64,000 nucleotides of DNA. Origin: Heterotrichella gracilis. Lineage: Eukaryota > Sar > Xanthophyceae > Tribonematales > Xanthonemataceae. How positions within the stretch are numbered: the stretch's first letter is position 1; every line of letters begins with the position of its first letter. This document shows, piece after piece, positions 1 through 64,000 of the stretch. The notes beneath the pieces were generated by a model. It made no database searches, was not told where the DNA came from, and saw only the letters and a program-made list of their open reading frames with translations. The stretch is from positions 41,520 through 105,519 of the forward strand of contig JAULBX010011545.1 of the NCBI GenBank assembly GCA_032358255.1, written 5' to 3'. A program made the translations under genes and the position numbers.

Positions 1-430
1 TGGGTGGGGTTATCCTGTAAAAGAGCACTGCTGCAGCTTGTGGCGCAGCACACTCTGCCAAGGGTTTGAGGTTTCATTGGTGTTACACCTGGCATGCGTA
101 CCAGTCAAAATTGCACACCCTGTGCGCTCGGCAGTCCCTCCCTATGCCCGCAAACGCTGTCTTGAATACAATGACCTGCAGCCACGACCGTTGTTGCAAT
201 GAGATGGGCAGCATGTGTGGATGTGGATCAACACGCGTGTCGAACTCGCACTGGCAAGCATCGGTATAACATCAGTAACTCGCTCCCACATGACAATGTT
301 CAATACTATCAACTCCTCAAATACCTAATTAGGCACAAACACCTGCAATCACAGCTAGAATGCTTAGATACATACGTGGATAGAGTTGAAGCCTATCTAG
401 CTGGAATGCATGTGCAACCACGAAAATAAC
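1..430. other. Left edge, no supported gene
   Basis: No exon can be supported here. It is probably intron or 3' sequence of the minus-strand gene that ends around or beyond the left edge. Confidence 0.4.
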
Positions 431-3173
431 CTTGGCACCAGCAATGCATCCATCTTGCGCTCGACCAGCATGCGATTCGACAAGAACACAGATAGGTTGG
501 AGGCCGAGAAGCACGCCTGCAGCTTTGTCTTGGCAGGCTATCCACCACTTACAAAATATACATACTGCATATATGTTAACCTGGCTGCACGGCTGGAACG
601 CCCCAGCCACGTTCCCCAGGCGCTGGGGACCCTAGGCGTGGGGACTACACATGTGACTTGCATAACATATGTATTTCAAAGATGAAAGAAAAAAGACATA
701 TAGACAAGGTTTTGCACCAGGATGGCACCCACCTTGTTGTGGAACAGCGTGTGGTTGGACAAAAACACGGGTGGGTTGGCAGAGAAGCAGCTCCAGGCCT
801 GCAGGATGCTTGGCGCCCGCCAGGGCTGTGCATGCAGGTCTACATCCTTCAGCAGGGCTATGTGGTCCACCCGGGAATCGTTGGTGCACCAGCCTGTACA
901 GGGCCATGTCCTTTGTTCGCATGGTTGTACAATCCATTTACCCACGGGTAGACAAGAAGCGGATTGCAGCATGTCAACTTGAGGCTTTGTGCGGACTACC
1001 CACGTGCTTGCAGATTGATGGCGCCTGGTTTACGGTTTAGGGTTTTGGGGTTGAGGGTTGCACACCGGCGAGGCCCTACCCATGTGCTTGCAGATTGAAT
1101 TCAAGGCGTCTGGGCTAGGGTTTTAGTGTCTAGGATTGCAATGGCAATGGCAAACTCATGTGCTTGCAGATTAATTTAATAGAGTTTGGGTTCAAGGCTT
1201 TAGGATTGCAGAGGCGAGGCCCTACCCATGTGCTTGCAGATTGAGTTGAAGGCGCTGGGCAGGACCTCGGAGACGCTGTGTGCATAGTTGACGCCTGCGC
1301 CCTCCGCAATATAAGCTTGTGGGGAAGAAAACACCTGCAGTTGTGCAGTCAGGGGTGCTAAAGTAGGTCTGGTGGCAATCCTGGTGCACATACTGACACA
1401 GTCGTGGTCCATGAAAGGTATGAAACCGGTCTGGAGCTGGATATTTAACATGCACTGGGCTCACACCATTCACGCGTTCTGTGCTTTTTTTTAACAACCC
1501 TTGTAGGGCAACATAAAGAGCACGAAAGTGCGGTGCATACTGACCCTGCCGCAGGCAGTGGATGGGTCCATGCATGCATGCTGTGACCAAACCCTAAACC
1601 TAAAGCCCTAATTCCTAAACAGTGCATGCATGCTGAGTGCAAACCCGCAGCACAGCGGGGTAGGTACCTCAGCCCCTTGCGATTGTTCCCGGAACCCCTT
1701 AATGGTAATGATCAAGGGCTTGAAGGTAATCTTATCGTCATAGATGCTCAATACTGGCTCGGGCAGGCGTTCTGGTGTGCTGTCGGCGCCTGCGGCACAG
1801 CATTGCCTCATTTCACCCGCCACCCTACAACCTTGCTTACAACACTTTCTGATATGATACAAATTCGTACCAATTGTGAAATGATACATATTCCTCCCCG
1901 CAGATTGTTTGGATCGGAATGTTGCACAGTGATGCAGACATCGTTCAAGGGTGTAGGGTTTTATTTCACAACGGAGATCAGGACTGCACATACCTGCGAC
2001 AAGGTAGAAAAACTTGCTGTTGTGGAACACCAGGTGGTCGTAGTTGCACACTGTGTAGCGAGGCTGTTCCGGTGCCTCCACGCACTGCGCACGCCAGTGT
2101 TGAAGAAATACTTGACTTTTGTAGTCAGTAAATAAATAAAAATGCAGTTTTCAGTTTGAAATCTCCACCTATGATTTAATATGTTAAATACTATATATTT
2201 TTAATGAAGTATTATTCCTATTTTGTAAACAATGTGTTCAAACATGGGCAGCTGCGGTGGTTCCTGGTTCAGCATGAGAGATCGCATGCATAAAATTAGG
2301 GGCGCACAAAAAATAGGGGGCGGATCCATCCGGATGACATGGCGTTGTGCGGAACGACAGAATTGTATGGCATGTGCACTGCTGGAAGTGCCGCCTTGCC
2401 TTATGCTGTGAGGGCTTCAGGTCTTCAGAGTGAGGGTTGAAGTTGTAGATGCTGAACTCCCACTGAGCGCAATGAAACGAAAAAGCATTAGGGTTCAGGG
2501 TGTAGGGTTTTCCCTGGAGGTTGCATCTGCTGGAACCCCACCGAATGCACCAAACGACCAAGCCAGCGGGTGGTTGTTGCATTAAGCATGAAGTTAATTA
2601 GACAAACCAGACTTGATCAGACATGAATGGCTCCTTAACGTTGGGCGCATTGCCAGTGACTGATCTGGCCAGCTGCAGTGCACAGAGCCGCATGGGTTGC
2701 TGCTGTCTCGAGGAAGTATAAAAACTAAGGTGCGGGGAGGGCTCGGTGCAGGGGTGGTGTCGGCAGTGCCTGGAAAACGCTGGTTGGGTGCAAGGCATGG
2801 AGGGCAGAGTGCGTCTCGGCTGTTGTGCAGGTAACGCATGTGGCCAACCCAGCTGAGCTGGCACTTTCGAGCCACTCAACAACAATTCCTATGGCTCGAC
2901 AGGTAGAATATCCCTTTTGAAACCCGTCAACCGTTTGCTGCTGTGCATTCCTCCCCAGATGGCCGGGACCCACACAACCCCTAGGCAGGACACCCAATGC
3001 ATATGCATGCATATGTGGGTCCCAGCGATGCAGGCCATACAGTACTGTACCTTGGGAAACTCCAGGCTCTGTAAATGTGCAGTTGCGGCGGGAAACGGCG
3101 TGACTGTTGCTGCGCCGCATGACTGAACAGCCAGCCAAAGTAGCTGCCATAGAAGAGCGGTATGGGTGGTCAT
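431..3173 (-). CDS. Secreted or type II membrane protein, possibly GT61-like glycosyltransferase (partly resolved)
   Basis: Multi-exon gene on the minus strand. Supported exons in coding order: 3051-3173 (ATG at 3173; the N-terminus MTTHTALLWQLLWLAVQSCG is a good signal peptide or anchor), 1994-2084, 1668-1789, 1226-1436 and 733-893. The last four join in phase: 1994-2084 ends in phase 1, 1668-1789 closes it, 1226-1436 ends in phase 1 and 733-893 closes it. Visible peptides are TVCNYDHLVFHNSKFFYLV, EPVLSIYDDKITFKPLIITI and GAGVNYAHSVSEVLPSAF. A Cys-aromatic-D/N segment followed by an NYxH...LP segment is reminiscent of GT61/DUF563 transferases, but this is weak inference. Exons between 2240 and 2880 are unresolved; one candidate carries QWEFSIYNFNPHSEDLKP. 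A stretch at 431-516 resembles the 3' half of exon 733-893 and may be a further exon or a decayed copy. The C-terminus probably lies at or beyond the left edge. Introns contain telomere-like motifs. Confidence 0.45.
990..1255. repeat. Four tandem copies of one exon 3' edge (donor side)
   Basis: The donor edge of exon 1226-1436 (plus-strand core CCCATGTGCTTGCAGATTGA) recurs at about 996-1024, 1077-1105 and 1152-1180 besides the functional copy at 1224-1252, with a spacing of 72-82 bp. The copies are separated by degenerate TTTAGGG-type sequence. Copies farther from the exon are generally more diverged. Confidence 0.8.
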
Positions 3174-4031
3174 GCTGGGTTAGCATGGTGTTAGGTCACA
3201 TCCCGGCTAGGTTGGGTATACGGTGGGTGCCAGGGGGAGGGTGGTTGCCAGCTAGGCGTGTTGCTACCCCGTAAACGTCCCCATGCGGTTTGCACGTGGT
3301 GTTTAGGGAGAGAAGCCCGACAACTACCATGTATGCATGTGTTCAATTTTGGCGAAACAACGATACGAGTTAAATGCGCCCTCCACAGCCGTATGTCTCC
3401 AGTATATGTTGTGGTACCCTTGGCTTTGGCCCGAGTGATAGTACGAAAGTTTGCGCTTTATGCACTGGGGACCCTTTGGCTTGTACTTACGAGTTGTAGC
3501 TGCAGCAGCAACTTCCCGCGGGAACTTTCCCGCGTGCACACGAGGTTCAAAAGTTTTCCGCACCGGCTTGAACGCCACCGCGGCCTCCTACTTTGACATA
3601 TATGTTTGCGAGCTCCACATCTGTGAGGGATGTTGTTTTGCAGCAAGTGCTGCGGTCAAGGGTGGTTGGTAACCTCACCAGGCCCATTCAGCTTTGTACC
3701 GATATGCATGCACACAGCACATGCACATGCATGCACCCACAGCGACAGTGCGCTGCGTTCACAACAGCTAACGGCTTTGCCACCACGCTAAGACCAATAT
3801 GCTGCGTGCGTCGGTGGTAGGCAGGGGCACCAGCCTCGGTCAACTATAGCCCTTCCGACAGTTCGTTGTTCACCCAAATCACCCACACGGTGATACACAT
3901 AGCAGCACAGTCCCGAGACTGCTGGAAGGATCAAGGTGGTCACTTGATTTCACTCGTGGGCACGCTCAGCCAGTAGGCATACAAGCGCATTGCTGGGACG
4001 GTTATTGGAAACCCAAAAGTTGGAGAAAAAG
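3174..4031. promoter_or_regulatory. Divergent intergenic region (secreted protein / TBC gene)
   Basis: 858 bases between the start codons of the minus-strand signal-peptide gene (ATG at 3173) and the plus-strand TBC gene (ATG at 4032). Both promoters and 5' UTRs should lie here. No TATA box or other defined element stands out. A self-complementary CCCGCGGG-type run lies near 3516-3535. Confidence 0.5.
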
Positions 4032-7000
4032 ATGGAAAGCTGGCTTGGAAAAGCTCTCTCAGAGGCCTGGAAAGCAGCGACCATCTGGGACTACGAAGGA
4101 GGGAGCGACGATGACGACCTGGGCGACATGGTGGATATCCAAATCGGAGCATTTCACGACATCACCCCCCGCAGCATGCGCACCCAGCTGTGGCTCTCTG
4201 CCCTGGTGCACCACAAGGGGGTGGGCACCGCCGCTGCACAGGACTACGGGCACTATTTGCGCACGGTAAACCCTAAAACCTAACCCTACGCCCAGCCCAC
4301 CTCCCTGTTTGCTGCAACCCGTCTGTCAAGTGCAACCCAGGTGTTGTTGAGTTGGCTGGTGTGACGCTCACCCCCTCCTCCCTCGTAACTCAGGGCCTGG
4401 TGCCGGAGGTGTTCCAGGAAATAAAGAAGGACATTGATCGGACAGCGGTCTGCAAGCCACACAAATCCAGCACACACAGGTGGGATAAACCCTAAACCCT
4501 AGATCCTGAAGTCACTGTGCACTGCCTTTGTTCAAACCCTACTTCATCCGTTTTGTATTTTTGTGAAGCCTAAACCCTGGAACCCACAGCCTGGCAGCGC
4601 CATACTTGCAAAGCATGCTTGTTGGCCCACTGCACCCTGCGTCCATCTTCCGCAACTGGCCTCGCTGCAAGCTGGCAGTCCTTAAAACCACTGCTTAGGG
4701 TTTAGGGTATGGGATGCTACAGTTGGGGAATCCTGCACCCCCACACAGTGTCTCTGTTGCACAGTGGTGGCTGTTCAGCCCTGTAACCTGGCTCAGCTGT
4801 GCCCCTTGACCAACCCACTTTCATAGCAGACAACCCTGTACAGTTACATATACCATTACAGTAATAGTTTGCCATTCTCTCAAAATCTGCAGCCAAGGCT
4901 ACGACCTATCAAGCAACGAGGGCAAGACAGCGCTGGCACACGTGCTGGCAGCATATGCAGCATACGATACCGAGGTGGGGTACTGCCAGGGCATGAACTT
5001 CCTGGCGGCGCTGCTGCTCAGCTACCTGCCCCAGGTAAGGGTTTAGGGTTTACGGTTTAGGGTGCGTAGGAACTTTCTGGCGGCGCTGCTGCTGCACTAC
5101 ATTTTCCCAGGGATTTCTTGTGGGATCTCCCGGGTGCATTGTTGCTGCCAAGCCATGTACGGTATCTTGATACAGGATCTCGCGGATGCACTGGGTGTAG
5201 ATGGGGTCTAGGTGATCTAATGCAAATGCATCTTTGCTGCCCAAGCCACATGCACATATGAGATATTCCGCATGCGTTCTGAGTGTCTAGCCCGGCGGTA
5301 TATAGAACCTGCATTCTCGCTGGCAAGCCATGCAAAGTATGCGCATTGTTGCTGAGCTGATTGGTGTGCTCCCTCCCCCAGGAGGCGCAGGCCTTTGGTG
5401 CGCTGGTTGTGCTCATGCGCGAGAAGAACCTGCGGGACATGTACAAGACAGACATGGGGCTGCTGCAGGTGCGTGGGCCAGGGGCTTTGGTCAGGGTTTA
5501 AGGTTTTGGTTGGGGGTATGCACAATGTTGCCATGGACATCGCCACTTCTGTGGGTGCAAAAGGTGGGAGCCATTGCAGTACAGTCAGCAACTTTTAGGT
5601 CTTTTATGTTAACATGTTTACAATGGTACTTGTTCGCATGACATATAAGTAAAAAAATAAAAAAGGCATCTCTTATAATGGTGAATAGAACAACGGAAAA
5701 GTATTCAGTGATCAAATGGCAAAAGCCATAAAGTATAACCTCCTCCCCGTAGGTGCGGCTGTGGCAGGTGGGGCGCCTCCTCCCCCCAAAAGTATCACGC
5801 CACCTGGACAACCACGGGGTGCTTTCAGTATTATACGCCTCCTCCTGGCTGCTCACCTGCTTCTCGGCCGACTTCCCGCTCTCCTTTGCTGCACGCGTGA
5901 TGGATGCGGTGCTTACCTCGCCCATGCAGGAGCCAATGATGAAGGTGTGGTGGTGGTGTAGGTGGAGGGGGGGGACAGGTGGGGTTCGTCACATATGGGG
6001 TGCTGGGTGGGGGGGATGTGAAAGGGTGGCTTTGCCGCACGCGTGGTGCATGCGTTGCAGACCCCGTGCATGCAGGAGCCCATGGTGAAAGTAGGTGGGG
6101 TGTGGGTGTGGGTGGAAGAGGGTATGGGGGCTTTCTCTCACACATGGGGTGTCGTGCGTTTCGTGGGATGGGTATGGGGCGGATGCGATGGCTCTTCTGG
6201 AGGAAGCTATGTTCTTACAATCCTTGCCTCCCCTCCCAGGTCTCCATAGCCTATGTTTTAACACCCCTTGCCTCCCCATCCAGGTGTCCATCGCGCTCCT
6301 GCAGCGCTGTGAGTCTGACCTGCTTGAGCTGAATGACATGGAGCACATGGTGGACTATCTGCGCAAGCAGGTGCCCAGGTGGCCCAGGGACAGGCTGCAG
6401 GTGAGGAATCAAACCACATTCAAGCCCATGCGGTGATCGTGGTGGTTTCAGGGGGTTCTGTTTTGGATGAATGCATGGTTGCAGTGGATTGGATGTGTGA
6501 ATGCCCATGTGTCATCTTATGTGGCATGGAGCACATGGGTATGTGTGGTGGATTAGCTGCGCAGGCAGGTGCCCAGGTGGCCTAGGGACAGGCTGCAGGT
6601 AAGGAATTGACCCATATCCCTCACATCAGACAGGGAGACCTACACTAGGCCCTAAAACCCTACACCCTATACCAGACCTACAACAGACCCTACATGAAAC
6701 CCTACTTTTCCTGCGCAGGCGGTGCTTGATGAGAGTCTAGCCACGCCCTGGTCCCCGCGAGAGGTGGCCATCCTACAAGAGGTGGCGGGGGCTGAGTCTG
6801 TGGTTGAGGCGGTGCAAAGGGTCAATGCTGCACAGGCCGGTGGGGCTGTGGGGGGCGTGGAAGTGGGTGGGGAGGAGGGGCAGGTGGCACCGGTGGCTGC
6901 TGTGAAGCCAGTGAGGGTGCCAATGCTGCCGCCGCCGCCCCGCGCGGCGGGGGGCAGTGGTGGGTTGGCGCCTGCGGGCGCTGGTGGGGCGTGGTGGCCC

Positions 7001-9564
7001 AGCACCACATCTGCCATGGGCGGCAGTGAGGTAGGGGCTGGGCTGGGGGGTAAGGTGGGCGTGTGGGGTTTAGGGTATACAAAAGCCATAAACTCTGAAC
7101 CACGTGTGTTGCATCTGCCACAGAGACATTGCAAACGCGAGTCCCAGGCTGCAAAGCATCCCCATACGCCCCATGGCCCTGCTGAGTATTCTAAAACTCT
7201 GAAACCCTAAAAAAGTACTTACGTCGCATGCCCCAGCCCAAAATCTGGCATCCACAGCCGCTGCAAAAGCCCTAATACCCTAGACCTCAACCACCTGCGC
7301 TTGTCTTGTGCAGCAGCAGCCGCAGCGCAGCGGCAGCAGCGACCTGTGGACTGACCTGCTCCGCTGCCCAAACCCTAAACCCTGAAACCCTAGACCATAA
7401 ACCCTCACAGAGCTGGTTGCGCTGCTTATTCCCTGAACCCCAAAACCCTAGACTCTGACCTGTGTTTGCCCCATGCAGCAGCCCCAGCGCAGCGGCGGCA
7501 GCGGCCTGTGGACAGACCTTGTGGCGCGGCTATCGTCGGGTGCCGAGTTGGATAGCCGGGCAGTGGATGGGCCCGCGGGGTCTACTCATGTGGCCGATTT
7601 CTTGGATTTCACATGCCACTCCTCGGGGGTGCGTGACCCGGTTCCATGTGGTCTTGAACCCTTGTCTAGGGTTTATGGGTGGCCTGTGGGGTCCACTTGC
7701 GTGGCTGATTTTCTCGACTTCACCTGCCATTCCTAGGGGGTGCGTGATAGGGTTCCATGTGGTCATGAACCCTTGTCTAGAGTATGAGTGGCCTGTGGGG
7801 TCCATTCATGTGGCTGGACTTCATCTGCCATTTTCCTGGACTTCACCTGCCATTTTTCGGGTGTGCGTTTGGCATTGAAATTGTGGATTTCGGCTGTGGG
7901 ATTTTTTCTTCTTCACCCACCATTCTTCACCAATGGCAAACAGTGTAGATTGTGTTATGTTTTCCTTTATCTGCCCTTTCTGTGGCTATGCCAGAGGATC
8001 AGCCCTCCAGCCCAATGGTCAATGACACCCGCCTTGGCCCTGTTAGTGGAAAAAACATATAATTCTATTTTTTTATACTCTTGTAATACTTTTACCATAC
8101 TGTGTCACTGCTGCAGGACCAGCCCTCCAGCCCCATGGTGGCCGAAGCCCGCCCCGCCCCCTTCCTGCTACACACCTTCGACCCCTTTGGCTGCCTACCC
8201 TCCCAAGGCAGCGGCTCCACCATCTCCGCCATCAGCGAACCACAGCCCGCCACGTCAGCATCCCTCCCCTCGGAACCATCCGGCGCCATCCCCCTTGCGC
8301 CCATCCGCACCAGGGAGTCCCTGCCCAGCACTGCAGCCAGCGCGGTGAGAAGTATGGCGCAAATACTGACAATTAATAATAATACAATATCTTTCTTATA
8401 TTACAATATTTGTGACGAGTGAGTAGTATGGCGCAGTGAGTAGCATGGCGTAACTGGTGGATATTATTGCCATCATTATTATTATTATAATAATAAAGCA
8501 ATCTATCCGACATCACGTTTTCATCTGACAGGTGAGCAGCATGGCGCAAATGCTGCTGACGGGGCTGGAGGGACTGATGATTGACGGGGATTACGAGGCC
8601 GCACAGGATCCCCAGACCTTCAACATCGAGGCGGTGGCCAGGGCGAGCTTTGACTCAGCTGCAGGTAAGATTTGGATAAGATGAGCTTTTAGCTGTAACT
8701 AAAACTGCAAAATAATAATAAATAAAGCTTCTTGCTGTTCCACGCCTTCTGTTCCCAGTTGCAAATTGCACGCTCCTAAATCTTTTTTGCAATCCGCATG
8801 TTTTCCTTCTCCTTGATTTCACAAGCTATCTTCTTTCCCTCTCATCGTGCGCTTCTTTCTCAGGCGCAGAGCTGCGGGTGGGTGGCGGCCAGGGGGCGGA
8901 TTTCTCGTGGGACAAGGGGGACGCGGAATTCGGGGCATTGACGGGGTGCGAGAGTCCCCAGGTAGCCCCCCAGCAGCATGGATGCCTCAATGGGGATCAC
9001 CCCATCCTTTCCAGTCCCCAGTTGCTGGCCATGCTGGACGCGCAGCGGGGCGCCTCAGAAACCCTAAACCCTAACCCCGGCTGCTCGCCATCAGAAACCC
9101 TAAACCCTAAACCCAGCCAGGGTGATGGCGGCAACCTCATCATGTTCTCGCCAGGGGGTAAAATTGGCGGAGGGGATGCCGTGGCGCGCACGCGCCCCAC
9201 CCGCCCTGTTTCGCCTGGCCCTGCGCCAGGTGGCAGCCCCGCAGCCAGCGCAGCCGATGCGCACATGAGCCGCCACCTGGAGGCATTCCGGCGCCACTCG
9301 GACATCACCCCGGCCTCCCGGGGATCCATGCCGATCCCCGACCCGGAATCGCCGTCGGCACCCGGCAGCGTCGGGAGTGTCGGGTCGGCGGCGCGGCGGC
9401 ACACCATCGGCGCTACCAGCGGGGGTGTCCAGGGGTGGGGTGGGGGTGGGGGTGGTGGTGGGGCGCAGGAGGGGAGGGGCGCAAAACTGGGGACGCCCCG
9501 GGAGCGCGAGCCTGACTCCTTTTCTGAGCTGTATATGCAGGCGCGGGTTGCGAAAAGCAAATGA
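4032..9564 (+). CDS. TBC-domain Rab GTPase-activating protein
   Basis: Eleven exons: 4032-4265, 4394-4479, 4893-5034, 5382-5468, 5753-5944, 6284-6400, 6719-7030, 7479-7628, 8117-8344, 8532-8664, 8864-9564 (stop TGA). All join in phase and give 793 residues. The TBC domain covers roughly residues 40-280. Both catalytic fingers are visible: IxxDxxR as IKKDIDR (Arg about 94) and YxQ as GYCQGMNFL (Gln about 139), followed by the alpha-helical part with [20 protein letters not shown]. It is therefore predicted to stimulate GTP hydrolysis by a Rab in membrane traffic. The C-terminal 400 residues are low-complexity (G/P/A/S rich, acidic patches) and match no domain I know. ATG 4032 is the first in-frame ATG of the first exon; an upstream non-ATG extension is possible. 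A second acceptor at 7314 would add or replace a near-duplicate of exon 7479-7628. The intron 5' ends are rich in CCCTAAA/TTTAGGG motifs. Confidence 0.88.
4997..5111. repeat. Ghost of TBC exon 3 donor edge
   Basis: The last roughly 40 bases of exon 4893-5034 (AACTTCCTGGCGGCGCTGCT onward) are repeated at about 5069-5111 inside the next intron with few mismatches. The two copies are separated by 30 bases of TTTAGGG-like repeat. Confidence 0.8.
5886..6290. repeat. Ghost copies flanking TBC intron 5 (donor and acceptor sides)
   Basis: About 6029-6098 repeats the 3' end of exon 5753-5944 (core CATGCAGGAGCC plus donor), in a G-rich context. About 6226-6247 repeats the acceptor of the next exon (CTTGCCTCCCCTCCCAGGT versus CTTGCCTCCCCATCCAGGT at 6268-6286). 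One intron thus carries a decayed copy of both of its own splice boundaries. Confidence 0.75.
6338..6608. repeat. Ghost of TBC exon 6 donor edge
   Basis: About 6524-6606 repeats the exon 6284-6400 3' end including the donor (shared core GGTGCCCAGGTGGCC..AGGGACAGGCTGCAGGT), about 195 bp downstream of the original at 6338-6403. The copy retains a usable GTAAGG donor. Confidence 0.85.
7311..7530. repeat. Duplicated acceptor and exon start in TBC gene
   Basis: 7311-7358 (acceptor CAG, then CAGCCGCAGCGCAGCGGCAG) and 7475-7523 (CAGCCCCAGCGCAGCGGCGG) are near-identical exon beginnings 165 bp apart. Both encode QPQRSG(S/G)SxLWTDL. Only the downstream copy continues as a long open exon; the upstream copy runs into CCCTAAACCCTGAAACCC repeats. 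Confidence 0.85.
7571..7868. repeat. Three tandem ~110-bp units over TBC exon 8 donor
   Basis: Units begin at 7571, 7681 and 7791. Each starts GCC(C/T)G(C/T)GGGGTC and contains a TTCAC(A/C)TGCCA block; the first two also carry GGGGGTGCGTGA donors and an identical ACCCTTGTCTAG tail. The first unit is coding up to 7628; the others lie in the intron. The third unit is truncated and has an internal repeat. Confidence 0.85.
7985..8560. repeat. Ghost acceptors of TBC exons 9 and 10
   Basis: 7989-8022 (ATCAGCCCTCCAGCCCAATGGT) is a decayed copy of the start of exon 8117-8344 (ACCAGCCCTCCAGCCCCATGGT). The start of exon 8532-8664 (GTGAGCAGCATGGCGCAAAT) is echoed at 8345-8363, about 8420-8434 and about 8436-8450. 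An A/T-rich triplet tract (ATT/AAT) lies at 8460-8500. Confidence 0.75.
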
Positions 9565-10534
9565 ATATTTATGTATGTGGCGTGACAGGGACAGTGTCCC
9601 TGAACAGGCGCTTTGTGAACTTCACATGTGGTGCTTATTAGTGAATAGTGCGACATCGCAGGTGATGGTTGTTTATGATAAGTGCACTAAGTGATAGTTT
9701 ATTAGTGAAGAGGGCCGTTGGACTTGTTCACCCTAAGGGCTTGTCCCTTCCCAATATGCGCGGGTGCCACCCACTGGGTCCCGTATCATGGTTCAATACA
9801 AGACCTTGGCGAGCCTGTGGGGACTCCGATGTCAAAGATTTGATCGTTGGGCCAAGTTTAACTTGAAGTTCACAGTTTGGAATAAATCTGCAGGTTAGCT
9901 GTGTTGCCTTTTGGTGCCCGGGTGCAAGCAAGTGGCCCCCTAACTACGCCTTTGTGCTTCCCCTTCAAGGGGAAGTTGCTTTCTTTCTGCCCGCTGCCTT
10001 GTGACAGTGTTTCAAGTTGCCAGGGGGCAAACTTTGGAGGCCCTCAAGGAAACGTAGCGCACAGCCTGTGATGTACATGCAGGGTTTTGCCTAGTTGAAA
10101 TTGATCAAGCATGATGTATGCATACGTGTCAATCAGCCAATGTTAATTAGCAGTGCACTGCATGCATATGCTTAGAAAGTCTCACAGTGCACTGGCTGCT
10201 TCGTGATGCCAGCATGAGCTGTAGGCATAGGCATACAGTATGCAGCAGAAATGAACACAGTCAGTTTTACAAAGATACCCTTGAGACAAGTTTCAAACAA
10301 CATTTATGTTATAACTCTTTCAACGCACCAACCATTGGCAGCCTCAGGCTGCAAGTCTGTATCACAATGAAGTACGGACCTGGTCCACCAGGACCTGGTG
10401 CCTACACTCTGCAAGCTTGGCAAAGCATGCAATATTGATGTTTCACATGCCTGGCAATGCCATTGGCCTTCGCTGCATGGCATTACGCTGCCAGCATCAA
10501 TCAAAATGATTGGTAAGATTTGTAAAGCAAGCTG
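9565..10534. other. Convergent intergenic region
   Basis: Between the 3' ends of the TBC gene (+) and MsrA (-). It must hold both 3' UTRs. I see no gene, no tRNA and no clear polyadenylation motif close to either stop codon. Confidence 0.5.
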
Positions 10535-11290
10535 AGCTGCTCTCGGGGGATGACATATTAGCAATGAGGCCGCATTCAACTTGCTCTGCCACCTAATTCA
10601 GATCCTTGCTGTATGCGCTTGGGAGGGGGGGGGGTTCCAAGCCCATTGTGGAACTTCAGTGGAAGCGCTCAGCTGCCATGGTGGAACCATGGTGGAAGCG
10701 CTCAGCTGCCAGAAGACCCACTGGGTAGTCAACCAAAGCAAGGGATGCCATTAAGCCCAGCCCATGCATGCCACCATATGCCACCATATGGGAGGCATCA
10801 TGGCCTAGAACCAGCTGCTCTCGGGGCATCCGGTGTCCGAAATGAGACCGCGCTTCTCGGCCGCCTGCTTCAGGTCCTTGGTGTATGCGCTTGGGAAGGC
10901 TTTGCCCAGCCCGTTGTGGAACTGGTGGTAGCGCTCCGCTGGGTAGAAGGGGAGGGCGGTGGAGTCCACCACGTACACGGTGTTGATGCGGTCGTTCTCG
11001 GTGGGCTTGCCGCCTGTGAACGTGTTGCCGCTGCCGGGGACCAGCTTCATGCCGTTGACGTTGCTGGCCTGCGCGGTGGGGTGCGAGGGGTCAGAGGATG
11101 GAGCCTTGCATGGGTTGCATGTGGCTGTACTGCTGGGACGCATGTAGCTAACTAAGGGTTAATCAAACGACAAGGGGAGATAGGATAGGCATGATGAGGC
11201 GGTAATTGTCGGCGTTTGCCGCATGAACAGGTGTTGCAGCAGCCGAGAACCAGCTTCATGCCATTGACGTTGCTGGCCTGCACAGCAGGG
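10535..11290. repeat. Ghost copies of MsrA last exon
   Basis: 10535-10700 is a decayed copy of 10815-10945 (shared TGCTCTCGGGG, then TGTATGCGCTTGGGA, then CCCATTGTGGAACT versus CCCGTTGTGGAACT). Inside it a GTGGAAGCGCTCAGCTGCCA unit is itself duplicated. 11246-11289 copies the acceptor edge of the same exon at 11040-11085 (ACCAGCTTCATGCC(A/G)TTGACG). Confidence 0.82.
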
Positions 11291-12528
11291 TGCATGTGGT
11301 GAATGAGGGATAGCGCATTGTGGATAGATAAATAGACATTAAAAAGCGCATTGTGGATATTAAAGCACTCAATAGACGCAACACGATACAACACATTTCT
11401 GCCACCTTCAATCTTGCTCTACTCCACAACAATTGTTTTTAGACCCGCGCATTTTTCCATGCTTGCGATTGTCATTTGTGTTTGTAATTGTAACAAACCT
11501 TGATAATGTCCATCATGGGAGAGTCCACGCCACCCGGGATGCCAATCACATTGCGGTATCCCGGCCCCGCATCCTGGGGATCCTGGCGCAGCATCCCGAA
11601 GGGCGTCTTGCGGAACTGGCTGAAGTACACGTCTGCAAACGCCTTCATCTGGCGCTTTGCCTCCGCCATGTCAGCAGCCTTGACATTCAGCTGGACCACC
11701 TCTGCGTGGCCTAGCTTCTCATAGAGGGTGCCCTCAGGGCCGTAGTAGTAGCACACCTTGCCACCAGGACCTGCAAAAATGAAACCATGAATATTTGAAT
11801 GATTGGAGTCATAAGGAAGTGAGCCAGGCTCCCTGAATATGAATGTCCATTACGTTCTTGTAAACCTGGTAAATTGATTGTGGGCCAATTCGAGGTCCTA
11901 ACGCCAGGAGATCTTTATTATATGTAATATACATTGAAGTCGTCCTGCTGGCGCTGCAAGTATAGGGTCGACTGCTGACCTTGCTAGCGAGAATAAAGAA
12001 GTACACATACCGTATATGAGCTGTTAATGAGCAGGCGTGGTGGACACTGAAGAGGGAGCACGACAAGGAAAGAGCATTGCCCTGCTGTCAGTGCCACTAG
12101 GCCTCACACCAGGCCTTCAAAGTAGGCTCCGCACAAGGATTAAATGTCTAATGTCCGGTATCCAGGTGTGTTTTGAAATTGCGTACTACCATATTAAAAA
12201 TGCATATTCATGCATGGCAACGAGCACTGAAGCCTGGCACCCACCTGCTCCATAGCCACCCCCCGCATACCCCACAATCGCAGAAAAGTCCTCTGGAAGC
12301 CTGCCCATGGCAAACTCGGCATCCACGAAGTCCTTCTGCCGCCCCCAGAAGCAGCCGTTGCCAAAGTAGATGGGCATGGCCACCTCCTCAGCACTGGTAG
12401 AAGCTGCTGATGCAGCCGCCTCGGTACTGGCTGGTTCCGCCTCTGCGGATGCGCTCTGGGGCTTGAGGGTGACTGCGGTAATGGTCCATAGGGCTGCAGC
12501 CAGGGCGGCTCGTCGGGAGATGGACTGC
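10805..12528 (-). CDS. MSRA: Peptide methionine-(S)-sulfoxide reductase, predicted thylakoid lumen (5' exon unresolved)
   Basis: Exons in coding order: 12245-12528, 11499-11770 and 10805-11068 (stop TAG). Phases agree. The catalytic Cys lies in GNGCFWGRQKDFVD, followed by IVGYAGGGYG; other family motifs are HAEVVQLNV and ERYHQFHNGLG near the C-terminus. It reduces Met-S-sulfoxide in oxidised proteins. The first resolved exon reads RRQSISRRAALAAALW, then a hydrophobic stretch ending KPQSASA before an Ala/Glu-rich linker. This is a good twin-arginine lumen-transfer domain with an AxA-type cleavage site. In the same frame a stop occurs just upstream of the acceptor at 12529, so the start codon and the stroma-targeting part must be on an upstream exon (probably 12600-12930) that I cannot fix. 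Lumenal location is inference. Confidence 0.85.
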
Positions 12529-14309
12529 CTGCGGGGGCGGTGTGGGACTGGTCAGGGCAAGGGCGTGGGATGGCGCGGTTGCCATCGGGGTTGGCAGGGT
12601 GAGGGACAGGTGAGGCCATGGGTATGCGCCACTGAAGTAGATGTGGGTTATGCCCCACAGTGGGGTAGCAAGGGAACTGTGTGGTGCCACAAGTGCAAGT
12701 GTGCAGACGACCCCTGCTTGCTCCATCTAGCTGTCAGCACCGTACAGGAGCGGTGTGAACCACATGGCTGCAAATACAAGAGCTCAAAATGAAACCGAAG
12801 CAAGGTAGGTTGGGCTACTGTATGTGCTGGCCTTACTTGTGGTTGGCAGGGGCTTGTGGTGGGGAGGGGCTGTGGCCCTGCTGCTGTTTCTTGTGCTTGC
12901 TCAGCCCGCCAGCGCTGCAGCACAGGACCGGCTGGGAGGTGACGGCTGACAACATATTGCTGCAGTTGTGTGTATTTCTACTGGTTGGATATTACAGGAC
13001 GCAGGGAAACCCGCAGAACCCCAAGCGATGTCGCAAAACGCGGTGGTCCACAGCTTCCGAGCTGGTATAGCAACCAGCCACACTATTTGAAGCTGCCTGA
13101 TGTTGGCAATGTTGGTGCTACCGAATAGTATCCCGCGTTTACGGTTGCTATGAGTAGCAAAGAGGGGTCGTCTGTCTATATATGTGCTCGCAGTTTGCAT
13201 GCATATGGCTGCGCTGCAACGAGACCCCAGATCATGCCACGTGGACGGCTGACCACGCAAAACCCTGCTGCAGGGTTTTTCGCATCCAAAGGAACTTAGC
13301 CAACGACTCGCCTAGCCTGGCAATGGCCATGGCATTCACAAGCACCATATGGCAGGCAATATATTGTATACTCTTGCCCTCGCGACAATGCTCAAACAAA
13401 GGGCATGTGCACGGCATGCACAATGATTGCGTGGTGCACCGCGGATTTACCCTGCACCATAAAGATACAAAGACGGGCGGCACCATCGGCACGCCAATCC
13501 AATCGTTCTTTAAAATAAAAATTCCATTCAAACGTCGCAGCAACACCCACAGTGATTGCTGTGCCACTATCCTTGGGGTATTTGCCTGTCCATCATAAAC
13601 ACTCAAGGCGGAGGTTGCACATTGTGTCAACGCTGGCACCTGTACCTGGTCCTTGGATGTTCATCAGCGCGCACCATGATACAACTTATCTACCATCATG
13701 CCAGCTGGCACTGTGTGATCAAACCCTCGCAGGTCTTTCACAAATAAACGGGTCCAGGGAAGTGTAGAAAGTATGTCCTAGAAATAAATGCAAGTGCCAA
13801 AGGCGTACAATTTAACACCCTGAGAGTTGCATAGCAACTACGCATAAGTTATGCAACCGTGGTGCTTTTGACGAAAATGACGAGCGATTTTTTTGAAGAT
13901 ATTTGAAGGGACTGAAACCAAACAGATGGCAGTCGATGAAATAAAAAAGTGGCCCTGGGAGGTTTTATGCAGCACGGACACTGCTCAAGTGGTGGCATGC
14001 ACGATAAGACAAACAGCAGCAACACTCCTGGTAAACTTCAAGTAATACAGCTCCCTCGAAAATGACTACTGCCTTTGCAAATGCTCCCACCTCAACCACC
14101 CCAGGGACAGGAGCGTGCAACATCGATGATTTATGCCATATAAATAAGCCGCCGTGGAAAAAAACTCTATACTCAAACCATAGAAAACGTCTCCAATAGT
14201 TTGCAAACTGTTGGAATGCCTTCTCTACAGCTGCCAGGCCTCTGTTTGAGGGCACGAGCCTGCACACCATTGCCACCCGCGCCAGCCCATCACAGCGTAT
14301 TGCATGCAA
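12529..14309. other. Region upstream of MsrA and downstream of OSCA
   Basis: Expected to hold the MsrA 5' exon(s) and promoter. A possible GTAAGG donor lies on the minus strand near 12833. From about 13000 to 14300 no exon is supported; open frames there have no recognisable motif. Confidence 0.4.
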
Positions 14310-14945
14310 TGCCATGCCCCAGACCCTTCACAGCCAGCAGCTGCAAAAGCCACACCCTTCCCAGCCCCCCCCCCACATGGAGTGGCGCATGATGCCATGC
14401 TTCTCCACTACCTCCTGGTCCTCAGGCCCTGGACATCGGATGTACGCCCCAGGGCGCAGCGAGGCTAGGCAGCAATCCCGAGCAAGCATCCCAGGGAGGT
14501 GGGCCATCGACAACCAACTCCACACGGACCTCACTCGCTGCTCGCCTGCCCAGACCCTTTACAGGGTGTAGCGCGTGAGGCCATACTTCTCCCCACACCT
14601 TCTGCTGCCCAGGATGCTGTTCCCAGGGCGGAAAGAGGCGGGCAGAAAGGGGCGAGGCCCAGCCAGTAGGCCTGCGCGGCCACCCCAGGCTGGGGGCACC
14701 CACAAGCAACCCCGCAAGGACCTCACTCCCTGCTCGCCTGCACAGGGCCAGACCCTTTACAGGGTGTAGCGCGTAATGCCATACTTCTCCCACACCTTCT
14801 GCTGCTCGGGGTACCAGCCCACAGCTCCGGGGCGCAGCGAGGCGGGCCAGTATGCCTGGGCGGGTACCTCGGCAGGGGGGGCATCCACAAGCAGCTCAAG
14901 GGGAAGTTCCTTGTCCTGCCTGAAATGGTACGCCGCCCACCTGCA
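14310..14945. repeat. Terminal OSCA exon present in three tandem copies
   Basis: The last OSCA exon (14757-14940) is followed on its 3' side by two decayed copies, at about 14541-14750 and about 14310-14540, a period of about 205-225 bp. Shared blocks include AGACCCTTTACAGGGTGTAG (functional stop context and first ghost), CCATACTTCTCC, the AGGCGGGC block, and CACTC(C/G)CTGCTCGCCTG at the unit edges. The middle copy keeps the stop-codon context but has indels that break the frame. Confidence 0.88.
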
Positions 14946-17900
14946 CAGAGGGTTTAGGTGTAAGGTTTTAGGGTTGTATTACTCACTGAGAGACACACTC
15001 ACTCCTACACACTCCAGGCTGGGAGTAGAAGGTTAGGGTTTGGGGTTTAGGGTTTGTAATACAATTTAGGGTTGTGTGCATCATTAGGGGCAGAGCGTGA
15101 TCATGGGCAGGGGTCAGGGGTTTGGGATGCTCATTCAACATTTGGCGTAGCCAGTGAAATAGGTAGGGCGTTATCAATGGCAGGGTTTAGGGTACTCACT
15201 GGGGGAAAGAGCGGTATCATTGCGCAGGGTATAGGGTTTAAGGTACTCACTGTGAGTAGAGCGGGATCATCGGCAGCGCAGATGAGCAGCATGATTGCCT
15301 GCCAGTGGCAGTTTAGGGTTGATGCTTCAAGGTGTAGGATTCAAGGCTTAGGGTCTAGGGTACTCACTGTGCGTACAGCGGTATCATCGGCAGCGCAGTG
15401 AGGAGCAGAATGAGCGCCTGCCAGTAGCCTTGCATGGAGGTGAGCACGCAGGCCGTGAACACCACAAACAGGATCATGCATGACACCACCGCCTCGAAAG
15501 TGATCTGGAACAGCGCACCACCGGACTCGTAGCTGCGCTCGTAAAAGTACCTGCAGCGCCCAAAAAGGAAAGCGTTATTGCCGCTTTTTCAATTTTTGTT
15601 TTCGTGGCCGGACTCGTAGCTGCTCGTAAAAGTACCCGCGGCATCAAAACGTTAAAACATCATTGGCTTTCTTTTCTACCGTATGTGTCCTTTTCGCGTC
15701 ATCTGGAACAGCATGCCGCCGAACATGTACGGTACGCCGATTATGTACAAGTGCATGCGAGTAGAGGGCACAGCATCCACACTGACTTCATGCTGCCAGC
15801 CCCAGGGGCAACAATATGCGGTAGTGGAGCAAGCACGCTGGCACACGTTCTGCCATCGCCATAACCCTCGTGGCACAAAGGGCAGGCGGTAGCTAGGGTT
15901 GTTAGGGTTTCCACAGGGCGTACAGCTGATGGTGGCTAGGGTTGTTAGGGTTTCTATTAGGACCTTCAGCTGATGGGAGCGATGTTAGGGTTTCATTGGG
16001 GCTAAGCCTTACAGCTGGTGGTAGCGCCACGTGATCCAGGAGGTCATGAAGTAGAATAGGGTGACGGGGAGGATGATGGGCGCAATCACTGCATACGAAA
16101 GCGCAAATATGAAGCCCTGGTATGCCGCGCCGTAGTGGCGGCCGTAGCGGTAGGAGGGCGTGGTGCGGATCATGGCGCGGTCCTTGGCGCTCTTGGGCCC
16201 TGTGGGATTGGGGTTTCGGGTTCAACTCCTTGTGCAGGAAGCAAGCAGAACATCTCTCATACAATAGAAAGCTGTGTAGGTCAACACGAACACATTAACT
16301 GCTTTGTGTGCCCTTCAAAGAGACACATTTGTCCTTTGAATGTGCCCATCAATATGACAAATGTTTCTTCTCAAGGAGACACATTTGCAATGGCATGGCC
16401 TTAGCTTTACCAACATCAGTGCCGAACTTGCAGCAAGCAGAAAGGCATTCGCAGCCATACTTACTGTGTAGGCCAATGGCTCTGAACCCCACAAACAGCA
16501 CAGTTCCATCGTGTGGCCACACAAATCTGAACACATTTGTGAACAGGCCGCGCACCACCAGGGTGTTGATGAAGAAGTTGGATGAGGTGGGGAGAGCGGT
16601 GCCGACCAGCTCAAAGATTTGGCCTGCAGGTTGCAAATGATGTACTTTTAGTCCTTTATAACATGATTACTATGGCAAGGCTTTGATCTAGCAAAGTATT
16701 ACCAACTCCCAGGGACTGGCTGTCAGGGGATGTTTAGGGTTCGAGGTTTAGGGTGTGAAGAAGAAGTTGGCTGAAGTGGGAAGGGCGGTGCCCACCAGCT
16801 TGAGAATTTGGCTGTCAGAGACTGTCTAGGGTGTGCACACCTGGGGATGCGATCGCCGATCCCAGCTGCCATGAGGGAACGAGTTTAGGGTTTAGGGTTT
16901 TTGGTCTAAGGTGTAGGTGCACACCTGGGGATGCGATTGCCGATCCCAGCTGCTGGAAAATGGCCCCGCCCACTGCTGCCAAGATGAATGAGTTGAACAC
17001 ATCGTATACGAAGAACCAGTAGGACACGCGCTGGTCGATCTTGCTCAGGGAGAAGCACCTGCGTGCAAACTGCAGCACACGCACGTGTCGGTATGTCATA
17101 CATATACTTTGAATATTCATACTGAGGGTTGCCGAATTGCCATTGTATGAGTAAGGTGTAAACTACCAATATACTTTATATAATTCATACCGAGGGCTGC
17201 AAAACTGCCATTGTATGGGTTGAAGCTGGTACATGCTTTTTGTAACTGTACTCGTTCCCGCACCTGGACCAGGGAGTACAGCACCATGGGTATGCCACAG
17301 GTCTTATAGTCATGTTTGTAATTGCTCCCTATGTGTTACCTATCATTGTCATCCTGCATGATTGTACATTGCACTTGTTGTGCACCTGAACCATGCAGTA
17401 GACTGGCAGTAGAGCGGCACCTTCCAAGGTGTCATACCCAGGTTTTGAAATTTGCCATTGTGTGCGTAGGCTGTAATTTCCGCACCTGGACCAGGCAGTA
17501 CAGCACCATGGGTATGACACAGGTGCCGAAGCTATGTTCAAAATGCTCTTTATTTTATTTGTTATATATCACTGCAGAAATGCATTTTCCAAATTGTTGA
17601 TTTGCCCCGCACCTGTACCAGGCAGTAGAGCACCATGGGCATCACAAAGGTGTCGTAGAAGGTGCCGATGATCCCCGGGAGGACACCTGTCAGCAGGTCC
17701 TTGACAAGCTCCTGCCAGGGGCTGTTGGACTCGCAGAACCAGGGCCAGTACAGCGAGTTGGTCTCAGGGGTCCCGCCACAGACCGACACCTGGAGGTTGG
17801 TCAGTGCGCCTGCATAAGGGAGAAAAAAATGAACAAGGTACAGTTACAGTTGGGCTACATTATCATTCAGGCAACAAGAGCGTTTTGTTTCTTGAGATCC

Positions 17901-20900
17901 CGGGCGATTTGATGTGCAATTGCTGTTACCCCATGACCCAGCCTCAGCATTACATTTACAATTACGATGACAGGTACATTTTACGGTGATGGCAACGGCA
18001 TGCACTGGCCCCACCTGTGAAGCTGTACAGGGGGAAGATCATGACTTGAAATACAATGACAATTACAGAGAATACAATAACATTTACAGTTACATCTACG
18101 ATAATGGCAGTGGCATGCACTTGCCAACCTGTGAAGGCGTACAGGGGGGAGATCATTACGAGGAACATGCAGAGGACCACACAGGCAAATTTACAATTAC
18201 AATGACGACAATGACAATGGCATGCACTGGCCCACCAGTGACGGCGTACAATGACAATTACAATCACATTTATAAAAATCACAATTACGATGACATACAC
18301 GATATTGGCAGAGCCATGCATTGGCCTCACCTGTGAAGGCGTACAGGGGGAATATCATGATGAGGAACATGCAGGGGACCACAAAGGCGGTGCGCATGGG
18401 CCGCTCCCTGGCCCTGGCCCAGAGCCCCCACCAGTTGATGTCCTCCGGTGATGGCGCCATCTCGATTGAGTACTCGCGCTCAGAGTCAAGGAGGGCTTGC
18501 AGGTGGCTGGCCACATGGGCATCCTTCTGGGAGCTGCAGCAAGTGAAGTACAAATGATGGGAATCGTTCTTGTTCAATGCATCTTATTTTTTCGTAAAGG
18601 CAAGCTTTATCCATGTTTTGAAACGAATGACAGAGTTTTAGAATAGCACTCGCGCTCGGAGTCGCTCAGAGTGCTTGCAGGTGGCTGGTCACAGGGGCGT
18701 CCTTTTGGGAGCTGCAGCAAATGAAATGTAGATGATGGGAGGCCATTATAGCTACCTAGGGTTTAGGTACCAGGATGAGCGCAAACAAAACATCGATGTT
18801 TGGGGTTTAGGGAACCTGAAAAGAGCAACGAAAGCATTGGGTTTTGGGTTTAGGGTTAGAGTTTAGGATACCTGAACAACGCAAATAAAGCACCAGGTTG
18901 TAGGGTTTAGGCTTTATGGGTTTAGGGTATAGGGTTTAGGGTACCTGAACAGCGCAAAGAAGGCATCGGGCACGGGGTTGTCCATGGCCTGCTTGCGTGC
19001 ATCCCTGATCTGACCCTCGATCTTGGAAACCTCCTCCTGCAGCTTGGACAGGCGCTCATCCGCCTCGCTGGGTGCCTTGGCACTTGCATCTTGGTCTGTG
19101 GTGGCAGGCAGCGTGGCTTTGGCTGCCTCCAGCTTGCCCATGGCATCATCCCACTTGTACATCAGCACATCCACTTCCTGCAATCGAAGGGATGTTCAAG
19201 CTTTGAGGTTTCCATAGCAAAGCCTACCAATTTATTCATCACATGCGGTAAACCTCGACACTACAGCTTCCCTATGGCGTCGTCCCACTTGTACATCAGC
19301 ACGTCCACCGCCTGCGATCCCAGGGATGTTGAAAGGAGTGGCCAAATTCTGACAGCAAAGGCTGGCCATGGCTAATTGATACACCGAAATACAGCACAAC
19401 ACTTGCAGCCCATCAATGCATGAATGTCGCCTGGTCATAGGCACCACATGTCCACCACTGAGGCACCACCAGCACACGATGCCGCCGAAAACAAACAAGG
19501 CCGACCATTGGCAAACAAAAAAGGCACATTCTCTAGCACAACAAGCGTGCAGCCCTCGACCCAAAGCCCTTCGGGTAACGACCCCAACCCTGTAGCCTCA
19601 CCAGGTGGTTGTACACAGGGACCAGCTGGTCGTAGCCATCCCTTGTCCAAGTGAGGCACCACCAACAAACCCTAACCCTTAACCCTGAAACAAAAATGCT
19701 GACCAAAGGCACATTCTTTTGCAACCCTCAGCCCAAGCCCCCCAAGCAATGCCGCAACCCCGTTGATCAAATGCAATAGAACCCAATCCTGTAAGCTCAC
19801 CAGGTGGTTGTACACTGGCACCAGCTGGTCGTAGCCATCCGCAAACATGCAGCGCAGCGCGTGGTCGACGTACAGGTGGCGCCCATCAAACAGCTTCCGG
19901 TACTTCTCTATTTTCTCCTGATGCTTATCCCCCTTGTGGCCCTTCTTCCTGGCTGCGTCTGGAATGGCAGCAACAGGGTTTAGGGTTTAGGGTTTGAGCA
20001 GGACTCTATTTACAGTTGAGCAGGTCATTAGGATATGAGCAGTCGCCTTACCAGTGACGGCACCAATAGGGTTTCAGGTTTAGAAGTTGAGCAGGTCATT
20101 TGAGTTTAGGGTTTGAGCAGGTCGTCATACCTGTGACAGCACCATTAGGGTTCATGGGTTAGGGTTTAGGGTTTCAGCATGTTGCCGTACCTGGTTCAGC
20201 AGGGTCCAGCAGCTTGATGGATGTGGCTGCCTCCACGTCTTCAAAGTCCCATGCCCCTGCCTTGATCCTCCTGCTCAGTGGGTGCTGGAGCCTGCGGAAT
20301 TCGCCCTTCACCACTTTTTTCCCATCCGCCTCACCCGACTCTTCACCAAACCTTGCAAACAGGGAGCGGGGTTTGTCAGTCATTTTGCAGTCGATTGCTG
20401 CACTAGATTGCAGTACAGCAGGGGTATTTGATTGTGCGCTACAAAGCATAATTGGTCCCTGCACCCAGCCACTTATGCTGGCGCCATTTCTGCAAGGGGC
20501 TAGATGCAGGAAGAAGCTTGACACAGAGAAACCGTGAATTCACACACAAACCATGGTTGTTACTCACATGACCTCCATCCCCCGGCTCCTGTCCGGTATG
20601 ACAGTGGCGTAGTGCTATGCATGCAGCTTCACAGGGGTTGAACCACCAACTTACACTACATAGCACGCTGCACTTGTAAGGCAAGTGATCGCAACTGATC
20701 ACAACTGATCGCACATGCCTTACAAGCGCAGCATGCTGGCCCAGCCAATGAAATGCAAACCCTATACATGATTACTCACATGACCTTCATCCCCGGGCCT
20801 CTGTCCACGATGAGTGTGGCGTACTGCCTGGCATGCAGCAGCGCAGGGGTTGTGCAAGCAATTTGCAAGCACCAGTATGGTGCAGAGGCGTATCTTGCAG

Positions 20901-23900
20901 GCAATGACATGCCTTACAAATGCAGCGTGCCGAGCATTGAAGGCCCCCGCCTGCCGTGGTGCGCATTCACAGCAATATCTAGTGCACAAAACCTATGAAT
21001 AGTTATAGTTACTCACATGACCTTCATCCCCGGGCCTCTGTCCACGATGAGGATGGCGTACTGCCTGGCATGCAGCAGCGCGGGGTGCTGGGTGCCCTTG
21101 GCGGGGACCAGCTGGCGCAGCTGAACGTTGCTCTTCCCTGGGAGCAGGGGGCCTCGGTGGAGCAGGTACTCCGGGATCTCCTCAGGCAGCAGCCACCAGG
21201 GCACAACTGTGGGGAAACCTGCAGGTGGCAGATAGGTACTGCTTTTATTGTGTGTTTATTTGTTATTAGCTTATGTAATCATGTAATTGTTAGTATTACT
21301 TTATTGCACCTGATTACACACATGGGTTTTTTGGGTGCGTATGAAAAGGGCCAGGTGGCAGTAGCTAATCATGCCACAATGGCCCCGCAAATATTCAGGC
21401 TCTTGACATCCCCTGGTCGTTGCCTTTCATGCAATCGTCACACATCCTGCAAACACCCCTTACCGTCAGCTTTCCCATGTCCCCCTTGCTTGTCAGCATG
21501 AGACCCGTCGAAATCGTAGGTGGTTGAGAGGATGTCGTAATCGTAATCGTAGATTTCGTCCACCTGTTCCTGCTCCGATCTGGGCCGCTGCCCCAGGAGG
21601 CCCTTCTGCCTGGCCTTCAGGTTGAGATCAGCCACATGCGCCAGGTCAGCATTCACCATCTGCAGTAAAAAGGGAATGTGTTTATTTTTTTGTTATTTTA
21701 TTGTTCATTTCTGCCTGGCCTTCAGGTTGAGGTCAGCCACATGTGCCAGGTCAGCATTCACCATCTGCAACAAGACGCCACACGTTCAGATCTCCATTTC
21801 ATACCCCTTATAAATATACATGCAGGTTACTGTGCACCCATCAGAGGAAATTTTACTGTGCAGTAGTTAGACTGCATTAGCAGCTGGATGGATGTGTCCA
21901 ATATTGTAAGCCTTGTGGAATCCAAAGGGTCAGTGTGCACTCCAATTTTGAATACGATGAACAGCTGGGCCATGATTTCCACAAGTCCTAACCCCAAACC
22001 CTAAAATCTACCTTGTACGGGACGAACAGCTGGCCCATGATGTCCACAAAGCGCTGCCCCTTGCGCTTGCTCTCAGGTCCCACAGCCCCCACCACCTTGA
22101 CGGCTCCTTGCTGGTGAATGGTTGGGTGGGCGTGGAGCAGGTAGTGGAGGCGCAGCGCGCAGTAGCTCTGAAACCCCACAACGTGCTTTAGGGTTTAAGG
22201 TTTGGGATCTTGGCATGCGTGGAGAGGAGAGCGAAGTCACAAATTGCCGTCAACCAAGGTCTACAAATCATCACAAGAAATAGTACAATAAACTAGGTTG
22301 AAGAGAGAGGTTCACAAAGCAACACATGGAAGAAAATGGGGCCTTGCATGACTTGAACAACCTCGATTCCACATGCCTCACCTTGTAGTGCCTTGTGAGC
22401 ACCCATGTGACCCACGCAATGATCACATACACCTCCACGAATGGCAGCCTGCATAGCAAATACAGCAGAATTGCAATGATTTTTATTTACCGTATTGCGA
22501 CCTGCACAACTACTGCAGGCACAACAGCATTGATGGTGTGCTTATTGAAATACACGACAACCTGTGAGACATATCATATATGAGAGCAGTTGCATCAATG
22601 TCATCGATATGGTTGCTCAGTCAGTAGATTACATGCGCTCCAGGACAGCCAGATTGGATTGTTGGCATGATTGAGGCCACCGGCACGGTTCCCGAGGGGG
22701 CTTCAAGCAATCAAGGCCAAGGAAGCATTTATCCTTGGCAAGCAGCGGCCGGGTGTAGCGTACCCTAAACCATGAGCCCTAGACCGCTTACCAGAGCAGG
22801 TGCGCCTTCTTGGGGAGGTTGGCCATTGTGAGCCGGAACTGGCTGGACACATTTGCATAGTTGCTGTCCTGGATGGCCTGCTCCCCCAGTAGGAATGCCG
22901 GCAGCACTGCACAGGCAACACACAGTTACAACCAAACAAACAAAAAAACAGAAAGGCATTCCCAGCCGTCATCACTTAAATGTCAACAAACAGGTAAAAT
23001 CAATTGCTGTTACCCCCTTTACACTACAATGAACCGACTTTACGATTTAAAAGGTGGTGTCCTGGATGGCCTGCATCCCCAAAATGAATGGCGGCAGTTA
23101 CTGCACAACTATGTACAACGACAGATACACAAAAGGTTTCCAAGCCTATTTGCGCACAAGAGTCTGCCATATTCTTGTGTTTGCATCCCAAGTTTTGACT
23201 AAACACCATACAAATCGACGACAACATTGACAACCTTCCTGGGTGTAGAGATTTAGCAGCGGCAACTTCAAGGTACATACATGTGCAAATCACAATGGAA
23301 TTAACCAAAAAAGAAAACAACTTACGTGTGCTGCAGCAGAGGATTGTGACAGGGAGAAAGATCTGTATTCCCAGGACATACGTGCGCTGCATCATCTGCA
23401 CAACAGGGCAACAACAGGTTGAGCCTACACCGGCGCCACATCAACCATACAAGGACAAAGCAACAGATGGACACAGACAATGACCCAGACAAAAACACCG
23501 ACAAAGACAAAGAAGAGGAGAAGGAAAAAAGATGGATGTGCGGCCTGGGTTTGCAGCTGTATGCATCCACCAACAGCGGCTCCGTGCCATACATTGTCAA
23601 CCTTTAAAATTAAATTAAATTGAATTAAATTAAATTCAATTCACAGCATGGACCATGACTACCCCACGTGGGTACAGGTCACAGACATGGTCAGCAACCT
23701 TTACAATCTTGTCCCTCACTGCTCAAGGCCCTGGCCGCAAAACGCGTACAAGACTGGTCACACACAACTGCACCGGCGGCCGCCACAGGTGCACAGCAGC
23801 CATTACAAGTGAAATGCCATGCATGAAACGGCAACGCAGGCCAGACTGCCTAAACAGATATACAGGTACTCTCACGTGAGTGGCCCACATGTGCAATTAC

Positions 23901-24788
23901 AACTACTATGCCTGCCCACAAAGTGGCGCATCTACCAACACTGGCCACATGCCGTGCATCCCTGCCCTACACTAACTGGGACACCCAAACTGTAACTGAA
24001 AATTATCTACCCTAACACCACAATTCACACCCTTAACACAAAACTGTAACCAGGCCCACCCACCAGCGCATCCAGCCCCGCAATTTGCAGCAGCTCCTGG
24101 TCAGTAGTCGTGAAGACTGGCACAAAGTATGACCAGAACCTCGAGATGCCTCGGTACGACAGCGGCGGGGGGCGCACCAGCAGGTCAGGGATGTCCTGCA
24201 CCGATGGGGTTTGTGGATTTAGGATTTTGGGTTTAGGACCACCCAACTTTGTTGTGTATGGTGCCCCACTCTGTTTTGGACACAGACATGGACGAGGTGG
24301 GAGGTGAGCAAGCAAAGGTGGCGTTGCTATAGGGTTAAGGGTTTTGGCTTACCACGCGCTTGTGGTAACAGTCAGAGCTGCGCCGAATGACTCCATACAC
24401 CAGCAGCACCAACCCACCACATACCGCCGAGAAGATGGCCCTGCACGCAAACCCCCAAACCACTCTAGATAAACAGAAGAATTGTGCGGAAAGAACAGGT
24501 ACCAACCACAGCTGCCTTGAACACTCCTGGAGCCAGGTTGCAGGATGTGATGTGCAGCTCGTTAGGGTTAAGGGTTTGTGTACAAGCCCGTGTTGTCAGA
24601 ACCCCGTTGCCCCTCAGATTCTGGCTATGGGCCCGTTAGCAAGGTAGGCTTTTCCGGTTGGAGTGGGTTGCAGGCTACTAGGACGTCTATGCATTGACTT
24701 ACGAGGTTGCCAGCTCGGATGAGGTGACATAGTCAGCGAAGCACAGGCTGGCCGACTCCACGTACGTCCCGTTGCAGTTGGTCGACAT
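14757..24788 (-). CDS. OSCA: OSCA/CSC1 (TMEM63-family) mechanosensitive cation channel-like protein
   Basis: Nineteen exons in coding order: 24703-24788, 24353-24440, 24064-24195, 23326-23395, 22792-22906, 22382-22448, 22012-22167, 21464-21659, 21017-21218, 20191-20351, 19801-19958, 18945-19177, 18331-18533, 17613-17809, 16925-17069, 16465-16623, 16013-16199, 15368-15550, 14757-14940. All phases close, giving 973 residues from ATG to TAA. Family signs are GLDAL..MMQRTYVLGIQIF in the N-terminal membrane part, a long cytosolic domain (about 187-575) with a coiled coil near 525-548, then APSPEDINWWGLW before the channel block, and the pore-region helices GVLPGIIGTFYDTFVMPMVL, FFVYDVFNSFILAAVGG, SYAVIAPIILPVTLFYF and a final helix pair. 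About ten to eleven membrane segments fit the family. Role: osmotically or mechanically gated, Ca-permeable channel, by homology. Almost every intron contains ghost exon edges and TTTAGGG-type repeats. Confidence 0.92.
14970..15645. repeat. Ghosts on both sides of OSCA exon 18
   Basis: Donor side: TACTCACTG followed by (A/G)GAGCGG(T/G)ATCAT recurs at 15191-15215, 15243-15300 (with GGCAGCGCAG) and more weakly near 15095 and 15160, beside the real edge at 15360-15425. Acceptor side: 15606-15645 (GGACTCGTAGCTGCTCGTAAAAGTACC) copies 15524-15551. TTTAGGG motifs separate the donor-side copies. Confidence 0.82.
15905..16025. repeat. Ghosts of OSCA exon 17 donor edge
   Basis: TACAGCTGATGGTGGC at 15920 and TTCAGCTGATGGGAGCG at 15965 echo the true edge TTACAGCTGGTGGTAGCG at 16009. 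Each is followed by a GTTAGGGTTTC motif or a variant. Confidence 0.65.
16745..16960. repeat. Ghosts of OSCA exons 16 (acceptor) and 15 (donor)
   Basis: 16756-16812 copies the acceptor edge of exon 16 at 16567-16627 (GAAGAAGTTGG.TGA.GTGGG...GCGGTGCC.ACCAGCT). 16833-16872 copies the donor edge of exon 15 at 16914-16952 (GTGCACACCTGGGGATGCGA, then CGCCGATCCCAGCTGC). The single intron therefore holds both of its own boundaries, separated by TTTAGGGTTTAGGG. Confidence 0.88.
17255..17655. repeat. Four copies of OSCA exon 14 donor edge
   Basis: The functional edge at 17609-17655 (CGCACCTGTACCAGGCAGTA) is repeated at 17259-17305 (CGCACCTGGACCAGGGAGTA), 17381-17440 (more diverged) and 17474-17525 (CGCACCTGGACCAGGCAGTA). 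Three of the four keep CAGTA(C/G)AGCACCATGGG. Confidence 0.85.
17950..18385. repeat. Ghosts of OSCA exon 13 donor edge in a microsatellite-rich intron
   Basis: CACCTGTGAAG(C/G)CGTACAGGGGG-type blocks occur at about 18012-18040, 18126-18160 and weakly at 18232-18250, beside the real edge at 18328-18370. The copy at 18126 extends through GAGGAACATGCAG(A/G)GGACCACA. Between them lie ACAATTACAATGAC-type short repeats. Confidence 0.8.
18467..18740. repeat. Ghost of OSCA exon 13 acceptor edge
   Basis: 18647-18740 copies 18470-18560 (CTCGCGCTC(G/A)GAGTC, GCTTGCAGGTGGCTGG, GGGAGCTGCAGCAA, GATGATGGGA) with about one mismatch per six to ten bases and a small deletion. Confidence 0.87.
19130..19335. 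repeat. Ghost of OSCA exon 12 acceptor edge
   Basis: 19270-19328 copies 19140-19196 (CCCACTTGTACATCAGCAC(A/G), then TCCAC, CCTGC(A/G)AT, AGGGATGTT). The copy retains an open frame with the same peptide. Confidence 0.87.
19595..19850. repeat. Ghost of OSCA exon 11 donor edge
   Basis: 19597-19643 (CTCACCAGGTGGTTGTACAC, then ACCAGCTGGTCGTAGCCATCC) copies 19797-19843 with two mismatches in 46 bases. CCCTAACCC motifs lie just beyond it. Confidence 0.9.
20555..21095. repeat. Three graded copies of OSCA exon 9 donor edge
   Basis: Functional edge at 21010-21090 (ACTCACATGACCTTCATCCC onward). A near-identical copy lies at 20772-20850 (differences at only a few positions, including GAG(T/G)(G/A)TGGCGTACTGCCTGGC). 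An older copy lies at 20561-20640 (CATGACCTCCATCCCC, then CTCCTGTCC). The gradient of divergence with distance is clear. Confidence 0.92.
21606..21770. repeat. Recent ghost of OSCA exon 8 acceptor edge
   Basis: 21711-21770 repeats 21606-21665 with two substitutions over the first 59 bases, including the polypyrimidine/AG boundary. It is the youngest copy in the window. Confidence 0.95.
21955..22050. repeat. Ghost of OSCA exon 7 donor edge
   Basis: 21956-21989 (GATGAACAGCTGGGCCATGAT) copies 22020-22052 (GACGAACAGCTGGCCCATGAT). An ACCCCAAACCCTAAAA motif separates the two. Confidence 0.85.
22860..23105. repeat. Ghost of OSCA exon 5 acceptor edge
   Basis: 23055-23102 (GTGTCCTGGATGGCCTGC, then CCC, GAATG, GGCAG) copies 22864-22912 (CTGTCCTGGATGGCCTGC). 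The central region is diverged. Confidence 0.75.
23600..23645. repeat. A/T-rich AATTAAATT microsatellite
   Basis: Imperfect repeats of TTAAATTAAATTGAATTAAA inside an OSCA intron. Confidence 0.85.
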
Positions 24789-26102
24789 GGTGTGGCTCCG
24801 TTATTACTTGCTGCGGAGTGGTGTATCTTGGGTCGGCTGTAGGCAGGGCAAGTGTCAACCCTTGTTTGCTTCCGGTAAGTGCCATGCCGTGCAAGGTTAG
24901 ACACCACCACCCTAGACACCATCACAGATAGGCACCGCCACCTTCAGAACGGCCATATGCAACCCCAATTGCACTCACCCCACCCTACCGCCCACATGAC
25001 TTAAAACCCAGACTAGCATAAACTTGGGGAGTACATTCGCCCAACGGCCACAAGCTTTAATGCGAGCAGTCCAGGTGGAACAGGCAGGCAGCGACTCACA
25101 ACACACAAATATTTGATCATTACACCAGAGCTAAACTCGGCACAGTCAACCTGGTCTACGTCTGGAGGATACGTCAGTGAGGCGTCACAACGCGCTGAGC
25201 AATGCATGCATGCACAGAGGTGGCAGGGTGTACGTATACACTCACAGGAGCAGCTTGCACAAGAAAGATGCGGCCTTTCTACAGCACCTGTTTAATCACC
25301 GGCCCCCACTGCACGCGAGGCACGGCGTCGCTTGCAACTACCACCTTTCCGGGCCTTCATGCGAGGGTTTCGTGTGGAGAGGGAACAGCTGTCGCTGGTG
25401 AGTTGGCAACGGACAAGAGGTCAGCGGTTACAGCAGCGCCCGCTAGCACTGTAGACTGTTCGCTACAGGGTCGCAGTATCTCGTCTTGTTTCTCGCAAAC
25501 TTTGCGGCAAAGCAACGGACCAGTACCCCCTTTTGACACAAAGGTATTGTACCGTACACACACGGTACCGTATGGAGAACCCAACCTAAGCAACAGAGTA
25601 ATTCTTCAGTCTTACAGGCAACCGTAAGCAACAGAAGGGTCTTAAAGACACAATTTGACCTGATTTACAACAATTTGCTTTTTGACAGGCACTGTGAACA
25701 AAGTTGTGGCACGCTGTCCGGTGCAAGCGGGCTGGGCATCCACGTGCACCACAATAGCACCCCGTGTCACACGCAACTGCAGTGCTTACAATGCTTTCAT
25801 ACGTTCAGATCCTTCGACCAGGCAAGATCACCATAACCAGTATGTCCAGAGAAAAGCAGACATGGTGCGTGTAACCCAAACCACCGTACCAATCGCCCAC
25901 CACATGCTGCAACTGCACCATGACAAACCCAGCCTGCCAGGTGCGCTTTCCCCTGCCACCTCTCACAAGCTTGCAGCTTGAACGGCCCAGTACAAATGCC
26001 AACCATACAGGCAGTGCCAGGCCAACAACAATACTTCCCCTCTCACCCCTGCCACGTCCACACACAGTGTGACATGATGCAACCCATCTGGTTCCCTGTT
26101 TT
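24789..26102. promoter_or_regulatory. OSCA upstream region and RBM22 3' flank
   Basis: Both genes are on the minus strand, so this holds the OSCA promoter and 5' UTR and the RBM22 3' UTR. No convincing exon is seen; a palindrome-like GGTACCGT/ACGGTACC stretch lies near 25550-25570. Confidence 0.4.
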
Positions 26103-29100
26103 TCACCCTGCCTGCTGCTGCTGTGGCGGTTGCGCGGGCCTGGGCAGCGTCACCGGTGGGTGCATCTGCATCGGCGGTGGCCGCATCTGCATGAGCGGGG
26201 GCCCGCCCATCATCCCCGGCGGCGGCATGAACGGCGGCGGGCGCATGGCCGGGGGCATCATCGGCCGCATCATCATGCCCGGCGGCGGCATCATGCCCGG
26301 CGGAGGCATCATCCCTGGCGGCGGCATCATCCCCGGCGGCGGCATGCCTGGCGGCGGCATGCCATGTGGCGGGTGGTCCATCCGCTGCTGTTTGGGTGCC
26401 CGGCTGTCGTCCTGTTCCTCGTTGCCTCGCTTGTCCGAGGGTGCGGGTATGCGTGTGCCCAGCATCTGGGGGTCCATGGAGGGGTAGTAGGGGCGGCCTG
26501 CAAAAGGGGGAGGAAAGTCAGGGAATGACCTGAGACAGAGGGGCAACGGTGGGGTGCAAGACAGAAAGTCACCGGCAGCGTAACCTTTATATTCAAGTAC
26601 TGGTTGGCATCTTCAATAGGGTTTTCTGGAAGGGAATAGGTGGGGACATGGGATGTTACCTGGGGCGCCTGGGGGCAGGTTGAAGAAGTTGGGTCCAGTG
26701 GGGGGAAAGGCGGTGGCACCCCCCATCTGCTTCTGCACATTTGGCGGCATCATGCTGGGCGCCGACGTGGATGCGCCCTCCCCGCCACCCCCAGCGGCGG
26801 CTGCGCCCCCGCCCTCCTCCACCGCCTCCACCTTGCGCTGCTGCGGCTTGCCCCACATCACGCGCACCCGCTGCCCCTTGATCACCAGCCTGCGCAAAGC
26901 AGAGGTACAACATCTGTGACATGCTTATTTCGAAATACTTGACATGCACGATTCGTGCTAACTGAGGATTTCAGCGGTATTACAGCAAGCATGCATCAGC
27001 TGCATAGTCACCCTTGCACACCCTGATGCTAACCAGGTGCACCTGGGGCAGGCCCCATACCACTTCTGGAGAGTAACCTCCACAAGCCCTTCAGCAAGCA
27101 GAAACGTGCTCGATGGGCCCTACCATGCATGCACAAACATCAACTTTCTTTCCCTGCCATTCTCAGGCAGCAGGACCGTCCCCACTTGCACCGCACTGCG
27201 CAGCCTCGCATCCCCCGGAGGTGACTCAATTGCTGCTACAGCCTGCCCCGAGCCCCATCCCCACGCATTGCGGGGCCTTGTGCATCACATGTGCAAGATG
27301 CATGCACATGAACAGACACATGCGTGCCCAAATCGGCTTGCATTCCCCAGCAGTGGACCCACGCCATGCACTCCCGTCTTTCACCAACCGCTCATACACC
27401 TAACGTGCCCAGTTCCAAGCCTTAAAAAACCCTTTCCCCTTTCAAATCCCCACCTGTTGCTCAGCTCCTCCGCCGCCCGCTCCGCGTCCGCGCGCGCGCT
27501 GAACGTCACAAACGCGCACTGCCGCGACTCGATCTTCTTGATGCTCTGGATCTCGCCGTACGAGTAGAACTTGTCGTGCAGGTCCTCCTCCAGTACGTCT
27601 GGCGTGAGTGCGCCCACGTACAGCGTGGTGACGCTGGTGTCCTCGGGCGGCTCCAGGTTGTTGAAGGTGGACGCGCGGTCCATCATCTTCTTGGCCACGG
27701 GGTCGTTCACGCCGTAGTACCTGCGGGGTGTGTGGGGGAGGGGTAAATCTTACACTGACTCCTGTGAAGCATTTTCCGCACACTGCTTCACTGTGAGTCA
27801 AGCACAAGGCGAAGATATGTGGAGGCAGGTGGAACGGACTGGATGGACACCCAGGTGGCGTTGATGACTTGCTTGCATCAATTTCACAGTGCAGTGGAGA
27901 CACATGCACAGGCAGTGGAGGGGTGAGGCGCGTGGCCATCATGCCATGATAGCCAGCTGGCTATTGCAATAGTCATTTGACTCGTGCACAGCTACGTCAC
28001 TTTGCGCCATTACCGACTGACCTGGCTCCCCTTTGCACATCAGCAGCCCAAAAAAATGCAAACCCATGCAGATGCTGTTGCGCATGTGCGACGGCACTGC
28101 AAGCACTGGTTCCGTGCTGGCCAACATACTAACCTGTCCTTGATGTTTTGGTCCGCCAGCTCGCCTCCCAGGGGCTGCTCGTGCCGGTAGGGGCACTCTG
28201 CGCCACGCTTGCACTCGCCGCGCACGAAGAAGCTGCACAGGCGAGCCTTGTTCCTCTACAGGGCACAGGGGGCACAGGTCAGTATAGTTACACAGCACCA
28301 GAGCCAGCACGAGCTCCCACAGCACCAGCCACAGCAAGTGCACAAGATGTCCATTATGACTGCCGTTCCGGTTACCAATCGCATGCGTGCCCAAGTGGCA
28401 TGCAATCACACCAACAGCGGCAAATGCCATGCACTCCAGTCTTTCACTACCCGCTGCCGTGTGCCAGCCCCCATGCGAGGTGCCCACCAGCCTGGAGCAT
28501 GCAGCTGCAGAACATTTTATTTTCAAAAACCCGTGTTTTTCCTTCCTTACCTTGTAGTAGGGCGTCGTGCGCTGAAGCTTGAGGATCATGTCGTTTGGCT
28601 TGGCCTCGTTGTACTGCGCGCCCAGCTCGCCCTCCTCTGCCATGCGCTTGAGTGCATACTCCTTGTTCACGTCGCTTGCAGGGAGGTCTTCGTCGGTGAT
28701 TTGAAGTGCCTGGTCCCTGACCTGGACTGGCAGGTTGTAGTCGAGGTCCAGGAGGCACACCTGGCACACGTTCTTTGCTTTGGCAACCTCCTGACAGATG
28801 ATGGTCTTCTTGTACCTGGGTGAGGATGAGGGGATTGGGTCGGATGCAGGTGTGGCAAAAACATCAGCATATGCATGCACTGGCAAAAACCGTTGGGATG
28901 AGAGTGGAAGCAAAGGGCAGGTTGGTAGTATGCAACGGTGGCTTGGATGCATATGCTGATGGCGTGAAAACGGCCACAGGGGCGTGCGACACACATACCT
29001 GGCATCGTTGCCTGGCCGCCATCTAAACACCGTGTAGGGGCGCCCAGATATGTGGCACTCTCCTCCAAACTGGACCTGAACAACGAGAACACAGTTGGTG

Positions 29101-29324
29101 ATGTTAGTGTGCAAACACTGCAATTAATCTCTCGCTAGGCAAACAATCCTGAGGCGTGGCGATGGCTACCGTTGATGGTGCAAGGCGCAGCTTGCCAGAG
29201 CTGAAACACTTACCCTTTGCATGCGAACATATGGGTTGGGTCCCAGGCAGGACTCGCAAACGATGGGGAAGTCTGCACGCTCCCACCCGTCTGCATCAGG
29301 GTCTCGCAACAGCCGGTGGGCCAT
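26103..29324 (-). CDS. RBM22: Pre-mRNA-splicing factor RBM22 (Cwc2/Slt11 family)
   Basis: Seven exons in coding order: 29214-29324, 28999-29075, 28551-28815, 28134-28255, 27454-27720, 26660-26889, 26103-26497. All phases close; 488 residues. The N-terminal zinc-binding region has [37 protein letters not shown] and [20 protein letters not shown]. The CCCH finger is C-x7-C-x5-C-x3-H ([19 protein letters not shown]). It is followed by [20 protein letters not shown] and an RRM with [10 protein letters not shown] and [20 protein letters not shown]. The protein contacts U6 snRNA and the catalytic core of the activated spliceosome (known for the family). The C-terminus is a run of PPPGM(M) repeats typical of algal and plant versions. 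Introns are free of telomere-like repeats and of visible ghost exons. Confidence 0.95.
26180..26375. repeat. PPPGM-encoding minisatellite in RBM22 last exon
   Basis: Plus-strand units of GGCGGCATCATGCCC type (15 bp) encode tandem PPPGM/PPGMM. The units are G/C rich and likely length-polymorphic. Confidence 0.85.
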
Positions 29325-30269
29325 GGCGAGGAAGAGGGGTGCCTGCTATGCCACAAGTGGGCAGCGATCGCACGCGTGGAGAAATTTCAATAGCTTGTAA
29401 GCTGGCTGAACAAGAAGCAGTTATCGCTGTATAAAACACGACAAAATTGGCACACCAAAGCTCTTTGTGTAGTTGGACTGTGTGGCAAGGAGGCTTTGGA
29501 AACTGCTCGAGCAGCGGATTAGTAGAGCAGTAGTAGAGCAATTGCAGTGAGTATAATGCAGCCTGCGCTGGAGGCTACGGTAGTCTAGTGCGTCAAGCCA
29601 CTGTAAATTCGCAGTGGTTGCTTTCGCTGCATGTTTTATGCTTTTGCTCCTGAGGAAGACCACACCATTGGGACGGGGAGGGAATGCCCTAGGGTGATGA
29701 GCTGAACATGCCACGGTTTCACGAGGTCCAATCCCTGGCATAAACCAGCTAAAGTCAGCAAATATTCCTACAAACGATCAACTGGTGCGGAGCTGCAAGC
29801 CAAGCCCTTGAGTTGCAGGCATCGCCGCCGCCAGACATTGGCTGTTGAGGCACTGTGCGATGCGGCATCGCCGATGCCCCACCACCCATCGTGCATACAT
29901 GCAGTCTTCCAAGCTTTGCACAGTCACCGTGGGTGCAAGCTCGTAACAGTTGGCAACCATACAAAAACCACGAGTTACAGAGGCCCAGGTAAACACAACA
30001 TTATCAACGTGCGGCAAGACTTGTCAACTTTTGCAACCTTGTCAACTTCCAGTCCTGTGTGGATCGTTCAGTACTCTTGCTGTGGCGTCATCACTTTGGG
30101 GGTCCTAACCTAATCAGATTGCTGGGTTATACAGTAAATGTGTGAGTTATCGTTCAGCGTGGCCAATACCAGACCATGAAACCTGCGGCTGCCACAACAC
30201 CCTGGAACTAGGGCTTCCAATTCCTCCTCGCCTCTTCTGAGACCATATGATAGGCTGCCATAGCTGTTT
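29325..30269. other. Intergenic region between peroxiredoxin 3' end and RBM22 start
   Basis: Should contain the RBM22 promoter. Open frames on both strands lack recognisable motifs. No repeats or RNA genes recognised. Confidence 0.4.
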
Positions 30270-32006
30270 TCACGCCAACAGCACTTCCATACAATGGCCG
30301 GGTGTCCCAGCACAATGCCCCTTGGGGGTCTAGAGTCCCCTTAGTGAGGTTTACACCAGGGCTGCGATGATCTCATCGGCACTGCTGATTGTGAAGGCAC
30401 CCCCCTCCTCCAGGTTCAACACCTTGACCTGCACAAACAACAAATGCACCGGAATTTTAAGGCTCATGCAGCGTCATCATAGGAGGTTGCATACATTCAG
30501 CGCCCTCTGGCAAGGTGGACATGCACGATAGAGACATTGGCAGGCATGCAAGCACGCACGTGCTTGTCAGCGACAGGGGAATGGAGCAGGTGTGGCAAGA
30601 CACAATGCAGGATGTCTGGTCTCAAGAAGCAGATTTGGCTTGCTTGCCAATATTTACTTACCACGCCATCGTCGGCAAGCAGTGCATATCTGCGGGAGCG
30701 GATGCCCAGCCCCTTGTCTGCCAAGTCCAGCTCAACGCCGATTTTCTGCACACACACTACCGCAGTCAGGCCAACAACTTGGTTAAAGAGCAGACGCAAT
30801 TGCAAGCCAAATACTCCACAAACTGGAAATGGCTGGTTCTGGAATGTTCTTGCACTGGTACCTACCCCTGGTCCAATGCATTGACCTAGCTCAGTGCACC
30901 AAACTTAGGACGGGGTGCATGCTTACTGTTCAGTCTGCATTTTGCATACAACGTACCTTGGAGAAGATTCCACTGCCGTCTGCCAACATGAGCACCTTGT
31001 CGTCTGCGCCGAGTGACTTGCCCCAGGCATCCATGACAAAGGCGTCGTTCACAGACACGCAGGCAATGGTGTCCACACCCTTGGCCTTGATCTCGTCTGC
31101 CTTCTCAATGAACCCAGGCAAGTGCTTGAGGCTGCAGGTGGGTGTGAAGGCGCCAGGGACAGCGAAGAAGATCACCTGAAAAGCGGGGAGGGTGAGCATT
31201 GGTGCATAAAGCTCTACAATGCCCTGGTATCCAGCTTGAGCCTTTGTTGCACAGCTGCAACACTATGTTCACGCTGATGTGGTTATGGAACATCGTTTAA
31301 AGGTCGTGGGCAAGAGCACTGCACCTAGTTCCGTGCTAGCCTGGCACCAGTTGATGGTGCACCGCACATCCCCCATGCAGTTTGAGAAGCGTTTACCATA
31401 TGAGTGGCTGTACAAGTATACCAGGCCTGCCCAAGCTTGCTGGGCACGTTAGCAACTTACTCCCAACTAACAGGTGGATAAGGCAGTGTGCTCATCTACC
31501 CAGTACAACCTATTTGTGGAACCCATCACCAACCCTCCAATACCTTTTTCCCTTTGGTCAAGTCACCGACAGACACTTCTTGCATGTTGCCTTCGGTGTC
31601 AAAGTAGTTGAACTTGGCCTCGGCAGGCAGCTGCAGTACAACGAGTTTGGGTGAGCACAGCACCACTTGCGATCAGGCCACAGCACCAAAGGACGACGAT
31701 ATCCAACAAACGTGAGGGGTTCAATACCTTGTCCCCAACAGCCAGAGCCGAGACGAGGACAGACGACCGCATTGAGTTCCTGGGAAGCACCTGCACCATA
31801 ACAGTTTCGGGTAATCGACGCCATTCGTGTGTGTGAGGGGACATGGGAGCAAGGTGGGCAATTCTGCAGTGCGTATCAAGTGCACTGTTTACCTTCGCAC
31901 TTTGCAACAAGCGACGGGCAGGCTGCACCCTGCTATTCCTGAGTTGGTGCAGCAGCCCATTGCTCTGCAAGCAGAGCCTGCCTGAAGTACAAGTTTTCTG
32001 TGCCAT
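30270..32006 (-). CDS. PRXIIE: Type II peroxiredoxin, plastid-type
   Basis: Exons in coding order: 31893-32006, 31728-31790, 31544-31630, 30957-31175, 30662-30745, 30270-30428. The first exon ([20 protein letters not shown] onward) is basic, Ser/Thr/Gln-rich and suits a plastid transit peptide. The core is [20 protein letters not shown] with peroxidatic Cys about 102 and resolving Cys about 127 ([12 protein letters not shown]), then DAWGKSL and [12 protein letters not shown]. It reduces H2O2 and alkyl hydroperoxides using glutaredoxin or thioredoxin (family knowledge). The end is odd. After [13 protein letters not shown] the frame reads AAPGVNL and runs on to a TGA at 30270, giving 241 residues, whereas the family ends ...AAL. 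Removing one base of the GGGG run at 30358-30361 (CCCC on the coding strand) would give AALV-stop, so either a recent frameshift or a base error is likely. Confidence 0.92.
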
Positions 32007-32790
32007 CGTGGCTGCTGTGCAGGGCGGGGTGTGCTTCGTGCGTGGAGGCAGATGCACAGAGCTGGGCACTGGGGATGGGCGAGGAACCTAGCGCAACAGA
32101 TAACCCACGGTCCAGCAACAAACACCTTGCCTTTCTTCCTTCTTCCAAGAGGATAAACTTGGCCTGGTTGGTACGAGGTCTGGGGAGGTCCTTTTCATTG
32201 TTTCGATCCCGGTGGGTTGTGGTTCAATCCCCAACATGCAAACCAATGCTTCTTTCAAGGGCGTTGGCTACAAACGTGCAAACAGGCTGCAGGGTGTGTT
32301 CAACGTAGTCAGACACGTTGGGTACCTGGGGTGTCCTTTAGGTACGCGCGGTATGTGCGGTCACACCTTGCACACCAACCCACGCATGCATGCATGTGTG
32401 TCCACACCGGACACTGCCAGCCCACAACCCCTGCCGCAGCACTTTACCATACTTTCCCCGTGGTAAGCAGTACAACGTGGCTTGCTGAGAATGCTCCACC
32501 GCATGCGTGGTATGCGCGCAGCACAGCAGCGCACTGGCTGCGGGGCTTTCCTTGCGTTTGCAATGCCTTCCAAGCTCCAGGGCCTGAGTCTCAACGCAGC
32601 ACAAACCGCACTCATCGCTTAGCCAAATGTTCTCACACTCACGCAGAACAGTCACAGCACACACCGAGGTGTATTCAGGGCTGCAACACACCGCTTTGCC
32701 TGCAGGGCCGTACAGGTACCCACACCACCAGCAGCAGCCCTACCGGCTACAATTTGCAACTCCTACCCACCTCCCACCCATGTCGCCGCC
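32007..32790. promoter_or_regulatory. Divergent intergenic region (peroxiredoxin / LRR gene)
   Basis: 784 bases between opposite start codons (ATG at 32006 on minus, ATG at 32791 on plus). Both promoters are expected here. No specific element recognised. Confidence 0.45.
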
Positions 32791-35230
32791 ATGAGGAGGC
32801 AAAAACGGAAGTGCACCCGGCATTGCCCAGCAGCACCAGCAGCAGCGGAACCAGACTGGTCAGCCCTACCCGTAATAGCCAGTGTGCTACTTGCCTGTGG
32901 ACAACAGGAGCATGAGGCCGCTGCAGCAGTCATGCGCGGGGTGTGCGCCGCCTGGCGCGCCGCGGTGGATGGCGCGGTGGCCAGCCTCACCACGCGTGCA
33001 GGGCTGCTGATGCCCGCGGTGGGCGCGGGTGGGCGGAGGTTGTCTCAGGGTCCAGGGGCAACGGTAAGGGTTTTGGGTGTTGGTTTAGGGTTTAGGAGAC
33101 CGGGTCAACAATAGGGGGAGTAGCGGACAAGAAGGCAATGCCCTTTTGTGCTATCCTTTTCGTGCCTTTTCAATGACAGCCAGCGTACACTATTTTTACT
33201 TTCCATCACGTTTTTGCCCCTGCCCCTTTCATGTTCTGCTTCACCAGTGCGCCTGTTCAATAACAGCTTCTTCACAGTATACCACTCCGTATCAATGTGT
33301 TTGTGCCTTAGGGCCTGCACCTGGGTCACCGCTTCCCCTCCCTGGCCCGCCTCACCATCTGCCTGGAGTGGGTGGATGGCCGCGCCTTCAGGGACGCATT
33401 GAGTGCGCTCTCGGACTGCCGCCATCTGGTGGACCTCACTTTCAGGTGCAGACAACTGTTGCATTCTAAACCCTAAACCCTTAGGGTTGAACCACAACCC
33501 CTTGTGCGCTCTCCGACCGCCGCCACTTGTTGGACCTCAGCTTCAGATGCAGTGAACTGGTATTCACAACCCTAAACCCCTCAACCCTTAGGGTTGAACA
33601 CTACCGGGCCCTTTCGGCCTGTGAGGTGGTCCTCACGTGCCTCATTTTTGTTTGGCCTGCCTGCAAAAATTACAAATGTCCTGTGTGTTTTTAGTTTTGG
33701 CCTACCTGCAACTGGGTGCCATGCATCCAGCCCTGGAACTGTGAGAGGAGCTCCCTGGATGGCCATGGCTGCCCCAAAACCTGAACCCTACACCCTACAC
33801 CCTTGTAAGGCGCCCTTCCTTCCCTTATCCTCCAGGCACAAGGCTAGAGCCCGGGGTGTGGACGAGCTGTTTCGCCTCACGCAGCTCACAGGCCTGCACC
33901 TGCTGCGCTGCAGGTGGCGCGCAAGCCCCACTGGATGATGCCCCTGGTTGGCATCAGCGCGCTCACGGGTCTACAGGCGCTGTCCATTAGCAGCAAGTAC
34001 CGTGGGCCCAGGGAGTCCGTCCAGGTAATTTAAAAAATACTAACATATAATTTTATATTAATAATCATCATTTGACTATTATCAATCAGTGGATCAGGGG
34101 TCGTAGCCGCAGGCACACGCCTCCTCTTTGCCAACCCATCTTCCTTGGTTTTAGTGAAGTTGCATTTTATAGCATGCTATAGCATTCACCATTTTGGATC
34201 TAAAATACACGTCTCATTTTGCAGCCGCAGCACGTTTTTTTTTTTGTGAAGTTGCGTGTAGCATGCAGTTGCATTCGCCTTTTCCTGTTCAAAAATGCAT
34301 GTATTATTTTGCAGCCGCAGCACGTGGAGCTGCTCACGTGTGACGTGGCCCCCTTGGCCGCCCTCGCCTCCCTCACCCGCCTGCACCTCGCCAGCCTGGA
34401 GCTAGACAGGCTTGTAGCAGATGAGCTGATCGGTCTCCCAGAAGACGAAGCGGAGGCTGCAGAGGTGGGAGGGCTGTCCTCCCGCCACCTGGCGGCCCTC
34501 ACCTGCCTGCGCCAGCTGCACCTGATCGACTGTAACGTCGCCCCACTGGGGTTCCTCCCCGCGCTCACCGCCCTGGAGGGGGTGGACCTGGCCGGCTGCC
34601 GCTGGGTGCATTGGCTGGATCGGTGGGAGTATGGTAGTGTGCTGGGGCACATGCTGGGGTGCATGGGCGGGCTCACTCGGCTGACCAGCTTGGCGGTAGC
34701 GGACAATCGCACGCACAATGCTCCACCTGTCATCCCTGGTCAACCTGCGCCAGCTGTCCACCCGCCACAGCGCACTCAACTACCACCACTTTGTGCCCGC
34801 GCTGGAGCATTTGACAGGGCTCACCCGCCTGGATGCGCATGGGTGCACCCCCCCGCGCAGCCGAGTAGATGACACCTGCAGCTTCTACAATAGCGACGGG
34901 CCGGACAGAACCCCGTGTGAAGCGGTGTGGGACTGGGCGCCGCTTGGCGCACTGACTCGCCTGTGCCACCTGCAGCTGGGGATGCCGGAGGACCGCGGGG
35001 ATGCCATGCTGAAGGGTGTGTGCAGGCTGACGGGGTTGACCTGCCTGGAACTCACGGGGTGGTATGGGCTGAGCGGTGGGGGTGTGCGTGGTGTGGTAGG
35101 GTCCCTCCCTTGGCTGCAGCGCCTGCGTGTGCCTGTCCAGTTGGTGCCTGTGGTGAGCCGCCATGCCATGTTGGGATCGGAGTTCATGCTGGATATTGAG
35201 AAGCATTTGAACCAAGCGAATGCAACGTAG
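32791..35230 (+). CDS. F-box-like leucine-rich-repeat protein with two frame breaks
   Basis: Exons: 32791-33063, 33312-33445, 33836-about 33913, continuing in another frame to 34024, then 34315-35230 (TAG). The N-terminal DWSALPVIASVLLACG and VMRGVCAAWRAAVDGAV look like a degenerate F-box. Next come irregular LRRs (LTQLTGLHLLRC, ISALTGLQALSIS, LASLTRLHLASLEL, LTCLRQLHLIDCNV, LTGLTRLDAHGC, LTRLCHLQLG). A probable substrate receptor of an SCF ligase or a scaffold, by inference. Near 33914-33930 the frame must shift by one base to pass from LLRC to ARKPHWMMPLVG, and near 34718-34735 it must shift again from SLAVADNRTHN to LHLSSLVNLRQL. The gene is therefore either a recent pseudogene or the sequence carries indel errors. 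LRR spacing continues across both breaks. Confidence 0.72.
33400..33600. repeat. Tandem ~101-bp unit: LRR exon 2 donor edge plus head-to-head telomere motif
   Basis: 33400-33490 (GTGCGCTCTC, GACTGCCGCCA, TGGACCTCA, TTCAG, then AACCCTAAACCC type) is repeated at 33503-33597. Each copy ends in CCCTAAACCC joined to TTAGGGTTGAAC (33466-33491 and 33568-33599), that is, telomere motifs in opposite orientation meeting head to head. Confidence 0.88.
34150..34328. repeat. Tandem ~88-bp duplication of LRR exon acceptor
   Basis: 34150-34234 and 34240-34327 share GTGAAGTTGC, TAGCATGC, GCATTC, and an identical ATTTTGCAGCCGCAGCACGT. Only the downstream copy leads into the open exon; the upstream one ends in a T12 run. 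Confidence 0.88.
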
Positions 35231-36547
35231 CGGTGGGGGGTGGGGGGGCAACAGGGGTGGGTGGTCGGTGGGGGGTGGAGGGGAAGAGGGTGAGCACGAG
35301 AGGGGCATGTGGGGGGTTGAAATATTTTTGGCAGAGGACTGAGCTGACTCTTTAGGGTTTAGGGTCTGGGTCTGAGAATTCATTAACATTATAAAGAGTT
35401 ATAATCAATTATATGCTCAAACCACTTACCAGGCGAACATGCATACTATCCTCCGCAGCACATTACACTACTGTGCTGGCGCCGTAGCGCAATGTGCTGC
35501 ACCAATGGCATGGTCCTGTCCCGTCTTTCTGTGTCACATGGATGGACATCTAGTCGCAGAAGATCAAAGGGTGGTTCCAACGGTGCCAGGAAAGAGCTGC
35601 TTGGTGCCGCATGAGCAAGACTGGCTGCTAGTCTGACTATATTTTGCATGTTACTAAAAGTATAATGGCAGCAGGATGTTGCCTGGATGCTTACGTAGGG
35701 CGTGAGATGCGCAGCTGGCCCAGTGTAGTAAGCACGTTGTTCTGAATGCAAACGGCTCAGTAAGCACGTTGTTCTGAATGCAAACGGCTTCCCAGTGATC
35801 CGCTGATTGCAGCTGAGCTTTTTTCTCTACAACTGCAATAGGGCTGTTGGAGAACGGCATGCCAAGATGTTGTACACATGCCAAGGGGCAGTGCCTGTCA
35901 CTGGCGGATGTTTAATTTTTGCACAGTGCACACAGTCTGGAATTTGTCCCAGTGTAGTGCGCTGCTACAACCAGCTGTGACAGTATGGTATGAGGATATT
36001 CCACTGGGTGGGGTGGGGTGCTAGGCAATGCCGCAAGCAGCCTTGCAAGCGCAGGGCACTCACTAAAGAGTACACAGCAGTCTTGACGTGTGGTTACATA
36101 GCAACTTATGGGTAGTACACCAGTATATCTTGGCCAAAAAGCAGGCTGCATAGCGCACTGCATAGGACAAGGTCTTATTTGATAAAACACGTGTTGTGTG
36201 CCTTTCAAAAAGCCCAACGACGAAACCACTCACTATTTGAAGTTCAACTACACAGTCAACGGCTCGCAGTAAGCAAAAGGATTCTGTAGCTACGCTATGT
36301 GGCACCAGTAAGCGGTGAAGGTGGCATAGGTTTGAAAACTTGACAGAAGTGGGTAGGTGTGTCTATCTACGAGGTTTCCTGCTACCCACTACACTAGTGC
36401 TGCACCCACTAAACTAAGCTGCTACCTAGTCTCCTGTCCACTCTCGGGAAACAGTGCGGTAACTGGGCTGCTCTCAAAACTGGACTGGACGTTCTACACC
36501 CTCTTGGAAAACTTGAACGCCCCAGAACTAGCTGCAACCGCATCTGC
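35231..36547. other. Convergent intergenic region with a perfect direct repeat
   Basis: Between the 3' ends of the LRR gene and the minus-strand Q-rich gene. A direct repeat with core GTAAGCACGTTGTTCTGAAT, continuing through GCAAACGGCT, occurs at 35728-35757 and 35760-35789 (30 of 30 identical). G-rich GGGGGT tracts lie at 35232-35290. No gene recognised. Confidence 0.6.
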
Positions 36548-37318
36548 TTAGCTTGCCCCACGCTGCACAATTGTTGTGTTCCCTGGTAGCCCAACGCTAT
36601 GAACTAGGTACCTCTGCTGCCCAGCTGCAGGCCCCTGGCTCGAGACCTGTATGGCCTGATATACCACCGGTACTGAGCCCTGCACGACAGTCACCAGTGG
36701 CGAGCTGCTGCCTGCCCCATACTGGGGACCCACCCCCTGCTGGATCACGTGCACTGCACCGCCCTGGTCCACGCTGATCGTCGTCCCGTGCAGCCCAGAG
36801 CCAGAGACCTGCAGTACTTGATGGGGGATAGCGGTTGTGCTGTAGAGCGCACCCCCATGGCTCGCAGCATGCTGCCAGCCTGTAGATACGCCAGATATGA
36901 AGGTGGGTTGCTGGGGGGTCGACGTGAAGTGCTGGGGGCGTCCACCCCCACCGAAAGCTGTGCTGGCGGGCTGCGCCTGGGCGGGGGCGTCGGACTGTAT
37001 GCTGCCAACTTGGATTCCCGCCAGGGCTGCTGCCGTGGAGAGGGAGTGGGGGATGGGGGAGCCCACGGGCGCCTTGATGACAGTGACGTTGGTGGGCGGT
37101 GGCGGGGCGGGGGCTTGCACCAGGTAGCCCGTGGCTGACGAGAAGGGCAGCTGTGCGATGCCCTGCTGCCTCTGGGGCTGAGCCGAAACTACCACATAAC
37201 CCTGCTGATTGCTGCACCCGTATTGCAGGAGCTGCCCCGAGGATGCCGTGGTGTACGAGGGTACTTGCTGCACGGGCAGCACCGCTGCATACCCAGGTCC
37301 GGCGTACGCAGTATTCAT
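36548..37318 (-). CDS. Low-complexity Q/G/V-rich protein, function unknown
   Basis: Single open frame of 256 residues from ATG at 37318 (MNTAYAGPGYAAVLPVQQVP) to TAA at 36548. The frame stays open about 90 bases upstream of this ATG, so an upstream exon is possible. Composition is rich in Gln, Gly, Ser, Val and Pro with motifs such as VVSAQPQRQQG, APAPPPPTNVTVI, HVIQQGVGPQYGAG and VVYQAIQVSSQG. There is no membrane segment, zinc finger or coiled coil. It resembles transactivation or prion-like segments of nuclear proteins. I do not recognise a family. It could be an exon of a larger gene, but no convincing splice partners are seen. Confidence 0.55.
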   Translation of the reverse strand: MNTAYAGPGYAAVLPVQQVPSYTTASSGQLLQYGCSNQQGYVVVSAQPQRQQGIAQLPFSSATGYLVQAPAPPPPTNVTVIKAPVGSPIPHSLSTAAALAGIQVGSIQSDAPAQAQPASTAFGGGGRPQHFTSTPQQPTFISGVSTGWQHAASHGGALYSTTAIPHQVLQVSGSGLHGTTISVDQGGAVHVIQQGVGPQYGAGSSSPLVTVVQGSVPVVYQAIQVSSQGPAAGQQRYLVHSVGLPGNTTIVQRGAS

Positions 37319-39112
37319 GGCCCTCAACACGGTATCGCCCACTTCATCACGCCAACATCTTGGGCCTCGGCCCCTGCTGGCAGCTGCCACGGCATCACGC
37401 AGAAACAAACGTGATAGTCACGTTGGAAAAACTTGGTGCGGGGACCCTGATGGCTCTTGGAACGCGGTTTTGAAGACAAGCGGTGAGGAAGGCTATGCCA
37501 GTTCAAGGTTTGCTCGCAAAGCACACTGGAAGTGTTGGCGTGTGGGCAACTTCCCACAGTTTAGTCACATGCCTTCAGGGATACAGCTCGTCACCTCTCA
37601 GCAGTGCAACGCGCAACGGGCCGACCTCAAGCAACAGAACTTGCTAATAGCTGTAGGTGCACTGCTCATGTGCACCCTTACACTAAGTTACAGCCCAAGA
37701 TCTAGCGGCACAGTTCTATCACTGATATACGACCGACAGTTGTTCGTGCCAAGCGTGTTGGCTGGCCTCGGCCAACCAGCGTGCTGCCAGTCAAACGCGT
37801 TTTGAGGGTCTTACCAGATATGACGTAATGGGTTTCGGGATTTCTGACAAGCACCCTATCCTGCATCCAAGGAGCAGTTTCCACACGATACAAATGCCCT
37901 AGCCGTCAAGCAGGTAACTAGGTACATCTGTAGTACCCTTGCTGGATGCTTGCAGCAAGCCGGCTACAGCCATCACCATTACCAAAGATCCCCTGCGGCC
38001 ATCATGGCAGCAGGCGCCCCCCATGGCAACAAACATGTACCTGGAGCACTGCTGGAAAGAAAGCACCCCGCAAGCGCCCAACAATTGGCGTGCTCATCTT
38101 ACCCTATTTCAACATCTTTCTGCCAATTTTCTTCCAGGGCGCAAGGTAGCGGCCAAGCCCCCTGATACCCTACTGTGCGCCAGGCGCTCTCAAATGATCC
38201 TAAGCACGGGGATTGTAAAAAGTTTGCAACTTGACAACAAAAGGTGGACAGGCTGTCCCAGGGATAAACCAAAAGATGCAGCACACTCGAAAACTCCGTC
38301 TGCAATACCCACCCCGCTTGTCCTGGGCCAGCTATATGTGTGGGGGCTGAAATAACGCCGAATCTGTTTCAAATGGATCGGTATATCACAAATAGTGCAG
38401 TGTGGACCCATGCCCATGAACCCACAACGGAAATGTCTTGTGCCATACTGATGCTAAGAGAACATCTCTCAGCAACTGGCGTGAGAGCCATGAGATGCCA
38501 AGGCACGGTGCTGGCAGCAGGCAAAAAGTTCTAACAGGTTTACCAACTGCACTCCAACATGGCAACTGCCAAACAAAGGGAAAGGAAAATGTTGTGGTGT
38601 GGACACAACCACACCGACTGTAAAACACCCACACGCTGCTCATCAATGCTGTGCCAGTGTGCGGCTCGCAGAAACCACATTCAAGTAATGCGGATTGTTG
38701 AAAATCACGGCGGGCGGTGGAAACAACGTGTGAAATCTTGATCGGCAGGTGGACGCAGAAAAGTACCAACCCCCCAACATCGAGGATGGGGACCAATTGG
38801 CAACAAAAGGAAAAACCAAATACCTTGAGGAGCTGTTGGTGAGGGCTGCACTGCCTTGAAGCCATTCATTTGGCTGCGAATGGGGACAAGCCCTCCCTAA
38901 ATGCTGATCATTGGGTGATCACTGGTTTATTATTGGGTGCCTTGTGCACCAAGCTGCCATATCCCTGTATTGTGAAGACTATTCATCGTAGTGGCTGCTG
39001 ATCATAGGCTGATCACTGGCGATCACTGGCTGATCGTTGGCTGTCTTGTGAACCAAGTCATACATTTTCAACACGCAGCAACCCTGGCCCCATGCATAGC
39101 CCTGCTGCTGCC
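37319..39112. other. Intergenic region with TGATCA-rich tandem stretch
   Basis: No exon supported. At 38905-39045 there are imperfect repeats of GCTGATCA(C/T)TGG type (GGCTGATCACTGG, GGTGATCACTGG, GGCTGATCGTTGG). This should include the promoter of the Q-rich gene and the 3' flank of the MYB gene. Confidence 0.45.
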
Positions 39113-42100
39113 TCATCGACGCAGCATCTGAGGCGGGTGGCCATTCAGGGCGTCCTGCCCTGCTGCCATGCCAGGCGGTTGCCTGTCCAACTCATCCGAT
39201 CCATACTCTGCCAGGGTCTGCAACAAGAACAAATACGTAATAAATAAACAATATCAGTACACTTAAAACCCTGGGTGCAGAGGTCTTTCATCTTTACCTG
39301 GTCAAGGTAAAAGTTGCTGCAATATCAGTTGTAATACACCTCACACCGCGCATGAAAACCAATAAAGCATATGCAACTATATGACTGTAAATATAAGATG
39401 ATAACAATATATATTGCAATCATTACTACTGAAATCCCACCTCCAGCAGGGTGACCAGCTGCGTGCTGCTGAAGCTGGGGGTCATGAGCACGTTGTAAAG
39501 CCCACTGTCAAGAGTCTCAATCTTGACATCGGCCTGGCCGCGGCCCTCCATCTTGATGGGCGGGTAGCCGCCGCCGTTGCCCTGCTGAGGGTACCCACCG
39601 CCGTTGCCCATGGGTGGATAGCCACCATTGCCGCCGCCGTTGGCCATTGGCATGGGCCGGTTGTTGGTCAGCTGCACGTTCTGGGCCTCCAGGCGAATGG
39701 AGTTCTCCTGCAAGAGGGTGGAAAGGTGTGATAGGGCTGTGGCATGGCCTTGAGCATGGCAGGCGTGTCATGCCATAACTGCTTGGCACAAGCTGCGCAA
39801 GGGGTCGCTACTAAGCCGGCTGCACTGCTGCAACGCAAGTGATTTTCAACTGGGACCATATTTGCCAGCCCTGGGGCCCTGCCGCTGCAGCTACATGCCA
39901 TGCCCCTCCAAGATATTGTAACTTGCAAGTACCTTGTAGTGCAGCCATCTGTTCCTCCACTTGCTTGGCAAAGTCTACTCAATAAATTCCCATTAATTTT
40001 GGTTTTGAAACTATTTTCCCATTCCAAGCGCACCTTCGCCAGCCCGCTCTCCTCCATGAGCTTGGCAAAGTCCATGGAGTTGACAAACTCCAGCGACTTG
40101 CTGCCCTCGCTCAGCAGCTTGTGCAGCAGCTTGCGGTGCTGCTCAGTAAAGCTGCTGCTGGTGCGCATGGCGGTGCCCGGACCACCACCGCCACCACCAC
40201 CGCCACGCCACATGGCCGACCCTGGGTAGCCCTGCATGCCGTTGTTCCCCTGTGGCTGCAATCCCGGGGGGTAGCCCTGCGCGTTGGCGTTGGCTTGCGC
40301 GCGTGCCTGCGCTTGGGCGTGGGCGTGTGCCTGGGCTTGGGCGTGTGCCTGCTGCGCTTGAGCTTGGGCCTGCTGTGCCTGCTGCTGCTGCTGCTGCTGG
40401 GCATACTGCGCGTGCGCGTCCTCCTGGTGCTGGTCCAGGTTGCCTGCAAGGGGGTGAATGGTAAGGGGTTGGATTCGCGAGACAAATTTTACATTGCACC
40501 TTTTTTCTTTCGACATACTTGCACACGGCTGCGCCAGCAGCTCCTGCTTTGATCCACATGAGCACTTCCATCCCTAAACCCTAAACATTAGACACAATAC
40601 CCTAAACATGCACTTGGCTGCGCCAGCAGCTCCTGATTGAGCCACCTGAGCACCTCCATCCATAAACCCTAAGCCTTAAACCCTAGACAAAACCCTACAC
40701 ACTTACTTGGCTGCGCCAGCAGCTCCTGCTTGAGCCACATGAGCACGTCGTCCCCGCCCACAGTCTCCTGCGTGGACAGGTCGATCATGCAGGCCCCCAG
40801 CTGGTCGCGCGTGGCGGGCGGGCCATCATCCACGCAGATCTGGAGCGGTCCCCCCATCAGGTTGATCTCCTCGGCAAGCGCTTGCTCCTGGGAGCTCAGC
40901 GCCTCCTGCAGCACAATGGGTACACAGTATGATTAGTACTAATACGTAGTGGGCAAACCCCAAACCCTAACATGAACCCTACACCCTCAACGTACAGGAT
41001 ATGCGGGGGCACAACCCATCAACCCACAATTGATGGATAAATTACATATGTTCTAGTGTATACAGCCGGACCAGCACGTGGCGGTCATGCACACGTGAGC
41101 CTGTGGCGGCAGGCTGTGGAAGGGTACTTATTGCCTGCCCTTTCCGCGTCAGCCATCACCAACTGAAAGAGTGGGTGCGGCATGCGCCACAATATTACTG
41201 CAATTTTTGGCATGTTGTAGATATGCAGGGCATTCCCTGGTGGTTCAACCCCCCTGTAGCGATGCATATGGTATGGCAATTTCACATATGAATAGATGCT
41301 CGATTGCCAAATATACTCCCTGTACAGCCACCGCCCCCAACCCCCACACCCACCTTGTATACCCGGAACATCACGGGGTTGAGGTTCTCCCCATTCTGGT
41401 GGCCCTCAGGCTGCTGCCCAGGCGGGTACATCCTGCCCCGCGAGCGGTTGAGGTAGTTGGGGTTGGCGGGCGGCAGCTCCACGTGCTGGTGCATGAATGG
41501 CGAGGGCCGCTTTGACCCCATGAGCGCCGCCCGCAGGGAGCCTGGCGGGGCGGACTGCGTGGCTTGGGGCTGCGAGTATTGGGGCTGGGGCGGGCGGGCC
41601 TGCGCGGCGGGCTGCTCATACCCCTGCCCGGGCCGGGGGTGCTGGCCGGTGATGGGGCGGCCCTGGTAGGTGCGCACGTGCGGTGGGGGGCGGAGGGTGT
41701 GCAGCTGCCCCCCTTGCTGGCCCCCCGTGCTGGTCTCGGGCCCCTGCCACGACGCGGAGGACTGCGGCGGCGAGCGCACGTGCTGCGCGTGGTCCCTCCG
41801 CCACCTGGGTTCCCCCTGGGGCTGCGAGTGCGACTGTTCCTGGCGGTGCTTCTCCACAGCCAGGGCGTCCATCTGCCTGCGCTGGTGGATGGCCTCGTGC
41901 TGGTTGGCCAGCCACTCCCGCTGCTCGCGCTCCCACTCCGCCCGCTGGTGGCTGGTGCGCTGCTCGGCTGCGGCTGCCGCCACCGGGGCGGGGTCCTCCA
42001 CGCCGGCCCAGTTGCCCTGCCGCTGCATTCCCATCCCGCCCATTTGGGACATGCTGCGGGGCCGAGGGGCGGCCTGGGGCTGCTGCGGGGGCCCCTGGTT

Positions 42101-43805
42101 GAGCGTCAGCTGCGCCATCATCTGCTGCTGCTGCTGGTGAGACAGCGGGGGCGACACCGGTGGTAGCGCTTGCTGCCGCGTTGGTGCCTGCTGCTGTGGA
42201 GGCTGGTGGGGGGCACCGGGCTGCTGGTGCATGGGGCCTTGGCAAGGCAGGCCCTGTGGGCCCCACTCCTGCCGCTCGGCCTTGGCGTGTCCAGCTGACC
42301 AGTCGCCGGGGGGCCGAACAGGGGCTCCCTGCCACTGCACCGCACACAGCGCCTCGGGTCAACGAGCAGGGCATACCAGGCTAATAGTAAGCTACATTTG
42401 AAAGGCGCAGTGGGTACATGCAGCAGCAGCCAACGAAGGAACGAGTGATGTGAAGGATCCTTAAGCTCAGAGATGACTTATCACGCTTTCAAGCCCAGCA
42501 CCATCCATTCCATGCCATGCACCAGCAGGTATGTGCACCACATGGCACGGCAAAGGCAGGGGAATGGCACAGGCGCTGGCAACGCACTGAAACGCCAGAG
42601 AAACTGCGTTTTCAAAGCTTCGAAAACATGCACGGCTGTGCACCAGCAAATGGGATGCGTTTGTACCTGCGCCAGTGGGTCCAGCCTGGGCCTCTTATTC
42701 GACACGCTGGCACCGCCATCAGGGCTTGCAGGGAAGTGGCCGGAGCTGTGCCCTGTGGGCGGCCCAGCGTGGTTTGCAGAGTGTGAGTGCGCGCCTGCGC
42801 GTGCCGCAGACCAGCGTGAGAGGAAACACCAAACATGCGATGGCGCTGCAGCCCATCATGAAAAGTGGGTGCCTATGGGTGCAGTGGGCTGATGGAGGGT
42901 GGAGGATGTGTGACGCCACCGCAGTCCATCGCTTGCATTGAGACTGGGTCCCTGATGTGTGACAACACACAGCCCATGCTGTTGAGTATGGCATTGTTTT
43001 ACCTAGCACATCGGCTCTGGACGTGGGGTAGGAGCTATTAGGCGCGCTGCTCGCCTCCTGGGCACTGGACATCCCCTGTGAGCTCGCCTCATACTCTGCT
43101 AGATGGGGGTTCTTGCGGCACAGCGCTGCCCATCGGTTCTTGACAGCGTTATCCGTCCTGCAAAAGGCCCAGCGCGGGTCGGTACCTGCTGCCGAATGAG
43201 CGCACGGGACAAGGAGCAAAGCGGGGCGCACCTGCCACCGATGATTTTGGCAAGCTCTGTCCACTTGTTGCCATGCTCTCTATGCGCGCTGATGAGCTTG
43301 GCATCCTCCTGCAAAAGCAGCAGGGGGTTCAGAGTCCATCCACATGCGAGCAGATATGCCAGCTATGCAAAGTCTGCCAGGTCTTGCCAGGTAGACCTAA
43401 CAAATATGCCAGGTATGGGTACACCCTGTCTGCAACAAATGCGTTGGCATGTGGTGCAGAATACTGTTATTTTCTGAGGCTCACCTCTCCATTCCACTCT
43501 CCCTTCTTCAGGTCTGCACTAAGTACGTTCTTCCATCGCCGCCGGCACTGCAGGGCAAGGGTGGTCAGTTGGAGGCCCAGAATGATTACCTAGTTAGAGG
43601 GCATGTGTGGTGCCCTACATCCAAGAAGAGAAAGTAGCCAGTAGGGGAAAGAGGTGGAGACCTTGCAGGCCCTCAACAAACTTGCCTGTTTGCTAGTTTT
43701 GGTGATAATCTTCTGTGCCACAGCAGCCCACTTCTTGGTCCCCAACTCTGTCACAAGCGTCTTTAAAGACTTGTCCTCCTCGTCCGTCCACTGAGGGCCC
43801 AACAT
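39113..43805 (-). CDS. Two-repeat MYB regulator, FOUR LIPS/MYB88-like, with long Q/A-rich tail
   Basis: Ten exons in coding order: 43686-43805, 43485-43547, 43232-43308, 43003-43157, 42667-42794, 41354-42334, 40707-40905, 40034-40443, 39441-39707, 39113-39217. All phases close; 834 residues. MYB repeat 1 is PQWTDEEDKSLKTLVTELGT through CRRRWKNVL; repeat 2 is KKGEWNGEEDAKLISAHREH through GRTDNAVKNRWAALCRKNP. The GRTDNAVKNR signature and short spacing resemble plant FLP/MYB88 cell-cycle regulators. An NLS-like NKRPRLD follows. The rest is low complexity, with an acidic-looking EEINLMGGPLQICVDDGPPA segment, a Q/A/H run (AQAQAQQAHAQAQA) and a GNGGGYPP repeat region. The first intron uses a GC donor (AAACAG|GCAAGT). 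A start upstream of 43805 cannot be excluded because the exon reads open to its acceptor. Confidence 0.88.
40270..40410. repeat. Q/A/H-encoding minisatellite in MYB exon 8
   Basis: Imperfect GCTTGGGCGTGTGCCTG-type repeats (plus strand) encode alternating Gln/Ala/His; a CTG trinucleotide run at 40380-40400 encodes seven Gln. Confidence 0.85.
40515..40755. repeat. Three copies of MYB exon 7 donor edge with telomere motifs
   Basis: The edge at 40705-40750 (TTGGCTGCGCCAGCAGCTCC) recurs at 40614-40662 and 40524-40573. Each ghost is bordered by CCCTAAACCCTAAAC-type sequence (40573-40590, 40665-40690). The period is about 92 bp, and the unit is one exon edge plus one telomere-like block. Confidence 0.9.
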
Positions 43806-45284
43806 GGCTGCCTCTGTAACAGGAAAAGAAGGCTTTCCCCAAGTGTAATCACATCACTGAAAGCAGCAGCCACGAAGTAACTGCTTGTGGGTCCCAGCCC
43901 CAGGCTGCCAGCGGTTTCTGTTGGCTGTTTCCAAGCGAACTCCCCCCTTCCCTGCACGAGTAACACGCAGGTGAGTAAGAACGCTGTACAAATTGTGGTG
44001 CAAACGGCGGGCCTTGCCAGGCCTGCACACTTTCAACCCAGCACACAGTCAAGCACATCTTCAGCACAGCTGGCGGATGTCTGCACCACCCTACTGGGCT
44101 GCCATGAAAAGCCAGAGAACGGACGCACGTACAAGGTCCATACAAACGGCGTTCTGCAGTCAAGTTGACTACCCAGCGTGCCTGAAAGTTGCCAGCGGAT
44201 CAGACCCCAACATGCCTCGGGACGAGACAATGGCAACATGCAGGCCGGTGCACGCAACGTGCACCCACACGGATGCTGAACTGGACGCTTGAATAGCGTG
44301 TTGCGTGCGAGGATAGGTGACCGTGGGCAAGCAATTGTAGTAGCACCAGTGTTTGAGCTCACACCTCGTGTTTGCCCCCCGCCAAAGCTGGCAGTTTTCA
44401 ATGGGTGTGCACCTCGGTGCACACGTTGCACACTGCAAACCCTACAACAAGCAGAATCCCGCGTAGCAAAGGCGCACTCACTGTTGTACCATCCCCAGCT
44501 TGACACCACCGTAGGATGACGAAACACGCCCTTCCACCTGTGGCAACCAGCTCCTCACTCAGCGCCAAATCATGTCAGGGCCGCAACTCTACAACGTTGC
44601 CGTCTTCAAGTACCAGTGTAAAACTTGTCTACGAGCTCACGCTGTGCCAAAGTACCGTCTTGTGCAGTAGAGTCGCCAATAGAATTAAGTCATCACCGGG
44701 TGGCCACTTCCACAGTGGGCACGTCGTTTTCTTGGCGGGAAACTTTCTGTATCTCACTATATCAGATACACAGCCTGTAGATACGGGAGGATTTGATTAC
44801 CTTCTCACCTTCTCACAAGCCTTGCACTGCAGAGTTAATTTCCTCCTGGTAAAACAGGTGAGTGGAACTCATTGGTTTGGTAAAGCTTCAGACTCTGCAG
44901 TTTTGGCCCCTGTCTTCGGCTACCCCACGAGACTGTCCAATATTTTGAGGCCATTGCGGCAGTTGCCTCACAGGTTGTATGCCGTGATAGGGAAGAAACA
45001 GAGTGTGTGCAATTCCTGCAACAGTCCAACCTACGGCTATCAGTATTGACGGGAAATACCTTTGGGCTGAAACCCACACAGCTTGGGCGTGCTTTGGTGT
45101 CGCCCATCTGTCGGGGCCTGCTGCTGAGTTGGGATTGCTGCACTGTAATAAGGGAACACACCAGCTGAAATGACCCTGCAAACTGCCACCCCATAGAGCC
45201 CACATCGAGTGTGTGTATTGGGTTGGCTCCTGTATTGGAGCCACCGTCCTGGGCGACTGGTGGAACAGCTCACGACCTTGCACA
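43806..45284. promoter_or_regulatory. Divergent intergenic region (MYB / Derlin)
   Basis: 1479 bases between start codons. The longest open frame (44516-45049, +, 177 residues, beginning MTKHALPPVATSSSLSAKSC) has no recognisable motif and is probably chance. 5' UTR introns of either gene could lie here. Confidence 0.4.
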
Positions 45285-46851
45285 ATGGTAAGGGCTGTCG
45301 TGAGAATCGTTTCGTTGTCAACGTACTTATGTGACCAGTGCAACCCATTTCCCCGTCTAACTTGGCTGTCCAATACAGGCGCTGGAAGACTGGTACAAGC
45401 AGGTAAACACTGGCCTTTGTTATTGTATATGCATGCATTGTGGATTAGTTTTTTCTGTGAAACTAATATCTGCTTGGCTGCAGCTTCCTATTGTGACTCG
45501 GCTGTATGTGACGCTGTCTGTACTGACTACAGCAGCGTGTGCTCTGGAGGTGAGCACCATTGCCAAACCATTTGCCGTTTGTGACTCATCAAGAGAGTAA
45601 GGTGGTGACATGTACGAACGGGTTCCCGCAGATCATCACGCCATACAACATCTACTTCAACGCACGAGCAATACAGAAAGGAGAAGTATGGAGACTGTTC
45701 ACCAATTTCCTCTTCTTTGGCAACCTTGGTGAGGACCGTTGCCTTACTGTCAGTTCTCAATGCATTGCTGCTTGTTCCCACCTGCTTGCTTGCACACGAT
45801 CAGGGCACAGGCAACACAGACAGCATGTGAGTGAGGTAAAGAGTAATGGTTGTTTGCAGGGTTGGACCTTGTGTTCCATATGTTCTTCCTGGTCCGCTAC
45901 TCCAAAGCCCTAGAGGAGGGCTCGTTCAGGGGTCGGAGTGCTGACTTCTTGTGGATGCTCTTGTTTGGTGCGCACGTCGCTTCTACCCTCCTGCTTGCCA
46001 CTATGCGTTGCGGTCGTCATAGGCACATGAGCACTGTTAACCTGGGACCTGCTTTTGTTGCAGGCGGCGTTGTGCTGACGTGCACAGCACCCTTTGTGAA
46101 CGTGCCATACCTTGGCTCAGCACTGACGACCATGATGGTGAGTGATTGGACCGCTGCTGCCTATGCTTGTGGGTTTCTTGGTATCAGGAGTGTAATAGAC
46201 TCTTGTGTACCGCCAAACACTGGTCTTTTTGGTATAGGGCTGCTGTTGCCTGTAAGGGTTGTGTGCAGTTTGCTTGAATTGCTTTATTGTAATCCACAGG
46301 TATATGTATGGGGCAGGCGGCACCCGTACGTCAACCTGAGCTTCCTGGGGATATTCAACTTCACTGCGCCGTACCTACCGTGGGTGCTCCTGGGTCTGTC
46401 GCTCATCTTGAACGGCAACCCAGTCATAGACTTCTTGGGCATGGCAGCAGGTATGCCCCCCAAACTCATACTGTTGGCGACTACTCTGTGCCTCATTTGC
46501 ACCGATTATGGACGTCTTGCTGCAGTATAAGGCAGTTATGACTGGTTCGCCAGACTTCCACAAGTCAGTAGCTACAGCAACCTTGCGACGTTCAATAGGC
46601 TAGCGGCTGCACCCTAAACCCTGGTGTCCTACCTGCACAAGGCACCACCCTTGCACACGTGTGTCAATCCCGCTTGTTTCCAACCTACAGGTCACTTGTA
46701 CTACTTCCTGGAGGATGTGTACCCCAGGATCACAGGTAGGCGGCCCCTCAAAACGCCCGGCTTCCTCAAGGCGCTGTTTCCAGCAGAGGAGATTGCGCGG
46801 CCAAACTTGGACCTGCTGCAGCAGCAGCAACAGCAGGCGCAGCTCATGTAG
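45285..46851 (+). CDS. DERL: Derlin (DER1-like ERAD membrane protein)
   Basis: Eight exons: 45285-45287 (ATG only), 45379-45402, 45484-45549, 45632-45728, 45860-45967, 46064-46137, 46300-46450, 46691-46851 (TAG). Phases close; 227 residues. Rhomboid-pseudoprotease signs are LPIVTRLYVTLSVLTTAAC (TM1), the WR motif in KGEVWRLFTNFLFFG, FLWMLLFG, TTMMVYVWGRRHPYVNLSFL, and GMAAGHLYYFLEDVYPRITG near the C-terminus. It retrotranslocates misfolded ER proteins with Cdc48/p97 (family knowledge). The initiation codon is the last codon of its exon, cut off from ALEDWYKQLP by a 91-base intron. The C-terminus has a Gln run. No ghosts in its introns; a single CCCTAAACCC lies at 46613-46622. Confidence 0.92.
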
Positions 46852-48236
46852 TGGGCAGCAAACAGGGGCATGGGAAAAGCAGCAGCAGCAGTGCAGGCCA
46901 CGTGGAGCACAACAGGCAGGGGCATGGAATTGGGATTGGCAGCAAAAATAGCCCAGCACTTGTGCTGCGCGGCAGACATTGGCAGCGGGCACAGCTCAGT
47001 TATTGTGCATAAAGCAGGGGCATGGGATTGCAGCAGCAGCAGGCACGGCGCATGTATAGTACCCAACACACAGGGGCAAAAGATGGCATTGGCCGCTGGC
47101 CATCCGATTGGCAGCCAGTGCCAGTGGTCAACTTGTTAGCGCAGCATCTGTACCACACACCTGGGGCGGCACACATATTGGGCGGTGTATTTCAAGAAGC
47201 CTAGTGTGCAGCTTCACCACCAGACAAAAATACTGCAGCCTGGCAGCAAACATAGATTATTGCGTCCTGGGTTTTGGGTCCAACACTGAACTTGCACTGG
47301 AAGCCGTTTGGATTTTTGTACAGCAGGGCAAGCACGATGTAGTCTTGCCAAATCACTTGATGCTCTTAGCGATATTGTCGACATGAAGTATGCACGGTGG
47401 TGGATATCACATATACTATAAGTGTCTACATACCGTACTGGCAGTCACTTCGCACCATTTCACACAGCAGTTTACTACGTTCGGCACGGTGTGTCAAGAA
47501 TATGACATCTTCTCGGTTCAAAATTCGCCGTAAAATTGAGTCTCACGTGCATGCAGTGTACAAGCAGCCCGGTTTCAGTCGAAGGTGTCACATGCATGCA
47601 TTCACTGAGTCGTGGCATGCCATTGGGATGCCCGACGTAGAATGCCCTGCATGCATAGAATTTGCGGTGCTGGCTTGCTGTGCCACCTCTGTAGCAGGTT
47701 AGCCACGGTATGTTGGGCGTTGGCTTCGACTTACACCCCACATACGCCCCCAGTCACGTGTGCTGCCAGACACTGGAGTAATTGTCATGGCATGCCCAGC
47801 AGGTGGCTCGCTCGGCCAAAGTGTGCGCCCTGATATATCACGTGATAGGTCTTTATAATCGCACTGTAACCCGCTTCGTTATGCAGCAGGCACCTGGTAC
47901 TTCAGTGTTTGGCCTGTAAGAAATTCGCCCAGAAACATCTTTGGGACATGAGCAGTGAAAACGCCTGAAGGGCAGCAGATACCAACCGAATCCACCTTGT
48001 ATTCGTGCACTTGACGCAGACACTGTGTTCAAGTTCTCCACTTTTTGTTGCTTCTGTGCCTGTGGGCGCATCGCCCAAGCGGTGGTGTGCATTAAAGGCG
48101 CCTGCCCGCTGGGTTAGGGTTGGCGTGGTGTGCAAACGATGGCAAGCACGGTTGTGCCATAAGCCCGGTATCCTGTGAAAGGCCGATTGTGCACTTCAGA
48201 CACGCACCCTCCGTCACAAGGGGGCGGACGGAGGCT
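46852..48236. other. Derlin 3' flank and AGA upstream region
   Basis: 46852-47080 contains imperfect repeats of CAGGGGCATGG(A/G)A plus CAGCAGCAG; probably the Derlin 3' UTR. The remainder should hold the AGA promoter. No gene recognised. Confidence 0.45.
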
Positions 48237-51200
48237 ATGGCGGGAGCGTTCTGGGTAGTGTGCCTGGTTGCGCTGTGGTTGCCAGATGCCGTCCCCGCCA
48301 AAGGAGTTGCCCCAATAGTTGTCAACACCTGGGCGTTCACCAGGGCCACGCAGAGGGCATGGGAGGAGCTGGACAGACCAACCTCGGACACACCTGCCCT
48401 GGATGCCGTGGAACAGGTGGGTGCAGGTGCCTGTGACCCAGGGACCCATCAGGGTATGTGGGTGCCTACTACTGCCAAATGGACACACTATAGGGCGCAG
48501 GCTTGGCTCCACATCAGGGTACCAGGGTTTGAGCGTGGTTTTTGGGCAGCCGGCTGTTCATGCCCTTTGGTTGCAGCCTGCCTTGGCTGCTTGAAAGACT
48601 ATTATCTCTACTTTCTTTTAGGGTTTCATAAATCTTCACACATACTTGCCACCCAGGGCTGCGCCCAGTGCCTACTCTGTCCACTGACTGCACACAAACT
48701 TGCCACCCAGGGCTGCGCTCAATGCGAGAAGGACCAGTGCGACCTCACAGTGGGATATGGAGGGTCCCCAGACGAAGAAAGCGAGACAACCCTCGATGCG
48801 CTCATCATGGACGGGGTGCGTCTAACCTACCTTCCCGTACCTCTTTTGCAACCGCACCCTGGCAGGGGTTGAGTCGAGTGGACGCCTCACAACCAGTGCC
48901 AGGCATCCTGGCACCCCAGGAGCTGTGCGTAGTGGGCAGGGCATGCTTTAAAAGTGTACTATTGCAGCCTGGCTCAGAGGTTTTCTAATTGCAGACAACT
49001 TTCAACGTGGGGGCAGTGGGCGACCTGCGGCATGTCAAGGATGCCATCCGCACCGCACGCCTGGTGCTGGAGCACACGCGGCACACCCTGCTGGTGGGCT
49101 TGCAAGCCACCCAGTTTGCGGTGCTGATGGGCGTGGGGCTGGCCAACCTGTCAACCCCGGAGAGCTCCAAAATCTACTATGACTGGTGCGTTGGGTACAG
49201 CACACGCAGGTTGTGCGCAAAACACAGTGGGAACTGCATCGCTGGGGGATGCAGGGCTAGCACAACTGCTGCCGCATGCACTGGTTGCCATGTGTGCACA
49301 CCGCCTGCAGTCACCAAATGGTCATGTAGTCACCAGTTGCTCATGCAGTCGCCAGTAGAACCCTAAATCCTAAACCCTAAAGATGTCACCAGCATGCTCA
49401 TGTAGTCACCAGATGCTCATATAGTCGCCAGAAGAACCCTAAATCCTAAACCCTAAAGATGTCACCAGCATGCTCGTGTGGTCACCAGATGCTCATATAG
49501 TCGCCAGTAGAACCCTACACCCTAAACTCTAAAGATGTCACCAGCATGCTCGTGTAGTCACCAGATGCGCATATTCTTTGTGCAGGAGGGATAACCACTG
49601 CCAGCCAAATTTCTGGGTGGGCGTGACCCCCGACCCCACACGGTATTGTGGTCCCTACAAGCCCAGTGGGGCATCCCAGGGCCAGGGTGCAGACACTGCT
49701 CAGTATAAAATAAACCAGGATGCTGGGGGTGCATCTGGCGAGAATGGCGGGGACATGCAGGGTGACAGCAGTGACCCAGGATACCGGAGACAGCTGGCAG
49801 GTGAGAAACCCTTGCATTACCCTAGCAAAACCCTGCAGATGATGGAAACCCTAGCAGTGCCCTAGCAGTTTCCTGCCTAGCAATGTTGGAGCGCTAGTGC
49901 TAGGCAGGGACTGTGAAATTGGAATGTGGATTTGGTATGCGGATTGTGAGCTCCAAAGCACCTGGGCTTCCTAGATAGATACCCCTACAAAATTACCCTA
50001 TGGATGACGCTATTGTACCACCTGGCAGGTGTGGCTGTAAGCCTTGGAGCAGTTCTCACTTTAAATAATCCCTTGTTCTCTTTATTTCTTACAGAAACAG
50101 CAAATGGAGGAAGTGGTGTGGACATGCGGGATACGGAAAGCAGAGATGCCGGGGTGCAGAGCTTGCGGGGCATGGATGCCAGCCACGTCCAGTGGGCCAG
50201 CCAAAGCAACCACGACACTATTTCCATGGTTGCTATTGATGCAGAGGGCAACATCGCGGCTGGGTGCTCCACCAATGGGGCAAGCCACAAGGTGCGGTGT
50301 GGCAAAGGGTGTAGGGTTTGGGGTTTAGAGCTCCACCAATGGGGCTAGCCACAAGGTGCGGCGTGGTGTAGGGTTTAGGGTGTCACATCAGCGCCCATGT
50401 CACATGAAAGGTGATTAGCCACATTGTGGCCGGCTGCGATGTGCAAATAAATTATGGATAATGAAAATATAAACCAGAATAAATCGGCGAATAGGAGTAA
50501 TTAGGTAGTTTGTCCTTGAAAAGGCGCGGTGGTTACAGACGGGGAGTTTGCAAAGAGAACGACGTTGCCATCCAGTCTACGTTGGAGGAGTGTAGGCATT
50601 GCCCCATCACAGCCTAAATCCTTAACCCTAAACCCTGAACGCCGGAGGAGCGTAGGCATTGCAGCCGATCGCAATGTGGCTAACCAGCGCCCATGCGACA
50701 TGTGCATGCCGTGTTCATTGATCTTGGCCTGATAGGCACAGGCTGTGCCACAGGTAATCATCAATCAACATGGGCAAGTACATGTCGCGTGGTCGCTGTT
50801 TTACCACATTGCAGCCTGCTGATGCCACTACCGTACCGGGGGTATATATTTTATTGAATTATATTCAATTATTTTGGTTCCATATAAGCTAAGAAATTGA
50901 TGCACTGGGCACCACAAAAAGTTAAAAACTCCTCGAAATGTCAAATTTGGTCAAATTTGTCCAGATTTGGGGGTTTAGGCTCGGTTTTGCCCGGTTTAGG
51001 CACTATTTTGACCCTCACAAAATTCCGGAAATTCGGCCTTCGGCCTCCACAAAATGTTAAAAAATTCCCCGAAATGCTTCGGGGCCCTCCACAAAAGTTT
51101 AGTTTCACAAAATATATACCCCCGGTACGGTATTGAAGCCAATGAAATCCCTTCTGCCCCTGCCAGGTGCCACATGTGCAGGCCATGAACTCCAAAACCC

Positions 51201-52134
51201 CAAACCCTATATCCCTCCATCCTGCCAGGTAATGAACTCCAACCCTTGTAAACTTGAACTCTCCACCTCGTCAGGTGCCAGGTAATGAACTCCAAATCCT
51301 AAACCCTAATCTCCCCACCCTAATTTCTCCACCCTGTCAGGGAGAGAACACTAAACTCCTAATAAAACTATTAATCCCCCTTCAGGTGCCAGGGCGCGTG
51401 GGTGACGGGCCCATCCCCGGCGCATCCGCCTATGCAGACACTGATATCGGGGGCTGTGCAGCCACAGGGGATGGCGACCTGCACCTGCGATTCCTGCCAT
51501 GCTTCCAGGTGAGGAGCCGCATTCCTAGTGCAGCACACTGCATTTCAAGCACGCATTGTGATGTTGCATTGTGGCGGCCTGCCAGCTGTGCCAGCAAGGG
51601 TAATAAGATAATAAGAGGACTAGGATGATCTTATCACCCTTGGTGCCTGCACCACTGAATGCCCTGCCTGACCCAGCAGTCGACCACTCGTGAACTTGAT
51701 TTCATTACTCATGGTAGATACGAACCGTAGACCTTGACCCCTGAACCCACATGTGTCGCCAATAGCAAGTTGGTGGAGCACGGCAGTACCGGGGCATGCA
51801 TGGACTTCTGTCGACAACGTGTGGTGCAAGCCAAACCCTAAACCCCACATCCTGGCCAAACCCTAAACCCTACAGCCTGCATGGCACGCAGGTAGTGGAG
51901 AGCATGCGTCACAGCGCGTCGCCGAGGGAGGCAGCGGAGTACGCGGTGCGGCGGATAGCGAGGAAGTTCCCCAGCTACGTTGGTGCGCTGGTGGCCATAG
52001 ACAAGTATGGCAAGCATGCCGCAGCCAGCTATGGGTGGAACTTCTCGTATGCTGTGAAGAGCGGGGACATGTCGGATGTGCAGGTCATTCATGTTTCCCC
52101 ACTGGATGTTCACCAGCAAGGCCAGAGGCATTGA
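48237..52134 (+). CDS. AGA: N(4)-(beta-N-acetylglucosaminyl)-L-asparaginase (glycosylasparaginase)
   Basis: Seven exons: 48237-48416, 48711-48815, 48995-49185, 49586-49800, 50095-50291, 51386-51508, 51892-52134 (TGA). Phases close; 417 residues. A signal peptide ([21 protein letters not shown]) sends it to a vacuole or lysosome-like compartment. Ntn-hydrolase landmarks are [55 protein letters not shown], the autoproteolysis/nucleophile site [11 protein letters not shown] (Thr about 272), [20 protein letters not shown] and [18 protein letters not shown]. It cleaves GlcNAc-Asn during glycoprotein breakdown. The Gly/Asp/Ser-rich stretch before the nucleophile is about 65 residues longer than in animal enzymes; in the family it is removed or exposed on self-cleavage. 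Intron 5 contains a MITE. Confidence 0.94.
48636..48740. repeat. Duplicated acceptor of AGA exon 2
   Basis: CTTGCCACCCAGGGCTGCGC followed by (C/T)CA(G/A)TGC occurs at 48647-48672 and 48699-48725 (52 bp apart). Both have an intact AG; only the second continues the reading frame. Confidence 0.9.
49310..49575. repeat. Tandem ~82-bp intron repeat with embedded CCCTAAA block in AGA
   Basis: Three to four units of GTCACCAG-ATGCTCATATAGTC, then GCCAG(A/T)AGAACCCTA, (A/C)ATCCTAAACCCTAAAGAT and GTCACCAGCATGCTC. Units start near 49328, 49402 and 49484, with a partial unit at 49556. The units are about 95 percent identical to each other. Confidence 0.92.
50262..50395. repeat. Ghost of AGA exon 5 donor edge
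   Basis: 50328-50370 (GCTCCACCAATGGGGCTAGC, then CACAAGGTGCGG) copies 50267-50300 (GCTCCACCAATGGGGCAAGC). TGTAGGGTTTGGGGTTTAGA separates them and GTAGGGTTTAGGGTG follows the copy, so each copy is followed by a telomere-like block. Confidence 0.92.
50829..51132. mobile_element. MITE with 22-bp perfect terminal inverted repeats and TA target duplication
   Basis: Left end 50831-50852 (CCGTACCGGGGGTATATATT onward) is an exact reverse complement of the right end 51109-51130 (ending CCCCCGGTACGG). TA flanks both ends (50829-50830 and 51131-51132), matching a TA target-site duplication of Tc1/mariner type. The 260-base interior is A/T rich, has no coding capacity, and contains internal sub-repeats (CACAAAA(A/T)GTTAAAAA, CGAAATG, TTCGGCC). 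It lies in AGA intron 5. Confidence 0.9.
51165..51395. repeat. Ghost acceptors before AGA exon 6
   Basis: CAGGTGCCA and CAGGTAATGAACTCCAA elements recur at 51173, 51182, 51226, 51273-51296 and finally the functional CAGGTGCCAGGG at 51383. CCCTAAAC-type motifs are interspersed. Confidence 0.65.
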
Positions 52135-53160
52135 CATCGTGTTCACCATGGTATTGCAGTTTCTGTTGGACTAGTTTTACGGTTTTGCTTTTTAGTTTGA
52201 AAGTAACTTATAACCTCCATCGTCATTCGTTTAATTTGTTTCACACGTACACCAGAATGGGGAGTGCAAGGCTCGTGCATGCATTTTGAAGCAGAGCCTT
52301 GCTAGCTGACACAGATCAGCGGTTTCTTATAGCCCGCACCAGCGGCCGTGCACGAGGTAGGAGTTTGGTCTAGCATGGTGGGACATAGTTCATCGCCCGA
52401 CTGAGTCTGATGCGCGCACGCGTGACAGCATGATGCCATTGTACCGCTGGTTGAACAGCGACAGTGAAGTACTATGGATTGTCCCCGTTGGCAAGGGCAA
52501 GGTAACTCGCGAAAGGACCAGCAACAATTTTGTACGCGGGTTCTAAAATGCAGGCATCTTCCCGTGATTTACAAAGTTTGTAAGGTCTTCGACCGCTGGC
52601 TTGCCATGGGCCTAAGTCAGTTTCTGCCAAAGGGCCATTGCGATGTAGGCACATATTGGGAGGGGCATGGAGGGGAGGTCACCGAACGGGCATATCGCTG
52701 AGACCTAAAATAGATATGGAGACAGTTTGCCACAGGCGTGGATGGGTTATAATGGTTTATTTCATCGTTTTGGATGTGTGTGTCGCTTCTCTGAAGCCTT
52801 CGGGTTTGCGTTAACAGCAGCACTCGCCCAACGAATGCATGCATGCATAAGTGTCGGACACTCTCAACCACGAAGCTTGCAAGACGCTCTCCAAGTTTGC
52901 TAAACAAGTGTGTTTATTTACTGAATGTTTGTTTCTACGACTGGTGGTGAGTCGTGAGTACCAGGCAAGCGCAGGTGTCGGATGCATGCACGCATATGCT
53001 GCAAGGCAACTCCCCTAATCATGGCACCCACTGTGCGACTTTCCTTGCGTAGTCGTTTTGCCCCTGCATAAAAGGGTGGTGTACGTTGATCAGGCGTTGC
53101 CAGCAAGCGGTATGCCTCTTCACAGTGGGCGTGCAGCTGCAACTAACAGCACCCTGTCTG
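52135..53160. other. Intergenic region
   Basis: 3' flank of AGA and upstream region of the next gene. No exon, RNA gene or repeat family recognised. Confidence 0.4.
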
Positions 53161-53310
53161 TTGTCAGGTTTTTCAACCCCGGTATTCTCCCATACCGCAG
53201 TTCTCCTAGAGGGCCATCTCCACTTGCCGCTGCAGGTCATCAAGATCGTCAGGCTTTTCGACCCCAGTTCCTCCCATCCGCAGATCTCCTAGGGGCCAGA
53301 GCAGCAAGCT
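53161..53310. repeat. Tandem duplication in 5' part of the unrecognised gene
   Basis: 53163-53216 (GTCAGGTTTTTCAACCCCGG onward) and 53246-53300 (GTCAGGCTTTTCGACCCCAG onward) match over about 54 bases, including CCGCAG(T/A)TCTCCTAG(A/G)GGCCA; probably a duplicated splice acceptor. Confidence 0.8.
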
Positions 53311-53429
53311 ATTATGTCCGTTTCCGTGTGTCATCTGTCAACGGCCCACCGTGCCCGAAAGCAGGGTACCGCCTCAGCAGGTGTCTGCATGGTCGCAAGG
53401 TCTGGTCCAGGATTTAGCAGGATGCCAAC

Positions 53430-54707
53430 GCCGAGAAACAAACAGTCGACGTTGATCCGTTCATCCACCAGCGGCTTACAGTTACTGGTGAGTGCTTTTT
53501 CGTGGCTCACCAGTCCTGCCAAGTGACATGATAGTTTTCCCTACATGGTAGGTTTGTGCTGGTTGTTTGTTGCCCATGCTCCCCTTCGCAGGCGGACAAG
53601 TACTTGCCCAATGCACCTCTCGTAGAGACTCTCCGCGACAGTTGTTATGATGCCTTTGCTGCGACTGCAGCTTCTGTTCCCGTGTGGAAGCGGGTAGCTT
53701 CATATCTTGCGTGTGGCGTTGGAGCCTTTTCGCCATGGTGCTGATCCCAGGTTTCGTGGAGTTGCCATTTTTGCAGCAGGTAACCCTCATACTTACCTTA
53801 TGCCTGGGATTGGCCCCTGAACCGAGGGAATGGTTTTCCCTCGTCCTTTTCCCTCTGTCACCCTGCACGTTTCAGCAAGGGGTTTAACCTACTAGTTTCA
53901 GCTGAACGCTCTGTTTGCTTTGTTGCAAAGCAGGTTGCAGCCAGTGGGGGAGGGATGGCTGCTGTGGTGGTGCTGGTGGCCACTGTGGAGACCTGGCAAA
54001 AAAGCTGGCAAGACGCACGGGTGGAAAAGGGGTTCAACGTTGCAGCAGGCATCCTGACTGACATCCTGACTAACGAGCGGGCCATTTTGGGAAGTCCTTG
54101 TCGTTATACCGCATGTCTTTCGTCTCAACAATGCCAGTGCCCTGCACCAACTCTGCACCAAGTTGGCTGTCATGTTGCACATGGCATGGTATTTGTGTAT
54201 GTTAGTCCCTTCTGAACCACGCTGTGTGGAGGTTGTGTTCCCCAAGGCTGCCAATATCAGGTTTGTGGTGGGGTGTGCGTGCTGTTTGCAGGTGTTCATC
54301 TATGAGGACCTTTTCATTCTGTTTAAAAACAAATGTCCAAGTATTTGTATTTTCCCCTGCAGGTGTTCATCTACGAGGACCTTTCCAATTCATTTTAAAC
54401 GTTGTCCAGTTAATCTTTTTTATTTGCCCTGCAGGTGTTCATTTATGAGGAACAGGCGCTCATCACAGCCCTCACCAAGTCTGTGAGGGAGCTGGCGCAG
54501 GGTAGTGCGGACAGCACCATGGCCCTACCTGGCTACGTGCTGGAAGGACTGCCATCCAGCAAGGGCATCACACCCAACCGCAACCTGGGTTCGGTGGAGA
54601 TGGAGCTGCTGGATGGGCGCCGGTGTGAGGTTGAGGGATGGACTGCCGACGTGGGCGATACCCTGGAGGATGTGAAGGCGATCCACATCCACATGACCAG
54701 GCAGTAG
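53430..54707 (+). CDS. Unrecognised protein, multi-exon (model incomplete)
   Basis: Likely exons: about 53430-53489 (reads DANAEKQTVDVDPFIHQRLT or, in another frame, MPTPRNKQSTL), about 53592-53700 (ADKYLPNAPLVETLRDSCYD onward), a short exon near 53750-53778, about 53932-54090 (VAASGGGMAAVVVLVATVET, then WQKSWQDARVEKGFNVAAGI) and the final exon 54435-54707 (VFIYEEQALITALTKSVREL, ending HIHMTRQ, stop TAG). The frames are protein-like and splice signals are good, but phases between the first three exons do not all close, so at least one boundary is wrong. One possible membrane segment lies in GGGMAAVVVLVATV. I do not recognise the family and infer no function. Confidence 0.5.
54285..54455. repeat. 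Three tandem copies of the last-exon acceptor
   Basis: TGCAGGTGTTCAT(C/T)TA(T/C)GAGGA occurs at about 54288, 54358 and 54431 (period about 70 bp). Only the third copy opens into the coding exon; the first two run into A/T-rich sequence after about 25 bases. Confidence 0.93.
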
Positions 54708-54830
54708 GCATTTGCCCACTGGATATATGGGGGTTTATACATGTGGGTGGGGTGGAAGGGCCAGGGCATTTGTCCACTGGATAGTATATGGGGGTATATG
54801 GGGGTGGGGTGGAAGCCTCCTTTTATGATG
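54708..54830. repeat. Tandem ~60-bp repeat in 3' flank
   Basis: GGCATTTG(C/T)CCACTGGATA and TATGGGGGT(T/A)TAT, GGGTGGGGTGGAAG occur twice (54709-54759 and 54766-54818). Confidence 0.85.
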
Positions 54831-55017
54831 CATGGCCGCCAGTGTGCGCTGCTGGCCCGTGCATAGCTGGTGGTGAGCGCTGCAGCTTTGCACTCCCCTG
54901 TTGCGCTTGGATTGTTGAACATCATCTTGGCTATTGGGGAACCTTTGCTCAGGAGTGCAAGGTGCTGGTAGGCAGTTGCTGGCTAGGGCCCGCGCCGCGT
55001 ATTTGAACCTCACTACA

Positions 55018-55310
55018 GAGCTAAAAACCGAGCTGCCTCCGTCTGCGTACAGTACTTGAAGCTCAAACTGCCAACAGACATAGAAAGATATGGTGCAAAG
55101 GGGTTATAGCGCTTGCTGGGTGTTGCAACAAATGGCAGTGGCTAGGGCTCGCGTTGCTCACACACGCAGAGCACCGCCGCCACCATTTGTGGCAAAACCC
55201 AGCAAGCGCTATAGCTCCTGTTTGCACCTATTCAAAATTTGTGTGTATTTGTGTGCTCCTGTTGGCACTGTAGTACTGTACGCAGACGGAGGCAGCTTGT
55301 AGTTTTGAGT
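55018..55310. repeat. ~280-bp foldback (long inverted repeat): MITE or small-RNA precursor candidate
   Basis: Left arm 55032-55055 (GCTGCCTCCGTCTGCGTACA, then GTAC) is an exact 24-base inverted complement of 55273-55296. Inside it, 55104-55121 (TTATAGCGCTTGCTGGGT) pairs with 55197-55214 at 17 of 18 positions. Intermediate blocks also pair (GTGCAAA..GGGTTATAG with CTATAGCTCCTGTTTGCAC; CCAACAG with CTGTTGG). The loop is about 40-55 bases around 55140-55180. No open frame. Confidence 0.85.
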
Positions 55311-56363
55311 TGAGCGGGTAAAGCACACACTTCACCAATAGGCTACACATTTCCACAGTGGCATCTGGGCCTGTGCCACACCTTTAAACGACGTTGTTGC
55401 CGACGGATTGTATTCGTACACACAATTAAAGTCCGTAATATCCTTGTGACCTGCTTGTGACTCCACCCAATCAGAAACAGCCACATCTTGTCTGGGAGCC
55501 CTCCTCCCTCCTCTCTTCCACATAGAGGTTCACGATGCACACAGCCACGTATGTTTCCTGCAGGCTTCCCTACCCTAAGGGTTGAAATTTTTATCCTCTA
55601 TACTATACCTCTAATCACCCAGGTTGGACTCCAACAGGGTCTCCCGTTCTTTTGACGTCCTTTTGCAATTTGGACGCTGCATGTCTACACTTGCATGCAT
55701 GCTTGCAGGCATGGTACGCAGCGGGGATCAGATATTTGATGTTGCCCGCCCAAATTGGCGCCAATTTGTGCGCACAGAATCGAGGACAGGCTTTTAGACG
55801 GGAAGAGGCAATCAGCTAAGAACTTAATGGAACACCACAAAAAGTCCTGTAGGTTGATAACTGATCACGTGCTGACCAGCTACTTTGCCAGAATGATTCA
55901 ATCCAATTTGGTATTTAATTATCTACATGGGGTGCGGCAGTTGCCAACACTGATCAGGGTCATCGGGTGTGCAAGCGCATGCGGCTGCAGCTGCACAGCA
56001 GCTGTGTGTCACCATGATTACTGTGCCTGCACTACTACTATCTAGTAACTGAACATCAGCGGCTGCAGAATATCTACACATATTCTAGGCTGGCACGGAA
56101 CTGTTCTTATGGCTGACGCAATGCACAGCCTGGGCTGCAACCTGGGAGGGGATTTTGCACCCTTCTGGCAGCTGGTGGGGTGCCTGGCACAGAGAATGTC
56201 TGTTTCACCGTCCCTAAATCCACTGAAAAGGATAACAGGCCCATTCAGCGCAGCGCGTACGCGGTAATTGCTTGTACTTGTTCGCTTATAACAAAACGTC
56301 AAAAATTAAGATGACAGGCCCTTGGTGGCGGCAAGGGGTGTCACAGCGCGACCACCACCCGAC
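55311..56363. other. Convergent intergenic region
   Basis: Between the foldback and the INCENP stop codon. No exon supported; no repeats of note. Confidence 0.4.
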
Positions 56364-59300
56364 TCAGTACTTGAGGTAGCCCATCTGCTTCTTGTATTGG
56401 TAGTCCTCCTTCCACTGCAACCGGTCCAGTGTCCAGTTGCCGCTGCTGCTGCGCTTCATGTAGTCGTGCTTCTTGGGCTTGGCCTTGTCTGCAGAGGGGC
56501 ATGGCACAAACCGTGAACCAACTTGCACAACCTTGGTGGGCTGCATTGCTGAAAACGTTCATTATGTACATGAGATGTGGAATCTACTACCCAGGTATGG
56601 AACCCAACTTGCACGCCCTTGGTGCACCATGAAAACGGCACTGCTCACGAACGGCATGTGGGCTAGTGCAGTGTTTGCAAGTCATGGCATGTGCACAAAA
56701 GTGCCAGGCAGACCTGGCGGATAATGTTTCCCCCTTTCTGCAGCACTGCCATATATGTATGTCACCACATCGCGCGAGCGCCTTCGGTATATAGTACTGT
56801 GCAAGACAATTGCAACTTCCCGCGCACCTGGCAGGCCAAATATGTCCTCTAACCGGCACGAGCGCTGGTGCGACAGCTGCGGGAAGACCTCATCGGGGTC
56901 CATGTGCTGCTGCGTGACCAGCCGGGCCTGCAGCTCCGCCCCCTTGGCCCAGCTGGGGACTGGCTTGCGGTTGTCCCCCTCGCCCTCTGACTCAGAGTCG
57001 CTCCTGTGGATGCGCACAACCGATGTCAGAGGGCCACACCAATGGAAGAATGATTAAATGAAATTTAATTTTCAAATTTAAAAAAAGACAGCAAATAAGA
57101 TTCGCAAGCTGAAATTATAAATGGCCGGCATAATATTGCGGTGGCACGGTGCATAGCCACAGCAAGCATTGACTGTCTTGTGTGTATTGGTGCACCTGTA
57201 GGGTGAAATCTCGTATGAGAAATCGTCCTCCTGGCGTGGCGCAGGGTTGGCTGGCTGGGCTACTGCAGCTGGGGTCACGTGCGGCAAACCCGGCTCAAGT
57301 TTGATGCCCTGCAGCACAAACCGATGGTGTTTTACACACATGCATAGTCATGGAAATATGCAAATGGGATGGTGATGTACTTGATGGTAGGGCTAATATG
57401 ATGGTTGTGTCGATGACAACTAAAAAGGCTTCCCAAGCTTGTATGCCACATCGGGGCCATCACAGAACTCACAGCAGCAGCTGCTGGGCATGCAAGTGTA
57501 TCTCACCTGGGGCAAGACAGGCTTGGCCAGCACGATGACCCCAGGGGCTGGCTCCTGTTTGGGCTGTGGCTGCTGTTGCGGTGCCTGTGGCTTGGCGTTG
57601 TTGGCATAGGCCACCGTTTGCAGAGGCTGGCGTGCGGCGTTAGCGGCCTGCTCTAACGGCCTTGTTTTCTTGGTATCCCCCACCTAGAGAAGGCGTTGCG
57701 AGTCAGCTAGATTTTTTGTAGGCTGATCCTTTGGATGTGCGGGGTCCAGGGGGTTCAAAAACAACGGTTTGCAAGTGTTGGCACTCGTTCTAAGATGAGA
57801 CATACCCAGCAATTTTTAAACAAAAATTGCCGACCATTGCAGACAGCTGAAGTGCACCCTTCCTTGTTGATGCATACCTTTGCTGCCTTGGCATTCTCCT
57901 GTGCCTGGCCATGCCCACCAAACTTGCGCTTGCGCTCCTCGTCAAGCTGCGCATGATGGAAAGTCATAAACACGATTGTAAGGCTAATCAAGCAGATTCT
58001 GGATTGAAGAATTCCACCTAATTATGTTATAGAGTGTAGCTGCAGAACTATGTCCCCTGTGAACGTGTTATAATCAAGAATTAAATCCTAAACCCTAGAC
58101 AGTATAAATTTGGAATCATGCTTGGTGACTTAAAGTGCACTTATTACATGAGAGATCAATGGGGTGCGTGGCAAGCAGCAATAAACATGAAAGTTGGCTA
58201 CCTGTCGTTTGGCCTCCTCAGCACGTTTGGTAGCTCGCCGCTTCTCATCCGCTTCTTGCTCCTCACGAGCTTTCCTGAACGCCATACAATGCCACTATTG
58301 AGCACACCTCTCAAGGTGCCCAGGACACAACTCCAGGCAGTTTGTGAGCCATTGCGCTGGAAGGTCGTCCTAGCTGTACATAACAAGATGTGGAGGCATG
58401 GCGCACACAAGCATCTTCAACGCCTTTTTTAAGGCTATGGGAGAGACCCCACTGAAAGTATGATGAAATGTAATATGAAATAAATCCACTCACAATTGGT
58501 GCAATTAAGCAGCCACATTTGCATGGTCATTAACGGGCCACAAAGCCGCTTTTCAGCCCCACCTCTTCACCGCCAGCTCCTCGTCCCGCCTGCGCTTGGC
58601 TGCCTCCTGGCGCTTGTCCTCCTGCTCCTTCTTGGCCTGCGCAGGTGTGGCACAACCACCAGATCAGGCTCTGGGTATATATGGATATGGGCAATTACTC
58701 CATTATTATGAAAATTTAATGTTGGTTCCACTTTTACAAATTGAAAACAACAAGTGTTTTACGTAATATGCAGCTTGTAATTTAATCATGTTTTTACCTT
58801 CTGCTCCAGCGCCCGCTGCTTCTTCAGCACCAGTCTCTCCTCATCCTTCTTCCTGGCCAGCTCAGCAGCCTCAAGAGCCTTCACCTGCACGGGTGCACAA
58901 GCGATCAGTCACACGCCTGCCCATATAGGAAGTCAGAGGAAACCGGCCTGGACTGGGAAATGCTGGGTGGACATCTGGCTCCACAATCTAGGTACAACTT
59001 ACTGCAACACAACATGAAGTGCCATTAGGGGATCACAACATGAGAATGCTGCCTGACATCGGTGGGTACACATCACAAGCACATCACACGGCATGCCTGC
59101 TGACCACACGCAGATGCAGCCACTGCTGCGCACCTTGACAACCTGCTTGCCCCCTGCGGGTTGCGCCGCCTGCTGGCTGGGCTTGGACACCATGGGCAGG
59201 AAGGACCTGATGCTGCTCACAAGGTTGGGACGGGGAGCCTGCGCCTGCTTGGCAGCAGCTGGCTGGGCGCAGGCCGCCTTGGAAGGCGCACCAGCACCCG

Positions 59301-61463
59301 CATCCCCCGACCATTGCTGCGCCTCTGGTCCTGAGGCAGGCTGCAGCGCCTGGGGTGCTGACCCACCCTCCTGCTCCTTCTCTGATGACGCGGGGGCGGA
59401 CACCGGAGTGAGGCCTGGCAACGGGACTGTGCACGCCAGCTGGAGCTCCCTGCTCTGGGTGTCGGGAACAGGGCCCTCTTCCTCCTCCTCCTCGGCAGCT
59501 TGCTCAGCTGCCAGGGGTTCGTCATCCGGCGTGGAGGGTGTGGTGCCAACAGGACTGGCTTCTGATGATGATGGTGCTGTGCCATCGCTGCTGCCATCTG
59601 GCGCTCCGTCTGCCTCAGGTGGGGAGGTGCCTGCTGATGCTGATGGCTGAGAGGAGATGTCATCGTCCTGCGGGACCTCTACCTCCACCTCTACCTCCCC
59701 AGCTGGATCGCTCTCCTCTGCATCGGAAATACCAGCCTCCGCAGGGGGAGTGGCACCCTCATCCACTGCTGACACATGCTGTGGAGCTGCATAGGGTGAG
59801 CATGTGGCCTCCACAGGCGCAGCAACGGGTGATCCCTGCTCAGGCTGAGCATCCTCCTCGTGCTGAAGGGCGCATGGCGAGGCGGCGAGCGCTGGTGCGG
59901 CAGCCTGGTCTGGACTGCACCCTGGTGGGGAGGCTGCATCGGGGGTGCGCTGCTGGCTTGCCGGGGATTCACATGCCTGTGGGTCAGTCCCTATCTCGCC
60001 ATCCAAGCTGGGCTGCCTGGCCTCAGCCTGTTCCTCTGGTGGGGAAGCAGGGCTTGGGGCCTGGCAGGCCGCTGCCTGCTGGGGTGAGGCATGCTGCGGC
60101 ATCGCGGCGTGGGCGTCTGCAGCCACATGACACCACTGCATGGGCTCAGGAGATGACGCATCGGCGCATCTCGCACCTCCGCCAACGTGGATTGGAGTCA
60201 ACGCCAGGGGCTGCACGGGGCTGACCCTGGCACGGCAGCTGTCAGCCACAGGCTGGGGCTTGACTGAGGCGGTGCGCTTGCCCTTTGGACCACTGGCGGT
60301 GGTCAGCATGCTAGCTGCACACTGCCCCTCGCCTGCTGTCTTGGGGACGGAAGCTGCCTGTGAGCGGGTGGTGCGCCGCGTGTTTGGCACCCCTTGGGCG
60401 GTGACCTGGGCCAGGCATGGGGTGTGCGCTGGGCTGGAGATGGGGTGGGACTTGAGTGTGAAGGTGTCAGCCCCCACAGCCGCGCGCGTGCGGGCGCGGG
60501 TTTGCCTGGTTGCGCGCACAGGCTTGGCCGGGGATGGTGCTGCTGGTGGCTGCTCCGCTGGTGGCTGCTCCGCTGGTGACTGCGCAGGTGGCTCCTGTTC
60601 TGGTGCTGGAGGTGGGTCAGCGTTGCGCTTGCCCTTGCGCCCCCGTGCAGGCGGTTTCCTGGCTGGCTTCTTCTTGGTCTGGGCAGCACTCGCCTCAGCC
60701 TCAGCACCTGAGCCTTGCGGCCCATCTGGTGCATCGTGTGCTGCCTGGGGTGCTGCATGAGGCCTTGCGGATGGTTCTTCAGCAACCTCAGCTGGAGCTG
60801 GTGGTGAGCCAGAGCCTGATGCCCCTGCATGAACAATATGCACCACAGTTATGCAAGGTAGCCATCACGGATGAAGGAGAGTCAACCTTGACTAACAGAC
60901 CCATACCGTGTCTCAATGCCCAGTATAGCAGGGATCATACTATGTACTGGTTAGCTGCAGATTGAGTTGCATTACCTCCTGAAGCTGGAGCCTCCTCGAT
61001 TATGCTGTCAAGCTGGGTCTCTCGCAGGCCCCTCCTGGTGCGGGTCCTGACTCCAAGCGCCACAGGCTGAGCTGCAGGTGGCTGGTTTTCATCGTTTTCT
61101 GAAGGCAGCTGCTTAGCTGCTTTGCCTCTCCTAGACCTGGTGGTGACTTTGCCCTTGTTTGGAGCCTGCAGGGACAACCCAAGAAAACCCTTTGTCAACG
61201 TGCTGCGGTAGTCATAGCACACTTGATGCAAAGAAAAATCACCCCGTTGGCGTTGCAGGGAGAGGTTTCTGGCTTACCTCGGACTGGGGAACGGTTGGCT
61301 CCGCTGATGAGGCTGGCAGTTGGTTGGAGCAGCTCTCCCGAATGAGGGCAACCCTACCCAGTAACCAGTCCTTGTGCTCCTCGAACACAGCGTTCAGCTC
61401 ATCAGCCTTTTGTTTGCCAAACCCTTGCAGTATTGCCACTGCGCTCGTCGATTCGTTCGCCAT
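56364..61463 (-). CDS. INCENP: INCENP, chromosomal passenger complex scaffold
   Basis: Eleven exons in coding order: 61278-61463, 60976-61165, 59134-60824, 58798-58884, 58563-58636, 58202-58274, 57878-57946, 57507-57683, 57196-57308, 56828-57003, 56364-56488. All phases close; 986 residues. The N-terminus (about 1-60) is helical; a large basic/Pro/Ala/Glu-rich middle (KKKPARKPPARGRKGKR, ATRQTRARTRA) follows; about 690-790 is a charged single-helix region (KALEAAELARKKDEERLVLK); the C-terminus holds the IN-box (FSYEISPYRSDSESEGE, KPVPSWAKG, DPDEVFPQLS, CRLEDIFG) and then KRSSSGNW, which matches the Aurora-phosphorylated TSS motif. It activates and localises Aurora kinase at centromeres and midzone. 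Introns lack ghost exon edges; one CCTAAACCCTAG lies at 58088. It starts 0.68 kb head to head with GEX1. Confidence 0.93.
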
Positions 61464-62145
61464 GGCTACACAAGGGCGAGGAGCCACCCAACTACGCGTG
61501 CTGCAGAGACGCAACGGTACTCGCCATTACAGGGCCCTACCTAACTTACGAGTCGTGGTGGTCAACGCATACGATAAAGTACCAGACAACAGCACGCACA
61601 GCAGGCAGGTAGCCAAAAAGGAGGCTAATCAGCAGTTTTTTGCGTCACAAAGTACTGGCAAACCGAAAACTGAACGACGGCCCTTCCTAGAAGCACCCTC
61701 AGCAGTTGACTCGGTGATGGTGCAACCGTGAGTAACCTGAGGCACCGCAGTAAGGCCAACGCAGTCCTAACTAATACCCACCACCAAACGTGTACCACGG
61801 GGCTAGCAAACTCTGCTGATTTCCGCAATAGTGAGCCACATCAACGCTATCAAGTGCAAACTGCAACGCAAAACAGCTGGATGACTTTTTGAAGGGCAAG
61901 GGGGCAATCATACTCAAGGTTGAAGGGCATACGGGGAACATCATACTCGCCGAAGCCTGTTGCTTTTAACCGGCAGTTCTTCTTGTACAGGATAGTCTCC
62001 CCGTTGCAACGCACAGTCATCAGTAAAACAGAACCTCAAGATGTATTGAGTCCAGGGAGTGCATGCCATCCTGGGTGGCATGCATGTCTTGGCATTGACT
62101 TGTCACACACACTGAGATGGCGGAAGTGTGACGCCTGTTTCAGCT
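61464..62145. promoter_or_regulatory. Divergent intergenic region (INCENP / GEX1)
   Basis: 682 bases between opposite start codons. Both promoters must lie here. No shared motif identified by eye. Open frames that cross it on the plus strand lack protein-like character. Confidence 0.5.
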
Positions 62146-63560
62146 ATGAAGCAGCGTGCACGGGGCACCATGGAGTGCCCGTTGCTTGTGGTGCTGTTGA
62201 CTGTGGCACTCATTCTTCCCACCCACTCCTCCTGGTTCCAAAGCCAACCGGTGCAGCAGCAGTTTGGGGTTGTGCCAGCAAATGTCCTGAAGAAGGGACA
62301 AGGTGCGTGCTGCGCCTGGGTTGCAAGCTGTTTTAGGCATCGACTATCTGTGCGGACAGACTGGTCAAACAGGAAAACTATTGTGCAGCTGTGGCATGTG
62401 GTTGATTTGATATGCATGCATTGCCTGTTGCAGGGTTGCTGGAAAACCTGGACTCCTTGGCCAGGGCTGAAACGTTCGTGCAGAAGGTTTTTGGGACCGA
62501 TTGCTACACAGATGCCCTCCGCGAACTGAACCTGGAGTGCAAGAGGCTGACAGATGACACAAAAGCTCGGCTTGCACTGTCCTTGGCAAATTGCTTCTTA
62601 TCAAACCGGGGGCTGAGCCGCATACCTTGCAAGCACAACAACCTGCAACCCTGCAAAGACAACCACGTAGAGTACCAAACTTTCTTAGAATTCTTTACAA
62701 ACTGTGACAGGTGGGTTTCTCTCTGGAGCAAGTGCTAAGCCTGGGCAGAACATCTTTCAGCTGCGCGTGTCAACACAAGCTGTATTGACTGACACCTACT
62801 CCCTCTGTGCGCAGTATTTGCTTGTTTTTGCAGAATCAGGACTTTGTCCAAAGTACTGAACATATGCTCAATACTCTCCATGGCAGCACGAATAAAGCAG
62901 TTCAGTTCCTGAGCTTTTTGCACACCAACCTGAGCAACCAGCAGGCAGAACTGCGTTCTGTTAATAAAGGAATTGTGGAGCTGAAAATAGCCCAGGAGCT
63001 GGCGCAGGACAGCATCGACCTCAGCTTGTCATCGTTGGACACACTGGACAACAAAACCAGCCAGTTGCAGCGATTTGCAGAGGAGCAGCTTGCACACGAG
63101 GTGGGGGATGAAGTAGAGTCTGTGGTGACTGATGTTGTGTGCTTTCCTGCAAGACAAGCGGCACGCATCCTAATTGTCATGTGGGCTGTTGTTGTAGGCT
63201 GCGCTATTGGAGCACCAGAAGTTGTTGAGGCATGCCATGGATGCAAGCTTTGAGCATTCTCACCAGCTTTCGGAGCAGCACTACGCAGCCCTTGAGGTAC
63301 GGTGGCCTGCAGCACATTGTCTGCCTGCATGGCATTGCCGGGCAGCGAGTGCCCTTAAGATTGCGGCGCTGTTTCCATTCTCCTGTTGGAGGTGGGGATG
63401 CACGGTATAAAGGATAATCATCACACGAATGCCTCCTTCATGACGTGCCTGCAACTGTTGCCGTGGGTGGTGCGCAGGCAACAGGCGCCATGGTGCACAA
63501 GATCCAAGCCCTGGGCCATGAGCATGCTGAGCACCTGGACAACATGCTGCACGACATGAG
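62146..63560 (+). CDS. GEX1: GEX1/KAR5/Brambleberry nuclear fusion protein, 3' end outside window
   Basis: Exons: 62146-62302, 62434-62710, 62815-63100, 63198-63296, 63478-63560, joining in phase and ending mid-codon at a GTGAGG donor, so the gene continues. ATG 62146 gives MKQRARGTMECPLLVVLLTV, a signal peptide or anchor; ATG 62170 is an alternative. The Cys-rich KAR5/GEX1 domain follows: GTDCYTDAL, NLECKRLTDDTKARLALSLA, NCFLSNRG, IPCK, QPCKDN, TNCDSICLFLQNQDF. Next are long coiled-coil segments (VNKGIVELKIAQELAQDSID, SLDTLDNKTSQLQRFAEEQL, EHQKLLRHAMDASFEHSHQL). The family sits in the nuclear envelope and is needed for karyogamy after gamete fusion. The expected C-terminal membrane segments would be on exons beyond the window. 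The LINE fragment at the edge lies in the next intron or truncates the gene. Confidence 0.87.
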
Positions 63561-63840
63561 GTGAGGCGCCGCTGCATGCACTGGCCATAAACATGAAATC
63601 GGTTGGCCCTTCATTGTAATCTGCGACAGGCTCGCCATCGAGGGGAGTGCGGGGGGATTTTCTTAACGGAGTAAGAATCGCTCTCCTCACATCGACAGTA
63701 CAGCGTTGCCTGTGCTCACCATTCCCAGCACATCAGCTGCGCCGTTCTGCTGTCCAGCATGCCCATGAACATGCATGCTGCAACTGCATTACATAGGGCG
63801 TGAATTGTGCCCATGGCCTCCCGACCTGCTGCTTGTGACC
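63561..63840. other. GEX1 intron or flank
   Basis: No further GEX1 exon is supported. It leads into the LINE 3' end. Confidence 0.4.
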
Positions 63841-64000
63841 TCATAGTTAGTTACTTAGTTACATGCATTCCAGCAAAATAGCCAGATTAGCAGTCAGTCT
63901 TGCACATGCGGCGCCACGCAGCGCTTTCCTGGCACTGTTTGAACCATCTATTGATCCCACGCGACTTGAGGTCCTGCTGGAGTAGGTCAGCCCACGTGGC
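63841..64000 (-). mobile_element. 3' end of a non-LTR retrotransposon (LINE)
   Basis: Reading the minus strand from 64000, an open frame gives ATWADLLQQDLKSRGINRWF, then KQCQESAAWRRMCKTDC and TAA at 63887. The pattern TW..L..DLK..GI..W......WR is the usual C-terminus of LINE ORF2 (after the RT domain). A short GTAACTAAGTAACTAAC tandem tail follows at 63844-63863, as at many LINE 3' ends. The element body lies to the right of the window. Confidence 0.75.

Follow-up and report, generated by a model that had tools for sequence, protein, structure and literature searches.

Copies of exon edges in the introns of Heterotrichella gracilis suggest break repair beside splice sites that lengthens introns

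Frequency of exon-edge copies

A copy of the exon edge was found on the intron side of 117 of 920 splice edges (about 1 in 8) in a sample of the H. gracilis assembly, and the pattern points to introns being stretched in this genome by DNA breakage next to splice sites and imprecise repair. The dataset comprised the window (the whole stretch of 64,000 nt that was analysed) and 28 stretches of 10 kb from the same assembly, in all 344 kb or 0.5% of the assembly. Gene models (62 genes, 553 introns) were obtained ab initio with a self-trained gene finder, without RNA. The examined edges included 458 donors and 462 acceptors, 180 of them in the window and 740 outside. Pairs whose copies lay more than 20 bp apart were termed spaced, the rest being plain tandem or arrays. 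Edge-copy pairs were chosen by the identity of the exon part; choice by overall identity would favour short intronic parts.

At offsets of at most 1000 bp, 181 direct pairs were detected in the 344 kb, versus 0 in one Markov-1 simulated set. Exactly one copy was coding in 104 of the 181 pairs, and a splice edge was touched in 100 of these 104; the remaining 77 pairs had both copies (48) or neither (29) called coding. The exon-edge ghosts described for introns in the first-pass annotation are real, since self-BLAST of the window returned the listed copies, and they also occur beyond it (93 of 740 edges, with 24 of 180 in the window). Its further claims held as well: copies are present on both the donor side (66/458) and the acceptor side (51/462), they lie mostly on the intron side of the edge (103 of 110 edge contacts in pairs with one coding copy faced the intron holding the copy), and their similarity ranges from the case put at about 97% (21604-21664 versus 21709-21769, 96.7% by self-BLAST) to the limit of detection. 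In places the gene finder took a copy for a mini-exon (e.g., 20780-20827), so that the window total of 24 edges includes a few counted twice; about 106 edge-copy pairs are physically distinct.

The median copy in spaced pairs was 67.5 nt, with an exon share of 51.5 nt. Start and stop edges, used as a control, had copies at 2 of 55, only weakly different from the splice edges (p = 0.053). BLAST offsets below 60 bp were nearly absent (1/233), and TRF gave ten arrays with a period of 40-59. The offset floor near 60 bp runs against the generic staggered-break model, which predicts none.

Copies in the window

Ten protein pieces were compared with Pfam, and eight gave matches. The gene names proposed earlier stood for TBC, OSCA (RSN1_7TM), MYB, and asparaginase (AGA), and weakly for MsrA; at 1e-4 there was no Pfam match for the GT61-like or the LRR-like piece. 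No homolog of the OSCA protein was returned at 1e-30, and scans of the window with Rfam (gathering scores) and ARAGORN returned no matches. The copied edges are as follows.

1185..1260, minus strand: functional donor edge (1225) of the GT61-like gene; copy 1037-1115, spacer 69 bp, exon part 94% identical
5884..5972, plus strand: donor edge (5944) of the TBC gene; copy 6030-6122, spacer 57 bp
6348..6409, plus strand: donor edge (6400) of the TBC gene; copy 6546-6607 with an in-frame stop, spacer 136 bp
7475..7519, plus strand: acceptor edge (7492) of the TBC gene; copy 7313-7357, telomere-like repeats in the spacer
7570..7745, plus strand: donor edge (7628) of the TBC gene; tandem array copy 7681-7868
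10981..11084, minus strand: acceptor edge (11068) of the MsrA gene; copy 11192-11293, spacer 107 bp
15349..15428, minus strand: donor edge (15367); copy 15232-15309, spacer 39 bp with CCCTAAA-like filler
16560..16623, minus strand: acceptor edge of the OSCA gene; copy 16750-16812, spacer 126 bp
16917..16953, minus strand: donor edge (16924) of the OSCA gene; copy 16833-16869 (97%), 47-bp spacer with CCCTAAACCCTAAA
17607..17658, minus strand: donor edge (17612) of the OSCA gene; two copies, 17480-17531 and 17257-17302
18281..18360, minus strand: donor edge (18330) of the OSCA gene; copies spread over 17958-18186
18469..18562, minus strand: acceptor edge (18533) of the OSCA gene; copy 18645-18740, spacer 82 bp
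19127..19199, minus strand: acceptor edge (19177) of the OSCA gene; copy 19261-19333, spacer 61 bp
19779..19840, minus strand: donor edge (19800) of the OSCA gene; copy 19580-19641, spacer 137 bp, telomere-like filler
21009..21085, minus strand: donor edge (21016) of the OSCA gene; copies 20772-20848 (96%) and 20559-20627 (80%)
21604..21664, minus strand: acceptor edge (21659) of the OSCA gene; copy 21709-21769 (96.7%), AT-rich 44-bp spacer, sharp at both ends
22859..22913, minus strand: acceptor edge (22906) of the OSCA gene; copy 23052-23107, spacer 138 bp
33403..33492, plus strand: donor edge (33445) of the LRR-like gene; copy 33504-33599, near-tandem
40709..40749, minus strand: donor edge (40706) of the MYB gene; copies in 40517-40656 and at 40527-40568, telomere-like filler between
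46831..46924, plus strand: donor edge (46847) of the DER1 gene; copy 46983-47078, spacer 58 bp
50266..50317, plus strand: donor edge (50291) of the asparaginase (AGA) gene; copy 50330-50381, spacer 12 bp
54358..54451, plus strand: acceptor edge (54434) of the gene at 53-54.7 kb; tandem copy 54287-54379

Anchoring at splice sites

The placement of copies was compared with a neutral simulation in which random local tandem duplications arise, exon-internal ones are purged, intronic sequence decays twice as fast, and the same BLAST detection is applied. Spaced pairs spanned an edge in 80 of 87 cases (92%) versus 26% in the simulation (edge to noncoding-only, 80:7 seen and 411:1150 simulated), and plain pairs in 86% (37:6) versus 38% (541:867). 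Even with all 29 noncoding pairs set against the 117 edges, the edge share is 80%. Among spaced pairs, 48 of 80 had the intronic end of the copy no more than 14 nt from the splice site versus 20.7% simulated (p = 2e-14), as did 12 of 20 in the youngest class (p = 1e-4) and 39 of 60 outside the window. The simulation disallows intronic ends shorter than 5 nt; with such ends dropped, 31 of 63 spaced pairs were anchored versus 14.9% simulated (p = 1e-10). By both edge counts and intronic ends, the duplications are thus anchored at splice junctions more than expected by chance, as had been proposed from the window, and the random placement named there as the contrary outcome was not seen in the 344 kb. 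The anchoring is a strong tendency rather than a rule, because in older pairs (76-86%; 12 donors, 17 acceptors) likeness extends deeper into the intron (0.52-0.69 from +6 to +30 in donors), and an intronic match of more than 20 nt is kept in 24 of 80 spaced pairs.

It is unlikely that the copies are random local tandem duplications of which only the edge-spanning ones stay visible, those inside exons being purged and those inside introns decaying twice as fast. This account agrees with the plain tandem or array form of 37 of the 117 edge copies, the plain-pair divergence (0.135 in exon and 0.155 in intron, about as expected), and the longer intronic matches of older pairs, but it falls short of the edge shares seen and of the intronic ends within 14 nt (21% simulated, 60% seen), and young spaced pairs have a near-random intronic flank. 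In its simple form, it is largely refuted by the neutral simulation.

Spaced duplication and filler

Young pairs (at least 86% identical; 18 donors, 8 acceptors) had an exon identity of about 0.93, which dropped to 0.26-0.43 past +6 in donors and to 0.15-0.42 at more than 10 nt before the acceptor. Flanks beyond the copied stretch (X, the exon part with the splice signal) had a mean identity of 0.553 (29 pairs) versus 0.520 for random pairs. Pairs of at least 86% identity thus show a direct repeat flanking an unrelated insert with sharp ends, older pairs being less clear. Since copies lay more than 20 bp apart at 80 of 117 edges and the sequence beyond the copy is unrelated in young pairs, spaced duplication is the commoner event. 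The original description as tandem duplication is therefore right as to duplication, and the copies abut at 37 edges, but it does not fit the 80 separated ones.

The telomere of the species is (TTTAGGG)n, and a telomere hexamer (TTAGGG/CCCTAA) occurred in 27 of 66 spacers, in degenerate arrays, and was absent from 39. Matched segments drawn from all introns gave a mean of 6.8 with the hexamer (maximum 14 in 500 draws), and segments of copy-bearing introns gave 14.5. Within 25 nt of X, the hexamer was found on the filler side in 13 of 80 cases and beyond the copy in 2 of 80; its density in introns tracks the copy rate across loci (rho 0.76). Telomere-like 10-mers also cluster in copy-free introns, within 40 nt of the donor end, and splicing could be the reason why such motifs are retained close to intron ends. 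Donor-side filler contained 12 TTAGGG and 15 CCCTAA hexamers and the acceptor side 2 and 19, respectively, the latter direction fitting extension of a broken 3' end; the acceptor bias could also be selection against AG near acceptors, and overall the orientation does not clearly match what extension of exon-borne 3' ends would give. No clear enrichment of GGG following X was seen at donors (0.58 in filler versus 0.46 at copy-free edges) or at acceptors (0.51 versus 0.59).

Old plain tandems would also yield an X that stops at the splice site if gene conversion repeatedly overwrote the exon part from the exon while the intronic part drifted, and the end of X in young pairs does roughly coincide with the limit of purifying selection on the functional copy. 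This explanation is nevertheless quite unlikely. In plain pairs, and in spaced pairs whose intronic match exceeds 20 nt, intronic divergence is just 1.15-1.39 times the exonic, which shows no special preservation of the exonic part. All of the seven pairs with the highest identity (94.6-97.3%) are of the spaced kind (44-265 bp), and the plain tandem that this model requires as its start is not among them. Telomere-like filler is mostly one-sided.

A mobile element or introner inserting at splice sites is most improbable. Inserts at preferred sites with direct repeats do resemble target-site duplications, but when four copy-rich stretches (6.5, 0.6, 2.1, and 1.4 kb) were compared with the whole assembly, they matched themselves, simple repeats, and exon-like sequences, and the two dispersed repeats in the third (L004:4918-5064 and 5562-5700) fall outside the fillers. 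The search skips simple and very common words, so that absence is not proven, while the dispersed repeats that it did find serve as a positive control. On this evidence, the filler of the four stretches is not repeated across the assembly and a mobile element was rejected; the same search found no near-identical second gene copy for these stretches. The earlier statement that no standard element behaves in this manner is upheld insofar as no repeat family was found in the four filler-rich stretches, but related processes have been described (PMC4202315, PMC2246262, PMC7215372).

Decay of copies and intron length

In-frame stops in copies numbered 21, versus 16 simulated, which is about neutral, and indels between edge and copy were frameshifting in 29 cases versus in-frame in 5. 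The extra edge thus decays while one edge works, as had been suggested; as a class, copies do not keep a reading frame without stops, and single copies could still differ. GT was kept in 31 of 39 donor copies and AG within 2 nt in 21 of 32 acceptor copies. Synonymous changes made up 257 of 559 edge-copy differences, above the neutral model (0.33, and 0.38 with a threefold exon rate), an excess that counts against the break-repair reading. Both observations favour copies in use, as alternative exon ends or as regulatory decoy splice sites under selection, but the stops, the frameshifts, and the grading of similarity to the detection limit make this very unlikely, and functional alternative exons as a class were rejected on the stops and frameshifting indels.

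The claim that the duplications lengthen introns was borne out: the median length was 433 bp with a copy (n = 65) versus 252 bp without (n = 488), and 251 bp for copy-bearing introns after subtraction of copy and spacer.

Proposed mechanism

The preferred reading, to which we assign a probability of roughly 0.55 from the sequence patterns, is that breaks are concentrated at exon-intron junctions and repaired with flank duplication and filler, one edge being left working. DNA beside a splice site would be broken with long-staggered or resected ends, which would be rejoined after copying of both sides, so that X is doubled (U-X-R becoming U-X-F-X-R). The filler F would usually be new DNA between the copies, often degenerate telomere repeat, probably supplied by telomerase or a telomere-like template. 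The exon would retain one intact edge, presumably with the exon-proximal copy as the spliced one. Splicing would remove the other copy together with the filler and the former intron start, making the event nearly silent; the intron would become longer and the spare copy would decay afterwards. A break is the probable trigger, rather than another copying process, and transcription, splicing, or chromatin may make the junction itself the hot spot.

A broader version is offered tentatively, as the less likely case. In this lineage, junctions might be breakage hot spots tied to transcription, splicing, or exon-positioned nucleosomes, each event copying 30-100 bp of exon edge with the splice signal and adding filler; telomerase-assisted long-overhang repair might then be the main engine of intron growth, and introns layered border fossils.

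Relation to known systems

Patch-mediated duplications in rice were reportedly described by Vaughn and Bennetzen in 2014. Both these and the small tandem duplications that arise when CST-Pol alpha-primase fills in break ends (PMC8355091) are local duplications with both overhangs filled before joining, like those proposed here; most copies here have filler between them, however, and hardly any offsets fall below 60 bp. A term search of the text of PMC8355091 gave no mention of splice sites.

New introns of Daphnia contain internal and terminal direct repeats, read as staggered-break repair, and passive intron lengthening was proposed (PMC4202315). Direct repeats in introns and copies of exon ends inside introns are common to both systems, but the 33 exon-derived repeats of Daphnia are of 4-12 bp and lie in new introns (PMC4202315), whereas the copies here, which measure 30-100 bp, occur in undated introns at both donors and acceptors, are splice-anchored, and come with telomere-like filler. 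The short Daphnia type was not matched (median 67.5 bp in spaced pairs), the detection being blind to 4-12 bp.

In mammals, telomere repeats are inserted at breaks, sometimes with staggered-break flank duplication and random filler; flank duplication is the minority (6/130 rodent, 4/25 primate, and 3/66 horse loci), and the intronic share of human insertions fits random placement (PMC2246262, PMC7215372). Here, in contrast, inserts adjoin splice sites and the arrays are degenerate. Rogers and Bendich also took repeats near splice sites for break-repair scars, but theirs are of 4-30 bp, between both ends of one intron, and read as intron insertion (PMC11782384), whereas each of the present copies derives from a single exon edge and lies in the intron of that edge.

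Intron gain by tandem genomic duplication, in which new introns arise from AGGT (reviewed in PMC3443670), likewise involves duplicated exon sequence with splice signals, but here existing introns are lengthened. That the copies are relics of intron birth through duplication of an exonic AGGT segment is highly improbable. In two introns (L005 6193-6451 and L007 7316-7532), a 93% copy of the upstream exon end sits directly at the acceptor, versus 0 in 20 shuffles at 80% or more; these are, however, just 2 of 553 introns, both inside multi-copy arrays where they may be gene-finder choices, and in 83 of 87 cases the copy is separated from the far splice site by more than 15 nt. Intron birth was rejected as a general account, at most these two introns fitting a single repeat unit with duplicated splice signals at its borders. 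Precedents exist for both staggered-break repeats and telomere insertion, although those in the parts of the literature covered are either shorter or without a link to splice sites; what looks new here is the size (30-100 bp), the anchoring, and the frequency.

Implications

Intron lengthening is usually ascribed to transposons and random insertions. The copies described here represent a specific, datable, splice-anchored mutation, probably almost silent given that one edge remains intact, that touches about one in eight of the sampled splice edges. Gene predictors should be aware that such copies can be read as mini-exons. If the anchoring is mutational, the link of splicing or transcription to DNA breakage would become testable from sequence, and the copies would provide a clock for intron growth and a supply of spare splice sites that could seed alternative splicing.

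Sample and gene models

The sample comprised the window (contig C117, 41520-105519) and 28 further 10-kb stretches on other contigs, 344 kb in all, of a 68.5-Mb assembly with 903 contigs. Exon edges (donor or acceptor splice sites) were assigned ab initio by a self-trained, both-strand hidden Markov gene finder, which predicted 62 genes with 553 introns, numerous per gene; median exon and intron lengths were 130 and 270 bp, and the splice consensus was AG/GTGAG for donors and TGCAG/G for acceptors (slash, splice site). Eight of ten protein pieces matched Pfam families: RSN1_7TM (OSCA-type), TBC, Redoxin, STL11 (RBM22-like), MYB, DER1, and asparaginase. The contig ends carry (TTTAGGG)n telomeres, which together with the Pfam families and the intron number were read as compatible with a green alga. 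One 10-kb stretch, L008 on contig C100, is intronless with 35% GC and long bacterial-type ORFs, from which bacterial contamination seems to be present in the assembly.

Frequency of copied exon edges

Self-comparison of the 344 kb revealed 181 direct repeat pairs lying at most 1 kb apart, versus none in one first-order Markov set. Exactly one copy was coding in 104 pairs, 100 of which contact a splice edge, and 103 of the 110 contacts point towards the intron holding the copy. Both copies were called coding in 48 pairs, often because the gene finder takes a copy as a mini-exon, and neither in 29. Copies were borne by 117 of 920 splice edges (66/458 donors and 51/462 acceptors), or by 108 of 874 when exons shorter than 60 bp were excluded. 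The first-pass annotation had described introns of the window as carrying copies of their own exon edges; this was confirmed there (24/180 edges) and at a similar rate outside (93/740). The copy rate varies strongly among loci (chi-square 105, 27 df).

Anatomy of the copies

The duplicated segment, X, consists of an exon stretch and the splice signal. A clear case was found in the OSCA gene:

21604-21664, minus strand: acceptor edge of the OSCA gene
21709-21769, minus strand: its copy, with 2 differences in 61 bp

The two are separated by 44 bp of AT-rich filler, and no likeness is visible past either end. The duplications had been taken for tandem ones, which holds for the 37 of 117 edges where copies abut or form arrays (plain pairs) and fails for the other 80, where more than 20 bp lie between them (spaced pairs). 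In spaced pairs, the median X is 67.5 bp, of which 51.5 bp are exon. Ends are sharp in young pairs: at 86% identity or more (18 donors and 8 acceptors), likeness stops at about +6 for donors and some 10 nt upstream for acceptors, and flanks beyond X are near random (0.553 vs. 0.520, 29 pairs). Likeness runs deeper into the intron in older pairs (76-86%), and the intronic match exceeds 20 nt in 24 of the 80 spaced pairs. Copy-to-copy offsets at edges range from 64 to 448 bp, with two of 117 above 330 bp; over all pairs and loci, the modes are about 100-118 and 190-210 bp. BLAST offsets have a floor near 60 bp (1/233 below), despite which TRF detected ten arrays with periods of 40-59 bp and many shorter ones.

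Clustering at splice junctions

In a simulation on the same annotation, coding-compatible duplications with sizes taken from the detected edge pairs were placed uniformly and decayed at a neutral rate in noncoding and slowly in coding sequence, with small indels; BLAST settings were those used for the real data. Spaced pairs at edges versus in noncoding sequence only numbered 411 versus 1150 in the simulation and 80 versus 7 in the sample, and plain pairs 541 versus 867 and 37 versus 6, the observed noncoding values being clusters without pairs that overlap a known copy. In the least favourable count, with all 29 noncoding pairs included, 117 of 146 were at edges. A cruder rigid-slide control agrees (44/52 at edges vs. 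40%). The proposed anchoring of duplications at splice sites thus exceeds random placement in the 344-kb sample.

In 48 of 80 spaced pairs, X ends on its intronic side no more than 14 nt from the splice site, versus 20.7% of simulated pairs (p = 2e-14); the youngest class gives 12 of 20 versus 15.8% in the matching simulated subset, and the pairs outside the window give 39 of 60. The simulation permitted no ends nearer than 5 nt; with these set aside, the count was 31 of 63 versus 14.9%. That X ends at the splice site might be ascribed to introns decaying faster or to the exonic part being specially protected; neither explains it, since the intronic/exonic divergence ratio is only 1.15 to 1.39 (plain pairs; spaced pairs in which the intronic match exceeds 20 nt). 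Outward copies were seen at 2 of 55 start and stop codon edges, which is suggestive only (p = 0.053 vs. splice edges). One of the two is the last MsrA exon, with a weak 72% copy past the stop codon (window 10535-10675 and 10813-10941).

Filler sequences and other repeats

The filler is enriched in telomere hexamers (7.15 per kb vs. 1.98 in introns). Among the 66 spacers longer than 10 bp, out of 87 pairs, 27 contain a hexamer versus a mean of 6.8 (maximum 14, 500 draws) in matched segments from all introns; the expectation was 14.5 from copy-bearing introns and 5.3 from other introns. Of 80 pairs, 13 have a hexamer within 25 nt of X on the side of the filler and 2 have one past the copy; the filler looks like new DNA and the sequence past the copy like old intron. 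The filler at the OSCA donor 16924 (minus strand) contains CCCTAAACCCTAAA, and that at L014:1049, in another 10-kb stretch, is degenerate telomere repeat nearly throughout. Among introns without a detected copy (301 with a length of 200 bp or more), telomere-like 10-mers reach about 2.0% in the first 40 nt at the donor end versus 0.6% deeper, and rise less on the acceptor side (1.3-1.6% vs. 0.75-0.96%). Over loci, intron hexamer density tracks the copy rate (rho 0.76). Hexamer orientation, 19 CCCTAA versus 2 TTAGGG on the acceptor side and 15 versus 12 on the donor side, does not settle a telomerase origin. At acceptors, CCCTAA is preferred on the sense strand.

A search of four copy-rich stretches against the assembly found no filler family; the same search detects dispersed repeats. 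The other repeats observed in the window and in other 10-kb stretches (L-numbers) were:

window 35544-35657 (+) and 63855-63974 (-): dispersed SINE- or MITE-like element of 115-120 bp with a likeness of about 78-82% and 39 or more additional matches in the assembly
window 49310-49574: 75-bp minisatellite in a predicted intron of the asparaginase gene, its unit including CCCTAAATCCTAAACCCTAAA
window 55021-55309: about 290 bp forming an imperfect palindrome with 69% self-complementarity
L016:708-879: SINE-like dispersed repeat of about 165 bp adjoining a TTA run within a predicted intron, with at least about 40 assembly matches at 80-98% identity
L004:4918-5064 and 5562-5700: repeats of about 140-147 bp dispersed over many contigs at 74-99% likeness, near fillers without lying in them
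L007:8799-8901: 103 bp that match contig C20 once, at 95%

Proposed mechanism

In their anatomy, the copies correspond to the product of a staggered or resected break that is repaired by filling in its overhangs and joining the ends with added DNA. We infer that such a break would arise at the exon-intron junction, both overhangs being filled in and then rejoined with extra DNA between them, for which telomerase would be the source. The junction would be a break hot spot, with transcription stress, splicing stress, and exon-positioned nucleosomes as candidate causes.

Daphnia intron repeats of 4-12 bp are interpreted as staggered breaks, which are suggested to make introns longer (PMC4202315); Rogers and Bendich report repeats of 4-30 bp close to splice sites (PMC11782384); telomere insertion at mammalian breaks is accompanied by occasional flank duplication (PMC2246262, PMC7215372); and CST-Pol alpha is given as a source of fill-in duplications (PMC8355091). 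Passages of the Asterochloris and Auxenochlorella genome papers do not mention exon-edge copies (PMC6652019, PMC12636532). Exon-edge copies of 30-100 bp anchored at splice sites were reported in none of the open-licence titles and abstract beginnings listed by literature searches.

Copy decay and intron length

The copies decay: stops are about as frequent as under neutrality (21 versus 16 expected), and 29 indels are frameshifting versus 5 in-frame. Synonymous differences between edge and copy (257/559) lie above the neutral values of about 0.33 and 0.38 (threefold exon rate), which runs counter to neutral decay of the copies; exon codon bias may explain part of the excess, and some copies may once have been coding for a time.

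Two predicted introns in other 10-kb stretches, L005:6193-6451 and L007:7316-7532, end at an acceptor in a 93% copy of the upstream exon end; they may have been born by duplication or may reflect choices of the gene finder within arrays.

The suggestion that the copies lengthen introns was supported. The median intron is 433 bp with a copy (n = 65) versus 252 bp without (n = 488), a difference that could in part be a bias, longer introns giving copies more room. When the farthest copy and its spacer are subtracted, the median of copy-bearing introns becomes 251 bp, and this agreement with 252 bp is what growth of introns by copy events predicts.
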